From: a virus | IMG/VR virus record: IMGVR_UViG_3300023116_003900 | Span: 1-42,843 of that record | Direction: 5' to 3' (one strand) | Length of the DNA stretch: 42,843 nucleotides | Part shown: piece by piece, positions 1-42,843 of the stretch | How the letters are laid out: every line of letters begins with the position of its first letter | How positions within the stretch are numbered: the first letter of the stretch is position 1 | Notes under the pieces: model-generated | What the model was told of the DNA's origin: nothing | Database searches by the model: none | The model's input: only the letters and a program-made list of their open reading frames with translations | Made by a program: the position numbers and the translations under genes

Positions 1-1
1 T

Positions 2-1216
2 TTTTTAGATTACATCACTGAGCAGAAAAACACTCACATGACTCACATTGAGGATAAGGTGCTGTACGGTGGTGTCGATGGGACTCGGCAAGCGATCTTC
101 GCTCTGCGTGATCTTCGGAACATGCTTGGTGGTAAGAAAGAGGGTCGAGTGTCCATGAAGTGGGACGGAGCGCCAGCTATCTTTGCTGGCACTGATCCAC
201 GTGATGGTAAATTCTTTGTAGCGAAGAAAGGAATCTTCAATAAAAATCCGAAGGTCTACAAGACTGAGGCTGATGTCGATGCAGACACTTCAGGCGACCT
301 TGCAACTAAGCTAAAGGATGCACTACGATATTTACCCGCATTAGGGATTGAAGGCGTGATCCAAGGAGATTTTCTCTTTGGGCAAGGTGATGTTCAACGA
401 GAAACAATCGATGGAGAATCCTATGTTACGTTTCACCCTAATACTCTTGTATATGCTATTCCCGTTAAAATGGCTTCTGCTGTTCTAAACGCTAAAATCG
501 GGATTGTATGGCATACTACATATACAGGCAATAGCTTCGAAACGATGCGAGCATCGTACGGAGTTGATGTAAGTAAATTGAATCCATCCACTAAAGTATG
601 GTCACAGGATGCAATGCTACGTGACGTTCGCAATGCGACTTTGACTAAACGAGAAACGGAGCAAATAAATGAATATCTTTCGCAAATTGGTAAATTGTTT
701 AACGGGATCTCGGGCACAACCCTCAGAGCCCTCGAAGCCAACCAGTCCCTCGCCCAGCACATCGAGCAGTTCAACAACACCTACGTCCGAGCCGGAAGTC
801 AAATCAAAGACACCCGAGCCCACACCGAAAAGCTCATCCGCTGGATCAAAAACAAGTACCAGAAAGAGATCGACAGCCGCAAAACCCCGCGCGGCAAAGC
901 CACGCAAAAAGCGAAGCTCGACGACCTCCTCAAGTTCTTCAGCAACAAAAACAAAGTAAACTTAGTTAAGATGTTTGAACTACAAAAATTAATTGTAGTT
1001 GTCAAACTAAAACTTATAAATAAGTTAAACAGACTCAGTAGTCTTGAAACTTTTGTTAAAACTCGCAACGGGTTCAAGACTACTGGTCAAGAAGGTTATG
1101 TAGCAATTGACACACTTGGTGGTGACGCAGTGAAATTGGTTGATAGGCTAGAGTTTAGCTATAACAACTTTTCACCCGATATATTAAAGGGATGGGACAA
1201 ACCAACGAGAAACTAG
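2..1216 (+). CDS. Ligase-like covalent nucleotidyltransferase (DUF6267-type), 5' partial
   Basis: The frame is open to the left edge. The first ATG at 38 is probably internal, because the in-frame codons before it read FLDYITEQKNTH, the usual end of a capsid-targeting leader in this family. Numbering from that ATG, K41-W-D-G44 matches nucleotidyltransferase motif I of the DNA/RNA ligase superfamily (lysine adenylation). EGVIQGDF near residue 104 fits motif III, EGYVA near 353 fits motif IV, and AVKLVDR near 364 fits motif V. I recall this as a marine T4-like phage family named DUF6267; no substrate is known to me. The leader predicts packaging in the head with cleavage after ITE. Codon use changes abruptly between about 713 and 950, where nearly every codon ends in C, although the protein stays family-like. 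Ligase-like fold is fairly sure; DNA or RNA joining is inference. Confidence 0.75.
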   Translation, partial: FLDYITEQKNTHMTHIEDKVLYGGVDGTRQAIFALRDLRNMLGGKKEGRVSMKWDGAPAIFAGTDPRDGKFFVAKKGIFNKNPKVYKTEADVDADTSGDLATKLKDALRYLPALGIEGVIQGDFLFGQGDVQRETIDGESYVTFHPNTLVYAIPVKMASAVLNAKIGIVWHTTYTGNSFETMRASYGVDVSKLNPSTKVWSQDAMLRDVRNATLTKRETEQINEYLSQIGKLFNGISGTTLRALEANQSLAQHIEQFNNTYVRAGSQIKDTRAHTEKLIRWIKNKYQKEIDSRKTPRGKATQKAKLDDLLKFFSNKNKVNLVKMFELQKLIVVVKLKLINKLNRLSSLETFVKTRNGFKTTGQEGYVAIDTLGGDAVKLVDRLEFSYNNFSPDILKGWDKPTRN

Positions 1217-1217
1217 T

Positions 1218-1658
1218 ATGTTAAGTTTTAAAGATTTTCTAACAGTTGACTACACGCCTGGCATGCCAGAAGAAATCTCATACGCCGCTATGAAGCGTAA
1301 GAGAGGACGTATTGGCGAAGACGTAGACGAAGCGTTGAACTTTCAACAGCGCCGTGCACGTGCCAGAGCGATGAAGAAGAATAAAGCAAAGATTGCTATG
1401 GGCAGAAGGAGAGCGGCTAGAAAAGCGGCTGATCCTAAGCGTCTTATGAAACGCGCCCGCAAAGCCGCAATCAACACCCTGTTCAAGAAACTAGCAAAGG
1501 GTCAGTCTCGATCTGATTTGCCCGCTGGTCGTCGCCAAGAAATTGAAAAGCGCATCGAAAAGATGAAGCCGAGAGTCGATAAGATTGCTCGCAAGATGTT
1601 GCCTCAGATTCGTAAATTGGAAAAAGAACGCAGAATGGGTGGTTCAGACAAGAAATGA
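1218..1658 (+). CDS. Small basic head-associated protein
   Basis: This 146-aa protein begins MLSFKDFLTVDY, a weaker relative of the capsid-targeting leader on its neighbours. After a VDE-A site (about residues 37-40), which fits prohead protease, it is very rich in Lys and Arg and looks helical (RRARARAMKKNKAK, then repeated KRxxK patterns). I recall similar proteins beside the DUF6267-type gene in marine T4-like phages, without an assigned function. A packaged DNA-binding or condensing protein, comparable to T4 internal proteins, is the reasonable inference. The gene starts 1 nt after its neighbour ends and its stop overlaps the next start. Confidence 0.65.
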   Translation: MLSFKDFLTVDYTPGMPEEISYAAMKRKRGRIGEDVDEALNFQQRRARARAMKKNKAKIAMGRRRAARKAADPKRLMKRARKAAINTLFKKLAKGQSRSDLPAGRRQEIEKRIEKMKPRVDKIARKMLPQIRKLEKERRMGGSDKK

Positions 1659-3040
1659 GTTTTCCGTCTTTTAAAGACTATCTCGTTGAAGAACAACGCG
1701 AGGTATTTTTCACATTCGGCAGAATGAATCCGCCGACTATTGGTCATGGCAAACTAATGAAAGTCATGGCTACAAAAGCGGGCAAGAATCCCTACAAAGT
1801 TTACTTGTCACAGTCAAGTGATGCTAAAAAGAATCCTCTCACTTACGAACAGAAAATTAAGCACGTTCGTAAGATGTTCCCAAAACACGCACGTAACGTA
1901 ATCATGGATAAGAAACTTCGAAACGTATTCGAAGTCGCGACTAGTCTCTACGATCAAGGCTTTAATCGCATTACCATGGTTGTCGGTGCTGACCGTATTA
2001 CCGAATTCAAAACACTCCTAGAAAAGTACAACGGTGAGAAAGCGCGACATGGTTTCTATAACTTTGAGCGTATCACTGTAGTTTCTGCTGGTGAGCGAGA
2101 TCCAGATGCCGATGACGTGACAGGCATGTCTGCATCAAAGCAACGTGAAAATGCTAAGAATAATGATTTCACAACGTTCGCACAAGGTGTGCCATCTACG
2201 ATGAGTAGCCGTGACGCGAAGAAACTGTTTAATGATGTGCGCTCTGGCATGGGCTTAAAAGAAATGACTCAGTTCAAGAATCACGTTGAACTTAAGCCCG
2301 TATCTGACATGCGAGAAAAATTTGTTGAAGGAGAACTATTTAATGAAGGAGATCAAGTCATCGTTAAAGAGACTGGTGAAATGGGTCGAGTATCGCGCCT
2401 TGGTACCAATTACCTTATTCTCGATATGGCTGATGGCAGTTTCTCTCGCAGATGGATTACGGACGTTGAATTAATCGATGAAGCAGGTTGGGGTGGCAGT
2501 GGTATCATGCGGGATCTCATGCCTGGAGTTGATGCTTTCCTTGATCGAACAATCAACAAGAAGAAGTACAAGTTTGCTGTACGTACGTTCCTAGACTTGC
2601 GTAAAAAGAATCCAGGCGATGCTAGAAACAATCTGATCAAAACTGCTAAGATGACCGACACTGACGTTCGCACACTTGACAAGATGTTTCGACAGATGGT
2701 TAAGAAAGGCGTCATGCCTAAGCATCTTGTTAACTATCAGCCAACGTTTGCTGAAGAGAAGACAGACGATTGGTACAAAGATCAGCCCGAATGGGGCACC
2801 CCCGCCGCTACTAAGAAAGCAAAAAAGAATATCGCTGGTCAAGAAAAAGCTGACGTAAAAGAAGTGCGCGGTGACGAAGTAGATGCGGCAATGAAGCGTA
2901 TCTCATTTGACAAGAGACAAGATCGACTACAGAATCGTCGAGAGCGTGACCGCAAAGAGCGCGAGTACGATAAAGTGCTTGATCGTGCGCGACTTGCTAG
3001 GGCTCGTCGAAAGAATAATCAAACGAACCGAGTTGTATAA
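1655..3040 (+). CDS. NMN adenylyltransferase-like head protein, multi-module
   Basis: This 461-aa protein has a leader MSFPSFKDYLVEE (capsid-targeting type, LVE cut). It is followed by a cytidylyltransferase-like nucleotidyltransferase domain: GRMNPPTIGH at residues 22-31 carries the (H/T)xGH motif, and MSSRDAKKLF near 182 sits where the family has its ISSTxxR signature. A short SH3/KOW-like module (FNEGDQVIVKETGE...) follows near residue 228. The rest, past ELIDEAGW (an IDE-A site), is basic and helical. The family joins NMN or similar to ATP, giving NAD. Missing Arg in the second signature leaves activity uncertain. It overlaps the upstream gene by 4 nt (ATGA). Fold call is good; substrate and packaging are inference. 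Confidence 0.75.
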   Translation: MSFPSFKDYLVEEQREVFFTFGRMNPPTIGHGKLMKVMATKAGKNPYKVYLSQSSDAKKNPLTYEQKIKHVRKMFPKHARNVIMDKKLRNVFEVATSLYDQGFNRITMVVGADRITEFKTLLEKYNGEKARHGFYNFERITVVSAGERDPDADDVTGMSASKQRENAKNNDFTTFAQGVPSTMSSRDAKKLFNDVRSGMGLKEMTQFKNHVELKPVSDMREKFVEGELFNEGDQVIVKETGEMGRVSRLGTNYLILDMADGSFSRRWITDVELIDEAGWGGSGIMRDLMPGVDAFLDRTINKKKYKFAVRTFLDLRKKNPGDARNNLIKTAKMTDTDVRTLDKMFRQMVKKGVMPKHLVNYQPTFAEEKTDDWYKDQPEWGTPAATKKAKKNIAGQEKADVKEVRGDEVDAAMKRISFDKRQDRLQNRRERDRKEREYDKVLDRARLARARRKNNQTNRVV

Positions 3041-3043
3041 ATA
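3036..3043 (+). promoter_or_regulatory. T4-type late promoter-like box
   Basis: TATAAATA exactly matches the T4 late-promoter -10 element. It begins inside the end of the upstream gene and lies about 30 bases before the GTG start of the head polyprotein gene. The 8-mer is expected about twice per strand by chance in this window, so the position is the main support. Confidence 0.5.
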
Positions 3044-3073
3044 AACGTATTACTTTAATAAGGGTTTTCTTCA

Positions 3074-5002
3074 GTGAAAAAATTCTCAGAACTACCGGAA
3101 AAACTTAAGAAAGACAAGGATGACCCTTGTTGGAAAGGTTACGTGCAAGTAGGCATGAAAAAGAAAAACGGCAAAGAAGTGCCTAACTGTGTGCCTAAAG
3201 AAAGCACGAACGAAAAGTTCGATGTTAAGTATGCTAAGTCCAAGCGCGGACCTATCAGTGTTCGCTCATTCGATTCTGCGAATGATGCCAAGAAGTTTCT
3301 TGATAGCATGAGAAAGCAAGGTTTTAACGGTATTATCTCTAAGAAAGGTCAACCCGTATCGATGCAACGCATGAAAGACATGCAAAAGGAGTCGGTTGAC
3401 GAAGCGATGTCATTGGCTGACATTCGCCGTAAGAAAGAGCGTGAAGATAGACGTAAGAGAGATCATGGTGACGAAACTCAACATCAAAGAATGATGCGTA
3501 AAGTCTATGGCAATATGATGGGTGGTCTTAAGAAAGAAGAAGTCGAGGGGATTGATGAAGACTACATGAAGTCCAATCAGCATCCTATGGATCGTTCAGA
3601 TGCGCATCACACGCAAGCAACTTATCACACGCAACAAGCGGCGCAGGCAAAGAAAGCGGGAGATAATGTCGCACATGGGCAACATAGAAATGCCGCAAGA
3701 CATCATACAGCCGCTGGCGATGCTTGGGCGCGTCATGCCACGAAAGTAAAGAAGGGGATGAATGTTTCTCCTCCGCATCAGATGTCGAAGGTTGCACATT
3801 CTTCTACTCAGAACGCGCACGGGCAAAATGAAGAAGTAGGCATCAACGAAGCGCCGGGCAAATACAGTAGACGCGGCGACAAAGAAATGTATCAATGGGG
3901 TGATATTAATCAAGCATTAATGGCTGTAGGTATGAGGACAGCGCAAATTGCTAATGTTCTGACTAAGCTTTCACAGAAAGAAGTGGGTGTTAAAGAAGAT
4001 TTAGATGAAGCAGTGAATTACTTCAATGTCGCAAAAGCATTTGATGACTATGCAAAGAAACATGGCGGCATCGACAAGAAAGACTTTATGAAGGTCGGTG
4101 CGTTTGTTCGTCAACTTGGTAGAGAGTCTGACGTAAACAAGCAAGACAAGACGTTCATGGCGATGAAGAAGTACATTAGTGCTATGGACACTGATCCTCG
4201 CGATGGCGTAATTCAGATATTCCAAAAACATGGCATGTGGAAGAATGGTCGTATCATGCGCGAAGGTCTTGAAGAAAAGGCTGTATCAAAAGCACAGCAG
4301 AAGTTTTTTGGCATGGTGCGAGCAAAGCAAAAGGGCGAGATGGATGATGCATCTCCTGAAGTAGCAAAAGCCGCTAAGTCTATGTCAAAGAAAGACGTAA
4401 AAGATTTTGCAAAGACCAAACACAAAGGTCTGCCTGACAAAGTTGATGAAGTCAACAAAGCACACAACACGATGTTTAAAGCCGCGTTCAGAAAGAAAGA
4501 AGCAGAACGTGAAAAAGCTGAAAGAGAGAATCGACTAAGAGCTAAGGGCTGGGTCAGAAATGATCGTGGCGGTATGTCAAAGGTCAAAGAGTCGACCGAA
4601 CTAACTGAATTCTCTGATGCTCAGTTGCAACAACTCAAGAAGGCTTATGCTGATCTTGAGAAGATCAATGTAACTTCTCCTACTTACAAAAAGCTGAAAG
4701 CTATGATTGCGCGTATGGACAAAGGCGCACTTGAGAAAGTTGCTCGTGCAAAAATTAGATTCGTGTCTCAGATTGCGGCACGTGAACTCGCCGCTAAAGG
4801 CGTTAAGTTGAAAGCTGGCGAGTACATGGAATCTGTTCAAGAAGGTGTCATTGACGATTACAATGCATTAAAAGCAAAGGGCAAGTCTGACTCTGCCGCA
4901 ATTGATATCATGATGTCTATGGCGAAGTATAGAAATATGACTCGTGATCAATTATCAAAGAAAGTCGGTGATGCTCGCAGAAAAGGAATTTTCAAGCGAT
5001 GA
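3074..5002 (+). CDS. Modular internal-head polyprotein
   Basis: 642 aa with a GTG start about 30 bases after a late-promoter-like box. Modules in order: a DPCWKGYVQVGMKKKNGK motif (17-34) with two cysteines; a charged helical region; a His-rich helical module (about 165-225); a conserved phage module (about 313-395); a DUF3008-like module starting AVSKAQQKFFGMV (403-415) and ending near HKGLPDKV; a module starting FSDAQLQQLKK (513) ending near 586; and a C-terminal basic tail. Joints between modules carry (I/L/V)-x-E sites: 108-110, 160-162, 257-259, 310-312, 399-401, 457-459, 510-512 and 588-590. This is the specificity of T4 gp21 prohead protease. I infer a precursor cut into several internal head peptides. 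No enzymatic motif was seen. Confidence 0.7.
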   Translation: MKKFSELPEKLKKDKDDPCWKGYVQVGMKKKNGKEVPNCVPKESTNEKFDVKYAKSKRGPISVRSFDSANDAKKFLDSMRKQGFNGIISKKGQPVSMQRMKDMQKESVDEAMSLADIRRKKEREDRRKRDHGDETQHQRMMRKVYGNMMGGLKKEEVEGIDEDYMKSNQHPMDRSDAHHTQATYHTQQAAQAKKAGDNVAHGQHRNAARHHTAAGDAWARHATKVKKGMNVSPPHQMSKVAHSSTQNAHGQNEEVGINEAPGKYSRRGDKEMYQWGDINQALMAVGMRTAQIANVLTKLSQKEVGVKEDLDEAVNYFNVAKAFDDYAKKHGGIDKKDFMKVGAFVRQLGRESDVNKQDKTFMAMKKYISAMDTDPRDGVIQIFQKHGMWKNGRIMREGLEEKAVSKAQQKFFGMVRAKQKGEMDDASPEVAKAAKSMSKKDVKDFAKTKHKGLPDKVDEVNKAHNTMFKAAFRKKEAEREKAERENRLRAKGWVRNDRGGMSKVKESTELTEFSDAQLQQLKKAYADLEKINVTSPTYKKLKAMIARMDKGALEKVARAKIRFVSQIAARELAAKGVKLKAGEYMESVQEGVIDDYNALKAKGKSDSAAIDIMMSMAKYRNMTRDQLSKKVGDARRKGIFKR

Positions 5003-5295
5003 AATCATTTAAAAATTTCATTGAAGCCCGAGGTTCGAATTACGAAGTCTATCACAAAGACTTCTCTACTGCTGTGCAATACGCAAAGAAAGAAGTAGAA
5101 AAGAAAGGCTACGAGATTGACGATGACGAATGGTTCCGTAAAGTCGCATCGGGTCCTCGTAAGCCATCAAAGGGCAAGACTAACTCATACAACATCGAAC
5201 TGACCAAGGGTGGCAAGCCTACCCGTCAAAGACTGCATATGCAAGTGTTTGGCATGGACAGTGGCAAGTATGAACTGAACATGTATGTGAGCTAA
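4999..5295 (+). CDS. Small capsid-targeted protein
   Basis: 98 aa, start overlapping the previous stop (ATGA). The N-terminus MKSFKNFIEARG closely resembles the T4 internal protein leader MKTYQEFIAE, with a likely cut after FIE. The remainder (YEIDDDEWFRKV, then KLT-type strands ending YELNMYVS) is a conserved module I recall from marine T4-like phages, also seen fused to other head proteins. Function unknown; an internal head protein is inferred. Confidence 0.65.
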   Translation: MKSFKNFIEARGSNYEVYHKDFSTAVQYAKKEVEKKGYEIDDDEWFRKVASGPRKPSKGKTNSYNIELTKGGKPTRQRLHMQVFGMDSGKYELNMYVS

Positions 5296-5299
5296 TGTT

Positions 5300-5545
5300 A
5301 TGAAAACGTTTAAGAACCTAAGACTGCGAGAAGAAAAAGACCCCAACGAATACGACAAAGAAGGGGAGATGGCAAAGACTCAACTCAAGACCATTGTGCG
5401 AAATGCACAAGACTTGATGAAGATGTTGGGTGATGATGACAATCTTCCAGAATGGGTTCAAAACAAGATTACGAAAGCCAATGACTACCTTGATAGTGCA
5501 ACTGACTATCTGAAGTCAAACGGAGAGGACGATGAAGAAGTTTAA
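5300..5545 (+). CDS. Small capsid-targeted acidic helical protein
   Basis: 81 aa. MKTFKNLRLREEKD is a leader of the same type with LRE before the mature part. The EYDKEGEMAKTQLKTI and NLPEWVQNKITKANDYL segments form a helical module that I recall as widespread in marine phage head-associated proteins. It starts 4 nt after the previous stop. No enzymatic motif; role unknown. Confidence 0.6.
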   Translation: MKTFKNLRLREEKDPNEYDKEGEMAKTQLKTIVRNAQDLMKMLGDDDNLPEWVQNKITKANDYLDSATDYLKSNGEDDEEV

Positions 5546-5879
5546 GGAACATCGTGCAGACGAAATCGATTGTACTTGCGAGTCAATGTACGAAGACCTC
5601 GTGCAGGAAGCCGCAGAGTATCAAGGCAAAAAAGTAAAGCTGAACGATCCATTTCGTACGCCTGGTGGTCCTAGAAAGTTTTCTGTCTATGTCAAGAACG
5701 ACAAGGGCAATGTAGTAAAAGTTAATTTCGGTGATCCTAATATGGAGATCAAGCGCGACGATCCCGGGCGAAGAAAAAGTTTTAGGGCTAGGCACAACTG
5801 TGACAATCCTGGTCCAAAGTGGAAAGCAAGATATTGGTCTTGCTATCAATGGCGTGGGGGCGCAAAAGTAGACAACTAA
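5532..5879 (+). CDS. Capsid-targeted protein with DUF5872-type domain
   Basis: 115 aa. The N-terminus MKKFKEHRADE continues the leader pattern and LVQEAAEY gives a VQE-A site before the conserved part. The body has KVKLNDPFRTPGGPRKF, VKVNFGDPNMEIKRDDPGRR, FRARHNCDNPGPK and ARYWSCYQW, a compact basic module with two cysteines. I recall it as DUF5872, found in phages and some large viruses, of unknown function. It overlaps the upstream gene by 14 nt. Confidence 0.65.
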   Translation: MKKFKEHRADEIDCTCESMYEDLVQEAAEYQGKKVKLNDPFRTPGGPRKFSVYVKNDKGNVVKVNFGDPNMEIKRDDPGRRKSFRARHNCDNPGPKWKARYWSCYQWRGGAKVDN

Positions 5880-5916
5880 GTCTACATGCAAGATCGAATG
5901 GGAGCACTGAACTAAA

Positions 5917-6261
5917 ATGGCTACTACAAAAGAACTTATCGAAGGACTCGATAACAAAATTGATAAGCATATCATTGATACTGCTGATCACGAAGCACGG
6001 ATGGCGGCAATTGAAAAGCACATGGAGAAACTCACCGAAGCAGTCATTATGATTGCAAAGGTTGAAGAGAAGATCAATGTGCTAGAAGAGCGCCGTGAAG
6101 AACAGCACGAAAGAATAAATAGAATGTCGTTGAAAACCGACGGTATTGAAAAGAATGTTTCAGCCTTAGTTGAGAAAGTCAACTTTGGTATGAAAGTAAG
6201 CTGGCTAGTTATAGCTGTCTTTATTACGGCAATTGCCACACAATTAGGATTACCTACTTAA
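5917..6261 (+). CDS. Coiled-coil protein with C-terminal membrane helix (XhlA-like)
   Basis: 114 aa. Residues about 1-85 form heptad-rich coiled coil (LTEAVIMIAKVEEKINVLEE), followed by one membrane helix (SWLVIAVFITAIATQLGL) and almost no tail. This layout is that of XhlA/haemolysin-like phage proteins that assist holins. Lysis accessory is a plausible role but not proven; it could also be a head or membrane factor. A GGGAG-like ribosome site lies about 15 nt before the ATG. Confidence 0.5.
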   Translation: MATTKELIEGLDNKIDKHIIDTADHEARMAAIEKHMEKLTEAVIMIAKVEEKINVLEERREEQHERINRMSLKTDGIEKNVSALVEKVNFGMKVSWLVIAVFITAIATQLGLPT

Positions 6262-6272
6262 CGGAGAAAGAA

Positions 6273-7169
6273 ATGAACTCTGAATACATCAAAAGAATTA
6301 CAGCCCTGTGGCAGGATGTCGTAGAAGGCAAGAAGAAGAAGGAGATGGATCCTGTCGGTAAAGCTGATGCTGACATCGACAACGATGGTGACGTTGATTC
6401 TTCTGATGAGTATCTGCACAAGCGTCGAAAAGCCATTGGTAAAGCCATGAAAAAAGAAGAGACCGATCAGATTGACGAACTGTCAAAGAAGACTCTCGGT
6501 TCATATGTAAAGAAAGCAACAAAGTCTGCGGTTGGCGCTACACGTGATATCGCAACCGGTAATAAGCCTGATGACGCTCATAGAACCAGCAACAAAAGAG
6601 CAAAGGGAATCAATACTGCTGTCAATAAGCTGACAAAAGAAGCTTCTGATATGGACACGAAAGAAGTCGATAAAGCACTCAGTCACGATTGCGCCAAGCA
6701 CGTAACTTCAGAGCAATGGGGTTTCGGAGAGTGTATCTCTGGACAGCATACGCTCGTTGAAAACGAAGACGGCACTGCTACTGTCACTCACTATGACGTG
6801 ATGTTTGAGCATGGCGTTGAGTTTGACGTTCCTGTCGAAGACCTTGACATTCTTGTGTCTGAGTCTCACAAGCACACTGCCAAGAAAAAGATGAAAGAGT
6901 CGAAGCAACCCAATCAATCTGGTTCTAAAGCAGAAACGATGAAAGACAAGCGCAAAGGCAAAGGTGCTGACGATATGGCGAAAGACCTTGATGCTGATAA
7001 TCCTAATCTTGAAAAGGATGATGCGCAAGGTCACGAAGATGCGACTAAAGCTGGTCGTGCTGTAAAGGGTCAAGCACCTGCACGTCCTGGTGAAAAGCGC
7101 ATGGGCGACATGAAGATCATTAATCCTGTTAAAGGTGCAGTGACATCTACTACTGGTAAGGAGGGCTAA
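6273..7169 (+). CDS. Modular head-associated protein with EF-hand/dockerin-like motif
   Basis: 298 aa. VVEG near residue 17 fits a protease cut. DPVGKADADIDNDGDVDSSD (26-45) is a calcium-loop-like motif joined to HKRRKAIGKAM. IDELSKKTLGSYVKKATK (about 68-85) is a module shared by many marine T4-like phage head proteins. A central beta-type domain follows (HTLVENEDGTATVTHYDVMF, a short conserved domain of unknown role) and then a charged disordered tail. No enzymatic motif. Placement between small head-type genes suggests an internal or scaffold-like protein. Confidence 0.55.
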   Translation: MNSEYIKRITALWQDVVEGKKKKEMDPVGKADADIDNDGDVDSSDEYLHKRRKAIGKAMKKEETDQIDELSKKTLGSYVKKATKSAVGATRDIATGNKPDDAHRTSNKRAKGINTAVNKLTKEASDMDTKEVDKALSHDCAKHVTSEQWGFGECISGQHTLVENEDGTATVTHYDVMFEHGVEFDVPVEDLDILVSESHKHTAKKKMKESKQPNQSGSKAETMKDKRKGKGADDMAKDLDADNPNLEKDDAQGHEDATKAGRAVKGQAPARPGEKRMGDMKIINPVKGAVTSTTGKEG

Positions 7170-7466
7170 ATGGCTATCAAAACCCCACCTTGGGCTCCCA
7201 AGGGTACTGAACCAACTGCGAAGGGCTGGGTAGCTCCGAGCGGTGAGGTTATTAAGAAGCAGAAATTTACTGCTGAACAAATCGCTGAGTGGCATGGTGA
7301 AGAAGCAATGGCATCTGCACCAGCACCAGCACCCAAGCCTAAAGCAAAGCCTAAGAAGCAGACTTTGCACGAAGCACCTGTTGTCGAAACTGTGATCGAC
7401 GAAGCGACTGAAGAATTTCATTATGGAGAAGATGACGGCGACGACGACCTAAAAGATATTGGTTAA
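7170..7466 (+). CDS. Small conserved phage protein with proline/lysine linker
   Basis: 98 aa, start directly after the previous stop. The N-terminal part (TPPWAPKGTEPTAKGWV, then KFTAEQIAEWHGE) is a conserved marine phage module. An Ala-Pro-Lys linker (APAPAPKPKAKPKK) and a very acidic tail follow. VIDEA fits a prohead-protease site. Function unknown. Confidence 0.55.
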   Translation: MAIKTPPWAPKGTEPTAKGWVAPSGEVIKKQKFTAEQIAEWHGEEAMASAPAPAPKPKAKPKKQTLHEAPVVETVIDEATEEFHYGEDDGDDDLKDIG

Positions 7467-7475
7467 GGAGCAGTC

Positions 7476-7808
7476 ATGGCCGAAGAAAAAAAAGAAGAAG
7501 TAAAAGGCTACCATCCAGCAGACACTAACGGAGACGGACACGTCTCTGAAGAAGAACATGCGATGTATATGGAATTCAAGCGCAAAGAGCTTGAAGATGC
7601 GGATGCGATGCGAGATGCACAACGAAGTATGACATGGTTCGCCCTGTTTGGTCTATTGCTTTATCCATTTGCAGTTGTACTTGCAGATTGGGTAGGGTTA
7701 GACGGAGCGTCTAAAATTCTAGGCGACATGGCGGCTACGTACTTTGTTTCTGTTGCGGCTATTGTAGCGGCATTCTTTGGGGGTCAAGCGTACTCTGCTA
7801 AGAAATAA
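7476..7808 (+). CDS. EF-hand membrane protein, holin-like layout
   Basis: 110 aa. DTNGDGHVSEEE (17-28) is a good EF-hand calcium loop. A charged helix follows, then two membrane segments (WFALFGLLLYPFAVVLADWV and YFVSVAAIVAAFFGG) with a short basic tail. I recall similar small EF-hand/two-helix proteins in marine phages without known function. Its position before a terminator and near the XhlA-like and spanin genes allows a holin role, as inference only. GGAG sits ahead of the ATG. Confidence 0.55.
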   Translation: MAEEKKEEVKGYHPADTNGDGHVSEEEHAMYMEFKRKELEDADAMRDAQRSMTWFALFGLLLYPFAVVLADWVGLDGASKILGDMAATYFVSVAAIVAAFFGGQAYSAKK

Positions 7809-7826
7809 ACGTAACTTTCGTTTTTA

Positions 7827-7854
7827 AAAGCCCGCCGATTGGCGGGTTTTTTTA
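7827..7854 (+). terminator. Rho-independent terminator
   Basis: CCCGCC-gatt-GGCGGG forms a 6-bp GC stem, extended by flanking A and T runs, and is followed by seven T. It closes the transcript of the head-protein block. The matching A run on the other side means it could also work in reverse. Confidence 0.88.
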
Positions 7855-7893
7855 TATACATAAAAACATAGTCCATCTATCAACAAGGTAAAA

Positions 7894-8265
7894 ATGCAAC
7901 TATTTAATGAGATTACAGAAGAAAATTTTCTTCTATTTGCCGCGAAAAACTATTATAATCCTAGATGCATAGACGCAGAAGAACTCTATGAAGACCTTAA
8001 GAGATTCAAGTATCTGAAACGTCTGATCAAAAGATATCAAGATGGCGGCAAGCTGGCTGTGAACTTGATCATGAATCATCTTGTGGTTATTTTCAATGTG
8101 TTCGGCGTTGAAGCTGGCTTGAAAATGCTTGAATTCAAATTGACTAGCACAGACGATTTAGTTGTAGTCAAACCGTTTTTGATTTATTTGAACGCCATAA
8201 CAAATGATAAATATACTGGCATACCAATGGACAATCACGTCATTGAAGAACTGAGGAAAATATAG
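7894..8265 (+). CDS. Conserved T4-like phage protein (DUF7207-type)
   Basis: 123 aa. MQLFNEITEENFLLFAAKNY, CIDAEELYEDLKRFKYLKRL, NLIMNHLVVIFNVFGVEAGL are the conserved segments of a helical family I recall in cyanophages and pelagiphages, possibly named DUF7207. Function unknown. It is the first gene after the terminator, and its stop overlaps the next start. Confidence 0.6.
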   Translation: MQLFNEITEENFLLFAAKNYYNPRCIDAEELYEDLKRFKYLKRLIKRYQDGGKLAVNLIMNHLVVIFNVFGVEAGLKMLEFKLTSTDDLVVVKPFLIYLNAITNDKYTGIPMDNHVIEELRKI

Positions 8266-8846
8266 TGTCACTAGCAACACGAGCAGGCGATATTTATTAT
8301 TCGTTTCGATTTGTAAAACTGCTGACTACTCCATGGTCAGAAACAGACGCCTACAAACTAGGCATCATTGATGAAAACGGCAAGCGCGATAAGTCTGTCA
8401 AGTTAGACAACGACGAAAAGAAGACTGCGTATTCTACATTCATTCGTCTTGTATTTAATCTCAAAAGACTTCTAGAAAAGATTCCGGGCGGTAGAAATAC
8501 GTTAGCATCATATGCCGCCGCACTTTTTCTGCTCAAAGAAAAGTACGAATTGTCAGACAAAAGTATTGACAAAATTTTAAAACAGTGTAAAATAGATCCG
8601 CTAGACTTAATGGCTGAGTCTTCTACGTGGTACGTATTAGAAGACGGGCAACTGTCACCAGGAGTGTATCGATTGCGAGAAGATCGTGTGACCTCATTAG
8701 ATGTTGATGTCAACTCAAAAGACACTGTACGTGTTCTTCCTGAATCATATCCGATTGGTGAAATGCTCGGATTAGCTATATATGAAGTGACGCATATAAA
8801 TACTAATCAACCTCTCTATGTGACTGTCGGAGAACTATACAAGTGA
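8265..8846 (+). CDS. Conserved T4-like phage protein
   Basis: 193 aa, GTG start overlapping the previous TAG. FVKLLTTPWSETDAYKLGI, KRLLEKIPGG and LASYAAALFLLKE are conserved in marine T4-like phages beside the upstream family. The C-terminus (residues about 120-193) is beta-rich. I know of no assigned function; the constant pairing with the upstream gene suggests a shared structural or morphogenesis role. Confidence 0.6.
   Translation: MSLATRAGDIYYSFRFVKLLTTPWSETDAYKLGIIDENGKRDKSVKLDNDEKKTAYSTFIRLVFNLKRLLEKIPGGRNTLASYAAALFLLKEKYELSDKSIDKILKQCKIDPLDLMAESSTWYVLEDGQLSPGVYRLREDRVTSLDVDVNSKDTVRVLPESYPIGEMLGLAIYEVTHINTNQPLYVTVGELYK
8795..8802 (+). promoter_or_regulatory. T4-type late promoter-like box inside the upstream gene
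   Basis: TATAAATA lies about 40 bases before the GTG of a small capsid-targeted gene. It overlaps coding sequence, so chance occurrence is possible. Confidence 0.35.
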
Positions 8847-9016
8847 AGACGTTTAAGCAATTCAACGAAGAGCCTACCATGACTACTGGTCCTAAAGTAG
8901 CAGGCACTTCGCCAGGAGATCCCGCTGACTGGGTATACGGTAAGAAAAAGAAGCGTCGACCACTTACTCGTCATTACGTAGAGATTGCAGGCAAGTTTAA
9001 AAAGCAAGCAAAATGA
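8843..9016 (+). CDS. Small capsid-targeted basic protein
   Basis: 57 aa, GTG start overlapping the upstream TGA. The product begins MKTFKQFNEEPTM, a clear capsid-targeting leader with a cut expected after FNE. The mature part is Gly/Pro-rich (GPKVAGTSPGDPADWVYG) and then strongly basic (KKKKRRPLTRHYVEIAGKF). Probably a small internal head protein. The leader match makes the GTG start convincing. Confidence 0.65.
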   Translation: MKTFKQFNEEPTMTTGPKVAGTSPGDPADWVYGKKKKRRPLTRHYVEIAGKFKKQAK

Positions 9017-9306
9017 TTCGATTACTGCCCGTTCTGTTATTATCAGGATGTGCAGTTGGCTGGTCTCCGAGTCTAATCAGAGACGAACTGCCAAATGAGA
9101 CTGTAGTGTATACTGTCAGTGTATCTGGCTCGTATCCAAAAGTGCAGTTTATGACCGCAGATGAGTGGAACGAATATAAAGAACTACCACCGTTTGCACA
9201 AGATAGAATGATGGAGTATTACAAACAACGTGAACAAGACAGAGAGCGTTGGACAGAACTTTTGAATTGTTGGATTCAGGTACCGCCTGATTTGGAGTGT
9301 AATTAA
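9013..9306 (+). CDS. Small lipoprotein
   Basis: 97 aa. MIRLLPVLLLSGC carries a lipobox (LSG-C13), so lipid modification and membrane anchoring are expected. The mature part is short and charged. It lies directly before the spanin pair, so it may assist lysis or be an outer-membrane factor; its own role is unknown. Confidence 0.6.
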   Translation: MIRLLPVLLLSGCAVGWSPSLIRDELPNETVVYTVSVSGSYPKVQFMTADEWNEYKELPPFAQDRMMEYYKQREQDRERWTELLNCWIQVPPDLECN

Positions 9307-9753
9307 ATGTTTGCATTGATTAAAATGCTACCCCTACTACTAGTCTTAGGTGGTGGCGCATATGGGTATCACACATATACTGTGAATGGATTGGAAAGCG
9401 AGATTGCGCAGAAAGAAGCCGCTATTGTTATTCTTGAAACAAATCAGCAGAAGTTGATTGAAGCAGAAGAAAAGAATCGCGCCGCGATAGAAAACATGCA
9501 AGCGAATCTTGAAAAGCAACGTGAAGCGTTTACCAACCTATCGTCTCAACACGCACAACTAGCCAAAGAACGTGACGAATACATGTCGGTCTTTCGGAGA
9601 CACGACCTCACGAAACTGGCACGTCTTAAGCCTGGCTTGATTGAGCCTCGCATCAATAATGGTACGGAACAAGTATTCCGTCAAGTAGAAGCAGACAGTC
9701 GAGAAGTAGATCAACTTGACGATGAAGAGGTGACCGATGAAAGCACTAACTAG
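9307..9753 (+). CDS. i-spanin-like (Rz) protein
   Basis: 148 aa: one N-terminal membrane helix (LIKMLPLLLVLGGGAYGYHT) and a long periplasmic coiled coil (about 25-95), then HDLTKLARLKPGLIEPRIN, a segment I recall from Rz-like proteins of marine myophages. It should sit in the inner membrane and span the periplasm with the lipoprotein encoded next, joining the two membranes at lysis. The 17-nt overlap with the downstream lipoprotein gene supports the pairing. Confidence 0.75.
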   Translation: MFALIKMLPLLLVLGGGAYGYHTYTVNGLESEIAQKEAAIVILETNQQKLIEAEEKNRAAIENMQANLEKQREAFTNLSSQHAQLAKERDEYMSVFRRHDLTKLARLKPGLIEPRINNGTEQVFRQVEADSREVDQLDDEEVTDESTN

Positions 9754-10192
9754 TATTCTATTAATTACTCTACTCTCTGGTTGTTCTTCACTCCCAAGTT
9801 TTGGTTGGGGTAAGAAGAAAGAGCCCGAGCCTCTACCGCCTAAGATTGTTACTGTCACTGAAACGGTGCCTCTAGACATTTATCAACCACCGATGCCTCA
9901 AGAGATTTCACTTGAGAACGTCAAGTTTTTTGTTATCACAAAGAACAATCTAGAAGAGAAGATCGGTGAAATTGAAAAGCTTCTGGGTGGAGACTTCGTT
10001 GTCTTTGCCTTGACTCCCCAAAGCTATGAGAACATGGCATACAATCTCCAAGAGATTCGTCGATATGTGAGACAGCAGAAAGAGATCATTGTGTACTATC
10101 GTGAGGCTACAACAGAACACGAAGGTACAACTGCTGAAGACTGGCTTGAGAAAAACGAAGAAGTTATCGCAGACCAGCAAAAATCCAATTGA
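9737..10192 (+). CDS. o-spanin-like (Rz1-type) lipoprotein
   Basis: 151 aa. MKALTSILLITLLSGC has a lipobox with C16 as the lipidated residue, followed by a Pro-rich stretch (KEPEPLPPKIV) typical of o-spanins, then a helical domain longer than in classical Rz1. It overlaps the i-spanin gene by 17 nt. The larger size leaves some doubt, but gene pair and signals fit. Its stop codon lies within the -35 box of the nrd promoter. Confidence 0.7.
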   Translation: MKALTSILLITLLSGCSSLPSFGWGKKKEPEPLPPKIVTVTETVPLDIYQPPMPQEISLENVKFFVITKNNLEEKIGEIEKLLGGDFVVFALTPQSYENMAYNLQEIRRYVRQQKEIIVYYREATTEHEGTTAEDWLEKNEEVIADQQKSN

Positions 10193-10217
10193 CACTGCAC
10201 TACATATAGTGTATCAT
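10189..10217 (+). promoter_or_regulatory. Sigma70-type promoter of the nrd operon
   Basis: TTGACA (10189-10194), 17-nt spacer, TATCAT (10212-10217). The -35 contains the TGA stop of the o-spanin gene. A leader of about 70 nt leads to nrdA with AGAGAG before the ATG. Confidence 0.8.
10197..10212 (+). promoter_or_regulatory. NrdR-box-like palindrome in the nrd promoter spacer
   Basis: GCACTACATATAGTGT agrees at 14 of 16 positions with the NrdR box ACACWATATATWGTGT, counted by hand. It fills the space between -35 and -10, the usual place for repression. A weaker half-like copy (ACACT...) begins at 10230, about three helical turns on, as expected for paired NrdR boxes. No nrdR gene is in the window, so host NrdR would be the binder. 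Confidence 0.6.
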
Positions 10218-10240
10218 GTATGATTCATAACACTGTCTAA

Positions 10241-10258
10241 TGGCTCATAAATGAGTCA
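10241..10258 (+). repeat. Palindrome in the nrdA leader
   Basis: TGGCTCAT-aa-ATGAGTCA is an 8-bp inverted repeat with one G-T pair and a 2-nt centre. The tiny loop suits a protein-binding dyad better than an RNA hairpin. Role unknown. Confidence 0.4.
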
Positions 10259-10293
10259 ATAGAACCTTGTACGCTTTAAAAAGAGAGAAATAA

Positions 10294-12279
10294 ATGTCGC
10301 TGACAATTGACCTATCCCGAGACGAACTATTAGAAGACTATGCTGTCGGGATGCTAAAAGATTTTTATCTGAATGATTATGAAACATCTCCACAAGAAGG
10401 TTATGCACGTGCCGCAAAAGCATGGTCAACGTACAAAGGTGAGATTGATGTTCAACTTGCAAAAAGGCTTTATGAGTATGTTTCGAAAAAGTGGTTTATG
10501 TTTGCGTCTCCCGTTCTTTCAAATGCGCCGAACGGTCATGGAAAAGGCAAGGGGATGCCTATCTCGTGTTTTCTCACCTATGTTCCTGACACCCTTGACG
10601 GTCTTATCAATCACAGTAGCGAGCTACGTTGGCTTAGTGTACTCGGTGGTGGAGTTGGTGGACACTGGAGTGACGTGCGAACCGTGTCTGATATTGCTCC
10701 AGGTCCAATCCCTTTCTTACACACTGTAGACGCAGACATGATTGCGTATCGGCAGGGCAAGACTCGTAAGGGTTCCTATGCCGCATACATGGACGTGTCG
10801 CATCCTGATATCGTCGAGTTTCTGAACATTCGTATTCCGACAGGTGACGTACAGCGCAAGGCGCTCAATCTACACAATGCAATCAACATCACTGACGAAT
10901 TCATGGAAGCAGTAGTCAACAACACTGAGTTTGATCTGCGTGATCCTAAAGATGGTGCTGTAAAAGAAAGCATCAACGCACGTAAGTTGTGGGAACGTAT
11001 TTTAGAGATTCGCTTTAGAACGGGTGAGCCTTATCTGAACTTTATTGACACAGCAAACAAGCATCTACCACAAGCACTCAAAGACTTAGGGCTAAAGATT
11101 CATGGCTCTAATCTTTGTAATGAGATTCACTTGCCCACCAGTGCAGAGCGAACCGCTGTATGTTGTCTTTCTTCACTGAATCTGGAGTACTACGATGAAT
11201 GGAAAGACACATCTATTGTTAGGGATCTTATTAGGATGCTCGATAACGTACTTGAGTATTTTATCGACGAAGCACCTGACACAATCTCTAGAGCAAGATA
11301 TAGTGCACAACGAGAACGTTCCATCGGGTTGGGAGCAATGGGATTTCATTCGCTCTTACAGAAACATGGAGTCGCCTGGGAATCAGACAAGGCCCGTGAA
11401 ATCAATAACGTTGTATTTGAACACATCAAGTCTGAAGCAGACGAAGAAACAAAACTGCTGGCAGAGCAACGAGGTGAGTACGCTGATGGACATGGAACTG
11501 GAAGACGGAATGCTCATCTCTTGGCAATCGCGCCTAATGCTTCCTCCGGAGTTATCTTGTCAACAAGCCCCTCTATTGAACCCTCAAAAGCAAATGCCTA
11601 CACGCACAGGACAAGAGCTGGTAGTTTCCTTGTAAAGAATCGTTATCTCAAAGAACTGCTAAGTGTAAAGGGCGAAGACAATGATTCAACGTGGACATCT
11701 ATCATCACGAACAAGGGCAGTGTTCAGCACTTGCCATTCCTAACAGAAGGTGAAAAAGCAGTTTTTAAGACAGCACAAGAACTCGATCAAAACTGGGTGG
11801 TACAACACGCCGCTGATCGACAGCCCTTTATTTGTCAAGGACAATCTGTTAATCTATTCTTTCCAGCTGGTGCACCAAAGTCGTATGTCAACAAGGTACA
11901 TCTCAAAGCATGGAAAGAAGGGCTGAAAGGTCTATACTACCTGCGTACCGAAGCGAAGTCTCGTGCAGAGAATGTGAGCGAGAAAGTAGAACGTGTTGCA
12001 CTCCAAGACGACAATCGCTCTATTGTTTACTCCAAAAAGAATTGCCCTTGGTGTGCAATGGCAATGGAAGAACTAAAACTGCGTGGTATTATCTTTGACA
12101 AGATTGATCTTGAAGAGATTGGCAAGACAGCCGCAGAAGTAACTGGACGTAAAGTTAACACTGTACCACAGATTTATATCGAGGGCAACTATGTCGGTGG
12201 TTATGAAGAACTCATGGCTTATCTAGACAAAGCACCTCTAACTACTGAAGACGATGAATGTAAAGCTTGCGAGGGCTAA
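10294..12279 (+). CDS. nrdA: Class I ribonucleotide reductase alpha subunit fused to glutaredoxin
   Basis: 661 aa. Reduces ribonucleoside diphosphates with NrdB. Active-site residues visible: C92 and C290 (redox pair), N273-L-C275-N-E277 (thiyl radical loop), Y548-Y549 (radical transfer) and C656/C659 in the C-terminal tail. A glutaredoxin domain is inserted at about residues 576-645, between the tyrosine pair and the tail: CPWC at 584-587, TVP at 623-625 and GGYEEL at 635-640. The N-terminal ATP cone present in E. coli NrdA is absent, so dATP shut-off is unlikely. The fusion presumably re-reduces the enzyme in cis using glutathione. First gene of its operon behind a strong promoter. Confidence 0.96.
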   Translation: MSLTIDLSRDELLEDYAVGMLKDFYLNDYETSPQEGYARAAKAWSTYKGEIDVQLAKRLYEYVSKKWFMFASPVLSNAPNGHGKGKGMPISCFLTYVPDTLDGLINHSSELRWLSVLGGGVGGHWSDVRTVSDIAPGPIPFLHTVDADMIAYRQGKTRKGSYAAYMDVSHPDIVEFLNIRIPTGDVQRKALNLHNAINITDEFMEAVVNNTEFDLRDPKDGAVKESINARKLWERILEIRFRTGEPYLNFIDTANKHLPQALKDLGLKIHGSNLCNEIHLPTSAERTAVCCLSSLNLEYYDEWKDTSIVRDLIRMLDNVLEYFIDEAPDTISRARYSAQRERSIGLGAMGFHSLLQKHGVAWESDKAREINNVVFEHIKSEADEETKLLAEQRGEYADGHGTGRRNAHLLAIAPNASSGVILSTSPSIEPSKANAYTHRTRAGSFLVKNRYLKELLSVKGEDNDSTWTSIITNKGSVQHLPFLTEGEKAVFKTAQELDQNWVVQHAADRQPFICQGQSVNLFFPAGAPKSYVNKVHLKAWKEGLKGLYYLRTEAKSRAENVSEKVERVALQDDNRSIVYSKKNCPWCAMAMEELKLRGIIFDKIDLEEIGKTAAEVTGRKVNTVPQIYIEGNYVGGYEELMAYLDKAPLTTEDDECKACEG

Positions 12280-12282
12280 ATT

Positions 12283-12816
12283 ATGAAATACTATCGTGTT
12301 GAACCTGCAATGAAGAAGTCAGTCGTAGAGACTGAATTTTATGAGCGTGAAGATGGTCTTCGACTATCTGTTGAAGTTGGTTGGCGATGGGGCGAATTTG
12401 TTATTCACGTACCCGAGACTGACGAAGAGTTGCAGTACTGGCTTGACAATCGCTGGGGAATCACCAAAGAAGAGTATGACGAAGATCCTGATTGTTATCC
12501 TCTTGTTCCAGATCCTGACGATGATGACACGCTTGAACTAGAAGACTGGGAGCATGAAATGCTTTCGACTTGGGATGGCTGTTGGGAAGACTATAATGTC
12601 TATGCACCGTACAACTGGGACAAAGAACTCGACGATGATGAGCGAGACGAAATTCTAGAGTATTTAAGTGAAGAAGGTTCTACTGCACTGTGGGAAGAAT
12701 ACGACGAAGGTCATGTTATGCATGGTTGGAACAGTGTCGATTGCTCTTCAGTGATATATAATGGTTATACCATTGTAGAGTGTGACGAACGCGGAAATCC
12801 ACTAGAAGAAGAATGA
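12283..12816 (+). CDS. Very acidic protein of unknown function
   Basis: 177 aa, full of Asp, Glu and Trp (for example DPDDDDTLELEDWEHEML and DKELDDDERDEILEYLSEE) with few basic residues after the first 60. I do not recognise a catalytic domain. Such charge can mark DNA-mimic anti-defence proteins, but also acidic regulators. It lies between nrdA and a small membrane protein in the nrd operon, with an ATGA overlap downstream. Confidence 0.6.
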   Translation: MKYYRVEPAMKKSVVETEFYEREDGLRLSVEVGWRWGEFVIHVPETDEELQYWLDNRWGITKEEYDEDPDCYPLVPDPDDDDTLELEDWEHEMLSTWDGCWEDYNVYAPYNWDKELDDDERDEILEYLSEEGSTALWEEYDEGHVMHGWNSVDCSSVIYNGYTIVECDERGNPLEEE

Positions 12817-12956
12817 ACCACTTAGAAGAGAACAACGTAACGTATTTTGAACATTTAAGATTTGCGTGGGGCGTTGCGTTCGTTCTCATCGTACATGGAT
12901 TGTTACCTAACATATGGAAAGACAAGGCATCACACTTACTGTGTGACAAGGAATAA
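12813..12956 (+). CDS. Small membrane protein (DUF6356-type)
   Basis: 47 aa, ATG overlapping the upstream TGA. NHLEENNVTYFEHLRFAWG followed by one hydrophobic helix (VAFVLIVHGLLPNIW) matches a short family I recall as DUF6356, known from many bacteria and phages without function. It ends 2 nt before iscU. Confidence 0.6.
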   Translation: MNHLEENNVTYFEHLRFAWGVAFVLIVHGLLPNIWKDKASHLLCDKE

Positions 12957-12958
12957 AT

Positions 12959-13348
12959 ATGGCGTACTCAGAAAAGGTGTTAGACCACTATGATAACCCA
13001 AGAAACGTTGGAAAGCTTGATGAGCAGGATGAAGCCGTGGGAACAGGCATGGTTGGCGCTCCTGCTTGCGGAGATGTCATGCGGTTGCAAATCAAAGTAT
13101 CGGATGACGGAGTTATTGAAGACGCTAAATTCAAAACTTATGGATGTGGATCCGCAATTGCATCAAGTTCTCTTCTCACAGAATGGGTCAAAGGTAAAAA
13201 CCTTGACGAAGCTGGCGCAATCAAGAATACTGACATCGCTTCAGAACTGGCACTACCGCCAGTAAAAATTCATTGTTCGGTACTAGCCGAAGACGCAATC
13301 AAAGCCGCAATTCAAAATTACAGGGACAAAAGAGATGGCACTACTTGA
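12959..13348 (+). CDS. iscU: Fe-S cluster scaffold protein IscU
   Basis: 129 aa, collinear with E. coli IscU over its whole length and very similar to it by memory. C37, D39, C63, H105 and C106, the cluster ligands and assembly residues, are all present, as is LPPVK (99-103), the HscA chaperone recognition motif. It would build [2Fe-2S] clusters with the host cysteine desulfurase IscS and be emptied by host HscA/HscB; none of these partners is in the window. It sits between nrdA and nrdB and overlaps nrdB by 14 nt, so all three are co-expressed. A recent gain from a proteobacterium is likely. Confidence 0.95.
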   Translation: MAYSEKVLDHYDNPRNVGKLDEQDEAVGTGMVGAPACGDVMRLQIKVSDDGVIEDAKFKTYGCGSAIASSSLLTEWVKGKNLDEAGAIKNTDIASELALPPVKIHCSVLAEDAIKAAIQNYRDKRDGTT

Positions 13349-14330
13349 GTTTAGTAAAACTTACAAACCGTTTAAATACCCATGGGCAGTAGACCTCGCA
13401 AAGAAACACGAAGAGATCCATTGGATCGAAGATGAAGCGGAGTTGAGCGAAGATGTCCAAGACTGGAAAACTAAACTCACCTCAGACGAAAAAGAATTCA
13501 TCACCCAAGTGTTGCGATTGTTTACTCAATCGGACGTTCAGGTGGGTGAGAATTATCACGAACTTCTCATTCCCAAGTTCAAGAACAACGAGGTGCGTAA
13601 TATGCTTTCATCTTTTGCGGGTCGAGAAGCGGTCCATCAACGTGCGTATGCCCTTCTTAATGACACGCTTGGCCTTCCAGATGAAGAATACCATAAGTTC
13701 CTCGAATATAAAGAAATGGCGGATAAAGTTGACTTCATGAAAGAAGGCGACACGTCTACTCAGACTGGTCTTGCACTTGCACTCGCTCAGTCGGTGTTTA
13801 ATGAGGGCATGTCTCTCTTTAGTTCGTTTGTGATGCTGTTAAACTTCCAACGTTTTGGGAAGATGAAAGGCATGGGCACGATTGTCGAATGGTCGATTCG
13901 TGACGAAACTCTACACGTACAAGGCAACGCTAAGTTGTTCCGTACGTTCTGTGACGAACATCCTCGTATCGTCAACGATGAATTGAAATCAAAAATCTAT
14001 GAGATGGCTAAAAATGCAGTTGAACTTGAAGACAAATTTATCAATCTCGCGTTTCGTGGAAACGATGTGCAGGGTCTTACGAGAGACGAAGTACGAAAGT
14101 ATATTCGCCATATTGCTGATCGGCGCTTGCTTCAGCTTGGACTCAAAACTAAGTTCAGACAAAAAGACAATCCTCTACCTTGGCTTGACTGGGTACTTAA
14201 CGGAGCATCACATGACAACTTCTTTGAAAAGCGAGTCACTGAATACTCAGTAGTAGGCATGGAAGGTGACTGGGGTTGGGACGAAGAATCTGAAGTCTGT
14301 AGTCTAGATAATGTGGGGTGTGCGGCATAA
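13335..14330 (+). CDS. nrdB: Class I ribonucleotide reductase beta subunit
   Basis: 331 aa. Carries the dinuclear metal ligands D67, E98, H101, E157, E191 and H194, and the radical tyrosine at Y105 (HQRAY, four residues after H101). GREAVHQRAY and RDETLHVQG are the family signatures. The C-terminal tail (VCSLDNVGCAA) should dock NrdA. It partners the NrdA-glutaredoxin fusion upstream. The complete ligand set indicates an active radical generator. Confidence 0.95.
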   Translation: MALLEFSKTYKPFKYPWAVDLAKKHEEIHWIEDEAELSEDVQDWKTKLTSDEKEFITQVLRLFTQSDVQVGENYHELLIPKFKNNEVRNMLSSFAGREAVHQRAYALLNDTLGLPDEEYHKFLEYKEMADKVDFMKEGDTSTQTGLALALAQSVFNEGMSLFSSFVMLLNFQRFGKMKGMGTIVEWSIRDETLHVQGNAKLFRTFCDEHPRIVNDELKSKIYEMAKNAVELEDKFINLAFRGNDVQGLTRDEVRKYIRHIADRRLLQLGLKTKFRQKDNPLPWLDWVLNGASHDNFFEKRVTEYSVVGMEGDWGWDEESEVCSLDNVGCAA

Positions 14331-14464
14331 TGGAAGAGTACGAATATTCTTTAGTTTGTTATTTCTGTGAGGCTAAAGTAATTCTTACTGTATGTGACAG
14401 CGAAGAAAAGCCTCGTGCTTGTCCAATGTGTGGAACAGAATGTGAAACAGACTGGGAAGAATGA
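14330..14464 (+). CDS. Small zinc-ribbon protein
   Basis: 44 aa, ATG overlapping the nrdB TAA. CYFC and CPMC form a zinc-ribbon pair in an otherwise acidic peptide. It overlaps the carbamoyltransferase start (ATGA). Small phage zinc ribbons of this type are common; function unknown. Confidence 0.6.
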   Translation: MEEYEYSLVCYFCEAKVILTVCDSEEKPRACPMCGTECETDWEE

Positions 14465-16059
14465 AGCCACACTTTTCGATATTTGAAGGTGGGCACGATC
14501 CCAACTTCACCATCTTTGATCCTAATACCAAAAAGTTCTACATCTATGAGTTAGAACGAATTCTTGGCATCAAAAATTATCACATTCAAAGACCTCTGCG
14601 AGCCGCAGGACAAAAACAATATTATCATGCAGTTAGATTTGGCGTAGAACATGCATACGAGAATTATGGCATTGCTAACGATTTTGAATGGCTTTATCAT
14701 AAATCGATAGCAATGAATGAGTCCTTCTGGGACAGAGATCAGATTAAATGGAAGCATTGTAAGTTAAATAGAGTGCATCACCATGACGCACATGCGTGGT
14801 GTGGCTATGCACAATCACCTTTTGAAAAGTGCGCAGTCATATCTTGGGACGGTAAAGGTGATGACACTTCGTTTCGTACATGTGAGTTTAGCAAGTGGCA
14901 TCAAAGGCACACGAGCAATCAACACTTTAAACACTCAGAAGTCTATACTCGTGCCGGTCACCTTTGTAAGATATTCAAAGACACTCACACTCTAAGTATC
15001 GCCGGTAAGTTTATGGGACTAAGCGCATACGGTGAAATAGATCAAGAATATTATGATTACTTTAGATGGCGTATGCGGACAGGCTATGGCTATCATAAAA
15101 CCAACGCATTGGATGCGGGGATCGATCTAGCATTTAACGAAGATTTTGCGTATAAAGTAGAGTCGGTGTACGAGCACCGCAAAGCATTTAACATAGCATA
15201 CACTGCACAAAAAGCCTTAGAAGATGATATTCTAGAGTGGATTGACAAGAACTATATTCATACAATTCGCGATTATGACAACAACCTGATTCTCACTGGC
15301 GGCACTGCGTTAAACGTTTTGGTTAATGAGAAAATCAAGCGAGCGTTTCCAGGCATCAATGTTTTTGTTCCACCTAACTGTGGCGACAGCGGTCAAAGTT
15401 TCGGTGCTATGATGTGGCATCTGACCGAAGAAGAAATCTTCCAAGAAAAAGTTCGATGTGAATTTATGGGTCCTCCTCTGTGGGACTACAAACAAATTCC
15501 TATATACATCAAGAAAAGAGGCGCCACACAGATCAACATATCTGACATTGCGCAACTGCTCAGAGAGCAAAAGATTATTGGCATCTGTCAGGGCAACATG
15601 GAGTGTGGACCTCGTGCATTGGGCAATCGTTCTATTCTATGTGATGCTTCGAATCTACACGCAAAAGATATTCTGAACGCAAAGGTCAAGTTCAGAGAAT
15701 GGTTTAGACCATTCGCTCCTGTGTGCAAGAAAGAAGATGCACACAAGTATTTCTACTCACCGTCTTTCGATAACATGGAGATGATGCAGTTCATTGCAGA
15801 CGTAAAGCCAGAGTATCGAAAAGAATTTCCTGCAATTACACACATTGATAATACAGCCAGACTACAAGTAGTCACACCTGAATTCAACGAGCCGCTATAT
15901 AATATCTTAGATGCGTTCGATGGAGTTTTGATTAACACGTCATTCAATGTTCAAGGTAAGCCTATACTAAATAGTATGAAAGAGGCGATGAACGTACTTG
16001 ACAACACAGGACTCGATCACGTGGTTGTTGAATATGAAGGTGACTACTGGCTGTTTTAA
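14461..16059 (+). CDS. NodU/CmcH/TobZ-family carbamoyltransferase, copy 1
   Basis: 532 aa. The N-terminal Kae1-like domain has the metal-binding HHHDAHAWCG (about 106-115), DGKGDD and FMGLSAYG; the C-terminal YrdC-like domain has CGPRALGNRSILCD, FRPFAP and LINTSFNVQGKPI. The family moves carbamoyl from carbamoyl phosphate via carbamoyl-AMP to a hydroxyl, usually on a sugar or nucleoside. In phages the acceptor may be a DNA-linked group or a glycan; both are plausible here, given the TET-associated glycosyltransferase and the sugar operon. Overlaps neighbours on both sides (ATGA, TAATG). Paralogue follows at 16471. Confidence 0.9.
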   Translation: MKPHFSIFEGGHDPNFTIFDPNTKKFYIYELERILGIKNYHIQRPLRAAGQKQYYHAVRFGVEHAYENYGIANDFEWLYHKSIAMNESFWDRDQIKWKHCKLNRVHHHDAHAWCGYAQSPFEKCAVISWDGKGDDTSFRTCEFSKWHQRHTSNQHFKHSEVYTRAGHLCKIFKDTHTLSIAGKFMGLSAYGEIDQEYYDYFRWRMRTGYGYHKTNALDAGIDLAFNEDFAYKVESVYEHRKAFNIAYTAQKALEDDILEWIDKNYIHTIRDYDNNLILTGGTALNVLVNEKIKRAFPGINVFVPPNCGDSGQSFGAMMWHLTEEEIFQEKVRCEFMGPPLWDYKQIPIYIKKRGATQINISDIAQLLREQKIIGICQGNMECGPRALGNRSILCDASNLHAKDILNAKVKFREWFRPFAPVCKKEDAHKYFYSPSFDNMEMMQFIADVKPEYRKEFPAITHIDNTARLQVVTPEFNEPLYNILDAFDGVLINTSFNVQGKPILNSMKEAMNVLDNTGLDHVVVEYEGDYWLF

Positions 16060-16505
16060 TGTGGCATTATAAAAATTTACACTACGATCCAAGTGAAGAC
16101 GAACTACAAGATTACGTAGGTTTCGTTTATCGCATCACTGAACTTGATACTGGTAAGAAGTATATTGGTAAAAAGTTTTTTTGGGCAACGAGAAAGTTGC
16201 CACCCTTAAAAGGTCAGAAACGAAAGCGTACTAAACGTACGATTTCAGACTGGCAAGATTACTTCGGCAGTTCCGAAGAACTCAAGCAACTTGTAGAAAA
16301 GAAAGGTCACGATGCTTACCACCGAGAAATACTTCGGCTGTGTAAGACTAAGGGCGAATGTTCTTACTACGAAGCCAAGCTACAGTTCGAATACGATGTA
16401 TTGCTTCGTGACGATTATTACAATGAGTTTATAGGTTGTAAAATTCACTCAAAACATTTGAAGAGAGACGATGGGCAATATAGCGGCGGCACACTGGGGT
16501 CATGA
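16059..16505 (+). CDS. GIY-YIG-type endonuclease
   Basis: 148 aa. GFVYRITELDTGKKYIGKKF (21-40) is a variant GIY-YIG signature, and the later YYEAKLQFEYDVL gives the conserved Glu region. It resembles Seg-type and other free-standing phage homing nucleases. It lies between two carbamoyltransferase paralogues and overlaps the second by 35 nt, which is deep for a newly inserted gene and suggests long residence. Nuclease fold likely; homing is inference. Confidence 0.7.
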   Translation: MWHYKNLHYDPSEDELQDYVGFVYRITELDTGKKYIGKKFFWATRKLPPLKGQKRKRTKRTISDWQDYFGSSEELKQLVEKKGHDAYHREILRLCKTKGECSYYEAKLQFEYDVLLRDDYYNEFIGCKIHSKHLKRDDGQYSGGTLGS

Positions 16506-18243
16506 TTCCGCAATCTGTTTTTATAAAGCCGACACTCAAACATTTCACACCGTTGAAATGGAAAAGTTGTCTGGTATTAAGCATTTTCGTGGACATGGCA
16601 GACATCATCAAACTGTAGATTGGCTGAAAAAAGTTTTAAAAGTTGCAGAAGAAGAATTTGGTATCGAAAATGACTTCGATACTTTTATCATTGGTTCCTG
16701 CGATAGGTATCTAGATCCAGAACTTCATGAATTTAATTCTGGATTAAAAGTCAATCCTAAGCACGTCAGAGAAGTATTCAACGTTCGTGAATTCAAAGTA
16801 GCATATCGACATCATGCGGGTCATGCGTGGTGTGGAGTTGCGCAGTCTCCATGGGAGGGTAAAAAGTGTGCTGTGTTTACACACGATGCTGGTGGCGATG
16901 ACGGTCATACATTCATGTGGAAACACGTTAACAATATTTGCATATCTAAACAAACCCCTCACTGGCACAACCCTCCTGACAGAGCGTATTTTGGTCGCTA
17001 TTACACTGCATCATCTTGTCATGGTGTACATGATATTGCTTCTAAGACGGAACAGTCTTTAGACATTGCTGGTAAAGTAATGGGAGCGGCGGCATATGGC
17101 AGGCAATCATCGCCGTGGTATATTGTGGGGCAAAGGCTCTATAAAGAAGATCCTGATACGATTGAATGGATTAATCCCATGGCAAATTTCTTTAAAGCTT
17201 GGTACTTGCAGACACAAGAAGAATTAGAGGCAAAGGGAATTCGTGGTTACAAGAATGGTAAACAGTATCTTAATAAAATTATTGCTGAATCGCCTGAGCA
17301 ATTTAATCCATATGAATTTTGGACATCACCGCTTGGTTTAACTTGGAGAGAACAGACTGATATTGCATTGGGAATTCAGCATCAACACGAAAGAGAAGTC
17401 GTAGCGTTTGTCAAAAAGCATCGAGATTTTATTCGAAAGTGTGACAACAAACTTGTCATATCTGGTGGATGCGCGTTGAATCTTCTCACAAATAAAAGAA
17501 TACAAGAAGAATTAGAAATTGAAGTTTATGTTCCACCAAACGCCCATGATTGTGGGCTGCCTTTTGGATTTCTTATTCAACATTTAGCAGAGATTGGCAA
17601 CGATGTGTGGAAACGTGGCGTCGATATTACATACTCTGGTCCAAAACTTCATGATAGACATGAGCTTGACAAATACAAAAAACAGTATTATCATGAAGAG
17701 ATTACAATTTCTGATTTTGCAAAACTTTTGAGAGATGATGAAATCATTGGTTTCATGCAAGGCGGTGGAGAAGTAGGAGCTAGGGCTTTAGGCAATCGAT
17801 CCATTCTATGTGATCCAAAAGGCTTTGATAAGAAAGACAAAGTGAATATTGTAAAGCGGCGAGAACCTTATCGACCCTTTGCTCCAATGTGCCGTTACGA
17901 AGACGCTGAAAAATATTTTGAAGCATACAGTTACGAGAATCTTGCGTACATGAATTTTGCTGTAACGACTCGGGCTGAATATGTGGAAGAACTTGCGGCT
18001 GTCACTCACGTTGATGGCACAGCAAGATTGCAGACGGTGACACGAGACCAGAACAAATTCATACATGATTTGCTAACAGAATTTGATGGTGTTTTATTGA
18101 ACACTTCTTTCAATGTTCAAGGCAAACCAATACTAAATACATTAGAAGAAGCGTTTACAGTGCTAGATAAAACAGCACTCGACGGAGTGGTGTACTTAGA
18201 TGATGATGAAAAACTGTGGCTTTTCAGATCAAAAAAAGCATAA
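16471..18243 (+). CDS. NodU/CmcH/TobZ-family carbamoyltransferase, copy 2
   Basis: 590 aa. The start MGNIAAAHWGHDSAICF is typical of the family. RHHAGHAWCG is the metal motif, HDAGGDDG and KVMGAAAYG follow, and the C-terminal domain has ARALGNRSILCD, RPFAPMC and LLNTSFNVQGKPI. The usual GPRALGN is GARALGN here. It shares long motifs with the copy at 14461 but has an extra insertion of about 60 residues near the middle, so the two probably use different acceptors. It follows the nuclease gene with a 35-nt overlap. Confidence 0.9.
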   Translation: MGNIAAAHWGHDSAICFYKADTQTFHTVEMEKLSGIKHFRGHGRHHQTVDWLKKVLKVAEEEFGIENDFDTFIIGSCDRYLDPELHEFNSGLKVNPKHVREVFNVREFKVAYRHHAGHAWCGVAQSPWEGKKCAVFTHDAGGDDGHTFMWKHVNNICISKQTPHWHNPPDRAYFGRYYTASSCHGVHDIASKTEQSLDIAGKVMGAAAYGRQSSPWYIVGQRLYKEDPDTIEWINPMANFFKAWYLQTQEELEAKGIRGYKNGKQYLNKIIAESPEQFNPYEFWTSPLGLTWREQTDIALGIQHQHEREVVAFVKKHRDFIRKCDNKLVISGGCALNLLTNKRIQEELEIEVYVPPNAHDCGLPFGFLIQHLAEIGNDVWKRGVDITYSGPKLHDRHELDKYKKQYYHEEITISDFAKLLRDDEIIGFMQGGGEVGARALGNRSILCDPKGFDKKDKVNIVKRREPYRPFAPMCRYEDAEKYFEAYSYENLAYMNFAVTTRAEYVEELAAVTHVDGTARLQTVTRDQNKFIHDLLTEFDGVLLNTSFNVQGKPILNTLEEAFTVLDKTALDGVVYLDDDEKLWLFRSKKA

Positions 18244-18246
18244 ATA
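18239..18246 (+). promoter_or_regulatory. Late promoter-like box
   Basis: CATAAATA differs from the T4 late -10 by one base and lies about 30 nt before a gene with a capsid-targeting leader, at nearly the same spacing as the box at 3036. It overlaps the end of the upstream gene. Confidence 0.4.
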
Positions 18247-18275
18247 ATTTAATAACTCAATCGATGTGGTAATCC

Positions 18276-18965
18276 ATGCTCAAGTTTTCTAATTACATTC
18301 AACAACTCGACGAAGGCGTCAACGATCCCGCAATCTTCAAAGCAATCTTTCTTGCGGGTGGTCCTGGTTCGGGTAAGTCGTTTATCGTGGGCAAGACTGG
18401 TCTCACTTCTATGGGATACAGAGTCGTTAACTCAGACGATGCATTTGAAGCGGCTATGAAGAAAGCTGGCATGGAGATGAGTCCTGATAATATCTTTTCT
18501 GTCAAGGGTCAAGAACTTCGTGGTAAAGCAAAGCGTCTCACATCAACAAGACAAGCTGGTTACATCAAAGGTCGTCTTGGTCTTGTGATCGACGGCACTG
18601 GTAAAGATCCAGACAAGATCGCAACGCAAGCACAGAAACTTAAAGCACTTGGCTACGACACTGCAATGATCTTTGTTAATACTGATATGGACACAGCCCT
18701 TGAGCGCAATCGACAACGTGAACGATCACTGCCAGACAAAGAAGTAGAAGAGTATTGGAAAGCTGTCCAACGCAATGTGGGCAAGTTTCAACGTATGTTT
18801 GGTAAGCCAAACTTTCTTGTAGTAGACAACTCAGCGGGTAAGAACTACGAGAAAGAAACGCTACGTGCTTATCGTGACGCTACTAAATTCACTCAGAAGC
18901 CTGTGGAGAATGCCAAGGCGAAGAAGTGGATTGAAGACGAAAAAGCGAAAGCAAAAAGAACTTGA
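18276..18965 (+). CDS. Capsid-targeted P-loop kinase (zeta-toxin/PNK-like)
   Basis: 229 aa. MLKFSNYIQQLDEG is a capsid-targeting leader with a cut expected after LDE (residue 13). A P-loop kinase domain follows at once: GGPGSGKS (28-35), VNSDD (Walker-B-side acid, about 51-55), LVIDGTGKD (about 102-110) and a lid-like RNRQRERSLPD. The fold is that of zeta toxins and polynucleotide kinases, which phosphorylate small molecules or nucleic-acid ends. It stands alone, away from the other head genes, but has its own late-promoter-like box. Kinase fold sure, substrate unknown. Confidence 0.82.
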   Translation: MLKFSNYIQQLDEGVNDPAIFKAIFLAGGPGSGKSFIVGKTGLTSMGYRVVNSDDAFEAAMKKAGMEMSPDNIFSVKGQELRGKAKRLTSTRQAGYIKGRLGLVIDGTGKDPDKIATQAQKLKALGYDTAMIFVNTDMDTALERNRQRERSLPDKEVEEYWKAVQRNVGKFQRMFGKPNFLVVDNSAGKNYEKETLRAYRDATKFTQKPVENAKAKKWIEDEKAKAKRT

Positions 18966-18990
18966 CAAAACCGAAATTAACGTGTACAAT
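18962..18990 (+). promoter_or_regulatory. Sigma70-type promoter
   Basis: TTGACA (18962-18967), 17-nt spacer, TACAAT (18985-18990). The -35 includes the TGA stop of the kinase gene. It drives the block beginning at 19041 and probably phoH beyond. Confidence 0.82.
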
Positions 18991-19040
18991 AAGCTTGTGC
19001 GCGTCAGGGTAAGAATATATACTGAATAAGGTGAAACATT

Positions 19041-19478
19041 ATGGCGATCACTTCTAAAAGATTAGAAATCTTTGAAATACTAGAAAAGTTCGAACAGGCT
19101 AAGAATAAGCAAGAGCGAGTAAAAGTATTGAGACAGAACGATATTATGCCTCTGCTAGATGTACTGCGAGGCACATTCGATGAAGCAATTCAATGGAATC
19201 TTCCAGGTGGTACGCCTCCGTACACACCTAGCTCTGAAGAGTCACCTCCTTCGACTCTTCTCAGACATCATCGCAACTTCAAATATTTCGTCAAAGGTTT
19301 GCGCGAAAGTAGCAAGCTTGGCCCTATTCGTCGCGAGCGTATGTTTATCGATATGCTCGAGGCGGTACACCCACGAGATGCAGAAATTCTCATCTCAATG
19401 ATCAATAAGAAGAGCCCTGTGAAAGGATTAACTAAGACAGTCGTAAAGGAGGCATTCCCAGAGTTAATCTCAGCATGA
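19041..19478 (+). CDS. Conserved T4-like phage protein (DUF6433-type)
   Basis: 145 aa. WNLPGGTPPYTP (about 53-64), NFKYFVKGL and MINKKSPVKGLTKTVVKEAF are conserved segments of a family I recall as DUF6433, common in marine T4-like phages and usually near phoH or replication genes. Function unknown. A good ribosome site (AAGGTG) precedes the ATG, downstream of a strong promoter, so early or middle expression is likely. Confidence 0.65.
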   Translation: MAITSKRLEIFEILEKFEQAKNKQERVKVLRQNDIMPLLDVLRGTFDEAIQWNLPGGTPPYTPSSEESPPSTLLRHHRNFKYFVKGLRESSKLGPIRRERMFIDMLEAVHPRDAEILISMINKKSPVKGLTKTVVKEAFPELISA

Positions 19479-19514
19479 TTATGATCCAAGTAAACTAAAA
19501 AAGGAACATTGCCT

Positions 19515-19685
19515 ATGGTAGAATCCAATCAAATTGAACGCTTGAGGAAAGACTCAAGAGAACTTGGACATTACATTCATAAATTGCAAAAAAGAGGTAA
19601 GACAGATATTGCCTATAAAATGGCTAAGAAACAATCGTTTTTAGAAGCCGCAATATCGCAAGTCGAAACTCGCTTAAGGGGGTGA
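19515..19685 (+). CDS. Small helical protein
   Basis: 56 aa, with AAAGGAAC before the ATG. Entirely helical and basic (IERLRKDSRELGHYIHKLQK; SFLEAAISQVETRLR). No recognised domain. Lies in the transcript begun at 18962. Confidence 0.5.
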   Translation: MVESNQIERLRKDSRELGHYIHKLQKRGKTDIAYKMAKKQSFLEAAISQVETRLRG

Positions 19686-19691
19686 TCCTTA

Positions 19692-19730
19692 TCTAAGGTG
19701 AGCCTCGGCAACGGGGCTCATCACTTTAGA
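19692..19730 (+). other. RNA hairpin between two small genes
   Basis: TCTAA pairs with TTAGA (outer) and TGAGCC with GGCTCA (inner) around a 10-nt loop, with a small internal asymmetry. No T run follows, so it is not a standard terminator. It could protect or process the mRNA. Confidence 0.4.
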
Positions 19731-19752
19731 TTGGACTACTAGGAAAAAACAT

Positions 19753-19989
19753 ATGCCGCTGTACACAATGAAGAACACAACCACCGGAGAAGTTAAAGAC
19801 ATGATGATGTCTATCTCTGCGATGGAAGAAATGAGAGCCACAGGAGACTGGACACAAGTCATCGGTGCACCAAATCTCGTTACACACACAGGTAACATGA
19901 TTAACAAGACTTCAGGCGATTGGAAAGATCATCTTAAAAATATCAAGAAAGCCTCTGGTACTCGTGTAAAAAATTCTATTAATGTATGA
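19753..19989 (+). CDS. Small FmdB-like conserved phage protein without cysteines
   Basis: 78 aa. MPLYTMKNTTTGEVKDMMM resembles the start of FmdB-type zinc ribbons, but no cysteine is present. The C-terminus (SGDWKDHLKNIKKASG) is a conserved tail in marine phage relatives. Function unknown. It overlaps phoH by 4 nt (ATGA). Confidence 0.55.
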   Translation: MPLYTMKNTTTGEVKDMMMSISAMEEMRATGDWTQVIGAPNLVTHTGNMINKTSGDWKDHLKNIKKASGTRVKNSINV

Positions 19990-20687
19990 TGACAAATAAA
20001 CAGCGGAACGAGTCGATGCATATTCGAATCGACGATCTCATTACAATTGATCCTATCACTGATCGCCAAAAGCATGCCTTTGATGCATGGAGAGATGGCG
20101 ACAACATGGCTCTAGTTGGCACAGCAGGTACAGGCAAAACATTTCTTGCCATGTATCTCGCACTAGAAGAAGTGATGGATAAAAGTTCGCCTTACGAATC
20201 AGTCAAAATTATTCGATCAGTTGTACCCACACGTGATGTTGGCTATCTGCCTGGTACGATTGAAGAAAAACTCAACGCATATACAGGACCATATCGAGCA
20301 ATCGCATCTGAGTTGTTTGATGGAGATGCTGGTGCGTACGACAAGCTTGTACACAACAAATATATAAGCTTTGAGTCAACGTCATATATTCGTGGTGTGA
20401 CGTTTGACAATTCTATTGTAATTGTGGATGAAATGCAGAACTTAAATTTTCATGAATTAGATTCTGTTATGACAAGGATTGGTCATTGTTCTAAAATCAT
20501 TTTCTGTGGCGACTACTACCAATCTGACTTTAGATCCGAAAACGATAAGAAAGGTATAAATATCTTTCTACAGATAGTTGAACAACTGAAGCACTTTTCT
20601 GTGATCAGTTTCAACTGGGAAGATATAGTAAGAAGTGGTCTTGTAAGAGACTACATCATGACAAAAGAATGGATGGAGATCCGATGA
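19986..20687 (+). CDS. phoH: PhoH-family ATPase
   Basis: 233 aa. Walker A GTAGTGKT (45-52), PTRDVGYLPG (about 77-86) and Walker B IVIVDEMQN (about 138-146) are the PhoH signature set. The family is an ATPase with suspected RNA-helicase or nuclease-linked roles; it is a frequent marine phage gene whose effect in infection is unclear. It overlaps the small gene before it and the lysozyme after it. Confidence 0.93.
   Translation: MMTNKQRNESMHIRIDDLITIDPITDRQKHAFDAWRDGDNMALVGTAGTGKTFLAMYLALEEVMDKSSPYESVKIIRSVVPTRDVGYLPGTIEEKLNAYTGPYRAIASELFDGDAGAYDKLVHNKYISFESTSYIRGVTFDNSIVIVDEMQNLNFHELDSVMTRIGHCSKIIFCGDYYQSDFRSENDKKGINIFLQIVEQLKHFSVISFNWEDIVRSGLVRDYIMTKEWMEIR
20555..20562 (+). promoter_or_regulatory. 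Late promoter-like box upstream of lysozyme
   Basis: TATAAATA inside phoH, about 120 nt before the lysozyme start. It would allow late lysozyme expression apart from early phoH, as in T4. A chance match is possible. Confidence 0.3.
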
Positions 20688-21130
20688 ACAGAGAAGCAGT
20701 TTACGAACAATTAAAAATAGACGAAGGAGTCGAGTATGTCATCTACAACGATCACCTCGGTTACCCCACGTTTGGAGTTGGTCACCTTATCCTCGAAAGT
20801 GACCCGGAACACGGACAACCAGTTGGTACTGGAGTTACGGAAGAACGAGTTAAGGAGTGTTTTGACCACGACCTCGACCTCGCCATCGGAGAGTGTGAAC
20901 ACTTATACGGCGCAGGGGAATTTGGAGACCTACCAGACGAGGTCCAGCAAATCTTGGTTAATATGATGTTTAACATGGGTCGTACCCGACTGAGCAAATT
21001 TAAGAATTTCAACGCCGCTATTGCAGAAGGCGATTGGAAACGTGCCGCCGTTGAAGGGCGTGACAGTCTTTGGTATCGTCAGGTCACTAATCGCGCGGAA
21101 AGACTAATGGAGCGAATGGAGAACGTTTGA
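20684..21130 (+). CDS. T4-type lysozyme (GH24 endolysin)
   Basis: 148 aa from ATG 20684, which overlaps the phoH stop and has GGAG six bases before it; an upstream ATG at 20669 is less likely. E14, D23 and T29 in KIDEGVEYVIYND and GYPTFGVGH match T4 lysozyme E11, D20 and T26. MMFNMGRTRLSKFKN and WYRQVTNRAERLMERM are the other family blocks. It cleaves peptidoglycan at lysis and needs a holin, since no signal peptide is present. Confidence 0.93.
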   Translation: MNREAVYEQLKIDEGVEYVIYNDHLGYPTFGVGHLILESDPEHGQPVGTGVTEERVKECFDHDLDLAIGECEHLYGAGEFGDLPDEVQQILVNMMFNMGRTRLSKFKNFNAAIAEGDWKRAAVEGRDSLWYRQVTNRAERLMERMENV

Positions 21131-21132
21131 TC

Positions 21133-21309
21133 ATGGCTAAGTACAGCCGATTTGATTCCCGAAACAAAAAGCGTAACAATCATAAAAATCGTTACTTAGA
21201 TAGAACCAATGCAAAAGGCAAGAAGCGTCAATTCAAAGACGATTATACTACCGAGCAGTGGTCAGAAAAGTACGCAATGGAGAAAGCAATCTCGATTGAC
21301 TTATATTAG
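21133..21309 (+). CDS. Small basic protein
   Basis: 58 aa from ATG 21133, preferred over a TTG at 21127. Very rich in Lys, Arg and Asn (FDSRNKKRNNHKNRYLDR). Similar short basic proteins occur in marine phages; possibly nucleic-acid binding. The next gene starts right after its stop. Confidence 0.5.
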   Translation: MAKYSRFDSRNKKRNNHKNRYLDRTNAKGKKRQFKDDYTTEQWSEKYAMEKAISIDLY

Positions 21310-22170
21310 ATGAACTTTGAACTGTATCATGATCCCATAAAGAAACACCCTTATCTCTTCACCTACGGCACAGAAGTCGATTGGAGAGGTACTCCTGGAG
21401 TTGGGGATATACTTTTTGGATTAAATGCAGTTCATATGATGGTTCATCTAATACGCAAGCGCCGTCCGCTTGAGCAGATGACGATGAATGTTTTTTGGGA
21501 ACATCCTGAAGATCACTTACATCACTTCGAAGATCCTGAAACAATCATCGAGCGAGCCGAGTATCTTCATAATTTTTATTATGACAAAGACGCAGTGAAG
21601 ATGAACCACATCTTTGACTCCACTGACCACGAGATCACTAAACTACGGCACAGAGGATTTCAACGACAACGAAGTCCTCTCGCTGTTCTTGACGGTATCC
21701 CTTCTTGGGTATTTCGCGAAGATGTTTGGACTGATCCAGTAGAAAACAAAGTTGTCTTTTGGCGACCTTTGTTCAACGCAGAAACTCCACGTGGCTGGAA
21801 ACGAACTTTCTTTCCCGAAGACTGGGAAAAGATTATTCACATTTTAGAAATGAAAGGCTTTAATCTCGTTGAACTAACGTATCGCACGCCAGTTCGTGAA
21901 GCCATGTATCACATACGCACCTGTCGTTTCTGTATCTTCTATGATGGTATGTGGCAGTACATTGCTCGCAATCTGTGCAAGCCTGTCATTGCGCTTGGTG
22001 ATAGCGGCATACTTGAAGTACACAATCCACAGGGCGTTCACTTTCTCAAGCCACACATGCCAGAGAATGATTTTTACGCATACATAGATAAACTTCCACA
22101 CATACTTTCGCACATGGATCAGAGAGCGAATCGTTATAAAAAGAAAATATTAGGTGAAATATATGGGTGA
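21310..22170 (+). CDS. Glycosyltransferase-like protein (GT9-like)
   Basis: 286 aa. GVGDILFGLNAVHMM (about 30-44) resembles the N-terminal donor/acceptor loop of ADP-heptose-type GT-B enzymes. Near the C-terminus, CRFCIFYDGMWQYIARNLC with PVIALGDSG corresponds to the nucleotide-sugar side of that fold. First gene of the long sugar operon. The assignment rests on pattern only and could be another GT-B family. Confidence 0.5.
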   Translation: MNFELYHDPIKKHPYLFTYGTEVDWRGTPGVGDILFGLNAVHMMVHLIRKRRPLEQMTMNVFWEHPEDHLHHFEDPETIIERAEYLHNFYYDKDAVKMNHIFDSTDHEITKLRHRGFQRQRSPLAVLDGIPSWVFREDVWTDPVENKVVFWRPLFNAETPRGWKRTFFPEDWEKIIHILEMKGFNLVELTYRTPVREAMYHIRTCRFCIFYDGMWQYIARNLCKPVIALGDSGILEVHNPQGVHFLKPHMPENDFYAYIDKLPHILSHMDQRANRYKKKILGEIYG

Positions 22171-23134
22171 CATAAAGATTGACAGAGCAGTGATTGAAGT
22201 ACAAGGAGCGTGTAACTTTGATTGCTCAATGTGTCCTCAAGACAAACGTGAAGGTGGTCGTCATAAAGACTTTCTTACAAAGATGTCGTTGCTTGAGTTT
22301 GAGACCTACGTAGCAGACTGTAAGAAACACGGACTGCGCGTTGTCAATCTAGATGGCTCAGGTGAAGCAACTATCAATCGCAATCTGCCCGAGTACATTA
22401 AGATTGTCAAGAAGTATGACGCACAAGCAGTAATCTTCTCTAACGGATTTAAAATGCATGGTCAGTTCATGCGTGACTGTGTAGATGCTGGTCTTGACTT
22501 TTTTCGATTCTCTTTCATTGGTTCTACGCCCGAAGACTATGACAAGTGGATGTACAACACACGCGGTAGTAACTATCATTTGATCAAGAAGAACATCAAA
22601 GAGATGATTGACTACGTGAAAGAATCTGGTTCAAGTTGTGTTGTCGAGACGTACCATCTAATTACAGACAATGCAAACCTCGAGACAGAGTTAGAAAATT
22701 ACAAGAAGATTGTCGAAGAGCTTGGTTGCAAAACAGAAATCTGGAAGATGCATAACTGGTCTGGTGCATGGGACATCGGAGAGAATGCTCGCAAAGGAAA
22801 GGTGAAGACTTGTGGAAGACCTTTTAGTCCCGATGTCGTTATTCGTGCTGGCGGTCTTGACGGTAAAAGAGGTGCTGTTCATCCTTGCTGTCAAGTACTG
22901 GGACGAGACGAAGAAGCCGTTCTCGGACACTGTTCAGAAAACACAATCGAAGAAGTCATCCGAGGACCAGAGTACTCGGCCCTAAGAGAGTCACATCGTA
23001 CGGGTGACTATCCAGACTACTGCAAGAATTGTGATTTTCTTCTTGACGATCCTGAAGTATTAGTGTATACTAACAATGATCGCGACTTACACAAAATGAT
23101 TGGAACAGAGTTCAACTTAGATGATTACCGATAA
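22163..23134 (+). CDS. Radical SAM protein with SPASM-like C-terminus
   Basis: 323 aa from ATG 22163 (AGGTG before it). C17-x3-C21-x2-C24 (CNFDCSMC) binds the radical SAM cluster. DGSGEATINRNL and SFIGSTPEDYDKW are core-barrel blocks. The C-terminus has extra cysteines (KTCGRPFSP, HPCCQVL, DYCKNCDFL), which suggest auxiliary clusters of SPASM type. Such enzymes change peptides, sugars or nucleotides. Lying among glycosyltransferases, a sugar-directed reaction is plausible; the substrate is unknown. Confidence 0.85.
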   Translation: MGDIKIDRAVIEVQGACNFDCSMCPQDKREGGRHKDFLTKMSLLEFETYVADCKKHGLRVVNLDGSGEATINRNLPEYIKIVKKYDAQAVIFSNGFKMHGQFMRDCVDAGLDFFRFSFIGSTPEDYDKWMYNTRGSNYHLIKKNIKEMIDYVKESGSSCVVETYHLITDNANLETELENYKKIVEELGCKTEIWKMHNWSGAWDIGENARKGKVKTCGRPFSPDVVIRAGGLDGKRGAVHPCCQVLGRDEEAVLGHCSENTIEEVIRGPEYSALRESHRTGDYPDYCKNCDFLLDDPEVLVYTNNDRDLHKMIGTEFNLDDYR

Positions 23135-23744
23135 GCCAGAAGTATGGATGATTGCAATCACGGGTAATCCCATATCAGAATATTATAAAGAGTATTGCAC
23201 TCCCAGCTGGACCAAACACGGGTTCAAGGTCAATCACTTCGAAGCGAAGACGCCCAAAGACCTTGAGACAGAAGAGTGCAACTTTCTTCCGTTTCGAATG
23301 AAGCACAGCTATTCGCGTAATCTTGATGTAGAGTTTACTGAAACAGAAAAGGCTGTTTGGTATAGTCACTACTATGCATGGAAGAAATGCTGGGACGAAC
23401 AGACGCCTTTTATTGTTGCAGAACATGATGCGCTTCTTCGAAAGGACGTGGACCCTAAAGCGTATCTCACAAACATGACCTGTCTGTGTCATGACGAACG
23501 TATCAACAAAAACGGTGAAGTTTATGGTCGGGCTAAGTTAGCTGGCGGAGCGTACTATCTAACGCCTTATGCCGCAAGAGAACTGATGCGTATTCGTCAT
23601 CACAAAAAAATCATCTACAACTCTGATGCATGGATTCATAGAACGTGTGACAAGTTTGGTAGATGGAGAGAAGGTACGTGTATGCAGTATAAGAATGAAG
23701 ATGTAGGCGTAACAATTGAACACAATCATCCAGGTAAATCATGA
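23121..23744 (+). CDS. GT25-like glycosyltransferase, copy 1
   Basis: 207 aa. EKAVWYSHYYAWKKCWDE followed by FIVAEHDALL is the GT25 (LPS beta-galactosyltransferase type) signature, with the EHD acidic motif. GGAYYLTPYAARELM is the later conserved block. It overlaps the radical SAM gene by 14 nt and the next gene by ATGA. Paralogues at 33716 and 35205. Confidence 0.7.
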   Translation: MITDKPEVWMIAITGNPISEYYKEYCTPSWTKHGFKVNHFEAKTPKDLETEECNFLPFRMKHSYSRNLDVEFTETEKAVWYSHYYAWKKCWDEQTPFIVAEHDALLRKDVDPKAYLTNMTCLCHDERINKNGEVYGRAKLAGGAYYLTPYAARELMRIRHHKKIIYNSDAWIHRTCDKFGRWREGTCMQYKNEDVGVTIEHNHPGKS

Positions 23745-24532
23745 AAAGACTCATATATCAAGTTTGCTTAGGCAAAGCGAAAAACTCTGCTCTTTATTCG
23801 AAGTGCATTCAGTCAGTAGCAGAGTATTGTTGGAAGAATGAAATCGATCACATCGTACAAACTACGCCTAAATTAAAAATAGCGCCTGATCCGTTTATGT
23901 CGAATCGTAGTAAAGAAGCGACTGCGAATCATGGTGGCTTTCTTCCTATCTACGAGAAAGAAAATGCGTTTGATTTGCTAGATGAATATGATCAGATTGC
24001 AATCATTGATGCTGACATCTACATTCGCGAAGGCTCACCAAACATCTTCGATGACTTTGGTACTGAACACGCCTTTGGTGCAGTCTGTGAACGTGAGATG
24101 CCAATTCAAGATTGGTATAAACAAAAGATTGTTAACTACTCGCATATGCAGTATGCTCAACTGCAAAGCAACAGAACTGATTTCAAGCCCAACACGCTTG
24201 GATTTGAATTTTTTAATATGGGTATGATCTTACTGAACTGCGCTAAGTTCAAACCATATCTCAAGGGACAGACAGCAAAACAGTTTATCGAACGTGCTGA
24301 GTTTATGGATTTTGTGAACGGCAGAGGCGCATGGAAATGGAGTACTGACCAGACGTTACTTAACTTTTTTCTGAAGAAATACGATGTGCCTACAATGCAC
24401 ATGGACGCTAAATGGAACGGTCTATATACTGCACACAAAGACATTAAAGACTGTCATTTCGTTCACTTCTTTCTGAAAGACAAGCTACCAGATCGAGGTG
24501 AGAACGTCGAGGAGCTGATGGCGCAAATATGA
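23741..24532 (+). CDS. GT-A glycosyltransferase (GT8-like)
   Basis: 263 aa. IAIIDADIYI carries a DxD metal motif; FFNMGMILLN, STDQTLLNFFLKKY and CHFVHFF are further GT8-like blocks. Expected to use a nucleotide sugar with Mn or Mg. ATGA overlaps on both sides. Confidence 0.72.
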   Translation: MKRLIYQVCLGKAKNSALYSKCIQSVAEYCWKNEIDHIVQTTPKLKIAPDPFMSNRSKEATANHGGFLPIYEKENAFDLLDEYDQIAIIDADIYIREGSPNIFDDFGTEHAFGAVCEREMPIQDWYKQKIVNYSHMQYAQLQSNRTDFKPNTLGFEFFNMGMILLNCAKFKPYLKGQTAKQFIERAEFMDFVNGRGAWKWSTDQTLLNFFLKKYDVPTMHMDAKWNGLYTAHKDIKDCHFVHFFLKDKLPDRGENVEELMAQI

Positions 24533-25635
24533 GTTATGAAGAAAAGACTCAAAAGTACAGTACATGGGGTGACAAGTATCTACAACATACGGACGTGCTG
24601 TACTCGATTCAGTATGAAGAGAAATTCAAGCCTATCAACGTTCAGTTATCGCTGTGCGAAATCTGTGATAGCGACTGCCCGTTCTGTTCTGTTGCGGCTC
24701 GTCCACTAAAAAGTTACATCCCATGGCCTAAGTTGGTCAAGATGATGGAAGACTTTAAGACACTCGGCGCTAAAGCAGTTGAGATCACCGGTGGTGGTAA
24801 TCCTATGCTGTATCGTGACAAAGAGCATAAGAAGAATATCACAGACGTAGTAGAGTTATGCGGTCAACTTGGCTTTGATGTGGGTATCATTACCAACAGC
24901 GAAAACATCGAGCGACATCTTAATGAGCGAGCGTTCAAGTGGCTCAACTGGATTCGAATCAGTCTGATTAAACTTGACGAAGGTAAGAATCCCGAAGATT
25001 ATGATTTCGGATCATTCCCTCGTGATAAGATCGGTCTGTCGTATATTATTTACGACGGCACTGGCGGTGTACCTGACGAACTGTCTCGCACAAAGAAGCC
25101 GTATATTGGCACTACGAAAGAGTCGATTCAAAAGATTGCTCGACTGATCGAACTAAATCCCGAAGTTAAGTTCTGTCGTATCGCAGGCAATGCGTTGGTT
25201 GATGGCTATCAGACAGAGATTCAGAACAAGTGGCGACCTGTGATCGAAGAGATCGACAGTCTGTCAAAGTTTTTTATCAAAGACATCTGGGACGCAACAC
25301 GACCTTTCGAAGAGGGCTGTTACGTTGGCTTGACTCGACCATATATCGCACCACATCCAGATGGCGGTGATTATCAAGTGTATATGTGCACGAGTCACGT
25401 GTTAGAAGATCGTACGTACAAGCTGGAATTTTCGCTTGGTAGTATTGACAACGTAGTCGAAATATGGGATAATGCTAATCTGAAGTACTCTATGAATGGA
25501 TATCCGTATGAAGTAAGAGACAACAAAGGCAAGTGTTGGGATAAGGCTTGCGGTACTTGTTTGTATTACAACAACAATCGGTTGCTTCATACAGTAGCAC
25601 AACGAATGGACCTCGACGATAGGAATTTTGCATAA
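24529..25635 (+). CDS. Radical SAM protein 2
   Basis: 368 aa. C46-x3-C50-x2-C53 (CDSDCPFC) is the cluster motif, with another cysteine at 43. EITGGGNPMLYRD matches the SAM-binding glycine block. C-terminal cysteines (GKCWDKACGTCLYY) suggest a second cluster. It is not close to the one at 22163 beyond the fold. Position between a GT8-like gene and a methyltransferase again suggests a sugar or nucleotide substrate, as inference. Confidence 0.82.
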   Translation: MSYEEKTQKYSTWGDKYLQHTDVLYSIQYEEKFKPINVQLSLCEICDSDCPFCSVAARPLKSYIPWPKLVKMMEDFKTLGAKAVEITGGGNPMLYRDKEHKKNITDVVELCGQLGFDVGIITNSENIERHLNERAFKWLNWIRISLIKLDEGKNPEDYDFGSFPRDKIGLSYIIYDGTGGVPDELSRTKKPYIGTTKESIQKIARLIELNPEVKFCRIAGNALVDGYQTEIQNKWRPVIEEIDSLSKFFIKDIWDATRPFEEGCYVGLTRPYIAPHPDGGDYQVYMCTSHVLEDRTYKLEFSLGSIDNVVEIWDNANLKYSMNGYPYEVRDNKGKCWDKACGTCLYYNNNRLLHTVAQRMDLDDRNFA

Positions 25636-26214
25636 ATGTTTGACAAGCATTATTATGAAAGCAACAACTACACCAACTACTTAGATCGACAAGATCGCTA
25701 CATTCGCCTCGCAGAAGAGGTCAGCGACTTTCTAAGTAAGATGAACCTACTACAAGAGCCAGTGCTTGACTTTGGCTGTGCAGTGGGTTTTTTGCTTAAG
25801 GGACTTGAAGGACGAAATCTAGATTGTTATGGCGTAGACATTTCAGAGTGGGCACTAGAGAAAGCACGTGAGCGTGGTCATGACGTAAGAAGTGAAGTTG
25901 ACTGGCTTAAAAAGCATGGTGTTGTGTTTGGGCTCGACGTGTTCGAACACATGAACTATGACGATCTGGAAGCGTTCTTTAAAAAGATTAAGACAAAAGC
26001 AATTGTTTTTCGTATGCCTGTCTGTGCCAATCCAGGTGAAGACTATGTGCTAGAATGTTCTCGCGTTGATCCTACTCATGTAGTTCGCTGGACAAAGGCT
26101 ATGTGGCGTGAGTTTTTTCGTACGTTCGGTTTTCTCAGTGTCGAGTTAAATCTTTCTACTATATACAACAGCGAAGGTGTTTACTCTGGTATTGCATTGA
26201 GACATGAGTACTAA
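25636..26214 (+). CDS. Class I SAM-dependent methyltransferase
   Basis: 192 aa. VLDFGCAVGFLLKGL (about 43-57) is motif I, CYGVDISEWALEKA motif II, and GLDVFEHM motif IV-like. It resembles small-molecule or sugar O-/C-methyltransferases of polysaccharide clusters (Methyltransf_23 type). It starts directly after the previous stop. Confidence 0.78.
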   Translation: MFDKHYYESNNYTNYLDRQDRYIRLAEEVSDFLSKMNLLQEPVLDFGCAVGFLLKGLEGRNLDCYGVDISEWALEKARERGHDVRSEVDWLKKHGVVFGLDVFEHMNYDDLEAFFKKIKTKAIVFRMPVCANPGEDYVLECSRVDPTHVVRWTKAMWREFFRTFGFLSVELNLSTIYNSEGVYSGIALRHEY

Positions 26215-26746
26215 CTATAAAATAGAGCAACTGATCACTGAGGAAGAAAGAAAAGAACTTAGAAATTTATTTGACACACTTGATCCTCAACTTGCTCATC
26301 AAGACTATAATCTTTTTGATGTAGACAAACGTGATCTACATCCTAAGCAGTGGAATGACACCATTCAAAAGATTTCTGCAAGAGGTGAAAGTAAAGGTCT
26401 TACTACTCATGCTCATTATTTTATAAAGTATGAAAAAGATGCGTTTACCAGAATACACACAGACGATGATAAAGTCATAAAATTAACAATCATCACCATG
26501 ATAGAAACAAAAGATTTAATTGGTGGTGGTAGTTTGATTTATGATAAATACAATAGGAAGCCGAGACCCGCATTTAAATATGCGAAAAGAACCGGTAATG
26601 GTCACGGTCCATATGGAAGAGACATTATACCGGTAATCGTAGAAACAAAGGATGGTGAATCGATGATCTACGACGGCAAAACTCTGCACGGTGTTACGCA
26701 GGTTCAACAAGGACATAGACTAGTATTAGTGAGTTGGTTTAAATGA
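26204..26746 (+). CDS. 2OG-Fe(II) oxygenase, prolyl-hydroxylase type
   Basis: 180 aa. H85-x-D87, H162 and R172 form the iron triad and the 2-oxoglutarate Arg of the P4H-like family; GGGSLIYD and GESMIYDGKTLHGV are adjacent strands. It would hydroxylate a protein side chain, lipid or sugar. It is not a TET/JBP enzyme by motif, so it does not by itself supply hydroxymethyl bases. Overlaps neighbours. Confidence 0.8.
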   Translation: MSTNYKIEQLITEEERKELRNLFDTLDPQLAHQDYNLFDVDKRDLHPKQWNDTIQKISARGESKGLTTHAHYFIKYEKDAFTRIHTDDDKVIKLTIITMIETKDLIGGGSLIYDKYNRKPRPAFKYAKRTGNGHGPYGRDIIPVIVETKDGESMIYDGKTLHGVTQVQQGHRLVLVSWFK

Positions 26747-27432
26747 CAGAGATTTTTGACTCAGACGGTTACGGAAATATTTTAGATTCCGACGGCAACA
26801 TCCAGTACATCTTTGAATCAGATGGCTGGTACATGTACGATTCGGACGGTCTTTTAGTTCTTGCACCTGTTCAAGATTTTGACTCTGGTGTGGTTCCGGC
26901 AGATTCTGCCGATAGCATTTTTGTAGAATGGCCTAAAACTTATATTGCACACAGAGGCAATCTTTACGGACCTAATCCTGAACTAGAGAATACAATTCCA
27001 CATATTGACTCTGCGATGGGTCAAGGATTTCACGTTGAGGTTGATGTTTGGAATATCAACGGAACCATGGTTCTGGGTCACGATCAGCCAAGAGATAGTG
27101 ACATTCTTTCAAATTATGTCACAGACAACTTCTTTATCAATCGCTCAAATCGGCTGTTAATTCATTGTAAGAATGCCGAAGCTTTATGTCACATGATGGG
27201 TTTAACATCGACGCATGGTCCTGCATTTGAATATTTTTTCCACGATAGTGATGCTTATACATTAACATCACAGTCGAGTATCGTTGCATATCCTAATAAA
27301 CCTTGTCCTCTCCACGTCGATGTAACTCCTACAACAATTGCGATGATGCCCGAAAGACACAACACAGACACCACAGACTTCAAAAAAATCTGTACAGACT
27401 ACCCAGTGAGATATCGCGACACCAGTTCTTAG
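26743..27432 (+). CDS. GDPD-like phosphodiesterase with N-terminal DSDG repeats
   Basis: 229 aa. Residues 1-50 carry four or five DSDG-type repeats spaced 8-10 residues apart. From about 66, YIAHRGNLYGPNPELENT, HVEVDVW and MVLGHD are the glycerophosphodiester phosphodiesterase core (HRG, ENT, ExD, HD). The usual later LxIEIK Glu is replaced by His (LLIHCK), and the domain is shorter than normal, so the reaction may differ. The repeat part resembles calcium loops or tail-fibre-like linkers. Phosphate-linked glycan removal or transfer is possible. Confidence 0.68.
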   Translation: MTEIFDSDGYGNILDSDGNIQYIFESDGWYMYDSDGLLVLAPVQDFDSGVVPADSADSIFVEWPKTYIAHRGNLYGPNPELENTIPHIDSAMGQGFHVEVDVWNINGTMVLGHDQPRDSDILSNYVTDNFFINRSNRLLIHCKNAEALCHMMGLTSTHGPAFEYFFHDSDAYTLTSQSSIVAYPNKPCPLHVDVTPTTIAMMPERHNTDTTDFKKICTDYPVRYRDTSS

Positions 27433-27434
27433 AC

Positions 27435-28796
27435 ATGATAAAGCTTATATTATTTGATCTTGATGGAGTATTAATCGACGCTAAAGACATTCATTACCGA
27501 ACGCTAAATGATGCGCTCGGTAGTGTTGGCGACTACACCATCACGCCCGAAGAGCATCTTAACATCTATGACGGTCACAAGACACGTCAGAAGTTGGACA
27601 TGCTCACCAAAAATAAAAACCTGCCTCTTGAAGCACATGACTTTGTTTATACCCGCAAGCAAGAACTTACGCTAAACGAGATTCGGCTACTCAAGCAACA
27701 GTCACACATCGTAGAACTATTCCAAAGATTGGATGTAAATGGTTATAAAATTGGCGTCTGTTCTAACAGCATTCGCTCAACTGTACTAACAGCCCTAGCC
27801 AAGACTGATCTGATCGAGTATTGCTCTGTCATCATTTCAAATGAAGACGTAAAGAACAGCAAGCCTCATCCAGAGATGTACTGGAAGGCTATGTCGATGA
27901 TGAACTGTTTGCCCGAAGAGACGATTATTGTCGAAGACTCACCACCCGGACTGCTGGCGGCTGAACGTTCTAGAGCCAAATATATAAGAGTAACAGATCC
28001 GTCGCAAGTGACGGTCGAGAATATCATGCCTAAGATTAATGGAGAACCAATTGTGAACAAGTGGAAAGATGAAAAGTTGAACGTGCTGATTCCTATGGCG
28101 GGTGCGGGTTCTCGATTCGCTGAAGCAGGCTACACTTTTCCTAAGCCTTTGATTCAAGTTAACGACAAGCCTATGATTCAAGTTGTTGTAGAGAATCTTG
28201 GTCTTGATGCAAACTACATCTTTGTTGTGCAGAAGAGTCATCGTGAGCAGTACAATCTGGACACGATGCTTGGTCTCATCTCACCGAACTGCAAAGTTGT
28301 TGAAGTCGATGGTATCACAGAAGGTGCGGCATGTACTGCGCTACTTGCAAAAGAGTACATTGACAATGACGCGCCTCTGTTTTTTGCAAACAGCGACCAG
28401 TATGTTGAGTGGGATCCAGTCGAGTTTATGTACAAGATGCAAGAAACGCAAGCAGATGGCGGTATCGTCACGTTCAAAGCAACTCATCCCAAATGGTCGT
28501 TTGCTAAAGTAGATGACAAAGGCTTTGTGACTGAGGTTGCAGAGAAAAATCCTATCAGCGATAACGCAACAGTAGGCTACTACTATTGGAAACGTGGTGC
28601 TGACTTTGTAAAGTATGCAGAGCAGATGATCGAAAGAGATGTACGTGTTAACAACGAATTCTATGTCTGTCCAGTGTTTAATCAAGCCATCGAAGACTGC
28701 AAGAATATTCGTATTCATGAAGCAGAAAAGATGTGGGGACTTGGAACACCTGAAGACTTAGAGTACTATCTAAAGAACTTCGACAATGAGATTTGA
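27435..28796 (+). CDS. HAD phosphatase fused to sugar nucleotidyltransferase
   Basis: 453 aa from ATG 27435, 2 nt after the previous stop. Residues 1-190 are a beta-phosphoglucomutase-type HAD domain (FDLDGVL at 7-13, CSNSIRSTV, SKPHPEMYW, IVEDSPPGL). Residues about 215-453 are an NTP_transferase domain (PMAGAGSRFAEAGYTFPKPL, then FFANSDQYVEW). It would both remove or move a sugar phosphate and charge a sugar 1-phosphate as a nucleotide sugar. Such fusions occur in capsule clusters. This is the only evident nucleotide-sugar maker in the window besides the epimerase. Confidence 0.88.
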   Translation: MIKLILFDLDGVLIDAKDIHYRTLNDALGSVGDYTITPEEHLNIYDGHKTRQKLDMLTKNKNLPLEAHDFVYTRKQELTLNEIRLLKQQSHIVELFQRLDVNGYKIGVCSNSIRSTVLTALAKTDLIEYCSVIISNEDVKNSKPHPEMYWKAMSMMNCLPEETIIVEDSPPGLLAAERSRAKYIRVTDPSQVTVENIMPKINGEPIVNKWKDEKLNVLIPMAGAGSRFAEAGYTFPKPLIQVNDKPMIQVVVENLGLDANYIFVVQKSHREQYNLDTMLGLISPNCKVVEVDGITEGAACTALLAKEYIDNDAPLFFANSDQYVEWDPVEFMYKMQETQADGGIVTFKATHPKWSFAKVDDKGFVTEVAEKNPISDNATVGYYYWKRGADFVKYAEQMIERDVRVNNEFYVCPVFNQAIEDCKNIRIHEAEKMWGLGTPEDLEYYLKNFDNEI

Positions 28797-29448
28797 TGAG
28801 CCTAAAGACTGGGAGTTATATCCAGGCGATACTTTCTATCAGAAGTTTAAGAGTAGAGGCGAACTCTATTCGATGACTCTTCCTGACTGGGAGATTGCAG
28901 AGAAATATCTTGATCGCAAGCGAGGCTGTCTTGATATCGGTGGACACATTGGTACAACCGCATTGCGTTATGCAAACAACTTCGAACAAGTCTATTCGTT
29001 CGAACCTCTTTATCACGAGATAATGAATCGAAACCTGAGCCACGTCACTAACATCGAAGTATATCCTTATGCTGTTTCAGATGCAGACGAAGAGATGACA
29101 ATGATCATGCGCTCAGGTAATACTGGTCTGTCTTTAATTCTTACAGATGAAACACGGCACTATAAAAATAGATCGGGTTACAATCCTAAAGAAATCAAGA
29201 TGGAAACAAGAGTAGTAGACGATTACTATTTCGCAGAGATCGATTTCATTAAGATTGATACAGAAGGCTTTGTACTACGTCCTCTTAAGGGAATGCTACA
29301 TACACTTGAAGAGAACGATTGGCCTTTGCTTCAGATTGAATTTAATAATTTGAATCAGAACACAGCAGAGTGCTTTGCTCTGTTGAAAGATTTAAAATAC
29401 GAGCAAGTCGATCAGTTTCATGTAGATCATTTTTTTCGGCGAGTTTAA
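28786..29448 (+). CDS. FkbM-family methyltransferase
   Basis: 220 aa. CLDIGGHIGTTALRYANN (motif I), VYSFEPLYHEIMNRN (motif II), VYPYAVSD and FIKIDTEGFVLRPLKG are the FkbM signature. O-methylation of a sugar is the common role. Overlaps the fusion gene by 11 nt. Confidence 0.85.
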   Translation: MRFDEPKDWELYPGDTFYQKFKSRGELYSMTLPDWEIAEKYLDRKRGCLDIGGHIGTTALRYANNFEQVYSFEPLYHEIMNRNLSHVTNIEVYPYAVSDADEEMTMIMRSGNTGLSLILTDETRHYKNRSGYNPKEIKMETRVVDDYYFAEIDFIKIDTEGFVLRPLKGMLHTLEENDWPLLQIEFNNLNQNTAECFALLKDLKYEQVDQFHVDHFFRRV

Positions 29449-29450
29449 TC

Positions 29451-30191
29451 ATGAGAGTCGCAGTCTGTATTTCTGGTGCTTGTGTAAGCAAGAATCCTAA
29501 TACCACCCTTCAAAAAAATCTAAGCAGAGTTAGACGATTCTTTCCTGATTATGATTATCATTTTGCTACATGGTCTGGATTTCAAGAGACGTTTGAAAAC
29601 AACTTTCCCGAAGAAACCGCACACTACTATCCTGAGCCTGATATAGGCTATCATCCTTACTTTGACATTCCTGAATCATTATGGGAATCAAGTCGCTTTC
29701 GCGAAGTAAAAGCCTTCATTCAAAGAGGTGGCATACCTCGACGCGAATGGACTTCACATCACACAAAACAACACTTGATTCATGCTTGGCTATGTGATAA
29801 GATAAAAGATGATTATGATGTAATCGTACGTGCGCGATTCGACACGTGGATCTACGAACATGCAGATTTTATACCGTACGTGATTGATACGTATGAAAAG
29901 AATCGCATCAATTCGTTTTCTGCTACGAAGCAACAACATTTCGATAAGTTGCGGCAGTTCGACACTAAGCCAGGTGGCAGACATCATAACTGGATTGTAG
30001 ATCAGTTAATTATGCATCCGATGAGTTTTATCGACAGAGCCTATGTTGATAGGCTACACGAAGAAAAACGCTTGCATCCCGCAGAGATGGGTTGGTATCA
30101 AGTATTGAGCAAGCCTAATGGAAGCACACATCGATGCTTTGATGGTTGGGTGAATCACGATAAAAACGTTTTGGAAAAATTCTTTAAATGA
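29451..30191 (+). CDS. Glycosyltransferase-like protein, VRxRxDTW family, copy 1
   Basis: 246 aa from ATG 29451. It starts MRVAVCISGACVSK, like small phage and bacterial glycan enzymes that begin with a nucleotide-binding strand. HHTKQHLIHAWL and DVIVRARFDTWIYEHAD (the acidic motif) are shared with the protein at 34417. The end has LHPAEMGWYQVLSK. I infer a glycosyltransferase of unknown class. Confidence 0.5.
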   Translation: MRVAVCISGACVSKNPNTTLQKNLSRVRRFFPDYDYHFATWSGFQETFENNFPEETAHYYPEPDIGYHPYFDIPESLWESSRFREVKAFIQRGGIPRREWTSHHTKQHLIHAWLCDKIKDDYDVIVRARFDTWIYEHADFIPYVIDTYEKNRINSFSATKQQHFDKLRQFDTKPGGRHHNWIVDQLIMHPMSFIDRAYVDRLHEEKRLHPAEMGWYQVLSKPNGSTHRCFDGWVNHDKNVLEKFFK

Positions 30192-30871
30192 AGAAGATCA
30201 TACTACAACATTGGACAGGACCTCTGGGTGAACTAGAAGAGCGTTCAAAAGCAAACATCGAAGAGTATGCTAAGTTCTGCGGTGCAGACTATCAGTTGAT
30301 ATCTGGTAACGTGTTTAGAAAACATCTATCAGCACCATGCCAAAAGATGATAATGCTTGACCCGCAGTTTGATGAGTACGATATGGTCGTCATGATGGAC
30401 ATCGATATGTTCACTCGTAAGGGCATGACGAAGAACATCTTTACAGATGATACAGGCATTGGTCGTCACTTCGGCATTCAGCCTTCGTTACGTCAGAAAC
30501 TCTATCAGAGATTTCCCTTGCTCGGCGACACTCGATATCCGTATTGGGGTGGATCTATCTATCGTCTAGACAAAGACATTCGTAAGAAGCTTCGAATTCA
30601 TATGGTAGATTGGGAGATGGATCATTTTAATAACAACTACGAAGACGAAGGCATTATGCACCGTCTCGCAATCAAAGCAAATCTCAAAGAAACGCCAGAT
30701 GTCTATCTCGACGAAGACAAGTGGAATCGGTCGTCGTTCGAAGAGAATGTAAGTGACGGATATATAATCCACGTAAGGCGTAAGATGAAGAACACGCCTG
30801 GCAGACCATCGCCAAAGCAAGACAAGATTTTGAACTATAGAAAATTAGTGGAGAAGGGAATTCTAGAATGA
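30188..30871 (+). CDS. GT-A glycosyltransferase-like protein
   Basis: 227 aa. VVMMDIDMFTRKGM has a DxD motif; YWGGSIYRLDKDIRKK and NNNYEDEGIMHRLAIKA fit later GT-A blocks. Its start (IILQHWTG) parallels that of the protein at 31800 (VIYQYWDG), so the two look like old duplicates. ATGA overlaps on both sides. Confidence 0.62.
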   Translation: MKKIILQHWTGPLGELEERSKANIEEYAKFCGADYQLISGNVFRKHLSAPCQKMIMLDPQFDEYDMVVMMDIDMFTRKGMTKNIFTDDTGIGRHFGIQPSLRQKLYQRFPLLGDTRYPYWGGSIYRLDKDIRKKLRIHMVDWEMDHFNNNYEDEGIMHRLAIKANLKETPDVYLDEDKWNRSSFEENVSDGYIIHVRRKMKNTPGRPSPKQDKILNYRKLVEKGILE

Positions 30872-31803
30872 AAGTAGTGATTACAGGAATGGCAGGTTTT
30901 ATTGGCTTTCATACTGCCCTTCGATTTCAACAAGCTGGTTATGAAGTACAAGGCTTTGACAACTTCAATAGCTACTATGATCCTCAACTTAAGTACAAGA
31001 GAGTAGGTAAGTTAAACGTTGATCATGGAATTATTTGCCCGAACTGTGATCTGAAAAGAAAAGACGATTTTGCAGGCTGGCTAAAAAGAAGCAAGCCCGA
31101 TCTTGTAGTTCATCTCGGTGCCATGGCAGGCGTTCGATACTCTATGGAGAATCCACAAGAGTACATCGACAACAACGTAACAGGTACTCTGAATCTAATT
31201 CAAGCCTGCGAAGAAGCGGGTGTCGAAAACGTCATCTATGCTTCAACTTCTTGTGTGATGCACGGCAACGATTTACCATGGAAAGAAGATGACTATCTGT
31301 ATCAGCAGATCAATCCGTATGGCTATACGAAGTGCATCAACGAGTCGCAGTTTGCCATCTCTAAAATTCCCAATGCTGTCGGCATGAGATTCTTTACAGT
31401 CTATGGTCCGTGGGGTCGACCTGACATGGCGTTATTCGACTTTACAAAGAACATCCTTGCGGATAAAGAAATCACGCTATTTAACTACGGTGACATGAAG
31501 CGAGACTTTACATACATCGACGATATCGTACAGGGCATTTGGCTTGTGTCACAGAATATGACACCACGCGACATGTACAACATCGGCTATGGCAAGCAAG
31601 TCGAACTAGAAAGATTTGTAACAGCAATCGAAACGTCTCTGGGCAAGAAGGCTATTAAAGCGTATGGTCCGAAACATCCTGCTGATGCAACAGAGACTTG
31701 GAGCGACACAACGAAACTTCAGAAACTTGGTTACAATCCTTCTACGCCAATCGAAGAGGGCGTTGACAACTTTGTGAAATGGTATATGGAGCACTACTCG
31801 TGA
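30868..31803 (+). CDS. NAD-dependent sugar-nucleotide epimerase
   Basis: 311 aa. TGMAGFIGFH (6-15) is the Rossmann NAD loop; HLGAMAGVRYSMENP and a catalytic YGYTK, with STS upstream, match UDP-glucuronate 4-epimerase-type extended SDRs; RDFTYIDDIVQGI is the later signature. It would provide an epimerised UDP- or GDP-sugar for the neighbouring transferases. Confidence 0.9.
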   Translation: MKVVITGMAGFIGFHTALRFQQAGYEVQGFDNFNSYYDPQLKYKRVGKLNVDHGIICPNCDLKRKDDFAGWLKRSKPDLVVHLGAMAGVRYSMENPQEYIDNNVTGTLNLIQACEEAGVENVIYASTSCVMHGNDLPWKEDDYLYQQINPYGYTKCINESQFAISKIPNAVGMRFFTVYGPWGRPDMALFDFTKNILADKEITLFNYGDMKRDFTYIDDIVQGIWLVSQNMTPRDMYNIGYGKQVELERFVTAIETSLGKKAIKAYGPKHPADATETWSDTTKLQKLGYNPSTPIEEGVDNFVKWYMEHYS

Positions 31804-32645
31804 AGAATGTAATTTATCAGTATTGGGACGGCAACGTTCGACCTAGCGCACAGTACGGCTCTGACTGTATGCGTGAATATGCAGAGCGAATTGGTGCTGA
31901 GTATGTGTTCGATAGAAATGCACAGTTCGGTAAGAAGTATGGATTAGGAAGAGTAACCCCTTATTATGGATGTTTTAAGCCCGTCTTCGACGACAAATAT
32001 CTTGATTACGATAATGTTCTGTTTTGCGATACTGATATATTTCCAGTCGATGGACTAGAAGAGAGCGTTTTCGAATCATTTACTGGTGAACTGGGTATGG
32101 GTCAAGAGCCTTTACAGCCGCAGTATCGCTACGACAAAAAGTTGAACAAGCAGTGCAATTCGAAAACCGAAGAACACTGGGCTAAACTGGTGACAGAAAA
32201 GTACGGCTGTGATTTGCCACGCGACGATCAGAATCGTCTACTTGTATTCAACTCAGGCGTTGTGTTATACTCTAATGCAGGCTTACGCAAATGCCGTGAG
32301 CAGTTTAAGCCGTTTCAAGAATATGTGCAGTTAGTCGACCGGGATCCAATCTGTGGTGGTAAAGTGTATGGTACTGACCAAGGCTATCTACACGCAATGG
32401 CTATGTCGATGGACATTGATTTCGTTGAGTTAGATACAGAATGGAATAGATGCGTAACGTGGGATCCATATGACAACGGCAATTCATTTGCAAGAACAGC
32501 AGTTGATCCAAAAACAAAAAAGACTAAGTTTGTACATATTCAGATGAGAGGCGCAGACAATCAGTCTGATAAATGGCATTGGACTGTCGCGAATAAGCCT
32601 AAGTCTGAATGGACACAAATGCAAAATGGTACCATGATACGATGA
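31800..32645 (+). CDS. GT-A glycosyltransferase-like protein
   Basis: 281 aa from a GTG overlapping the epimerase stop (GTGA), chosen over an ATG 21 nt upstream because it fits the spacing of the whole operon. VLFCDTDIFPVDGL has the DxD motif; VFNSGVVLYSN and YGTDQGYLHAMA are GT8-type blocks. Donor and acceptor unknown. Confidence 0.65.
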   Translation: MKNVIYQYWDGNVRPSAQYGSDCMREYAERIGAEYVFDRNAQFGKKYGLGRVTPYYGCFKPVFDDKYLDYDNVLFCDTDIFPVDGLEESVFESFTGELGMGQEPLQPQYRYDKKLNKQCNSKTEEHWAKLVTEKYGCDLPRDDQNRLLVFNSGVVLYSNAGLRKCREQFKPFQEYVQLVDRDPICGGKVYGTDQGYLHAMAMSMDIDFVELDTEWNRCVTWDPYDNGNSFARTAVDPKTKKTKFVHIQMRGADNQSDKWHWTVANKPKSEWTQMQNGTMIR

Positions 32646-33205
32646 ATTTTTTTGAGTACGAAGACTACGACGATTATGTCAAGCATCAAAAGAAGTGGTA
32701 TGCGTTGAAGCTGGGCAAGATCGTATATGTCAAGTCTGACACCATTAAACAGATCGTAGAGAATAAGCCTTTTGCATCTAGTGTTCTGTGTCACGGTACT
32801 CGATCAGGTGAAGAACAACGTCTGTTTCAAGCACTAGTGCCCTCAGCGAAAGTTGTAGGCTCTGAAATTGGTGATGGCTGTGAGCAATTTCCTATGACTG
32901 TTCAATGGGACTTCAATAACAAGAATCCTGATTGGGTAGGAAAGTTTGATATCGTATACACGAATGCATTTGATCATTGCATCACTCCTGTCAAGACACT
33001 TAAAGTTTGGAGAGACCAGCTTACTCCGAGCGGCAGACTCTTTGTTGAATATGCCGAGAATCGTTCTAACGTTTCAGAATCAGATCCTATGGGTGCGACA
33101 AACGAAGAGGTGCGTGGCTTTATCAAAGAGGCTGGAATGAAGGTAGTCTTAGAGTTGACGAAAGATATTAAACATCGAGGTAGAGTCTTTGTCTGTGAGA
33201 AGTAA
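32642..33205 (+). CDS. Putative class I methyltransferase
   Basis: 187 aa from ATG 32642 (ATGA). SVLCHGTRSGEEQRLF and VVGSEIGDG occupy motifs I and II of a Rossmann methyltransferase; FDIVYTNAFDHCITP and LTPSGRLFVEY motifs IV and V. The glycine motif is degenerate (CHGTRSGEE), so the call is moderate. Confidence 0.6.
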   Translation: MNFFEYEDYDDYVKHQKKWYALKLGKIVYVKSDTIKQIVENKPFASSVLCHGTRSGEEQRLFQALVPSAKVVGSEIGDGCEQFPMTVQWDFNNKNPDWVGKFDIVYTNAFDHCITPVKTLKVWRDQLTPSGRLFVEYAENRSNVSESDPMGATNEEVRGFIKEAGMKVVLELTKDIKHRGRVFVCEK

Positions 33206-33719
33206 AATATTTTGTATAGGTCTGTCTCGTACTGGCACTACCAGCTTCAGTGACTTCATGGCTCGCTGTGGCTATAACATCTTACATTATCCAAATGAGA
33301 CGCAACTGTTCGGTGGATTTGGTGATGGTGCGAGCGACATACCCGTTGTACTGCACTACAAGAAACTTGACAAGATGTTTCCTAAGTCAAAGTTTATCTA
33401 CACGATTCGGGACAACTGGGCTGATGCTGTAGAGCCTTACTTCTTGCGCAAGAAAGGGCGTGTGAATCAGGCATCGGCTCAGTTAGAGATTCGAAGACAG
33501 GTATATGGTAGTGTTGACTGGAATCGTGAACTGTATACAAATGCGTATACTAAACACGATGAAGACGTACGAGAGTACTTCAAAGATCGTCCTGATGATC
33601 TGTTGATTCTTGATATCATTGGCGGTGATCCTGTAAGCAAAGTTACAGACTTTCTTGGTATTGAAACTAAACTAACAGAGTTCCCAAAATCTAATTCGCG
33701 AGAGAAAACTTGGAAATGA
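33195..33719 (+). CDS. Sulfotransferase-family protein
   Basis: 174 aa from GTG 33195. KIFCIGLSRTGTTSFSDFM (3-21) is the PAPS 5'-phosphosulfate loop, and KFIYTIRDNWADAV the 3'-phosphate region. It may add sulfate to a glycan, using host PAPS. Shorter than most sulfotransferases, and no clear catalytic His is identified. GTG and an alternative TTG at 33189 are both possible. Confidence 0.75.
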   Translation: MRSKIFCIGLSRTGTTSFSDFMARCGYNILHYPNETQLFGGFGDGASDIPVVLHYKKLDKMFPKSKFIYTIRDNWADAVEPYFLRKKGRVNQASAQLEIRRQVYGSVDWNRELYTNAYTKHDEDVREYFKDRPDDLLILDIIGGDPVSKVTDFLGIETKLTEFPKSNSREKTWK

Positions 33720-34420
33720 ATGACGCATATGTGATCACATTACAAGACAATGAGATGTCGAATGAGTGTGCAGACAAGCTTATCGAATCTTCCCGATCGG
33801 TAAATAACGAGTTCGAAATCACCAAGTTCGATGCAATCGTTCCCGAGCGGGTAATTTCTTTAATGCAGTTGCACAATCTCAAGTGGAACTATCCTATGTC
33901 AGAGCCTGTGCTTGACATGCAGACAGGACTGTGGAAGCATCCCTATGTTACTGCTGTGACTGAAAAGCGCATTGCTTGTTTTCTGTCTCACTATCTTCTG
34001 TGGCAAAAGTGTGCGAAGGGTAAAGAAGGTATGTTCATCTTCGAACATGATGCAGAGTTTATCGAGCGAGTAGACGTGGCTCTGCTAAATCAAAGTTCTT
34101 TTGATATCATTGCATTGAACGATCCACGAGGTGCAACTCGTAAGTCTTCTGAATACTATCAGGCTGTCAAACTAAAACTGCCCGAGAAAGTTGTGCCTGT
34201 GCCCAAGATCGATCAAGATCAGATTCCTCAAGGTCTGCCTGGCAACTCTGCATACTTTATTAAGCCAGAAGGTGCTGTCAAACTGCTCCGTCTAGTCAAT
34301 GAGTACGGCGCTTGGCCTAATGATGCAATTATGTGCCGCCAGCTAATGCCTAAGAAACTAGGCATTGTTACAATGTTCAATACAAAAGTGCAAGGCGTTG
34401 AATCGACTACAACGTTATGA
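33716..34420 (+). CDS. GT25-like glycosyltransferase, copy 2
   Basis: 234 aa from ATG 33716 (ATGA). EKRIACFLSHYLLWQKC and FIFEHDAEFIE are the GT25 blocks; GNSAYFIKPEGAVKLL is the third. Paralogue of the proteins at 23121 and 35205. Acts on a nucleotide sugar; acceptor unknown. Confidence 0.72.
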   Translation: MNDAYVITLQDNEMSNECADKLIESSRSVNNEFEITKFDAIVPERVISLMQLHNLKWNYPMSEPVLDMQTGLWKHPYVTAVTEKRIACFLSHYLLWQKCAKGKEGMFIFEHDAEFIERVDVALLNQSSFDIIALNDPRGATRKSSEYYQAVKLKLPEKVVPVPKIDQDQIPQGLPGNSAYFIKPEGAVKLLRLVNEYGAWPNDAIMCRQLMPKKLGIVTMFNTKVQGVESTTTL

Positions 34421-35208
34421 AAATAGGCGTCTTCGTTGCAGGTCAAATTCGAAATGATTTCGATGACGCGAGATACTGTCTCGATCTTTTAGAGAATGGA
34501 TTTCCCACCGCGGAGTTCAAGTATCTGGTATGGGACTATGAAGTTGAGCAACATCGAAGACTGCTGAACACGATCTCACTGGGTGATTTAGAAAAGATAT
34601 CTAACTTTGACATTCACTACAGTCCATATCTGGACAATCCTACCGCCAGCGAACATTATCAGTACAAGAAAAAACTGAAGAATCCAAACGAACGGCATCT
34701 GCATCAAACAAAGCAGATGCTACTGCACGATCATCTGATGCAGTTACACGGATCAAAGTACGATGTAGTTGTTCGTGTTCGATGGGACACCTGGGTTTCT
34801 CCTCTAATAGACTTTACATCGTATGCAAAAGAATGCTATAATAACTCCTGTGTAATTTCTATAAACACTCGATCTGATTATTGGAATGATCTTCTGCACA
34901 TAGGCGAAGATCACGGCACTCATGCGCCGCATATCAAACATAGAAGACCTGATGGCACGATTGACGCGCCGATATGCTTTGATATGTTTCAAGATCAAGG
35001 TCTGATACTGCATCGAAGCGACGATTGGAACAGCGAGTTTGTGCAGACACTACATAAAGAAAAGAAACTACTAGCCGCAGAGTTTGGCTGGTGGCAGATA
35101 TGCGTTGAAGGCACAAGTCATCATCGATGGAAACACTATGATGGTGGTGCAGGGCTTTCAAGGTCTGTTCGACAGGCTGATCGAGAAAAAGTGAGAATGA
35201 TATTTTGA
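34417..35208 (+). CDS. Glycosyltransferase-like protein, VRxRxDTW family, copy 2
   Basis: 263 aa. MKIGVFVAGQIRNDFDDA opens with a nucleotide-binding-like strand. HQTKQMLLHDHL, DVVVRVRWDTWVS and LLAAEFGWWQI match the protein at 29451 segment for segment. ATGA overlap upstream, TTGA overlap downstream. Confidence 0.52.
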   Translation: MKIGVFVAGQIRNDFDDARYCLDLLENGFPTAEFKYLVWDYEVEQHRRLLNTISLGDLEKISNFDIHYSPYLDNPTASEHYQYKKKLKNPNERHLHQTKQMLLHDHLMQLHGSKYDVVVRVRWDTWVSPLIDFTSYAKECYNNSCVISINTRSDYWNDLLHIGEDHGTHAPHIKHRRPDGTIDAPICFDMFQDQGLILHRSDDWNSEFVQTLHKEKKLLAAEFGWWQICVEGTSHHRWKHYDGGAGLSRSVRQADREKVRMIF

Positions 35209-35849
35209 AATCATATGTAATTACAATCATGTCTGAGCCAAGGTCTGTTGAGAGTGCGCAACGTTGCATTGACTCAATGCCTGACTACAACATTGAGATG
35301 TTTCCTGCAATCACACCAAAAGATAATCCGTTTAAGATTGCAGAGAAAAAAGGCATACCGATTGATCTATTCAAAGAGGGATACTCACGCATCGAAAATT
35401 GCGTATCAGCCTTTCTTTCTCACCACTCGCTATGGGAGAAGTGCTACGAAGAAAAGACTGAGTACCAAATCTTTGAGCATGATGCAGTATGTACTAATAA
35501 CATTCCAAAGTTTATACCGTATCAAGGATGTATCTCGCTAGGTGCTCCTAGCTATGGACGATTCCAAACGCCGATGAAAATTGGTGTTGGACCACTAACG
35601 AGTAAAAGATACTTTCCCGGTGCTCATGCTTATCGTCTTAAACCTGTTGGTGCTAAGACTTTATTACAACGAGCAAAGACAGATGCTAGACCTACTGACA
35701 TTTATTTGAATGCAGATTACTTCCCTTGGCTTGAGGAGTACTATCCTTGGCCAGTGGTTGTAAAAGAGTCTTTCACTACAATTCAACGACTAGAGGGCTG
35801 TGTTGCAAAGCACGGCTATAATGGTGGCTATGAAATCCTTACCGTCTAA
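35205..35849 (+). CDS. GT25-like glycosyltransferase, copy 3
   Basis: 214 aa with a TTG start overlapping the upstream TGA; the Met-Lys-Ser-Tyr start leads straight into the conserved VITIMSEPRS strand, so no later start fits. NCVSAFLSHHSLWEKC and YQIFEHDAVC are the GT25 motifs. Paralogue of the copies at 23121 and 33716. Confidence 0.7.
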   Translation: MKSYVITIMSEPRSVESAQRCIDSMPDYNIEMFPAITPKDNPFKIAEKKGIPIDLFKEGYSRIENCVSAFLSHHSLWEKCYEEKTEYQIFEHDAVCTNNIPKFIPYQGCISLGAPSYGRFQTPMKIGVGPLTSKRYFPGAHAYRLKPVGAKTLLQRAKTDARPTDIYLNADYFPWLEEYYPWPVVVKESFTTIQRLEGCVAKHGYNGGYEILTV

Positions 35850-36498
35850 TGAGCGATGTTTTATCACGGGATGTGATGAAAAAACTGAATGGCAACTTAA
35901 GTGGTTTTTAGAGAACTATCTTAAGCATAACAAGACGCCGATTGTATTTGCTGACTTTGGTGTTAGCGAAGAGATGCGAACTTGGATTTGGCAAGTGAGT
36001 GCCTTTGCTGATATCATTGAGATTCCGAAGCAACGTGTTGGCGGTTGGTTTTACAAGCCCATTGCAATGTTAGCCTCTCCTTGCACAGAGACATGCTGGA
36101 TTGATACTGACATTGAAGTGCTTGGTGATATGTCTGGTATCTTTAAGTATGTTGAAGACAACAAGATCGGCATGGTCGAAGACAAGCCTTGGAGTAAACG
36201 TCGAGGCGAAAAATGGCACAACTCTGGTGTCATAGCCATTCGTGGTAAGCCAGCGATGTTGCACAAATGGGCTAATGAGTGTCGTGGTAAACCAAACGTT
36301 GGAGATCAAGAGGTTCTACACAGTATCGTGAATCTAAATCCTCTGATGCGACTGACACACATCTCGGACATACCGAATATATACAATTGGCTTCGCATTC
36401 AAATTATCGACGGCGAAGATTCTCCTAACAAGCTGGCTATGCATTGGACTGGTCAGAAAGGCAATGACGTGATACGGAAGAAGATGTATAATGGGTAA
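35830..36498 (+). CDS. GT-A glycosyltransferase-like protein
   Basis: 222 aa from ATG 35830, within the end of the upstream gene; 35821 is another possible start. CWIDTDIEVLGDMSGIF has the DxD motif, WHNSGVIAIRG the NSG block and VGDQEVLH the later one, as in GT8-like enzymes. Continuous with the operon. Confidence 0.65.
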   Translation: MKSLPSNERCFITGCDEKTEWQLKWFLENYLKHNKTPIVFADFGVSEEMRTWIWQVSAFADIIEIPKQRVGGWFYKPIAMLASPCTETCWIDTDIEVLGDMSGIFKYVEDNKIGMVEDKPWSKRRGEKWHNSGVIAIRGKPAMLHKWANECRGKPNVGDQEVLHSIVNLNPLMRLTHISDIPNIYNWLRIQIIDGEDSPNKLAMHWTGQKGNDVIRKKMYNG

Positions 36499-37240
36499 AG
36501 TAATTCATGTATTAGGTAACGGCGACAAGGCTCACTACTACAATCGCGAGAAGCGCGAGGGTATGAAACTGCTGTGCAATATGCCGCCGTTTGAAATGGA
36601 TCCTAAAGAAGTCTACGCAACATGCATGGTTGACTTTAAGATGATGATGGCGCTGACTGAAGGGTCTATCAAGCTTGATCAGTACGAATGGGTGCTCGGT
36701 ACTCGTCCTCGTATTTGGATGTATGAGCGTAGCACGTTCTATCTAAAGTATGCGAGCCGAGTGAGAGAATTCTATACACACGTGCCTAAGTACGCTGGAA
36801 ATGCGACTAACTTTAACTGTGGTCACATGGCAGTTCACTATGCGGCGAATAAGCACAAAGCCGATGAGATCCACATGTACGGATTCGATACCATCTTCGA
36901 TTTCAACATGCGGAGTGTGACAGACTTGGTGCTGTCGAGTGATCGTGGCGATACTAACAACTATCGTTTGTTGAACAACTGGCGTCCGATCTGGAGAGAT
37001 ATCTTCCGTGAGTTCAAGAACACCAAGTTCGTTCTTCATCACAACCACGACAGCCTGAAGATTCCAAAGCTTGACAACGTTGAAGTGAAAGTGTATAATG
37101 ATAAGATGTCTGCAACTCAGAAACGTAGAGATGAAAGTGATATCAGCGATGGACGTGGCATGGAAGTGCCTATTAACACTGCACCGCTCAATCGTAAAGC
37201 GAGACGTGCACAAGAAGCAATTCAACGCAAGGCAAAATAA
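36491..37240 (+). CDS. Conserved phage protein, possibly sialyltransferase-fold
   Basis: 249 aa. VIHVLGNGDKAHYY at the start and FNCGHMAVHYAANKHKADE with IHMYGFDTIFD resemble GT42-type sialyltransferase and related folds. The basic tail (PLNRKARRAQEAIQRKAK) is likely disordered. I recall similar unnamed proteins in marine phages. Last gene of the sugar run; assignment is weak. Confidence 0.45.
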   Translation: MGKVIHVLGNGDKAHYYNREKREGMKLLCNMPPFEMDPKEVYATCMVDFKMMMALTEGSIKLDQYEWVLGTRPRIWMYERSTFYLKYASRVREFYTHVPKYAGNATNFNCGHMAVHYAANKHKADEIHMYGFDTIFDFNMRSVTDLVLSSDRGDTNNYRLLNNWRPIWRDIFREFKNTKFVLHHNHDSLKIPKLDNVEVKVYNDKMSATQKRRDESDISDGRGMEVPINTAPLNRKARRAQEAIQRKAK

Positions 37241-37923
37241 TGTTTGAACATGTTGGTGTAGACCTAGGTTATGATGATCTAGAGTCTAACACAAGTGAAT
37301 CTGGCAGATTATACGAAACACCAGACGGCGTAAAGTATCCGTCTATTACTACTGTTCTTTCGATTCTGTCGCAAGACGCTATTCAAGCGTGGCGTAGACG
37401 TGTCGGTGAAGAAGAGGCTAATCGTATATCTTCACGTGCCTCTAAACGCGGCACGGCTGTTCATGCTATCGTCGAAGACTATCTCAACAACGTCGAAGAC
37501 TACAAAGAGAAATATCCTCTTAACATCATCGACAATTTTCTACCTCTGAAAAAAATCCTAGATACACGTATTGGTAAGATATACGCACAAGAAGTTCCGA
37601 TGTTCTCTCATCACTTGAGAGTTGCTGGTCGAGTTGACTGTGTTGCTGAGTTTGACGGTGTGTTGTCAATCATTGATTTTAAAACATCACGCAAACTTAA
37701 GCAGAAAAAATATATCGAAAACTACTTTATGCAGGAGTCTGCATATGCTATAATGTTCGAAGAAAGAACTGGCATGCCTATCACGCAACTGGTGACATTG
37801 ATCGCAGTTGATGATGAACAGCCACAGGTCTTTATCGAACATCGTGATAACTGGACAAAACCCTTGATAGAAACTATTGAGAAGTATGAAGCGAGGCAAC
37901 GTAGAAAAAATGGCAAACGTTGA
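37240..37923 (+). CDS. PD-(D/E)xK exonuclease (RecB/Cas4-like)
   Basis: 227 aa. H75 in GTAVHAIVED, D133 in GRVDCVAEF and D146-F-K148 in IIDFKTSRK form the RecB-family metal site, with the QESAYAIMFEERTG helix after it. Probably processes DNA ends in replication or recombination. Its ATG shares a base with the upstream TAA. Confidence 0.85.
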   Translation: MFEHVGVDLGYDDLESNTSESGRLYETPDGVKYPSITTVLSILSQDAIQAWRRRVGEEEANRISSRASKRGTAVHAIVEDYLNNVEDYKEKYPLNIIDNFLPLKKILDTRIGKIYAQEVPMFSHHLRVAGRVDCVAEFDGVLSIIDFKTSRKLKQKKYIENYFMQESAYAIMFEERTGMPITQLVTLIAVDDEQPQVFIEHRDNWTKPLIETIEKYEARQRRKNGKR

Positions 37924-38248
37924 AGAAAAAACTGTATACGATAACTTTATCGGTCAGAAAGCAAAAGACAATCGACCTGCTACTCTAGCAGAATTCCTTG
38001 ATGAAGATGAAGATGCTATCTTCGAAGAGCCGTGGCAAGAACACTGGCAGGGCATGCCTGAGTTTGAGCAAGACGAAAACAAACCCTACAAGACGATCAA
38101 CGTACACTTTCGTACCAAAGAAGACTACGAAGAGTTTGCGAAGATTATCGAACAGCCTTTGACTACAAAAACAAAGTCGATCTGGCATCCACGTCTAGAA
38201 ATTACCAAAAACGCACTCATGCGTTGGATTGAGGAGAACGATGACTAA
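37910..38248 (+). CDS. Small protein associated with DNA-modification genes
   Basis: 112 aa from ATG 37910. MPEFEQDENKPYKTINVHF, EDYEEFAKIIEQPLTTKTKS and IWHP are the conserved blocks. I recall this short family beside TET-associated glycosyltransferases and DNA methyltransferases in phages. Function is not known to me. It overlaps the nuclease by 14 nt and the glycosyltransferase by 8 nt. Confidence 0.6.
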   Translation: MANVEEKTVYDNFIGQKAKDNRPATLAEFLDEDEDAIFEEPWQEHWQGMPEFEQDENKPYKTINVHFRTKEDYEEFAKIIEQPLTTKTKSIWHPRLEITKNALMRWIEENDD

Positions 38249-39176
38249 TCCAAGATATCCAGTTTATATCATTTCGAAAGGGCGTCACGAGTCGATGTTT
38301 ACATCGCGCTCGTTGGCGCGTATGAAAGTACCGCACTACATTGCAATTGAGCCACAAGATGAAGCAAATTACGAACAAGCACTGGACAATTTTGGGATAC
38401 GGGAGTTTGTTACTCTACTGGTTGCACCTTTCTCTAATCACGGTGACGGTCCTGGGCGGGCTAGAAACTGGTGTTGGGATCACTCAATAGAACTTGGTGC
38501 AAAGCGACACTGGGTTCTTGATGACAACATTCAAGACTTCTATCGTCTGCACCGAAATCTTCGTGTTCGTGTTGAGTCTGGTGTTTGCTTCCGTGTCATG
38601 GAAGACTTTGTTGATCGATACACTAACGTAAAGATCGCTGGTCCTCAGTATCGATTCTTCTGCGCACCTAATCAGAAGTATCCGCCTTATGTGGCGAACA
38701 CACGTATCTACTCGTGTCTGTTAATCGAGAATGATTGCAAGCATCGCTGGCGTGGTCGTTACAACGAAGACACTGATATCTGTCTGCGTGTTCTCAAAGA
38801 CGGCGACTGCACCGTACAGTTCAATGCGTTTCTACAAGGCAAAGCCGCAACGCAGACTGTCAAGGGTGGTAACTCTACTGAGTTTTATCACAAAGAAGTT
38901 GGCTACGATCCTAAGACTGGCGAAGCACTCAAAGCAGACGATCTACTTGAAGTAAAAGATAGATACAATGTGGTCGGTACGGTCGCTAAGTCTCAGATGC
39001 TTGTTGACATGCATCCTGACGTGGCAAAGATGGTGTGGCGATATGGTCGATGGCACCATCACGTGAACTATGATCCGTTTAAGAAAAACAAGTTAGTGTT
39101 TAAAGAAGGCATCGAAGTGCCGAAGGGTGTAAACAACTACGGCATGAAGCTAGTAACAAACTGGGGTGTTGAGTGA
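38241..39176 (+). CDS. TET-associated-type glycosyltransferase
   Basis: 311 aa from ATG 38241. RYPVYIISKGRHESMFTSRS (5-24), IAIEPQDEANY, RHWVLDDNIQDFYRLHRNLR (metal-binding DDN at 94-96), NTRIYSCLLI and RGRYNEDTDICLRVLKDG (acidic motif 175-179) match the family found with TET/JBP oxygenases in phage base-modification operons. Those enzymes are thought to put a sugar on 5-hydroxymethylcytosine-type bases. No TET or hydroxymethylase lies in this window, so the base would be made elsewhere in the genome or host. Family call strong; DNA substrate inferred. Confidence 0.83.
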   Translation: MTNPRYPVYIISKGRHESMFTSRSLARMKVPHYIAIEPQDEANYEQALDNFGIREFVTLLVAPFSNHGDGPGRARNWCWDHSIELGAKRHWVLDDNIQDFYRLHRNLRVRVESGVCFRVMEDFVDRYTNVKIAGPQYRFFCAPNQKYPPYVANTRIYSCLLIENDCKHRWRGRYNEDTDICLRVLKDGDCTVQFNAFLQGKAATQTVKGGNSTEFYHKEVGYDPKTGEALKADDLLEVKDRYNVVGTVAKSQMLVDMHPDVAKMVWRYGRWHHHVNYDPFKKNKLVFKEGIEVPKGVNNYGMKLVTNWGVE

Positions 39177-39718
39177 ATGTAAAAGAAGCAACTAAAGAGT
39201 TGCATGATAAGGTAGAAGAAACGGTCTTTGCACAAAGACTACTCAGCGGCGACTATGACGAAGATGATTATGTGCGCTATCTAAATGCGCAGTATGTCAT
39301 CTTTGATGCCATGGAAAATCATTTCGAATATCGTATTCCTAATGACGCACTGCATCGTTGCGAAGCTATCGAAAAGGACTTGATGTCTCTTGGTAAAAGA
39401 CCTTCTCGTTTGATTACTCCTTACTCTGCTTGTCGTTATGCTGATTACATTCTAGGCGTAAATGAGTGGAGCGAAGAGCAACGCAATTCGCACGTCTATC
39501 TTAACTATCTTGGCATGATGTTTGGTGGTAGCATTGTTTCGAAAGGAGTGCCTACGCCAGGACACATGTATAAGTTTGAGTCACGTCAAGAATGTATTAA
39601 AAACATACGTGAACTAGACCTCGATGTAAATCAAGTAAAAGAAGGTTTTCGATATCAGATCGAACTAATGGAAGAGCTAGAGAGAATCAAGCATGTCTCT
39701 AAAGAACAGACTGATTGA
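39173..39718 (+). CDS. Heme oxygenase
   Basis: 181 aa, GTG start overlapping the upstream TGA. ELHDKVEE with H11 is the proximal heme ligand region; YVRYLNAQYVIFDAMENHFE and YLGMMFGGSIVSKG (G118-G119, distal helix) are family blocks. It opens heme to biliverdin, releasing iron and CO. The bilin reductase gene follows with a 26-nt overlap, so biliverdin should be its substrate. Shorter than many bacterial enzymes (about 200-240 aa). Confidence 0.82.
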   Translation: MNVKEATKELHDKVEETVFAQRLLSGDYDEDDYVRYLNAQYVIFDAMENHFEYRIPNDALHRCEAIEKDLMSLGKRPSRLITPYSACRYADYILGVNEWSEEQRNSHVYLNYLGMMFGGSIVSKGVPTPGHMYKFESRQECIKNIRELDLDVNQVKEGFRYQIELMEELERIKHVSKEQTD

Positions 39719-40337
39719 AGTTACTAATCAGATGCAGGAAATCATCCTGCGTCAGCCTGGTGTCAAGCCGATGGACACTGAAGACTTTGGTTGGGAAAAC
39801 TATCGATGGTCAGGTGATAAGTTTCGTCTAGCGCACATCGAACGATTCTTTGAAGCAGGCTTGCTTGTAGCCCATGTCACATGTTTTCCACATGAAGGAG
39901 ATGCCGCACCCATCTTTGGCTTTGATGTAGTTGGTAGCGAGAAGACTGGTAAGATTGGTGGTGCATTTCTAGACTACTCACCCGTTCTGTATGATACCAA
40001 ATGGCACGATACTGAATGGAACTCTGATCGTATTCTGCCCGAGTGGGCTACGGTGTTCTCTGATGACTTCATTGCTCTCCGTCCACACGAAGATGAATAC
40101 GAGCCGTTCTTTGAGCTATCGCTGACTAAGTTCGAAGAGTACTTTAATGCACTTGATACCTCAGTACACGTCGATACGCCTGCCGCCAAAGCACTGGTCA
40201 TCGAGCGACAGAACGAGTACTGCGAGAAACAAGCGTCCAATCCCCGGACCTACGCCGCTCTGAAGCACAAGATTGGTGCTGAGAGAGCGAGGTATTTCAT
40301 GACTGAGATACTTTTCCCCAAAATCGTAAGTATTTGA
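39693..40337 (+). CDS. pcyX: Ferredoxin-dependent bilin reductase, PcyX-like
   Basis: 214 aa. RLAHIERFFEAGLLVAHVT, PIFGFDVVGSEKTGKIGGAF, LDYSPVLYDTKW with D94 (catalytic Asp of the family), LPEWATVFSDDFIALRP, and a C-terminal QNEYCEKQ helix mark the FDBR family. I favour the PcyX branch, described from ocean viral sequences outside cyanophages, over PebS of cyanophages, because of its general motif pattern. It should reduce biliverdin, probably to phycoerythrobilin, with host ferredoxin. Exact product needs testing. Last gene of the long operon. Confidence 0.8.
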   Translation: MSLKNRLIEVTNQMQEIILRQPGVKPMDTEDFGWENYRWSGDKFRLAHIERFFEAGLLVAHVTCFPHEGDAAPIFGFDVVGSEKTGKIGGAFLDYSPVLYDTKWHDTEWNSDRILPEWATVFSDDFIALRPHEDEYEPFFELSLTKFEEYFNALDTSVHVDTPAAKALVIERQNEYCEKQASNPRTYAALKHKIGAERARYFMTEILFPKIVSI

Positions 40338-40350
40338 TTTCCTTACTTAT

Positions 40351-40422
40351 TCTAAAAAGTTCTAAACATATAGCAAAATAGTCTAAAAAAGCTGTTGACT
40401 TTTCTCCAGATCCTGCGATAAT
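40351..40422 (+). promoter_or_regulatory. Sigma70-type promoter with phased upstream repeats
   Basis: TTGACT (40395-40400), 16-nt spacer, GATAAT (40417-40422). TCTAAA repeats begin at 40351, 40361 and 40382, spaced about one and two helical turns, like an UP element. The core and leader recur at 41271-41336. Confidence 0.72.
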
Positions 40423-40454
40423 TACCATGTAATTGAGAGATAGGAGAAATTGTT

Positions 40455-40712
40455 ATGGCTAGAATTATTTACCAAACTGAGTTTGATCGCGAAGGTCTTG
40501 AGAACGAGATTGACTTCAAACAGGCTCTTCGAATCATCAAAGGTTTCATGGGTACTGAAGATACTCTTGCCGCTCTTAAAGGTTTTGAGGAGCGTTACGA
40601 GAAAGCTGAAATCGATACTTACGAAGCTTATGATTGGCGATATGAGATATTCTCTTATAATCTTCTGGTCGAAGGTTTCTCTAAGTTGTTTGCGCCTAAG
40701 GAGGTCGCTTAA
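40455..40712 (+). CDS. Small early-type protein
   Basis: 85 aa. TAGGAG lies 8 nt before the ATG. Helical and charged (FKQALRIIKGFMGTEDTLAA); no domain recognised. First gene behind a strong promoter, so probably early host take-over. Confidence 0.6.
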   Translation: MARIIYQTEFDREGLENEIDFKQALRIIKGFMGTEDTLAALKGFEERYEKAEIDTYEAYDWRYEIFSYNLLVEGFSKLFAPKEVA

Positions 40713-40897
40713 TGTTTAAAATGCCTACTTATGTTTGGAATCCGTACTCAGTCGAGTTCACCAAGTACGGTAAGCGAGTTACTGAGACTCTGCGTTACCT
40801 TGATGTTGTCGGCGAACCTCGCCGTCGAATTGGTGACTCTGTGACAGTTCGTGTCAACAAAGAAAAGCGTATTGGTATTATTATGGGAGTAGAGTAA
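40712..40897 (+). CDS. Small basic protein
   Basis: 61 aa, ATG sharing the A of the upstream TAA. Beta-rich with KYGKRVTETLRYLDVV and GDSVTVRVNKEKRIG, perhaps a small SH3-like barrel. Unknown role. Confidence 0.55.
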   Translation: MFKMPTYVWNPYSVEFTKYGKRVTETLRYLDVVGEPRRRIGDSVTVRVNKEKRIGIIMGVE

Positions 40898-41073
40898 TGA
40901 GTGAAGTAAAGTGGTACTGCCGCGGTGCGGCTGGTGAGTACGTCTTGGACGTTGTTGAGTCTCTGGCTGATGGTATGATCGATGAAGATCAGTTCATCGC
41001 CAAACTGAGTCAGTTTGGTCTGTCTCCTCAGGAGATCATGGACGTGTTCGCTGAGGACGTGTTAGGGGTTTAA
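40897..41073 (+). CDS. Small acidic protein
   Basis: 58 aa, TAATG-coupled. EYVLDVVESLADGMIDEDQF then FGLSPQEIMDVFAEDV is acidic and helical. No known family. It ends just before a terminator-like hairpin. Confidence 0.55.
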   Translation: MSEVKWYCRGAAGEYVLDVVESLADGMIDEDQFIAKLSQFGLSPQEIMDVFAEDVLGV

Positions 41074-41080
41074 GTTTTTT

Positions 41081-41141
41081 GATGGGGATGTGCTTTCGAA
41101 AATTGCTACTGATTGCTATGTGGCACTACCCCATCTTTTTT
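41081..41141 (+). terminator. Long-stem terminator
   Basis: GATGGGG pairs with CCCCATC and, after a small internal loop, GTGC with GCAC; six T follow (41136-41141). The internal loop contains two direct ATTGCTA copies. Likely ends the small early operon. Confidence 0.62.
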
Positions 41142-41142
41142 A

Positions 41143-41246
41143 CAGAGCAGGAGACTGAAAACAGTAGGTCGGCCTGTAGCGAGGGTTAACAACCTTGCGA
41201 GTAGGTTTTGCCAGTCCCTATCTAACCCAATACTGGCACCATCTTT
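41143..41246 (+). other. Structured intergenic region, possible small RNA or leader
   Basis: About 100 nt without a gene. It holds a dyad ACAG-t-AGG-tcgg-CCTGT (41161-41175), a 6-bp stem GCGAGG/CCTTGC (41179-41198) and CCAGT/ACTGG (41211-41236). It matches no RNA family I know. No own promoter is evident; it may be part of the readthrough RNA from the terminator. Confidence 0.35.
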
Positions 41247-41270
41247 TCGGTTATATTCTTAGAACAAAAA

Positions 41271-41314
41271 AGTCTAAAAAAAGTGTTGACAGACTGACTA
41301 AATTCTGAGATAAT
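41271..41314 (+). promoter_or_regulatory. Sigma70-type promoter, near copy of the one at 40395
   Basis: TTGACA (41286-41291), 17-nt spacer, GATAAT (41309-41314), preceded by AGTCTAAAAAAA and followed by TAC and GTAAGTTAGAGAGA, as in the copy 900 nt upstream. Confidence 0.8.
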
Positions 41315-41344
41315 TACTGCGTAAGTTAGAGAGAGGCTTTGATT

Positions 41345-41845
41345 ATGAAACTTGTTATCCAAACCCAATTCTGCGAGAACTACGGCGCCCATGACTGGGA
41401 CGGTAAGGGCGAGTGTCCGCAGTACTGGAAGTTCAAAGGCGGCGAAACTTATATCGTCGATGTGACCCTGCAAGAAGCGCAGGACAAGTCGTTCTATGCG
41501 CGTGTCGCGAAGTGCATTGAGCACTCTTCAAACTACTCTAAGGAGTACATCATTGGTGAGACTCTGGTCGATGATATCGACTTTAAAGAGTCGGATCACT
41601 GCGATGAGTGGGAATCTCCCATTTACTGCGCTCTCATGTCAGACCGTGACGAACTCATGTGCAAGCAGATTGCACGTAAGTACAACATGGATGCGACTCC
41701 GTTCGGTGAGCGTTCTTGGTCTCAAAACGAAGAGGGTCGCTCTGAAATGCGACTCCTCACCTTCGAAGATATCGATGTATTAGAACAATACTTCGCAAAG
41801 AAAGAGGCGGCAGGAGAATTGGCGCCTCTTCCGGAGGTGGCATGA
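41345..41845 (+). CDS. Small conserved phage protein
   Basis: 166 aa from ATG 41345, with GAGAGG 8 nt upstream; a TTG at 41339 is less likely. QTQFCENYGAHDWDGKGECP and the following KFKGGETYIV are conserved in related phage and bacterial proteins; the rest is mixed alpha/beta and acidic. Function unknown. Behind a strong promoter, so likely early. Confidence 0.6.
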   Translation: MKLVIQTQFCENYGAHDWDGKGECPQYWKFKGGETYIVDVTLQEAQDKSFYARVAKCIEHSSNYSKEYIIGETLVDDIDFKESDHCDEWESPIYCALMSDRDELMCKQIARKYNMDATPFGERSWSQNEEGRSEMRLLTFEDIDVLEQYFAKKEAAGELAPLPEVA

Positions 41846-41985
41846 GAGACTGGTTACAAGTTGGCATTTACGCCACTGCTCTTGCGATAATTGTTTTTAT
41901 GGTTGGATGGTACGTTTACTTTGTCTGGAGTGACTGTCTAGCCGATCATTCGTTTCTGACTTGTGCAAGAATGTTAGGGAGATAA
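41842..41985 (+). CDS. Small membrane protein
   Basis: 47 aa, ATGA-coupled. One membrane helix (VGIYATALAIIVFMVGWYVY) and a short Cys-containing tail. Role unknown. Confidence 0.55.
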   Translation: MRDWLQVGIYATALAIIVFMVGWYVYFVWSDCLADHSFLTCARMLGR

Positions 41986-41986
41986 A

Positions 41987-42256
41987 ATGATGGGTACTTC
42001 TTTACAAGGCTACGTTTCTGCTACATATCAACAGTTGGTCGAGATTCTTGGTCAGCCCACGTACTCAAATCCTTCTGCTGACGGTAAAGTAAATACTGAG
42101 TGGGAGTTGATGTCTGAGTATGGACCTGTTACAATCTATGATTGGAAAGATTACGATGGCGGCGAGTTTTCTCGCTCGGGCGTTAAGTATCAGTGGCATG
42201 TCGGTGGTAAAAACATGCAAGCACTATTTTATGTTGAAGGTTTGTTGGGTTTGTAA
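41987..42256 (+). CDS. Small conserved protein
   Basis: 89 aa. TYQQLVEILGQPTY, VNTEWELMSEYGPVTIYDWK and YQWHVGGKN form a compact beta domain common in phages and plasmids, unnamed to me. Its stop overlaps the next start. Confidence 0.55.
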   Translation: MMGTSLQGYVSATYQQLVEILGQPTYSNPSADGKVNTEWELMSEYGPVTIYDWKDYDGGEFSRSGVKYQWHVGGKNMQALFYVEGLLGL

Positions 42257-42843
42257 TGCAGTCTGATCTAAACGATGAAAATTTTTTCTGGGGTGGCGTT
42301 GCGTGTGTCATCATTCTGTTCACCGCCATAGTCGCTAGTTTCATTTACGACTTGCCAAGCGGTACTGCCACTCCTGAAGAACCAGTTAACCCTCCGGTTC
42401 AAGAGGTGCCTCTCTCATCTCTCTCTCAGCCTCTTGAACCGGAGGTCTCTAAATACAATGAGAGAGAACTTGAGTGTCTAGCACTTAACTCGTACTTTGA
42501 ATCGAGAAATCAATCCGTTGCTGGACAAATTGCTGTTGCTCAAGTGGTGTTGAATCGAGTGAACAGTCCTCGATTTCCGAACACTATCTGTGATGTGATT
42601 CAACAAGGGCCCACGTATACAAACTGGAAAGGCAACGAACTGCCTGTGCGTAACAAGTGTCACTTCTCTTGGTGGTGTGATGGCTTGAGTGATATACCGA
42701 AAGACAAAGAAACGTATGCTTCGATTCTAAGTCTGGTTACCACAATTGCTGAAGAGGAGCCTATTGACATTACAAGCGGAAGTCTGTATTATCATGCAGA
42801 CTATTCTAGCCCTTGGTGGATAAATAGTTTCACTCAAACAATG
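42256..42843 (+). CDS. SleB/CwlJ-like cell-wall hydrolase, 3' partial
   Basis: The open frame of 196 codons runs off the right edge. One N-terminal membrane helix (WGGVACVIILFTAIVASFIY) is followed by a Pro/Ser linker (about 35-65) and the catalytic domain from about 68: LNSYFESRNQSVAGQIAVAQ with the conserved Glu, VVLNRVNSPRFPNTICDV, CHFSWWCDG and SLYYHADYSSPWW. This family (Hydrolase_2) cuts peptidoglycan. The membrane anchor suggests action in the periplasm, perhaps as a signal-anchor lysin or remodelling enzyme besides the T4-type lysozyme at 20684. A perfect inverted repeat lies in its linker. Confidence 0.88.
   Translation, partial: MQSDLNDENFFWGGVACVIILFTAIVASFIYDLPSGTATPEEPVNPPVQEVPLSSLSQPLEPEVSKYNERELECLALNSYFESRNQSVAGQIAVAQVVLNRVNSPRFPNTICDVIQQGPTYTNWKGNELPVRNKCHFSWWCDGLSDIPKDKETYASILSLVTTIAEEEPIDITSGSLYYHADYSSPWWINSFTQTM
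42391..42445 (+). repeat. Perfect 16-bp inverted repeat inside the SleB-like gene
   Basis: CCTCCGGTTCAAGAGG (42391-42406) and CCTCTTGAACCGGAGG (42430-42445) are exact reverse complements, 23 nt apart. They encode part of the linker. The mRNA should form a strong hairpin. Confidence 0.9.

Follow-up and report, generated by a model that had tools for sequence, protein, structure and literature searches.

The window analysed here, a 42.8-kb IMG/VR record (42,843 nucleotides) that probably represents part of a roughly 150-kb genome, carries an island of 21 genes for sugar transfer and modification that encodes no predicted membrane protein. Across dozens of related phages, sequence comparison resolves this island into conserved anchors at its two ends and a swappable middle. 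We tentatively favour the reading that its enzymes decorate, in the cytoplasm, an acceptor that already exists, most likely the lipooligosaccharide core of the host, and so alter the receptor, with virion-protein glycosylation as a close rival.

Gene content and layout

As originally predicted, the run is unbroken over 16 kb: its 21 genes all lie on the + strand, packed into positions 21310–37240 with overlaps or gaps of 0–2 bases. The overlapping chain is wider than the island, extending from the lysozyme gene at 20669 to the bilin reductase gene at 40337. NrdA/B, PhoH and cytidyltransferase genes in the window, together with T4-type structural genes in the relative C48C1, identify the virus as a T4-like marine phage, and a spanin pair at 9307–10192 implies that the host has an outer membrane. 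The features are listed below, and genes are referred to by their start positions.

14461..16059, +, NodU/TobZ-type carbamoyltransferase, probable upstream pathway member (phrog_1601, E 3e-110)
16471..18243, +, second carbamoyltransferase, paralogue of 14461 (35% identity, blastp 9e-94; phrog_1601, E 4.5e-99)
20555..20562, +, late promoter-like TATAAATA, 114 bp 5' of the lysozyme gene that opens the polycistron (motif)
20669..21130, +, lysozyme, opening gene of the overlapping run (phrog_13211/phrog_7)
21310..22170, +, GT-B glycosyltransferase with GT9/heptosyltransferase-like fold, left anchor (structure model)
22154..23134, +, radical SAM/SPASM enzyme, clade marker; ATG start possibly 22163 (PF04055, 8e-11; PF13186, 5e-8)
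23121..23744, +, GT25 glycosyltransferase (PF01755, 1e-9)
23741..24532, +, GT8-type glycosyltransferase, DAD motif (PF01501, 1e-5)
24529..25635, +, second radical SAM enzyme (PF04055, 1e-7)
25445..25473, +, sigma-70 promoter TTGACA-17-GATAAT, 5' of 25636 (motif; similar place in several relatives)
25636..26214, +, SAM methyltransferase (PF13489, 6e-9)
26204..26746, +, 2-oxoglutarate/Fe(II) oxygenase-like; HxD, H and R present (phrog_61, 6e-6; PF09859, 2e-4, under the cut-off)
26743..27432, +, glycerophosphodiester phosphodiesterase (GDPD)-like (phrog_34507, 1e-19; motif read by eye)
27435..28796, +, HAD (beta-phosphoglucomutase-like) and sugar-1-phosphate nucleotidyltransferase fusion (PF13419, 1e-31; PF00483, 3e-11; 4evw, 2e-18)
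28786..29448, +, FkbM-type methyltransferase (PF05050, 9e-11)
29451..30191, +, paralogue of 34417 with conserved VRxRFD motif, possible transferase (24% identity, 2e-14)
30188..30871, +, GT-A-like transferase, DID motif (resembles 23741 and 31779)
30868..31803, +, nucleotide-sugar epimerase, probably UDP-uronic acid 4-epimerase (PF01370, 8e-50; 5u4q, 2e-74; 6zl6, 1e-40)
31779..32645, +, GT-A-like transferase, DTD motif, both Asp invariant in the family (resembles 23741)
32609..33205, +, weak methyltransferase-like protein (PF13847, E 0.06, sole match)
33189..33719, +, sulfotransferase (PF17784, 2e-17)
33710..34420, +, GT25 glycosyltransferase (PF01755, 7e-16)
34417..35208, +, paralogue of 29451 (sequence similarity)
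34813..34842, +, sigma-70-like promoter TTTACA-18-TATAAT (motif)
35205..35849, +, GT25 glycosyltransferase (PF01755, 8e-10)
35821..36498, +, GT8-like transferase, invariant DTD; ORF opens at 35800 (8bz4 profile match)
36491..37240, +, Maf/GT42 sialyltransferase-like fold, right anchor (structure model)
37071..37099, +, 12/12 sigma-70 promoter of the next, early unit (motif; also 12/12 in L041, L044 and L083)

Two starts in the mechanical ORF list, 27303 and 29370, should be regarded as too early, with 27435 and 29451 as the correct ones. The island genes are real, because their order is kept in relatives with substantial identity of the encoded proteins (about 80–98% in the closest relatives and 35–80% in farther ones). 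They form a dense cluster of nine likely glycosyltransferases, two radical SAM enzymes, a sugar nucleotidyltransferase and an epimerase, joined by methyltransferases, a sulfotransferase, a 2-oxoglutarate oxygenase and a GDPD-like protein. Profile searches back most of the activities first proposed, namely radical SAM chemistry, sugar transfer, methylation, nucleotidyl transfer, epimerisation and sulfation. Two others fared less evenly: for hydroxylation the profile match is weak, although the HxD...H...R residues are present, and the phosphodiesterase-like 26743 has no Pfam match but carries HRG...ENT...E.DV...HD, matches phrog_34507 and has homologues in cyanophage islands. The suggestion of capsule-like content lacking export and polymerisation genes holds, since the Pfam matches of the 21 proteins include no flippase, polymerase, ABC exporter or initiating transferase and no transmembrane segment is predicted in any of them; the island therefore lacks the exporter or polymerase and the membrane initiating transferase of a capsule or O-antigen cluster. 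The median pI of the transferases is mildly raised (7.4 versus 5.5–5.7).

Among the enzymes of the middle, 35821 matches the profile of glycosyltransferase 8bz4 best (E 0.001), followed by glycogenin and LARGE1 chains (E 0.07–0.2). Searches of Pfam and of the PDB gave no useful match for the 29451/34417 family, nor did the profile of the 31779/30188 family find anything useful among solved structures, and 23741 has no relative among annotated phages at E 1e-5. Collagen-type hydroxylation and glycosylation was considered because the GT25 and 2-oxoglutarate oxygenase proteins both match phrog_61; it was dropped, as Gly-X-Y repeats are absent from the window, the 152-kb relative G001 and C48C1.

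Conserved ends, variable middle and promoters

At the left end, the model of 21310 (pLDDT 83) resembles TibC (Z 11.4 over 219 aa, 3.9 A), WaaC (Z 11.3) and WaaF (Z 11.2), with a Foldseek E of 1.2e-4, indicating a GT-B fold related to these three enzymes. Pfam searches returned no family up to E 0.5 and no GT9 profile match, and 21310 is GT9-like by predicted fold, not assigned as a GT9 member. All 58 loci have a 21310-like gene adjoining the radical SAM gene. The latter gene, 22154, encodes the invariant CxxxCxxC of radical SAM enzymes and five more invariant Cys residues towards the C terminus, as in SPASM proteins. In searches of viral sequences (356 viral relatives) and of GTDB, its homologues are confined to phage or phage-like contigs. 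Of the two GTDB matches, one is a fragment of 4 kb and the other a phage-like contig of 142 kb that had been placed in the bin of a Sphingobacteriales MAG; a cellular origin was accordingly rejected. Conserved to the same degree as terminase (71.5% each), 22154 emerges from these comparisons as a core gene of the phage clade. At the right end, the model of 36491 (pLDDT 85) aligns with Maf (5mu5; Z 11.3 over 170 aa, 3.8 A) and CstII (Z 10.3), beside a Foldseek search with nothing under 1e-3, not significant alone.

The island keeps its position within a clade of marine T4-like phages, and 2.5 to 14.6 kb separate its two ends (37 loci). The survey of marine phages for the same order, proposed with the original prediction, found it largely retained in L005/L084, L083, L085 and L086, with conserved ends. 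Lysozyme is the 5' neighbour in 44 of 50 relatives, and spanins or a holin-like gene lie within the islands of relatives, so that lysis genes surround or enter it. In 48 of 50 relatives, a carbamoyltransferase gene precedes the radical SAM gene by no more than 9 kb; the pathway is therefore larger than first reported, and 14461 and 16471 probably belong to it, judging by this conserved neighbourhood. The islands of relatives also hold a GroES-like, a nuclease-like and a RuBisCO-like gene.

The island has promoter motifs of both the early (sigma-70) and the late (TATAAATA) type, at conserved places. The late motif 5' of lysozyme recurs at the same place in L003–L005, and relatives have more copies of TATAAATA in their island region than expected (64 observed versus 18). 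This enrichment suggested purely late expression, an idea then weakened by the conserved sigma-70 promoters. On the right, the island is bounded by the consensus sigma-70 promoter at 37071, and the unit behind it comprises exonuclease, a DNA-type glycosyltransferase (TAGT), heme oxygenase and bilin reductase.

Possible acceptors of the sugars

Given the lack of transmembrane segments, flippase, polymerase, exporter and initiating transferase, the acceptor would have to be accessible from the cytoplasm. For its identity, the export route and the purpose, we infer the following. Phage and host would both supply nucleotide sugars, a UDP-uronic acid probably among them, and about nine soluble glycosyltransferases would add them stepwise to an acceptor already in the cytoplasm. 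Methylation, sulfation, oxidation and probably carbamoylation of the sugars would follow. Host lipid A-core (lipooligosaccharide) is the likeliest acceptor and could then be exported by host MsbA and Lpt, making phage export genes unnecessary. A changed or masked receptor may exclude rival phages while infection runs and may keep progeny virions from binding debris at lysis. GT9-like, GT25, GT8 and GT42-like enzymes are transferase families that build lipooligosaccharide cores, and a middle of such variable length is expected if the acceptor differs among host strains. The lysis-gene setting, the outer membrane of the host implied by the spanin pair, the combination of early and late promoters, the uncoupling from TAGT and, by analogy, the heptose genes in the comparable island of SynMITS9220M01 also count for this reading. 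Against it, the modelled anchor folds also resemble the protein glycosyltransferases TibC and Maf, the late promoters fit virion decoration equally well, the pI rise is only mild, and a radical SAM enzyme conserved throughout the clade would be easier to reconcile with a constant, phage-encoded acceptor than with a variable host one.

In the close rival reading, soluble enzymes would instead decorate structural proteins (fibres, baseplate or capsid) in the cytoplasm before assembly, for which an island without membrane or export genes would suffice. The late promoter motifs and the likeness of the anchors to TibC and Maf speak for it. Conservation of the radical SAM enzyme at the level of terminase suits a fixed phage acceptor, and there are precedents in chloroviruses (reviewed in PMC4691112) and in some mycobacteriophages (Freeman et al. 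2023, as cited in PMC12619734). However, parts of the island are also under early sigma-70 promoters, the large differences in transferase repertoire among related phages are harder to fit with a fixed acceptor, and no collagen-like acceptor occurs in the three sequences searched for Gly-X-Y. In a related but unlikely scheme, 22154 and its GT-B partner 21310 would install an undescribed modification on a clade-wide acceptor, probably a virion protein, which the variable transferases extend into a strain-specific glycan; if true, a T4-like phage would possess an autonomous system for glycosylating proteins. Still less probable is that the middle genes are a loose auxiliary set, swapped at a hot spot and not serving one common product. 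Gene content does vary strongly, and GroES-like, spanin, nuclease-like and RuBisCO-like genes share the stretch in relatives, but nearly all 21 window genes encode carbohydrate or modification enzymes, the others being unassigned; neighbouring genes are never more than 2 bases apart, and the relatives named above preserve most of their order.

The original prediction had also considered a sugar on DNA, the island lengthening a sugar on modified cytosines that TAGT begins. TAGT (PF20691, 4.5e-47) does sit 1 kb 3' of the island, and C48C1 carries a TET-like gene. Nevertheless, TAGT lies outside the island in a separate unit and was found in just 2 of 15 large relatives with the radical SAM gene (some of the 15 are incomplete; the complete genome of C48C1 is one of the 13 without a TAGT match); its own 12/12 early promoter and its absence from most relatives make this product very improbable. 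Moreover, no thymidylate-synthase-type, TET or C5-methylase gene was detected in the TAGT-bearing G001, and the enzyme repertoire goes far beyond the needs of any known DNA glycan.

Comparison with known systems

Long sugar islands were already on record for T4-like marine phages, without a demonstrated product. The question of what they decorate is now narrowed to two testable answers, with the DNA hypothesis largely removed. No paper was found in a literature search on phage C48C1 or describing the full enzyme combination seen here. The claim that no named system has this set holds for the name, but islands of a comparable kind are annotated in cyanophages and have been described for pelagimyophages. 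The hypervariable host-recognition cluster of pelagimyophages, T4-like marine phages, combines glycosyltransferases with radical SAM cassettes and is interpreted, also by inference, as modifying the host O-chain (PMC7029224). That cluster adjoins tail fibre genes, whereas the island here lies between lysozyme/PhoH and exonuclease, and the similarity is weak (24% between the second radical SAM enzyme, 24529, and HTVC008M). Chloroviruses and mimiviruses likewise encode nucleotide-sugar and transferase genes that act independently of host secretion (PMC4691112), but they are eukaryotic viruses with experimentally shown capsid acceptors, and the likeness is one of description.

C48C1 (OQ984149, unclassified Kyanoviridae), the closest genome on deposit, shares the anchors and their order, with carbamoyltransferase, 21310-like, radical SAM (74%) and 36491-like (49%) genes; it differs in the short stretch of 2.9 kb that separates its anchors, in lacking TAGT and in its TET-like gene. 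The cyanomyovirus islands of Bellamy (158–182 kb), SynMITS9220M01 (148–170 kb) and S-CAM9 (146–156 kb) are also long overlapping same-strand runs of sugar genes in T4-like marine phages, and one or more of them share the carbamoyltransferase, GDPD-like, nucleotidyltransferase, radical SAM and methyltransferase families. The 27435 fusion is 56% identical to its HAD-fused S-CAM9 counterpart, and Bellamy and SynMITS9220M01 reach 45% over the nucleotidyltransferase part. In SynMITS9220M01, a distant homologue of 24529 is again followed by a methyltransferase gene and has a carbamoyltransferase gene just 5' of it. In contrast, these islands occupy another genome location, have no match to the 21310, 22154 and 36491 anchors save a weak radical SAM similarity, and in place of the GT25/GT8 set, to which they have no match, carry heptose or several epimerase genes. 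Related islands are thus known in outline from cyanophages, and the island described here is a striking variant of them.

Layout and enzyme content of the island

The record (IMG/VR virus, 42,843 bases) is 97% coding, with the chosen genes on the + strand throughout and no tRNA in the window. The original prediction of an unbroken run of about 21 genes at 21310-37240 is confirmed, as these 21 genes, the majority overlapping, are separated by gaps of no more than 2 bases; its limits were too narrow, however, and the real run extends from lysozyme at 20669 to the end of the bilin reductase at 40337. Two starts were too early in the mechanical ORF list, and 27435 is preferred over 27303 and 29451 over 29370. 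Activities were assigned mainly by profile searches, Pfam among them.

Island genes by start coordinate, + strand, assigned by profile search unless stated
22154, radical SAM/SPASM enzyme
23121, 33710 and 35205, GT25 glycosyltransferases
23741, GT8 glycosyltransferase
24529, radical SAM enzyme
25636, methyltransferase
26204, 2OG-oxygenase-like protein
26743, GDPD residues present (read directly off the sequence)
27435, HAD plus nucleotidyltransferase
28786, FkbM methyltransferase
29451 and 34417, paralogous pair (by sequence comparison)
30868, epimerase
33189, sulfotransferase

The Pfam search gave no strong match for 30188, 31779 and 35800, all of which contain DxD motifs. By sequence comparison both 30188 and 31779 resemble 23741, both aspartates of the motif are invariant in two protein family alignments (A7 and A8), and the family of 35800 has weak glycosyltransferase matches in profile searches. 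The solved structures nearest to epimerase 30868 are 5u4q (2e-74) and 6zl6 (1e-40); because the latter is a UDP-glucuronate 4-epimerase, a UDP-uronic acid is the likely donor. An annotated UDP-glucose dehydrogenase adjoins an epimerase of this kind in C48C1 (phage OQ984149, unclassified Kyanoviridae), and homologues of both enzymes are present in G001, a 152-kb relative, outside its island.

Structures of the left and right anchors, 21310 and 36491, were predicted from clade alignments, and the models are good (pLDDT 83 and 85). The 21310 model has a GT-B fold, closest to TibC, WaaC and WaaF (Z 11.2-11.4; Foldseek E 1.2e-4). For 36491, Foldseek gave no significant match among solved structures, and a second aligner ranked Maf (Z 11.3) and CstII (Z 10.3) at the top; its fold is also found in other phage proteins. 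CMP-sialic acid is the substrate of sialyltransferases, and related acids are linked to Maf enzymes.

Conserved edges and a variable middle

At least 356 relatives of 22154 are found in viral contigs, and the top 80 share at least 72% identity with it. GTDB genomes contribute only two, one on a phage-like contig of 142 kb and the other on a fragment of 4 kb. In every dereplicated locus long enough to judge (58 of 58), 21310 directly adjoins the radical SAM gene; of 50 loci, 48 have a carbamoyltransferase no more than 9 kb upstream of that gene and 44 have lysozyme upstream. In 37 loci with both ends, 2.5 to 14.6 kb (with a median of 4.1 kb) separate the radical SAM gene from 36491; the distance is 13.4 kb in the window, where 27435-33719 is an addition present in the closest group and partly in three other relatives (L080, L087 and L088). 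A comparison of C48C1 with G001 gives 71.5% identity for both the radical SAM enzyme and the large terminase, exceeding the values for the major head protein (65%) and DNA polymerase (55%); 21310 and 36491 are 34% and 47% identical. The conserved neighbourhood, these identities and the variable anchor spacing together indicate that the island combines a vertically inherited core with a fast-changing middle.

Several other genes were observed in the window and its relatives. A RuBisCO large-chain-like protein (PF00016, 5e-24) is encoded within the equivalent island of L095 (13658-14734), a phage-like contig of 142 kb that was assigned to the bin of a Sphingobacteriales MAG. A GroES-like co-chaperonin lies among glycosyltransferase genes in the relatives' island (L021:12075-12332), and a similar sequence occurs in L095. 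At 7476-7808 the window encodes a small membrane protein that carries an EF-hand-like motif; its homologues (up to 87% identity) directly precede the 21310 homologue in many relatives and lie behind a late promoter in some. Eight window proteins (1218, 1655, 3074, 4999, 5300, 5532, 8843 and 18276), with a cytidylyltransferase-like protein and a P-loop kinase among them, have an MKxFxxF-like N-terminal motif, which resembles the T4 capsid-targeting sequence, and may be packaged in the head.

Transcription and the neighbouring DNA-type glycosyltransferase

In 57 dereplicated relatives, the + strand around the radical SAM gene carries 64 copies of the late motif TATAAATA against 18.2 expected, and the - strand 23; because these loci are related, neither motif nor promoter counts are independent events. 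Of the 64 sites, 57 fall in the zone 15-130 bases ahead of an ORF, which makes up 15% of the bases. The motif stands ahead of sheath, tube and baseplate genes in C48C1, and at 20555 in the window, 114 bases ahead of lysozyme. Sigma-70 promoters of 11-12 matches number nine on the window's + strand (0.35 expected) and zero on its - strand. Predicted promoters lie partly within the island, notably at 25445 ahead of 25636, with a counterpart at a similar place in L005, L041, L080 and G001. Since both motif types serve the island, transcription in both the early and the late phase is probable.

At 37071, a 12/12 promoter heads a unit of exonuclease, TET-associated glycosyltransferase (TAGT), heme oxygenase and bilin reductase, and provides a natural right boundary for the island. 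For the last two genes (39173-40337), the top-ranked solved structure is that of PcyX, a phage enzyme (5owg, 3e-23). The TAGT (38229-39176; PF20691, 4.5e-47) is related to enzymes in T4-like phages of Aeromonas and Vibrio, and its family has been tied to DNA sugars in coliphages (PMC13390438). Of 15 large relatives carrying the radical SAM gene, just two yielded a TAGT; some of these records are incomplete, but the C48C1 genome is complete. Judged from this distribution, the TAGT is a neighbour of the island, not a partner, and DNA as the proposed destination of the island's sugar is not borne out. No thymidylate-synthase-type, TET or C5-methylase genes were detected in G001, which bears the TAGT. 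C48C1 contains a TET/JBP-like gene (49583-51001) and an annotated DNA methyltransferase at 33480, which suggests a separate DNA hypermodification route.

Candidate acceptors and comparable phage islands

The capsule-like content without export or polymerisation genes was correctly predicted: among the 21 island proteins there are no transmembrane segments, and nothing similar to an exporter, polymerase or lipid-linked initiator. For this reason, the sugars would have to be added onto an acceptor already accessible in the cytoplasm, for which lipid A-core, virion protein and DNA are candidates. Lipooligosaccharide cores are built by a set of GT9-like, GT25, GT8 and GT42-like enzymes. Because the island's glycosyltransferases suit such a core, its repertoire shifts fast and lysis genes are interleaved with it, we tentatively favour an alteration of the host core by island enzymes that would remodel the receptor; the results themselves cover gene content, conservation and promoter motifs. 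Glycosylation of the virion is a slightly less probable destination, and given the probable early and late transcription, the choice between these two destinations cannot be made from timing alone.

In pelagimyophages, a hypervariable region of transferases and radical SAM cassettes has been read as O-chain modification (PMC7029224). Comparable islands are annotated in the cyanophages Bellamy (about 24 kb), SynMITS9220M01 (heptose genes included) and S-CAM9, and share a nucleotidyltransferase, a GDPD-like protein and a carbamoyltransferase with the window; SynMITS9220M01 also keeps the window's order of radical SAM then methyltransferase. Relative to these phage islands, that of the window has anchors and a genome position of its own.

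Follow-up and report, generated by a model that had tools for sequence, protein, structure and literature searches.

A TAGT-family glycosyltransferase and its SIWxP partner domain form a conserved, probably DNA-directed module in phages

To what does a viral glycosyltransferase attach its sugar when no TET or hydroxymethylase gene accompanies it, and what does the small gene that overlaps its start contribute? These questions were raised by a locus in the IMG/VR virus record IMGVR_UViG_3300023116_003900. The window analysed here is this whole record of 42,843 bases, which is probably a fragment of a larger virus, and the incompleteness of the record limits statements on genome-wide absences. 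The earlier note, which was made from the sequence alone, had read the two genes at 37910-39176 as a TET-associated glycosyltransferase (TAGT) with a small neighbour, implying sugar-decorated DNA. The coordinates of the pair proved exact, and both ORFs as well as the family match were confirmed. The features of the locus are as follows.

37240..37923, plus strand: PD-(D/E)XK exonuclease gene (PF12705 33 bits, phrog_298 2e-77), overlaps the small gene; part of the surroundings, not of the module
37910..38248, plus strand: small partner gene, an ORF of 112 aa, with ATG at 37910 and TAA at 38246-38248
38087..38236, plus strand: SIWxP domain core (KTINVHFRTKEDYEEFAKIIEQPLTTKTKSIWHP...RW), from a local profile match
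38231..38236, plus strand: GAGGAG inside the small gene, 4 bases 5' of the ATG at 38241; judged from its sequence, the probable ribosome-binding site of the TAGT gene
38241..39176, plus strand: TAGT-family GT-A glycosyltransferase, 311 aa (PF20691, phrog_842, AlphaFold2, Foldseek)
38520..38528, plus strand: Asp-Asp-Asn (residues 94-96) of the TAGT
38766..38771, plus strand: Glu176-Asp177 (YNEDTD) of the TAGT

The ATG of the TAGT gene falls within the 3' end of the small gene, and both are read from the plus strand. Compared with a 98%-identical relative (L009), the TAGT gene showed a dN of 0.010 and a dS of 0.28 (dN/dS ~0.04), and the small gene a dN of 0.045 and a dS of 0.39 (dN/dS ~0.12). 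The former is under strong purifying selection, and the evolution of the latter is also purifying.

The protein encoded at 38241-39176 matched PF20691 (TAGT) over profile positions 1-205 of 205 with 161 bits (4.5e-47; cut-off 27.5), which agrees with the family named in the earlier note, and it matched phrog_842 at 1.8e-47. At such similarity, chance is ruled out as the source of the family match. An AlphaFold2 model built from 45 window and environmental sequences had a mean pLDDT of 87, and its best solved neighbours in Foldseek were the GT-A enzymes heparosan synthase, SpsA, a mannosyltransferase and LH3. A phmmer search of the window protein against solved structures gave no useful match. 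Asp94 and Asp95 were invariant in 45 and in 50 aligned members, and together with Glu176-Asp177 they were retained even when two divergent second TAGT copies were aligned. By analogy with GT-A enzymes, Asp-Asp-Asn 94-96 probably binds metal and the nucleotide-sugar, and Glu176-Asp177, with a role taken from GT2 enzymes, is a candidate catalytic base region. The family match, the purifying selection, the modelled GT-A fold and the invariant residues all point to a GT-A transferase that is putatively active.

The small gene consists of an acidic N-terminal part, an HWxGMPEFxQ motif and the SIWxP domain, and no Pfam or PHROG family matched it. The domain core of ~50 residues contains T-K-S-I-W-x-P, of which T, K, W and P were invariant in 14 diverse copies. 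In the model of a fused homologue, the domain was predicted to be beta-alpha-beta(-alpha-beta) and its place was immediately before the transferase's first strand. In Pfam, Smg4_UPF3 scored below threshold (19 bits; cut-off 24), which is a hint of an RRM-like fold and not evidence for it.

Co-occurrence of the two parts was counted both ways, in loci fetched by the TAGT and in loci fetched by the SIWxP domain. The loci were picked by similarity to the window or its relatives, so the pairing claim covers this TAGT branch, not all TAGTs. Throughout 245 related loci, the domain adjoined the TAGT or was fused to it wherever the flank was present. Among the loci fetched by either part, the arrangement was fused in 12, adjacent in 110 and separated by one intervening gene in 47, and the 6 apparent exceptions were all contig ends. 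The domain was also found in all 76 of the 80 distant TAGT loci that had upstream DNA, standing at the end of a longer protein in 51 of these 76. In annotated phage records it was rare (18 of 50,697), and all 18 carried a TAGT. The earlier note had described the small gene as a recurrent neighbour, and it is more than that: no TAGT locus with an available flank lacked its domain, and several phages have the domain joined to the enzyme.

The SIWxP domain forms the N-terminal part of the TAGT protein in Ah1, phage 65, PTm1, POP12 and Kuja, and tandem copies are fused to the TAGT in five environmental relatives (L044, L051, L053, L072 and L073). In distant loci the domain is fused to ParB_N: among seven longer SIWxP proteins scanned, four passed the PF02195 cut-off and one more matched below it. 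SIWxP is an obligate accessory domain of this TAGT branch and apparently undescribed so far. A literature search combining TAGT, ParB, phage and glycosyltransferase found no paper; Iyer et al. 2013, which lies outside that scope, may mention the domain or the ParB link.

Several unusual arrangements were also observed. At L233 4452-5999, one protein combines a divergent TAGT, ParB_N and the SIWxP domain. Short stand-alone SIWxP-like copies lie directly 3' of the fused TAGT in Ah1 (L002 8903-9103) and POP12 (L005 8852-9031). Vibrio phage Kuja (L006 7581-10266) has two tandem TAGTs with N-terminal SIWxP-like regions, in both of which the motif has decayed.

A gene was inserted between the SIWxP domain and the TAGT in 49 of the 245 loci. 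These slot genes fell into five unrelated multi-locus families and two singletons. Of the five families, three resemble glycosyltransferases and two are methyltransferases:

methyltransferase-like (Methyltransf_11 at threshold)
second divergent TAGT (30 bits)
GT4-like glycosyltransferase (below cut-off)
resembling RXYLT1 (below cut-off)
FkbM methyltransferases

This diversity would be consistent with enzymes that lengthen or cap a single sugar as it grows.

In 66 dereplicated TAGT loci, the neighbouring genes were identified by their sequences and by comparison with relatives that carry annotation. Genes like gp46 and gp47 stood upstream of the pair in 39 and 32 loci; on the downstream side, the sliding clamp was present in 21 and the clamp loader in 16. 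In Vibrio phage henriette 12B8, the pair lies between clamp-loader genes and those of dUTPase and DNA polymerase. In distant loci of temperate type, a terminase gene follows the TAGT and the ParB_N protein is encoded alongside. The window has the exonuclease gene and a long glycan-type cluster upstream of the pair and a heme oxygenase and a bilin reductase gene downstream, and about 5 or 6 of the 66 loci showed surroundings of this type near the TAGT, with the exonuclease neighbour in 6.

The closest named relative of the window TAGT is the type represented by Aeh1ORF087c of Aeromonas phage Aeh1 and KNT77_gp080 of Ah1. It shows ~50% identity over the full enzyme and carries the same SIWxP domain immediately N-terminal of it. 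In the Aeh1/Ah1 type the two form one protein, whereas in the window the domain is encoded by a separate overlapping gene; the window also differs in its surrounding glycan cluster and bilin genes. A 2021 list that follows Iyer et al. 2013 includes Aeh1ORF087c among predicted glucosyltransferases of DNA, with the entry 'presumably modifies DNA, unknown base' (PMC8056088); from this description, it would be the Aeh1 TAGT found here. Published gene tables give no gene 42, no gene 56 and none of the three T-even glucosyltransferases, among them alpha-GT and beta-GT, for Aeh1 and 65 (Petrov 2010, PMC2993671). The same study argues that a major cytosine modification is probably absent from T4 relatives in which the entire modification network is missing.

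Solitary TAGTs, with neither alpha-GT nor beta-GT, were counted in 288 of 753 phage genomes in a 2026 report, which calls them potentially novel transferases (PMC13216743). The window TAGT likewise stands without a partner glucosyltransferase; the passages of the report consulted here do not mention a partner domain, whereas in this analysis one accompanies a large branch. With its adjacent SIWxP gene (37910-38248), the window matches the Aeh1-type solitary TAGT plus SIWxP. The module is a variant of the known solitary TAGT of Aeh1 type, with an obligate domain.

The T6/T2 beta-1,6-glucosyl-alpha-glucose transferase (T6 KMB99_gp043) belongs to the same Pfam family with 37 bits. A GT-A fold is reported for the T6 enzyme and DNA glucosylation for the T2/T6 TAGT only (PMC13216743). 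The T6 enzyme showed no pairwise BLASTP similarity to the window TAGT (E 0.31), it was missed by a profile of window-type TAGTs, and the surrounding 25 kb contained no SIWxP domain. T6 has gene 42 and alpha-GT, whereas the relatives of the window mostly have neither; in T6, alpha-GT adjoins gp47 and the TAGT adjoins gene 42. Assigning the T6 activity by homology was ruled out by the missing pairwise similarity, so that this activity is not directly transferable to the window gene. Since T6 shares the family at the profile level only, Aeh1-type proteins should not be assigned a function from their database label 'beta-glucosyl-HMC-alpha-glucosyltransferase'. The window TAGT also shares its family with the TET-linked TAGTs, and TET was not found in the relatives' records searched. 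Those TET-linked TAGTs, attributed to Iyer et al. 2013, are reportedly the origin of the family name.

In the TAGT chemistry known so far, the acceptor base has to be hydroxymethylated or to carry a glucose already. When the 45 window proteins were scanned with Pfam, no TET, hydroxymethylase or C5 methylase was found among them; the earlier note had likewise given the first two as absent from the window. Tet_JBP gave no match in the records of 20 relatives and in T6, and this is the weakest of the absences because the profile matched in no control genome. No C5 cytosine methylase was detected in the records of 14 relatives, where the control matched. The loci scanned (25,586 frames) contained a single case, in L180, which ruled out this enzyme as the usual neighbour; it is encoded at 1840-2715 of a Mycoplasmataceae MAG contig, ~430 bases after the TAGT and SIWxP pair. 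Alpha-GT (PF11440) occurred in none of 16 TAGT records, with a T6 control of 859 bits, and was thus rejected as the first-sugar enzyme of the relatives. QueC (PF06508, preQ0 pathway) was likewise found in none of the 16 records (control matched), which ruled out a 7-deazaguanine acceptor.

The PF00303 profile detects T6 gp42 and thus has a working control. The PF00303 proteins of Ah1, 65, henriette and Kuja carry Asn where T6 gp42 has Asp and are therefore thymidylate-synthase-like, although a dUMP hydroxymethylase would carry Asn too, so that this residue is not decisive against a 5-hydroxymethyluracil route in the four phages. POP12 has a single PF00303 gene, split as by an intron, and 12 of 13 environmental records gave no match. 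The complete relatives Ah1, 65, henriette, Kuja and POP12 have a thymidylate synthase and no recognisable dCMP hydroxymethylase, C5 methylase or TET. Among the relatives searched, only Tenacibaculum phage PTm1 had a hydroxymethylase-like gene; its product gp167, annotated as pyrimidine hydroxymethylase, has Asp as in T6 gp42. A literature search for the measured DNA composition of Aeh1, PTm1 and Kuja found nothing direct.

A 2OG-Fe(II) oxygenase gene, absent from the earlier note, was found at 26204-26746 within the glycan cluster. Its product matched phrog_61 (2OG-Fe(II) oxygenase) and, below the cut-off of 26.2 bits, PF09859 Oxygenase-NA (21.6 bits). Homologues lie ~6 kb upstream of the TAGT in the long records G001 and G003. 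This type occurred in 3 of 18 TAGT records, none of them from isolated phages, and PF13640 added one more; on these counts, the oxygenase was rejected as a general acceptor maker. It is a possible acceptor maker in the lineage of the window only.

The earlier note had concluded that the acceptor base must be made elsewhere in the genome. This does not follow, because no known maker was found in most relatives and PTm1 was the sole hydroxymethylase-like case. The search for modified-base makers that it had proposed, run here on the relatives, went largely against its reading as far as known makers are concerned; for the window, it covers the incomplete record. If the acceptor is a DNA base, it would in most relatives come from an enzyme that is so far not known to modify bases.

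We propose, with a probability of roughly 60%, that the pair is a two-part DNA glycosyltransferase in which the TAGT is responsible for catalysis and the SIWxP protein for recruitment or site choice. The two overlapping genes would act as one functional unit of a GT-A enzyme and an accessory protein, attaching sugar from a nucleotide-sugar onto phage DNA after replication or before packaging. The SIWxP protein may select the site, or it may tether the enzyme to DNA or to the machinery of replication or packaging. The slot enzymes of the relatives, second glycosyltransferases and methyltransferases, would probably extend or cap the sugar, and the sugar would hide phage DNA from host nucleases. 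Here we infer catalysis, DNA as the substrate and the role of the partner. The family, the replication and terminase neighbourhoods and ParB_N make DNA plausible as the substrate, and the whole is probably a conserved, DNA-directed glycosyltransferase module. Against DNA stand the missing known makers of a glycosylatable base in most relatives, the argument of Petrov 2010 on T4 relatives without the modification network, the lack of pairwise similarity to the T6 TAGT, and the position of the window pair behind a large glycan-type cluster, which also fits a surface or protein acceptor.

The main rival is that the acceptor is not DNA and that the TAGT finishes a glycan of the 21.3-37.2 kb cluster, on host surface polysaccharide or virion proteins. 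Immediately upstream lies a long series of glycosyltransferase, sulfotransferase, epimerase and FkbM genes, which speaks for it, as do the polysaccharide and protein glycosyltransferases among the structural neighbours (heparosan synthase, LH3) and the DNA acceptor maker not found in most relatives. However, cluster genes stand near the TAGT in only ~5 of the 66 dereplicated loci, compared with up to 39 for replication genes; loci of temperate type have terminase genes and the ParB_N protein beside the TAGT instead, and the one characterised branch of the family acts on DNA (PMC13216743). We therefore regard a non-DNA acceptor as unlikely. A more specific proposal is that the pair is a self-contained DNA decorator with a novel acceptor: the SIWxP or ParB_N-SIWxP protein would prepare or present a base or backbone position that is neither a 5-hydroxymethylpyrimidine nor a 7-deazaguanine, the TAGT would add the first sugar, and exchangeable slot enzymes would diversify it. 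This is put forward only tentatively.

The version of the earlier note, in which the sugar sits on a 5-hydroxymethyl-pyrimidine made by TET and a methylase or by a hydroxymethylase elsewhere in the genome, draws on the hydroxymethylase-like gp167 of PTm1, the C5 methylase of L180 and the incompleteness of the window's genome. It now appears improbable in view of the Tet_JBP and C5 methylase searches (the former with no positive control matched), the thymidylate-synthase-like proteins of four phages, the intron-split gene of POP12, the empty environmental records, and the missing gene 42 of Aeh1 and 65 (PMC2993671). Hydroxylation of a DNA base by a 2OG-Fe(II) oxygenase such as that at 26204-26746, followed by glycosylation by the TAGT, is very improbable: the weak PF09859 match, phrog_61 and the upstream homologues of G001 and G003 are set against its scarcity in TAGT records, its absence from isolated phages and its place inside the glycan cluster. 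It is hardly conceivable that the TAGT is a decaying, functionless leftover of a T6-like pathway. The acceptor maker is missing, and atavism has been raised for T2 relatives without an alpha-glucosylated base (PMC8056088), but strong purifying selection, invariant active-site residues, a conserved partner domain and wide spread all oppose decay.

For the acknowledged question of solitary TAGTs, it is of interest that throughout one large branch a specific accessory domain comes with the enzyme, in many cases linked to ParB_N. With cultivable phages named that have the pair and no known acceptor maker, the question can be approached experimentally with two genes. If DNA is the target, Aeromonas phages already in collections are expected to contain a modified base that is new, or to make one in a new way, and the database label now on these genes would be corrected.

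The window contained further genes of interest. The cluster at 21310-37240 encodes GT25 and GT8 family transferases, a sulfotransferase, an FkbM methyltransferase, an epimerase, an HAD and nucleotidyltransferase fusion, two radical SAM proteins and several proteins without a Pfam match. The two carbamoyltransferases noted earlier elsewhere in the window are real (14461-16059 and 16471-18243; PF16861 and PF02543), with a gene for a SegE-type GIY-YIG endonuclease between them (14461-18243). Their description as a known companion type of the TAGT did not hold and was rejected, because carbamoyltransferases occurred in only 2 of 16 TAGT records and their relatives, in 144 phage records, were mostly from cyanophages, which are absent from the TAGT-bearing records. 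Directly 3' of the TAGT, with a 4-base overlap, genes for a heme oxygenase and a ferredoxin-dependent bilin reductase were found (39173-40337); this pigment-gene pair is known from marine phages and was common to ~5 of the 66 dereplicated TAGT loci. In addition, 10294-12279 encodes the large subunit of a ribonucleotide reductase, which has a glutaredoxin domain at its C-terminus; a NifU/IscU-like gene and the gene of the small subunit come next.

Follow-up and report, generated by a model that had tools for sequence, protein, structure and literature searches.

The reason why phages of heterotrophs break down heme is still enigmatic (PMC11480375), and the question is raised again by the locus described here: what would a phage that probably infects a heterotroph gain from encoding both a heme oxygenase (HO) and a ferredoxin-dependent bilin reductase (FDBR)? 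The locus lies in the window, the whole stretch of 42,843 nt of viral DNA that was analysed. Phage HO-FDBR cassettes have already been published (PMC11480375; PMC7892664), as have many metagenomic contigs with reductases of the PcyX type and the biochemistry of the CB_2 enzymes (PMC11480375), and according to record MT647606 the cultured pelagiphage Mosig EXVC030M carries an HO and an FDBR gene as well; the remark in the preliminary description of the window that PcyX-type enzymes are known mostly without firm hosts is therefore out of date.

The heme oxygenase and bilin reductase genes

The HO gene (39173..39718, + strand) has a GTG start and encodes 181 aa that match Pfam PF01126 (E=1.7e-16; 61.1 bits against a cutoff of 23). 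The FDBR gene (39693..40337, + strand) starts with ATG and encodes 214 aa that match PF05996 (E=8.1e-19; 68.6 bits against a cutoff of 31) and also the PHROG 'ferredoxin oxidoreductase' (4.9e-17). AlphaFold2 models of the two proteins (pLDDT 92.2 for the HO and 93.3 for the FDBR) were compared with solved structures: the HO model resembled heme oxygenases including HO-1 and HmuO (Foldseek, TM about 0.7-0.8), and the best fold match of the FDBR model was solved PcyA (TM up to 0.85). Profile score and fold place each protein in its family, together with the proximal His11 in the case of the HO. The route from heme through biliverdin to a reduced bilin, proposed in the preliminary description, is plausible in view of these families, folds and residues.

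As had been noted there, the two genes overlap by 26 nt (39693-39718); in related phage pairs the overlap is typically 8-41 nt. The arrangement, an HO gene followed by an adjacent, overlapping FDBR gene on a phage genome, is that of a hemO-FDBR cassette. Directly 5' of the HO lies a gene for a TAGT-type DNA glycosyltransferase (38244..39176, + strand; PF20691, 4.2e-47), whose stop shares 4 nt (GTGA) with the HO start, so that the cassette probably closes the transcription unit of the TAGT gene; the TAGT gene is kept upstream of the HO in contigs L003-L007 and L013-L015. The FDBR is the final gene ahead of a sigma-70-like promoter (TTGACT-16-GATAAT, 10/12 matches; 40395..40422, + strand). The pair was found again in about 90 other viral contigs, and among relatives both genes are under purifying selection (dN/dS 0.04-0.32 for the HO and 0.10-0.41 for the FDBR), which rules out a pseudogene reading. 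With models that match solved enzymes, purifying selection and recurrence, the pair is confirmed to be genuine and not a product of chance.

Alignment to human HO-1, the numbering of which is used below, showed that H11 of the window HO corresponds to the proximal His25, E15 to Glu29 and G118-G119 to G143-G144; H11 and the glycine pair had been correctly recognized in the preliminary description. The canonical distal network of Tyr58, Arg136 and Asp140 is absent from the window HO, in which F44, N111 and M115 occupy the three positions. Textbook accounts regard these residues as indispensable to a heme oxygenase. In the phage HO class to which the protein belongs they are replaced by Phe, Asn and a hydrophobic residue, respectively, with Phe and Asn invariant across a 24-member alignment and His25, Glu29, His132 and Gly143-144 likewise invariant. 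The class thus lacks supposedly essential residues and is yet under purifying selection; it is found beside both PcyA-like reductases and those named SHD below, and it also occurs without a reductase in Bacteroidota, as described below.

Exchange of the reductase and the proposed role of the cassette

Phage reductases were named by the residues at three PcyA positions: EHD (the window), DHD (PcyX), SHD and QHD. Three sister contigs (L013-L015) match the window in the genes upstream of the cassette, with identities of 89-100%, and their reductase slot is occupied by a PcyX-related SHD reductase followed by an overlapping DUF454 gene, with the same junction in all three. A comparison of L013 with the window yielded identities of 100% for the upstream exonuclease, 98% for the TAGT and 87% for the HO, only 29% for the FDBR, and 81, 89, 67 and 96% for the next genes downstream. 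In the alignment, homology begins again at the promoter (40395..40422), which therefore delimits the exchanged segment on its downstream side. The HOs of the window and L013 are sisters in the HO tree (100/99), whereas their reductases fall in different deep clades; what was exchanged, therefore, is the reductase, alone or together with DUF454, while the HO stayed in place. Since SHD-paired rows outnumber EHD-paired ones in the neighbourhood of the window HO, the tree slightly favours replacement of an SHD by an EHD reductase in the window lineage. An exact 39-mer search for the HO-FDBR junction of the window in other viral contigs gave no other match, and in contig L002 only the FDBR and the region downstream of it are confirmed; the same HO-EHD arrangement is present in L003-L007.

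A gene for a DUF454 (PF04304) membrane protein shares sequence with the 3' end of the SHD reductase gene in several phages (L013:7149-7580, L016:7158-7577, L123:1809-2252 and L125:1780-2220), and DUF454 is also encoded 5' of some reductases of the PcyX type (L053, L054, L059, L068, L069). The protein may be a third component of the bilin cassette.

Three Bacteroidota genomes (G617, G480 and G830) encode a stand-alone HO that shares the Phe/Asn/hydrophobic signature of the phage class and branches inside the phage clade; unlike the phages, these genomes contain no FDBR. The loci of such stand-alone Asp140-less HOs, in genomes without an FDBR, are L169:8735-9259, L170:8355-8873 and L176. Across 395 Bacteroidota genomes one degenerate FDBR copy was found; a broken FDBR (L144:5200-5700), 61% identical to that of phage L008, lies on a contig of a Bacteroidetes MAG. 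With the usual caution that applies to MAGs, the nested HOs and the broken FDBR point to contact of the freshwater branch with Bacteroidota. Two more Bacteroidota genomes (L171:7929-8525 and L172:8303-8932) have an HO of the Asp140 type that falls among PcyX-paired phage HOs. A search for the HO class in 398 Pseudomonadota genomes returned two weak matches, both with the canonical Asp.

The two families, the residues, the co-location, the purifying selection, the clade placement and the exchange can be read from the sequences; from them we infer the catalysis, product, host and physiological role of the cassette as follows, with a confidence somewhat better than even for the reading as a whole. 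The HO would bind heme via His11 and, in a distal pocket rebuilt with Phe44, Asn111 and Met115 in place of Tyr58, Arg136 and Asp140, would open it to biliverdin, iron and CO. The overlapping PcyA-type FDBR would draw electrons from host ferredoxin, and its Glu/His/Asp triad would reduce biliverdin, most likely to phycocyanobilin. The benefit to the phage in its probably heterotrophic host would most likely be heme iron freed during infection, with the reductase acting as a sink that pulls biliverdin off the HO and disposes of it. Possible users of the freed iron in the window are a class I ribonucleotide reductase (RNR) and an IscU/NifU_N Fe-S scaffold (12959..13348, + strand; PF01592, 6.8e-55), whose gene separates those of the large and small RNR subunits.

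Which bilin is formed seems to be of secondary importance, given that the sister phages carry another reductase type behind nearly the same HO, even though a change of reductase type is no proof that the product differs. Iron release with a biliverdin sink is favoured because no phytochrome domain was found in the viral records searched, because reductase types are exchanged and because the HO stands alone in Bacteroidota. Against it, phage contigs with an HO of this class have, almost without exception, an FDBR next to it that keeps its catalytic residues, and a specific reduced bilin may therefore matter. The sister phages, with near-identical HOs and different reductases, amount to a natural experiment on a given pigment versus iron release and biliverdin disposal, and what is gained from heme breakdown has thereby become testable.

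An additional scenario, possible but clearly less probable, is that the cassette supplies a pigment to a host photoreceptor or bilin-binding protein (a bacteriophytochrome or a BBAG-type globin), altering host light sensing, with iron as a by-product. The catalytic His and Asp are retained in all EHD and SHD reductases, the CB_2 PcyA/X was able to feed a phytochrome (PMC11480375), and in the alphaproteobacterium Falsiroseomonas a PcyA gene adjoins a BphO-like HO. No PHY domain, as expected of a phytochrome acceptor, was found in 31 viral records, however, and the differing reductase types behind nearly one HO and the retention of the HO in Bacteroidota devoid of any FDBR also speak against this scenario. 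As the window is a fragment, a bilin acceptor or a ferredoxin may be encoded outside it; among the related records searched, a phage-encoded ferredoxin was found in Mosig only, a 2Fe-2S protein at 2758-3000 of MT647606. A ferrochelatase gene lies near the Mosig HO-FDBR pair (L012:4330-8657).

The Asp140-less heme oxygenases and their reductase partners

The class of the HO and that of its neighbour are tightly associated. In unique viral contigs, HOs without Asp140 adjoin an EHD, SHD or QHD reductase in 52/52 cases, and HOs with Asp140 adjoin a DHD (PcyX) reductase in 40/41, L033 being the exception (Fisher p = 1e-25, relatedness ignored). In a tree leaving out the long-branched L033 the Asp140-less HOs form essentially one clade (96/84), so that the pairing reflects one or a few evolutionary events and not dozens. 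Every reductase beside an Asp140-less HO, the PcyX-related ones included, has Glu, Gln or Ser in place of the Asp of PcyX. It is conceivable, if doubtful, that the Phe58/Asn136/hydrophobic140 HOs employ another proton-relay chemistry or regiochemistry to which their partner reductases have co-adapted, and that an unseen bilin or biliverdin isomer is formed. The class, its pairing with reductase classes and the exchange in place were not found described in the papers searched, most of the subscription literature lying outside that search.

The phage reductases L036-L039 carry Gln at the Glu76 position and are paired with HOs that have Trp or Tyr at that of Asp140. No recognisable HO was found in the loci of the PcyX-type reductases L049, L053, L054, L059, L068, L069, L071, L081, L082, L087, L089, L091 and L095.

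The HO activity of the window protein cannot be assumed, since human HO-1 is turned into a peroxidase by the D140A mutation (PMC5623701). The replacement of Tyr58, Arg136 and Asp140 throughout the class would accordingly suit a protein that, with its distal network lost, now binds heme or is peroxidase-like, beside a reductase that uses host biliverdin. We regard this as unlikely: His25, Glu29, His132 and both helix glycines do not vary, the strict Asn136 and Phe58 suggest a pocket that was rebuilt and not one that has decayed, and in phages the HO adjoins an FDBR that would reduce biliverdin. Moreover, the Arg136/Asp140 network is replaceable, as seen in the plant-type GmHO-1, which functions without both residues (PMC7948506). 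The two residues are missing from the phage class as well; GmHO-1 uses Ala149 and His150, whereas the phage HOs have Asn and a hydrophobic residue and align normally at His25.

The reductase type and the affiliation of the phage

Alignment to PDB sequences equated E50, H61 and D78 of the window FDBR with E76, H88 and D105 of Synechocystis PcyA; in the functional sense, the residues are those of a PcyA. The preliminary description had pointed to D94 of the reductase. This residue is an invariant Asp that aligns with the Asp of the ADLSP motif of PcyA, but it is not the catalytic one; the equivalent of the catalytic Asp105 is D78.

The same description had called the reductase PcyX-like, which would make phycoerythrobilin the product. 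The enzyme is indeed phage-borne, adjoins an HO and has PcyX 5owg as its best PDB sequence match (31.6% identity). However, 5owg and the Mosig FDBR have the PcyX-specific Asp55 at the position of PcyA Glu76, a residue absent in PcyX (PMC10151467), and Asp55 is absent from the window FDBR, which has Glu50 there. In the tree the window FDBR belongs to an EHD phage clade of 19 rows (98/99), where the reductases of L003 and L006 are near it (98/85), and is excluded from the clade of PcyX plus SHD reductases (100/99). All SHD reductases group together (100/100), either within PcyX or as its sister, and the L086 FDBR, which does not differ from 5owg in the part that was aligned, carries the Asp. The PcyX label was therefore rejected, and formation of phycoerythrobilin by a PcyX is very unlikely here.

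In the phylogenetic sense the window FDBR is not a PcyA either: it shares the triad and the fold with the cyanobacterial and cyanophage enzymes, but is only 26-30% identical to cyanobacterial PcyA and separate from their clade (100/100), and it scores 81 bits with the NCBIfam PcyA profile, under the cutoff of 206. The Falsiroseomonas PcyA also stands apart from the EHD clade. Placement inside PebS, which the preliminary description had named as contradicting its proposal, did not hold; PebS is a far outgroup in the tree, and 16% identity together with the trees rules out this assignment.

The freshwater CB_2 pair (vHemO and vPcyA/X), compared by its description, resembles that of the window in that a phage HO accompanies an FDBR without Asp55. 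The CB_2 enzyme makes phycocyanobilin (PCB) in vitro, which was attributed to the missing Asp55 (PMC11480375). With the PcyA triad, no Asp55 and a position outside PcyX, the window FDBR is therefore predicted to form, most likely, PCB and not phycoerythrobilin. The CB_2 FDBR was reported to be intermediate in position between PcyX and PcyA and to have alaS in its vicinity (PMC11480375); this third (Shemin) gene is absent from the window and was present in 1/26 other IMG/VR records, that of L087. Mosig, a T4-like phage that infects a heterotroph, in turn shares with the window an overlapping HO-FDBR pair (hemO-pcyX, overlap 14 nt). The Mosig-type HO possesses Tyr58, Arg136 and Asp140 and its FDBR Asp55, whereas the window HO lacks the network and its FDBR, 33% identical to that of Mosig, has Glu.

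The phage had been described as not looking cyanobacterial, with no photosynthesis genes around the pair, and both points were borne out. A search for psbA and psbD found neither gene in the window, in Mosig, in phage C48C1 or in any of 26 other IMG/VR records with related cassettes (ten of them >100 kb), and it did detect them in both cyanophage controls; although the window is only a fragment, the related records lacked both genes as well. The nearest named relative is C48C1, the record of which gives no host and on which no paper was found: the RNR large subunit is 81% identical, the gp23 of the L007 genome 69.5%, and the IscU/NifU_N of the window 80%. Next come the Methylophilales phage Melnitz (67% for the RNR large subunit and 62% for the L007-genome gp23) and then SAR11 phages. 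The window phage, which is T4-like, thus probably infects a heterotroph, and a match to a cyanobacterial host, the other finding that the preliminary description had named as contradicting its proposal, did not turn up. That the cassette is an auxiliary metabolic gene set of a cyanophage, serving phycobilisomes, is highly improbable: the T4-like, Kyanoviridae-type relatives do include cyanophages (the L007-genome gp23 is 60% identical to that of S-SKS1), and the gp23 of the nearest phages with stated hosts, those of Methylophilales and SAR11, is only slightly nearer, but photosystem genes occur in 0/27 non-cyanophage IMG/VR records and both the HO and the FDBR lie outside the cyanophage clades. 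A cyanophage origin was rejected on the basis of identity and trees.

Elsewhere in the window, two NolO-like carbamoyltransferases are encoded at 14461-16059 and 16471-18243, and radical-SAM, 2OG-oxygenase, glycosyltransferase and TAGT genes are also present; these may form a DNA hypermodification set.
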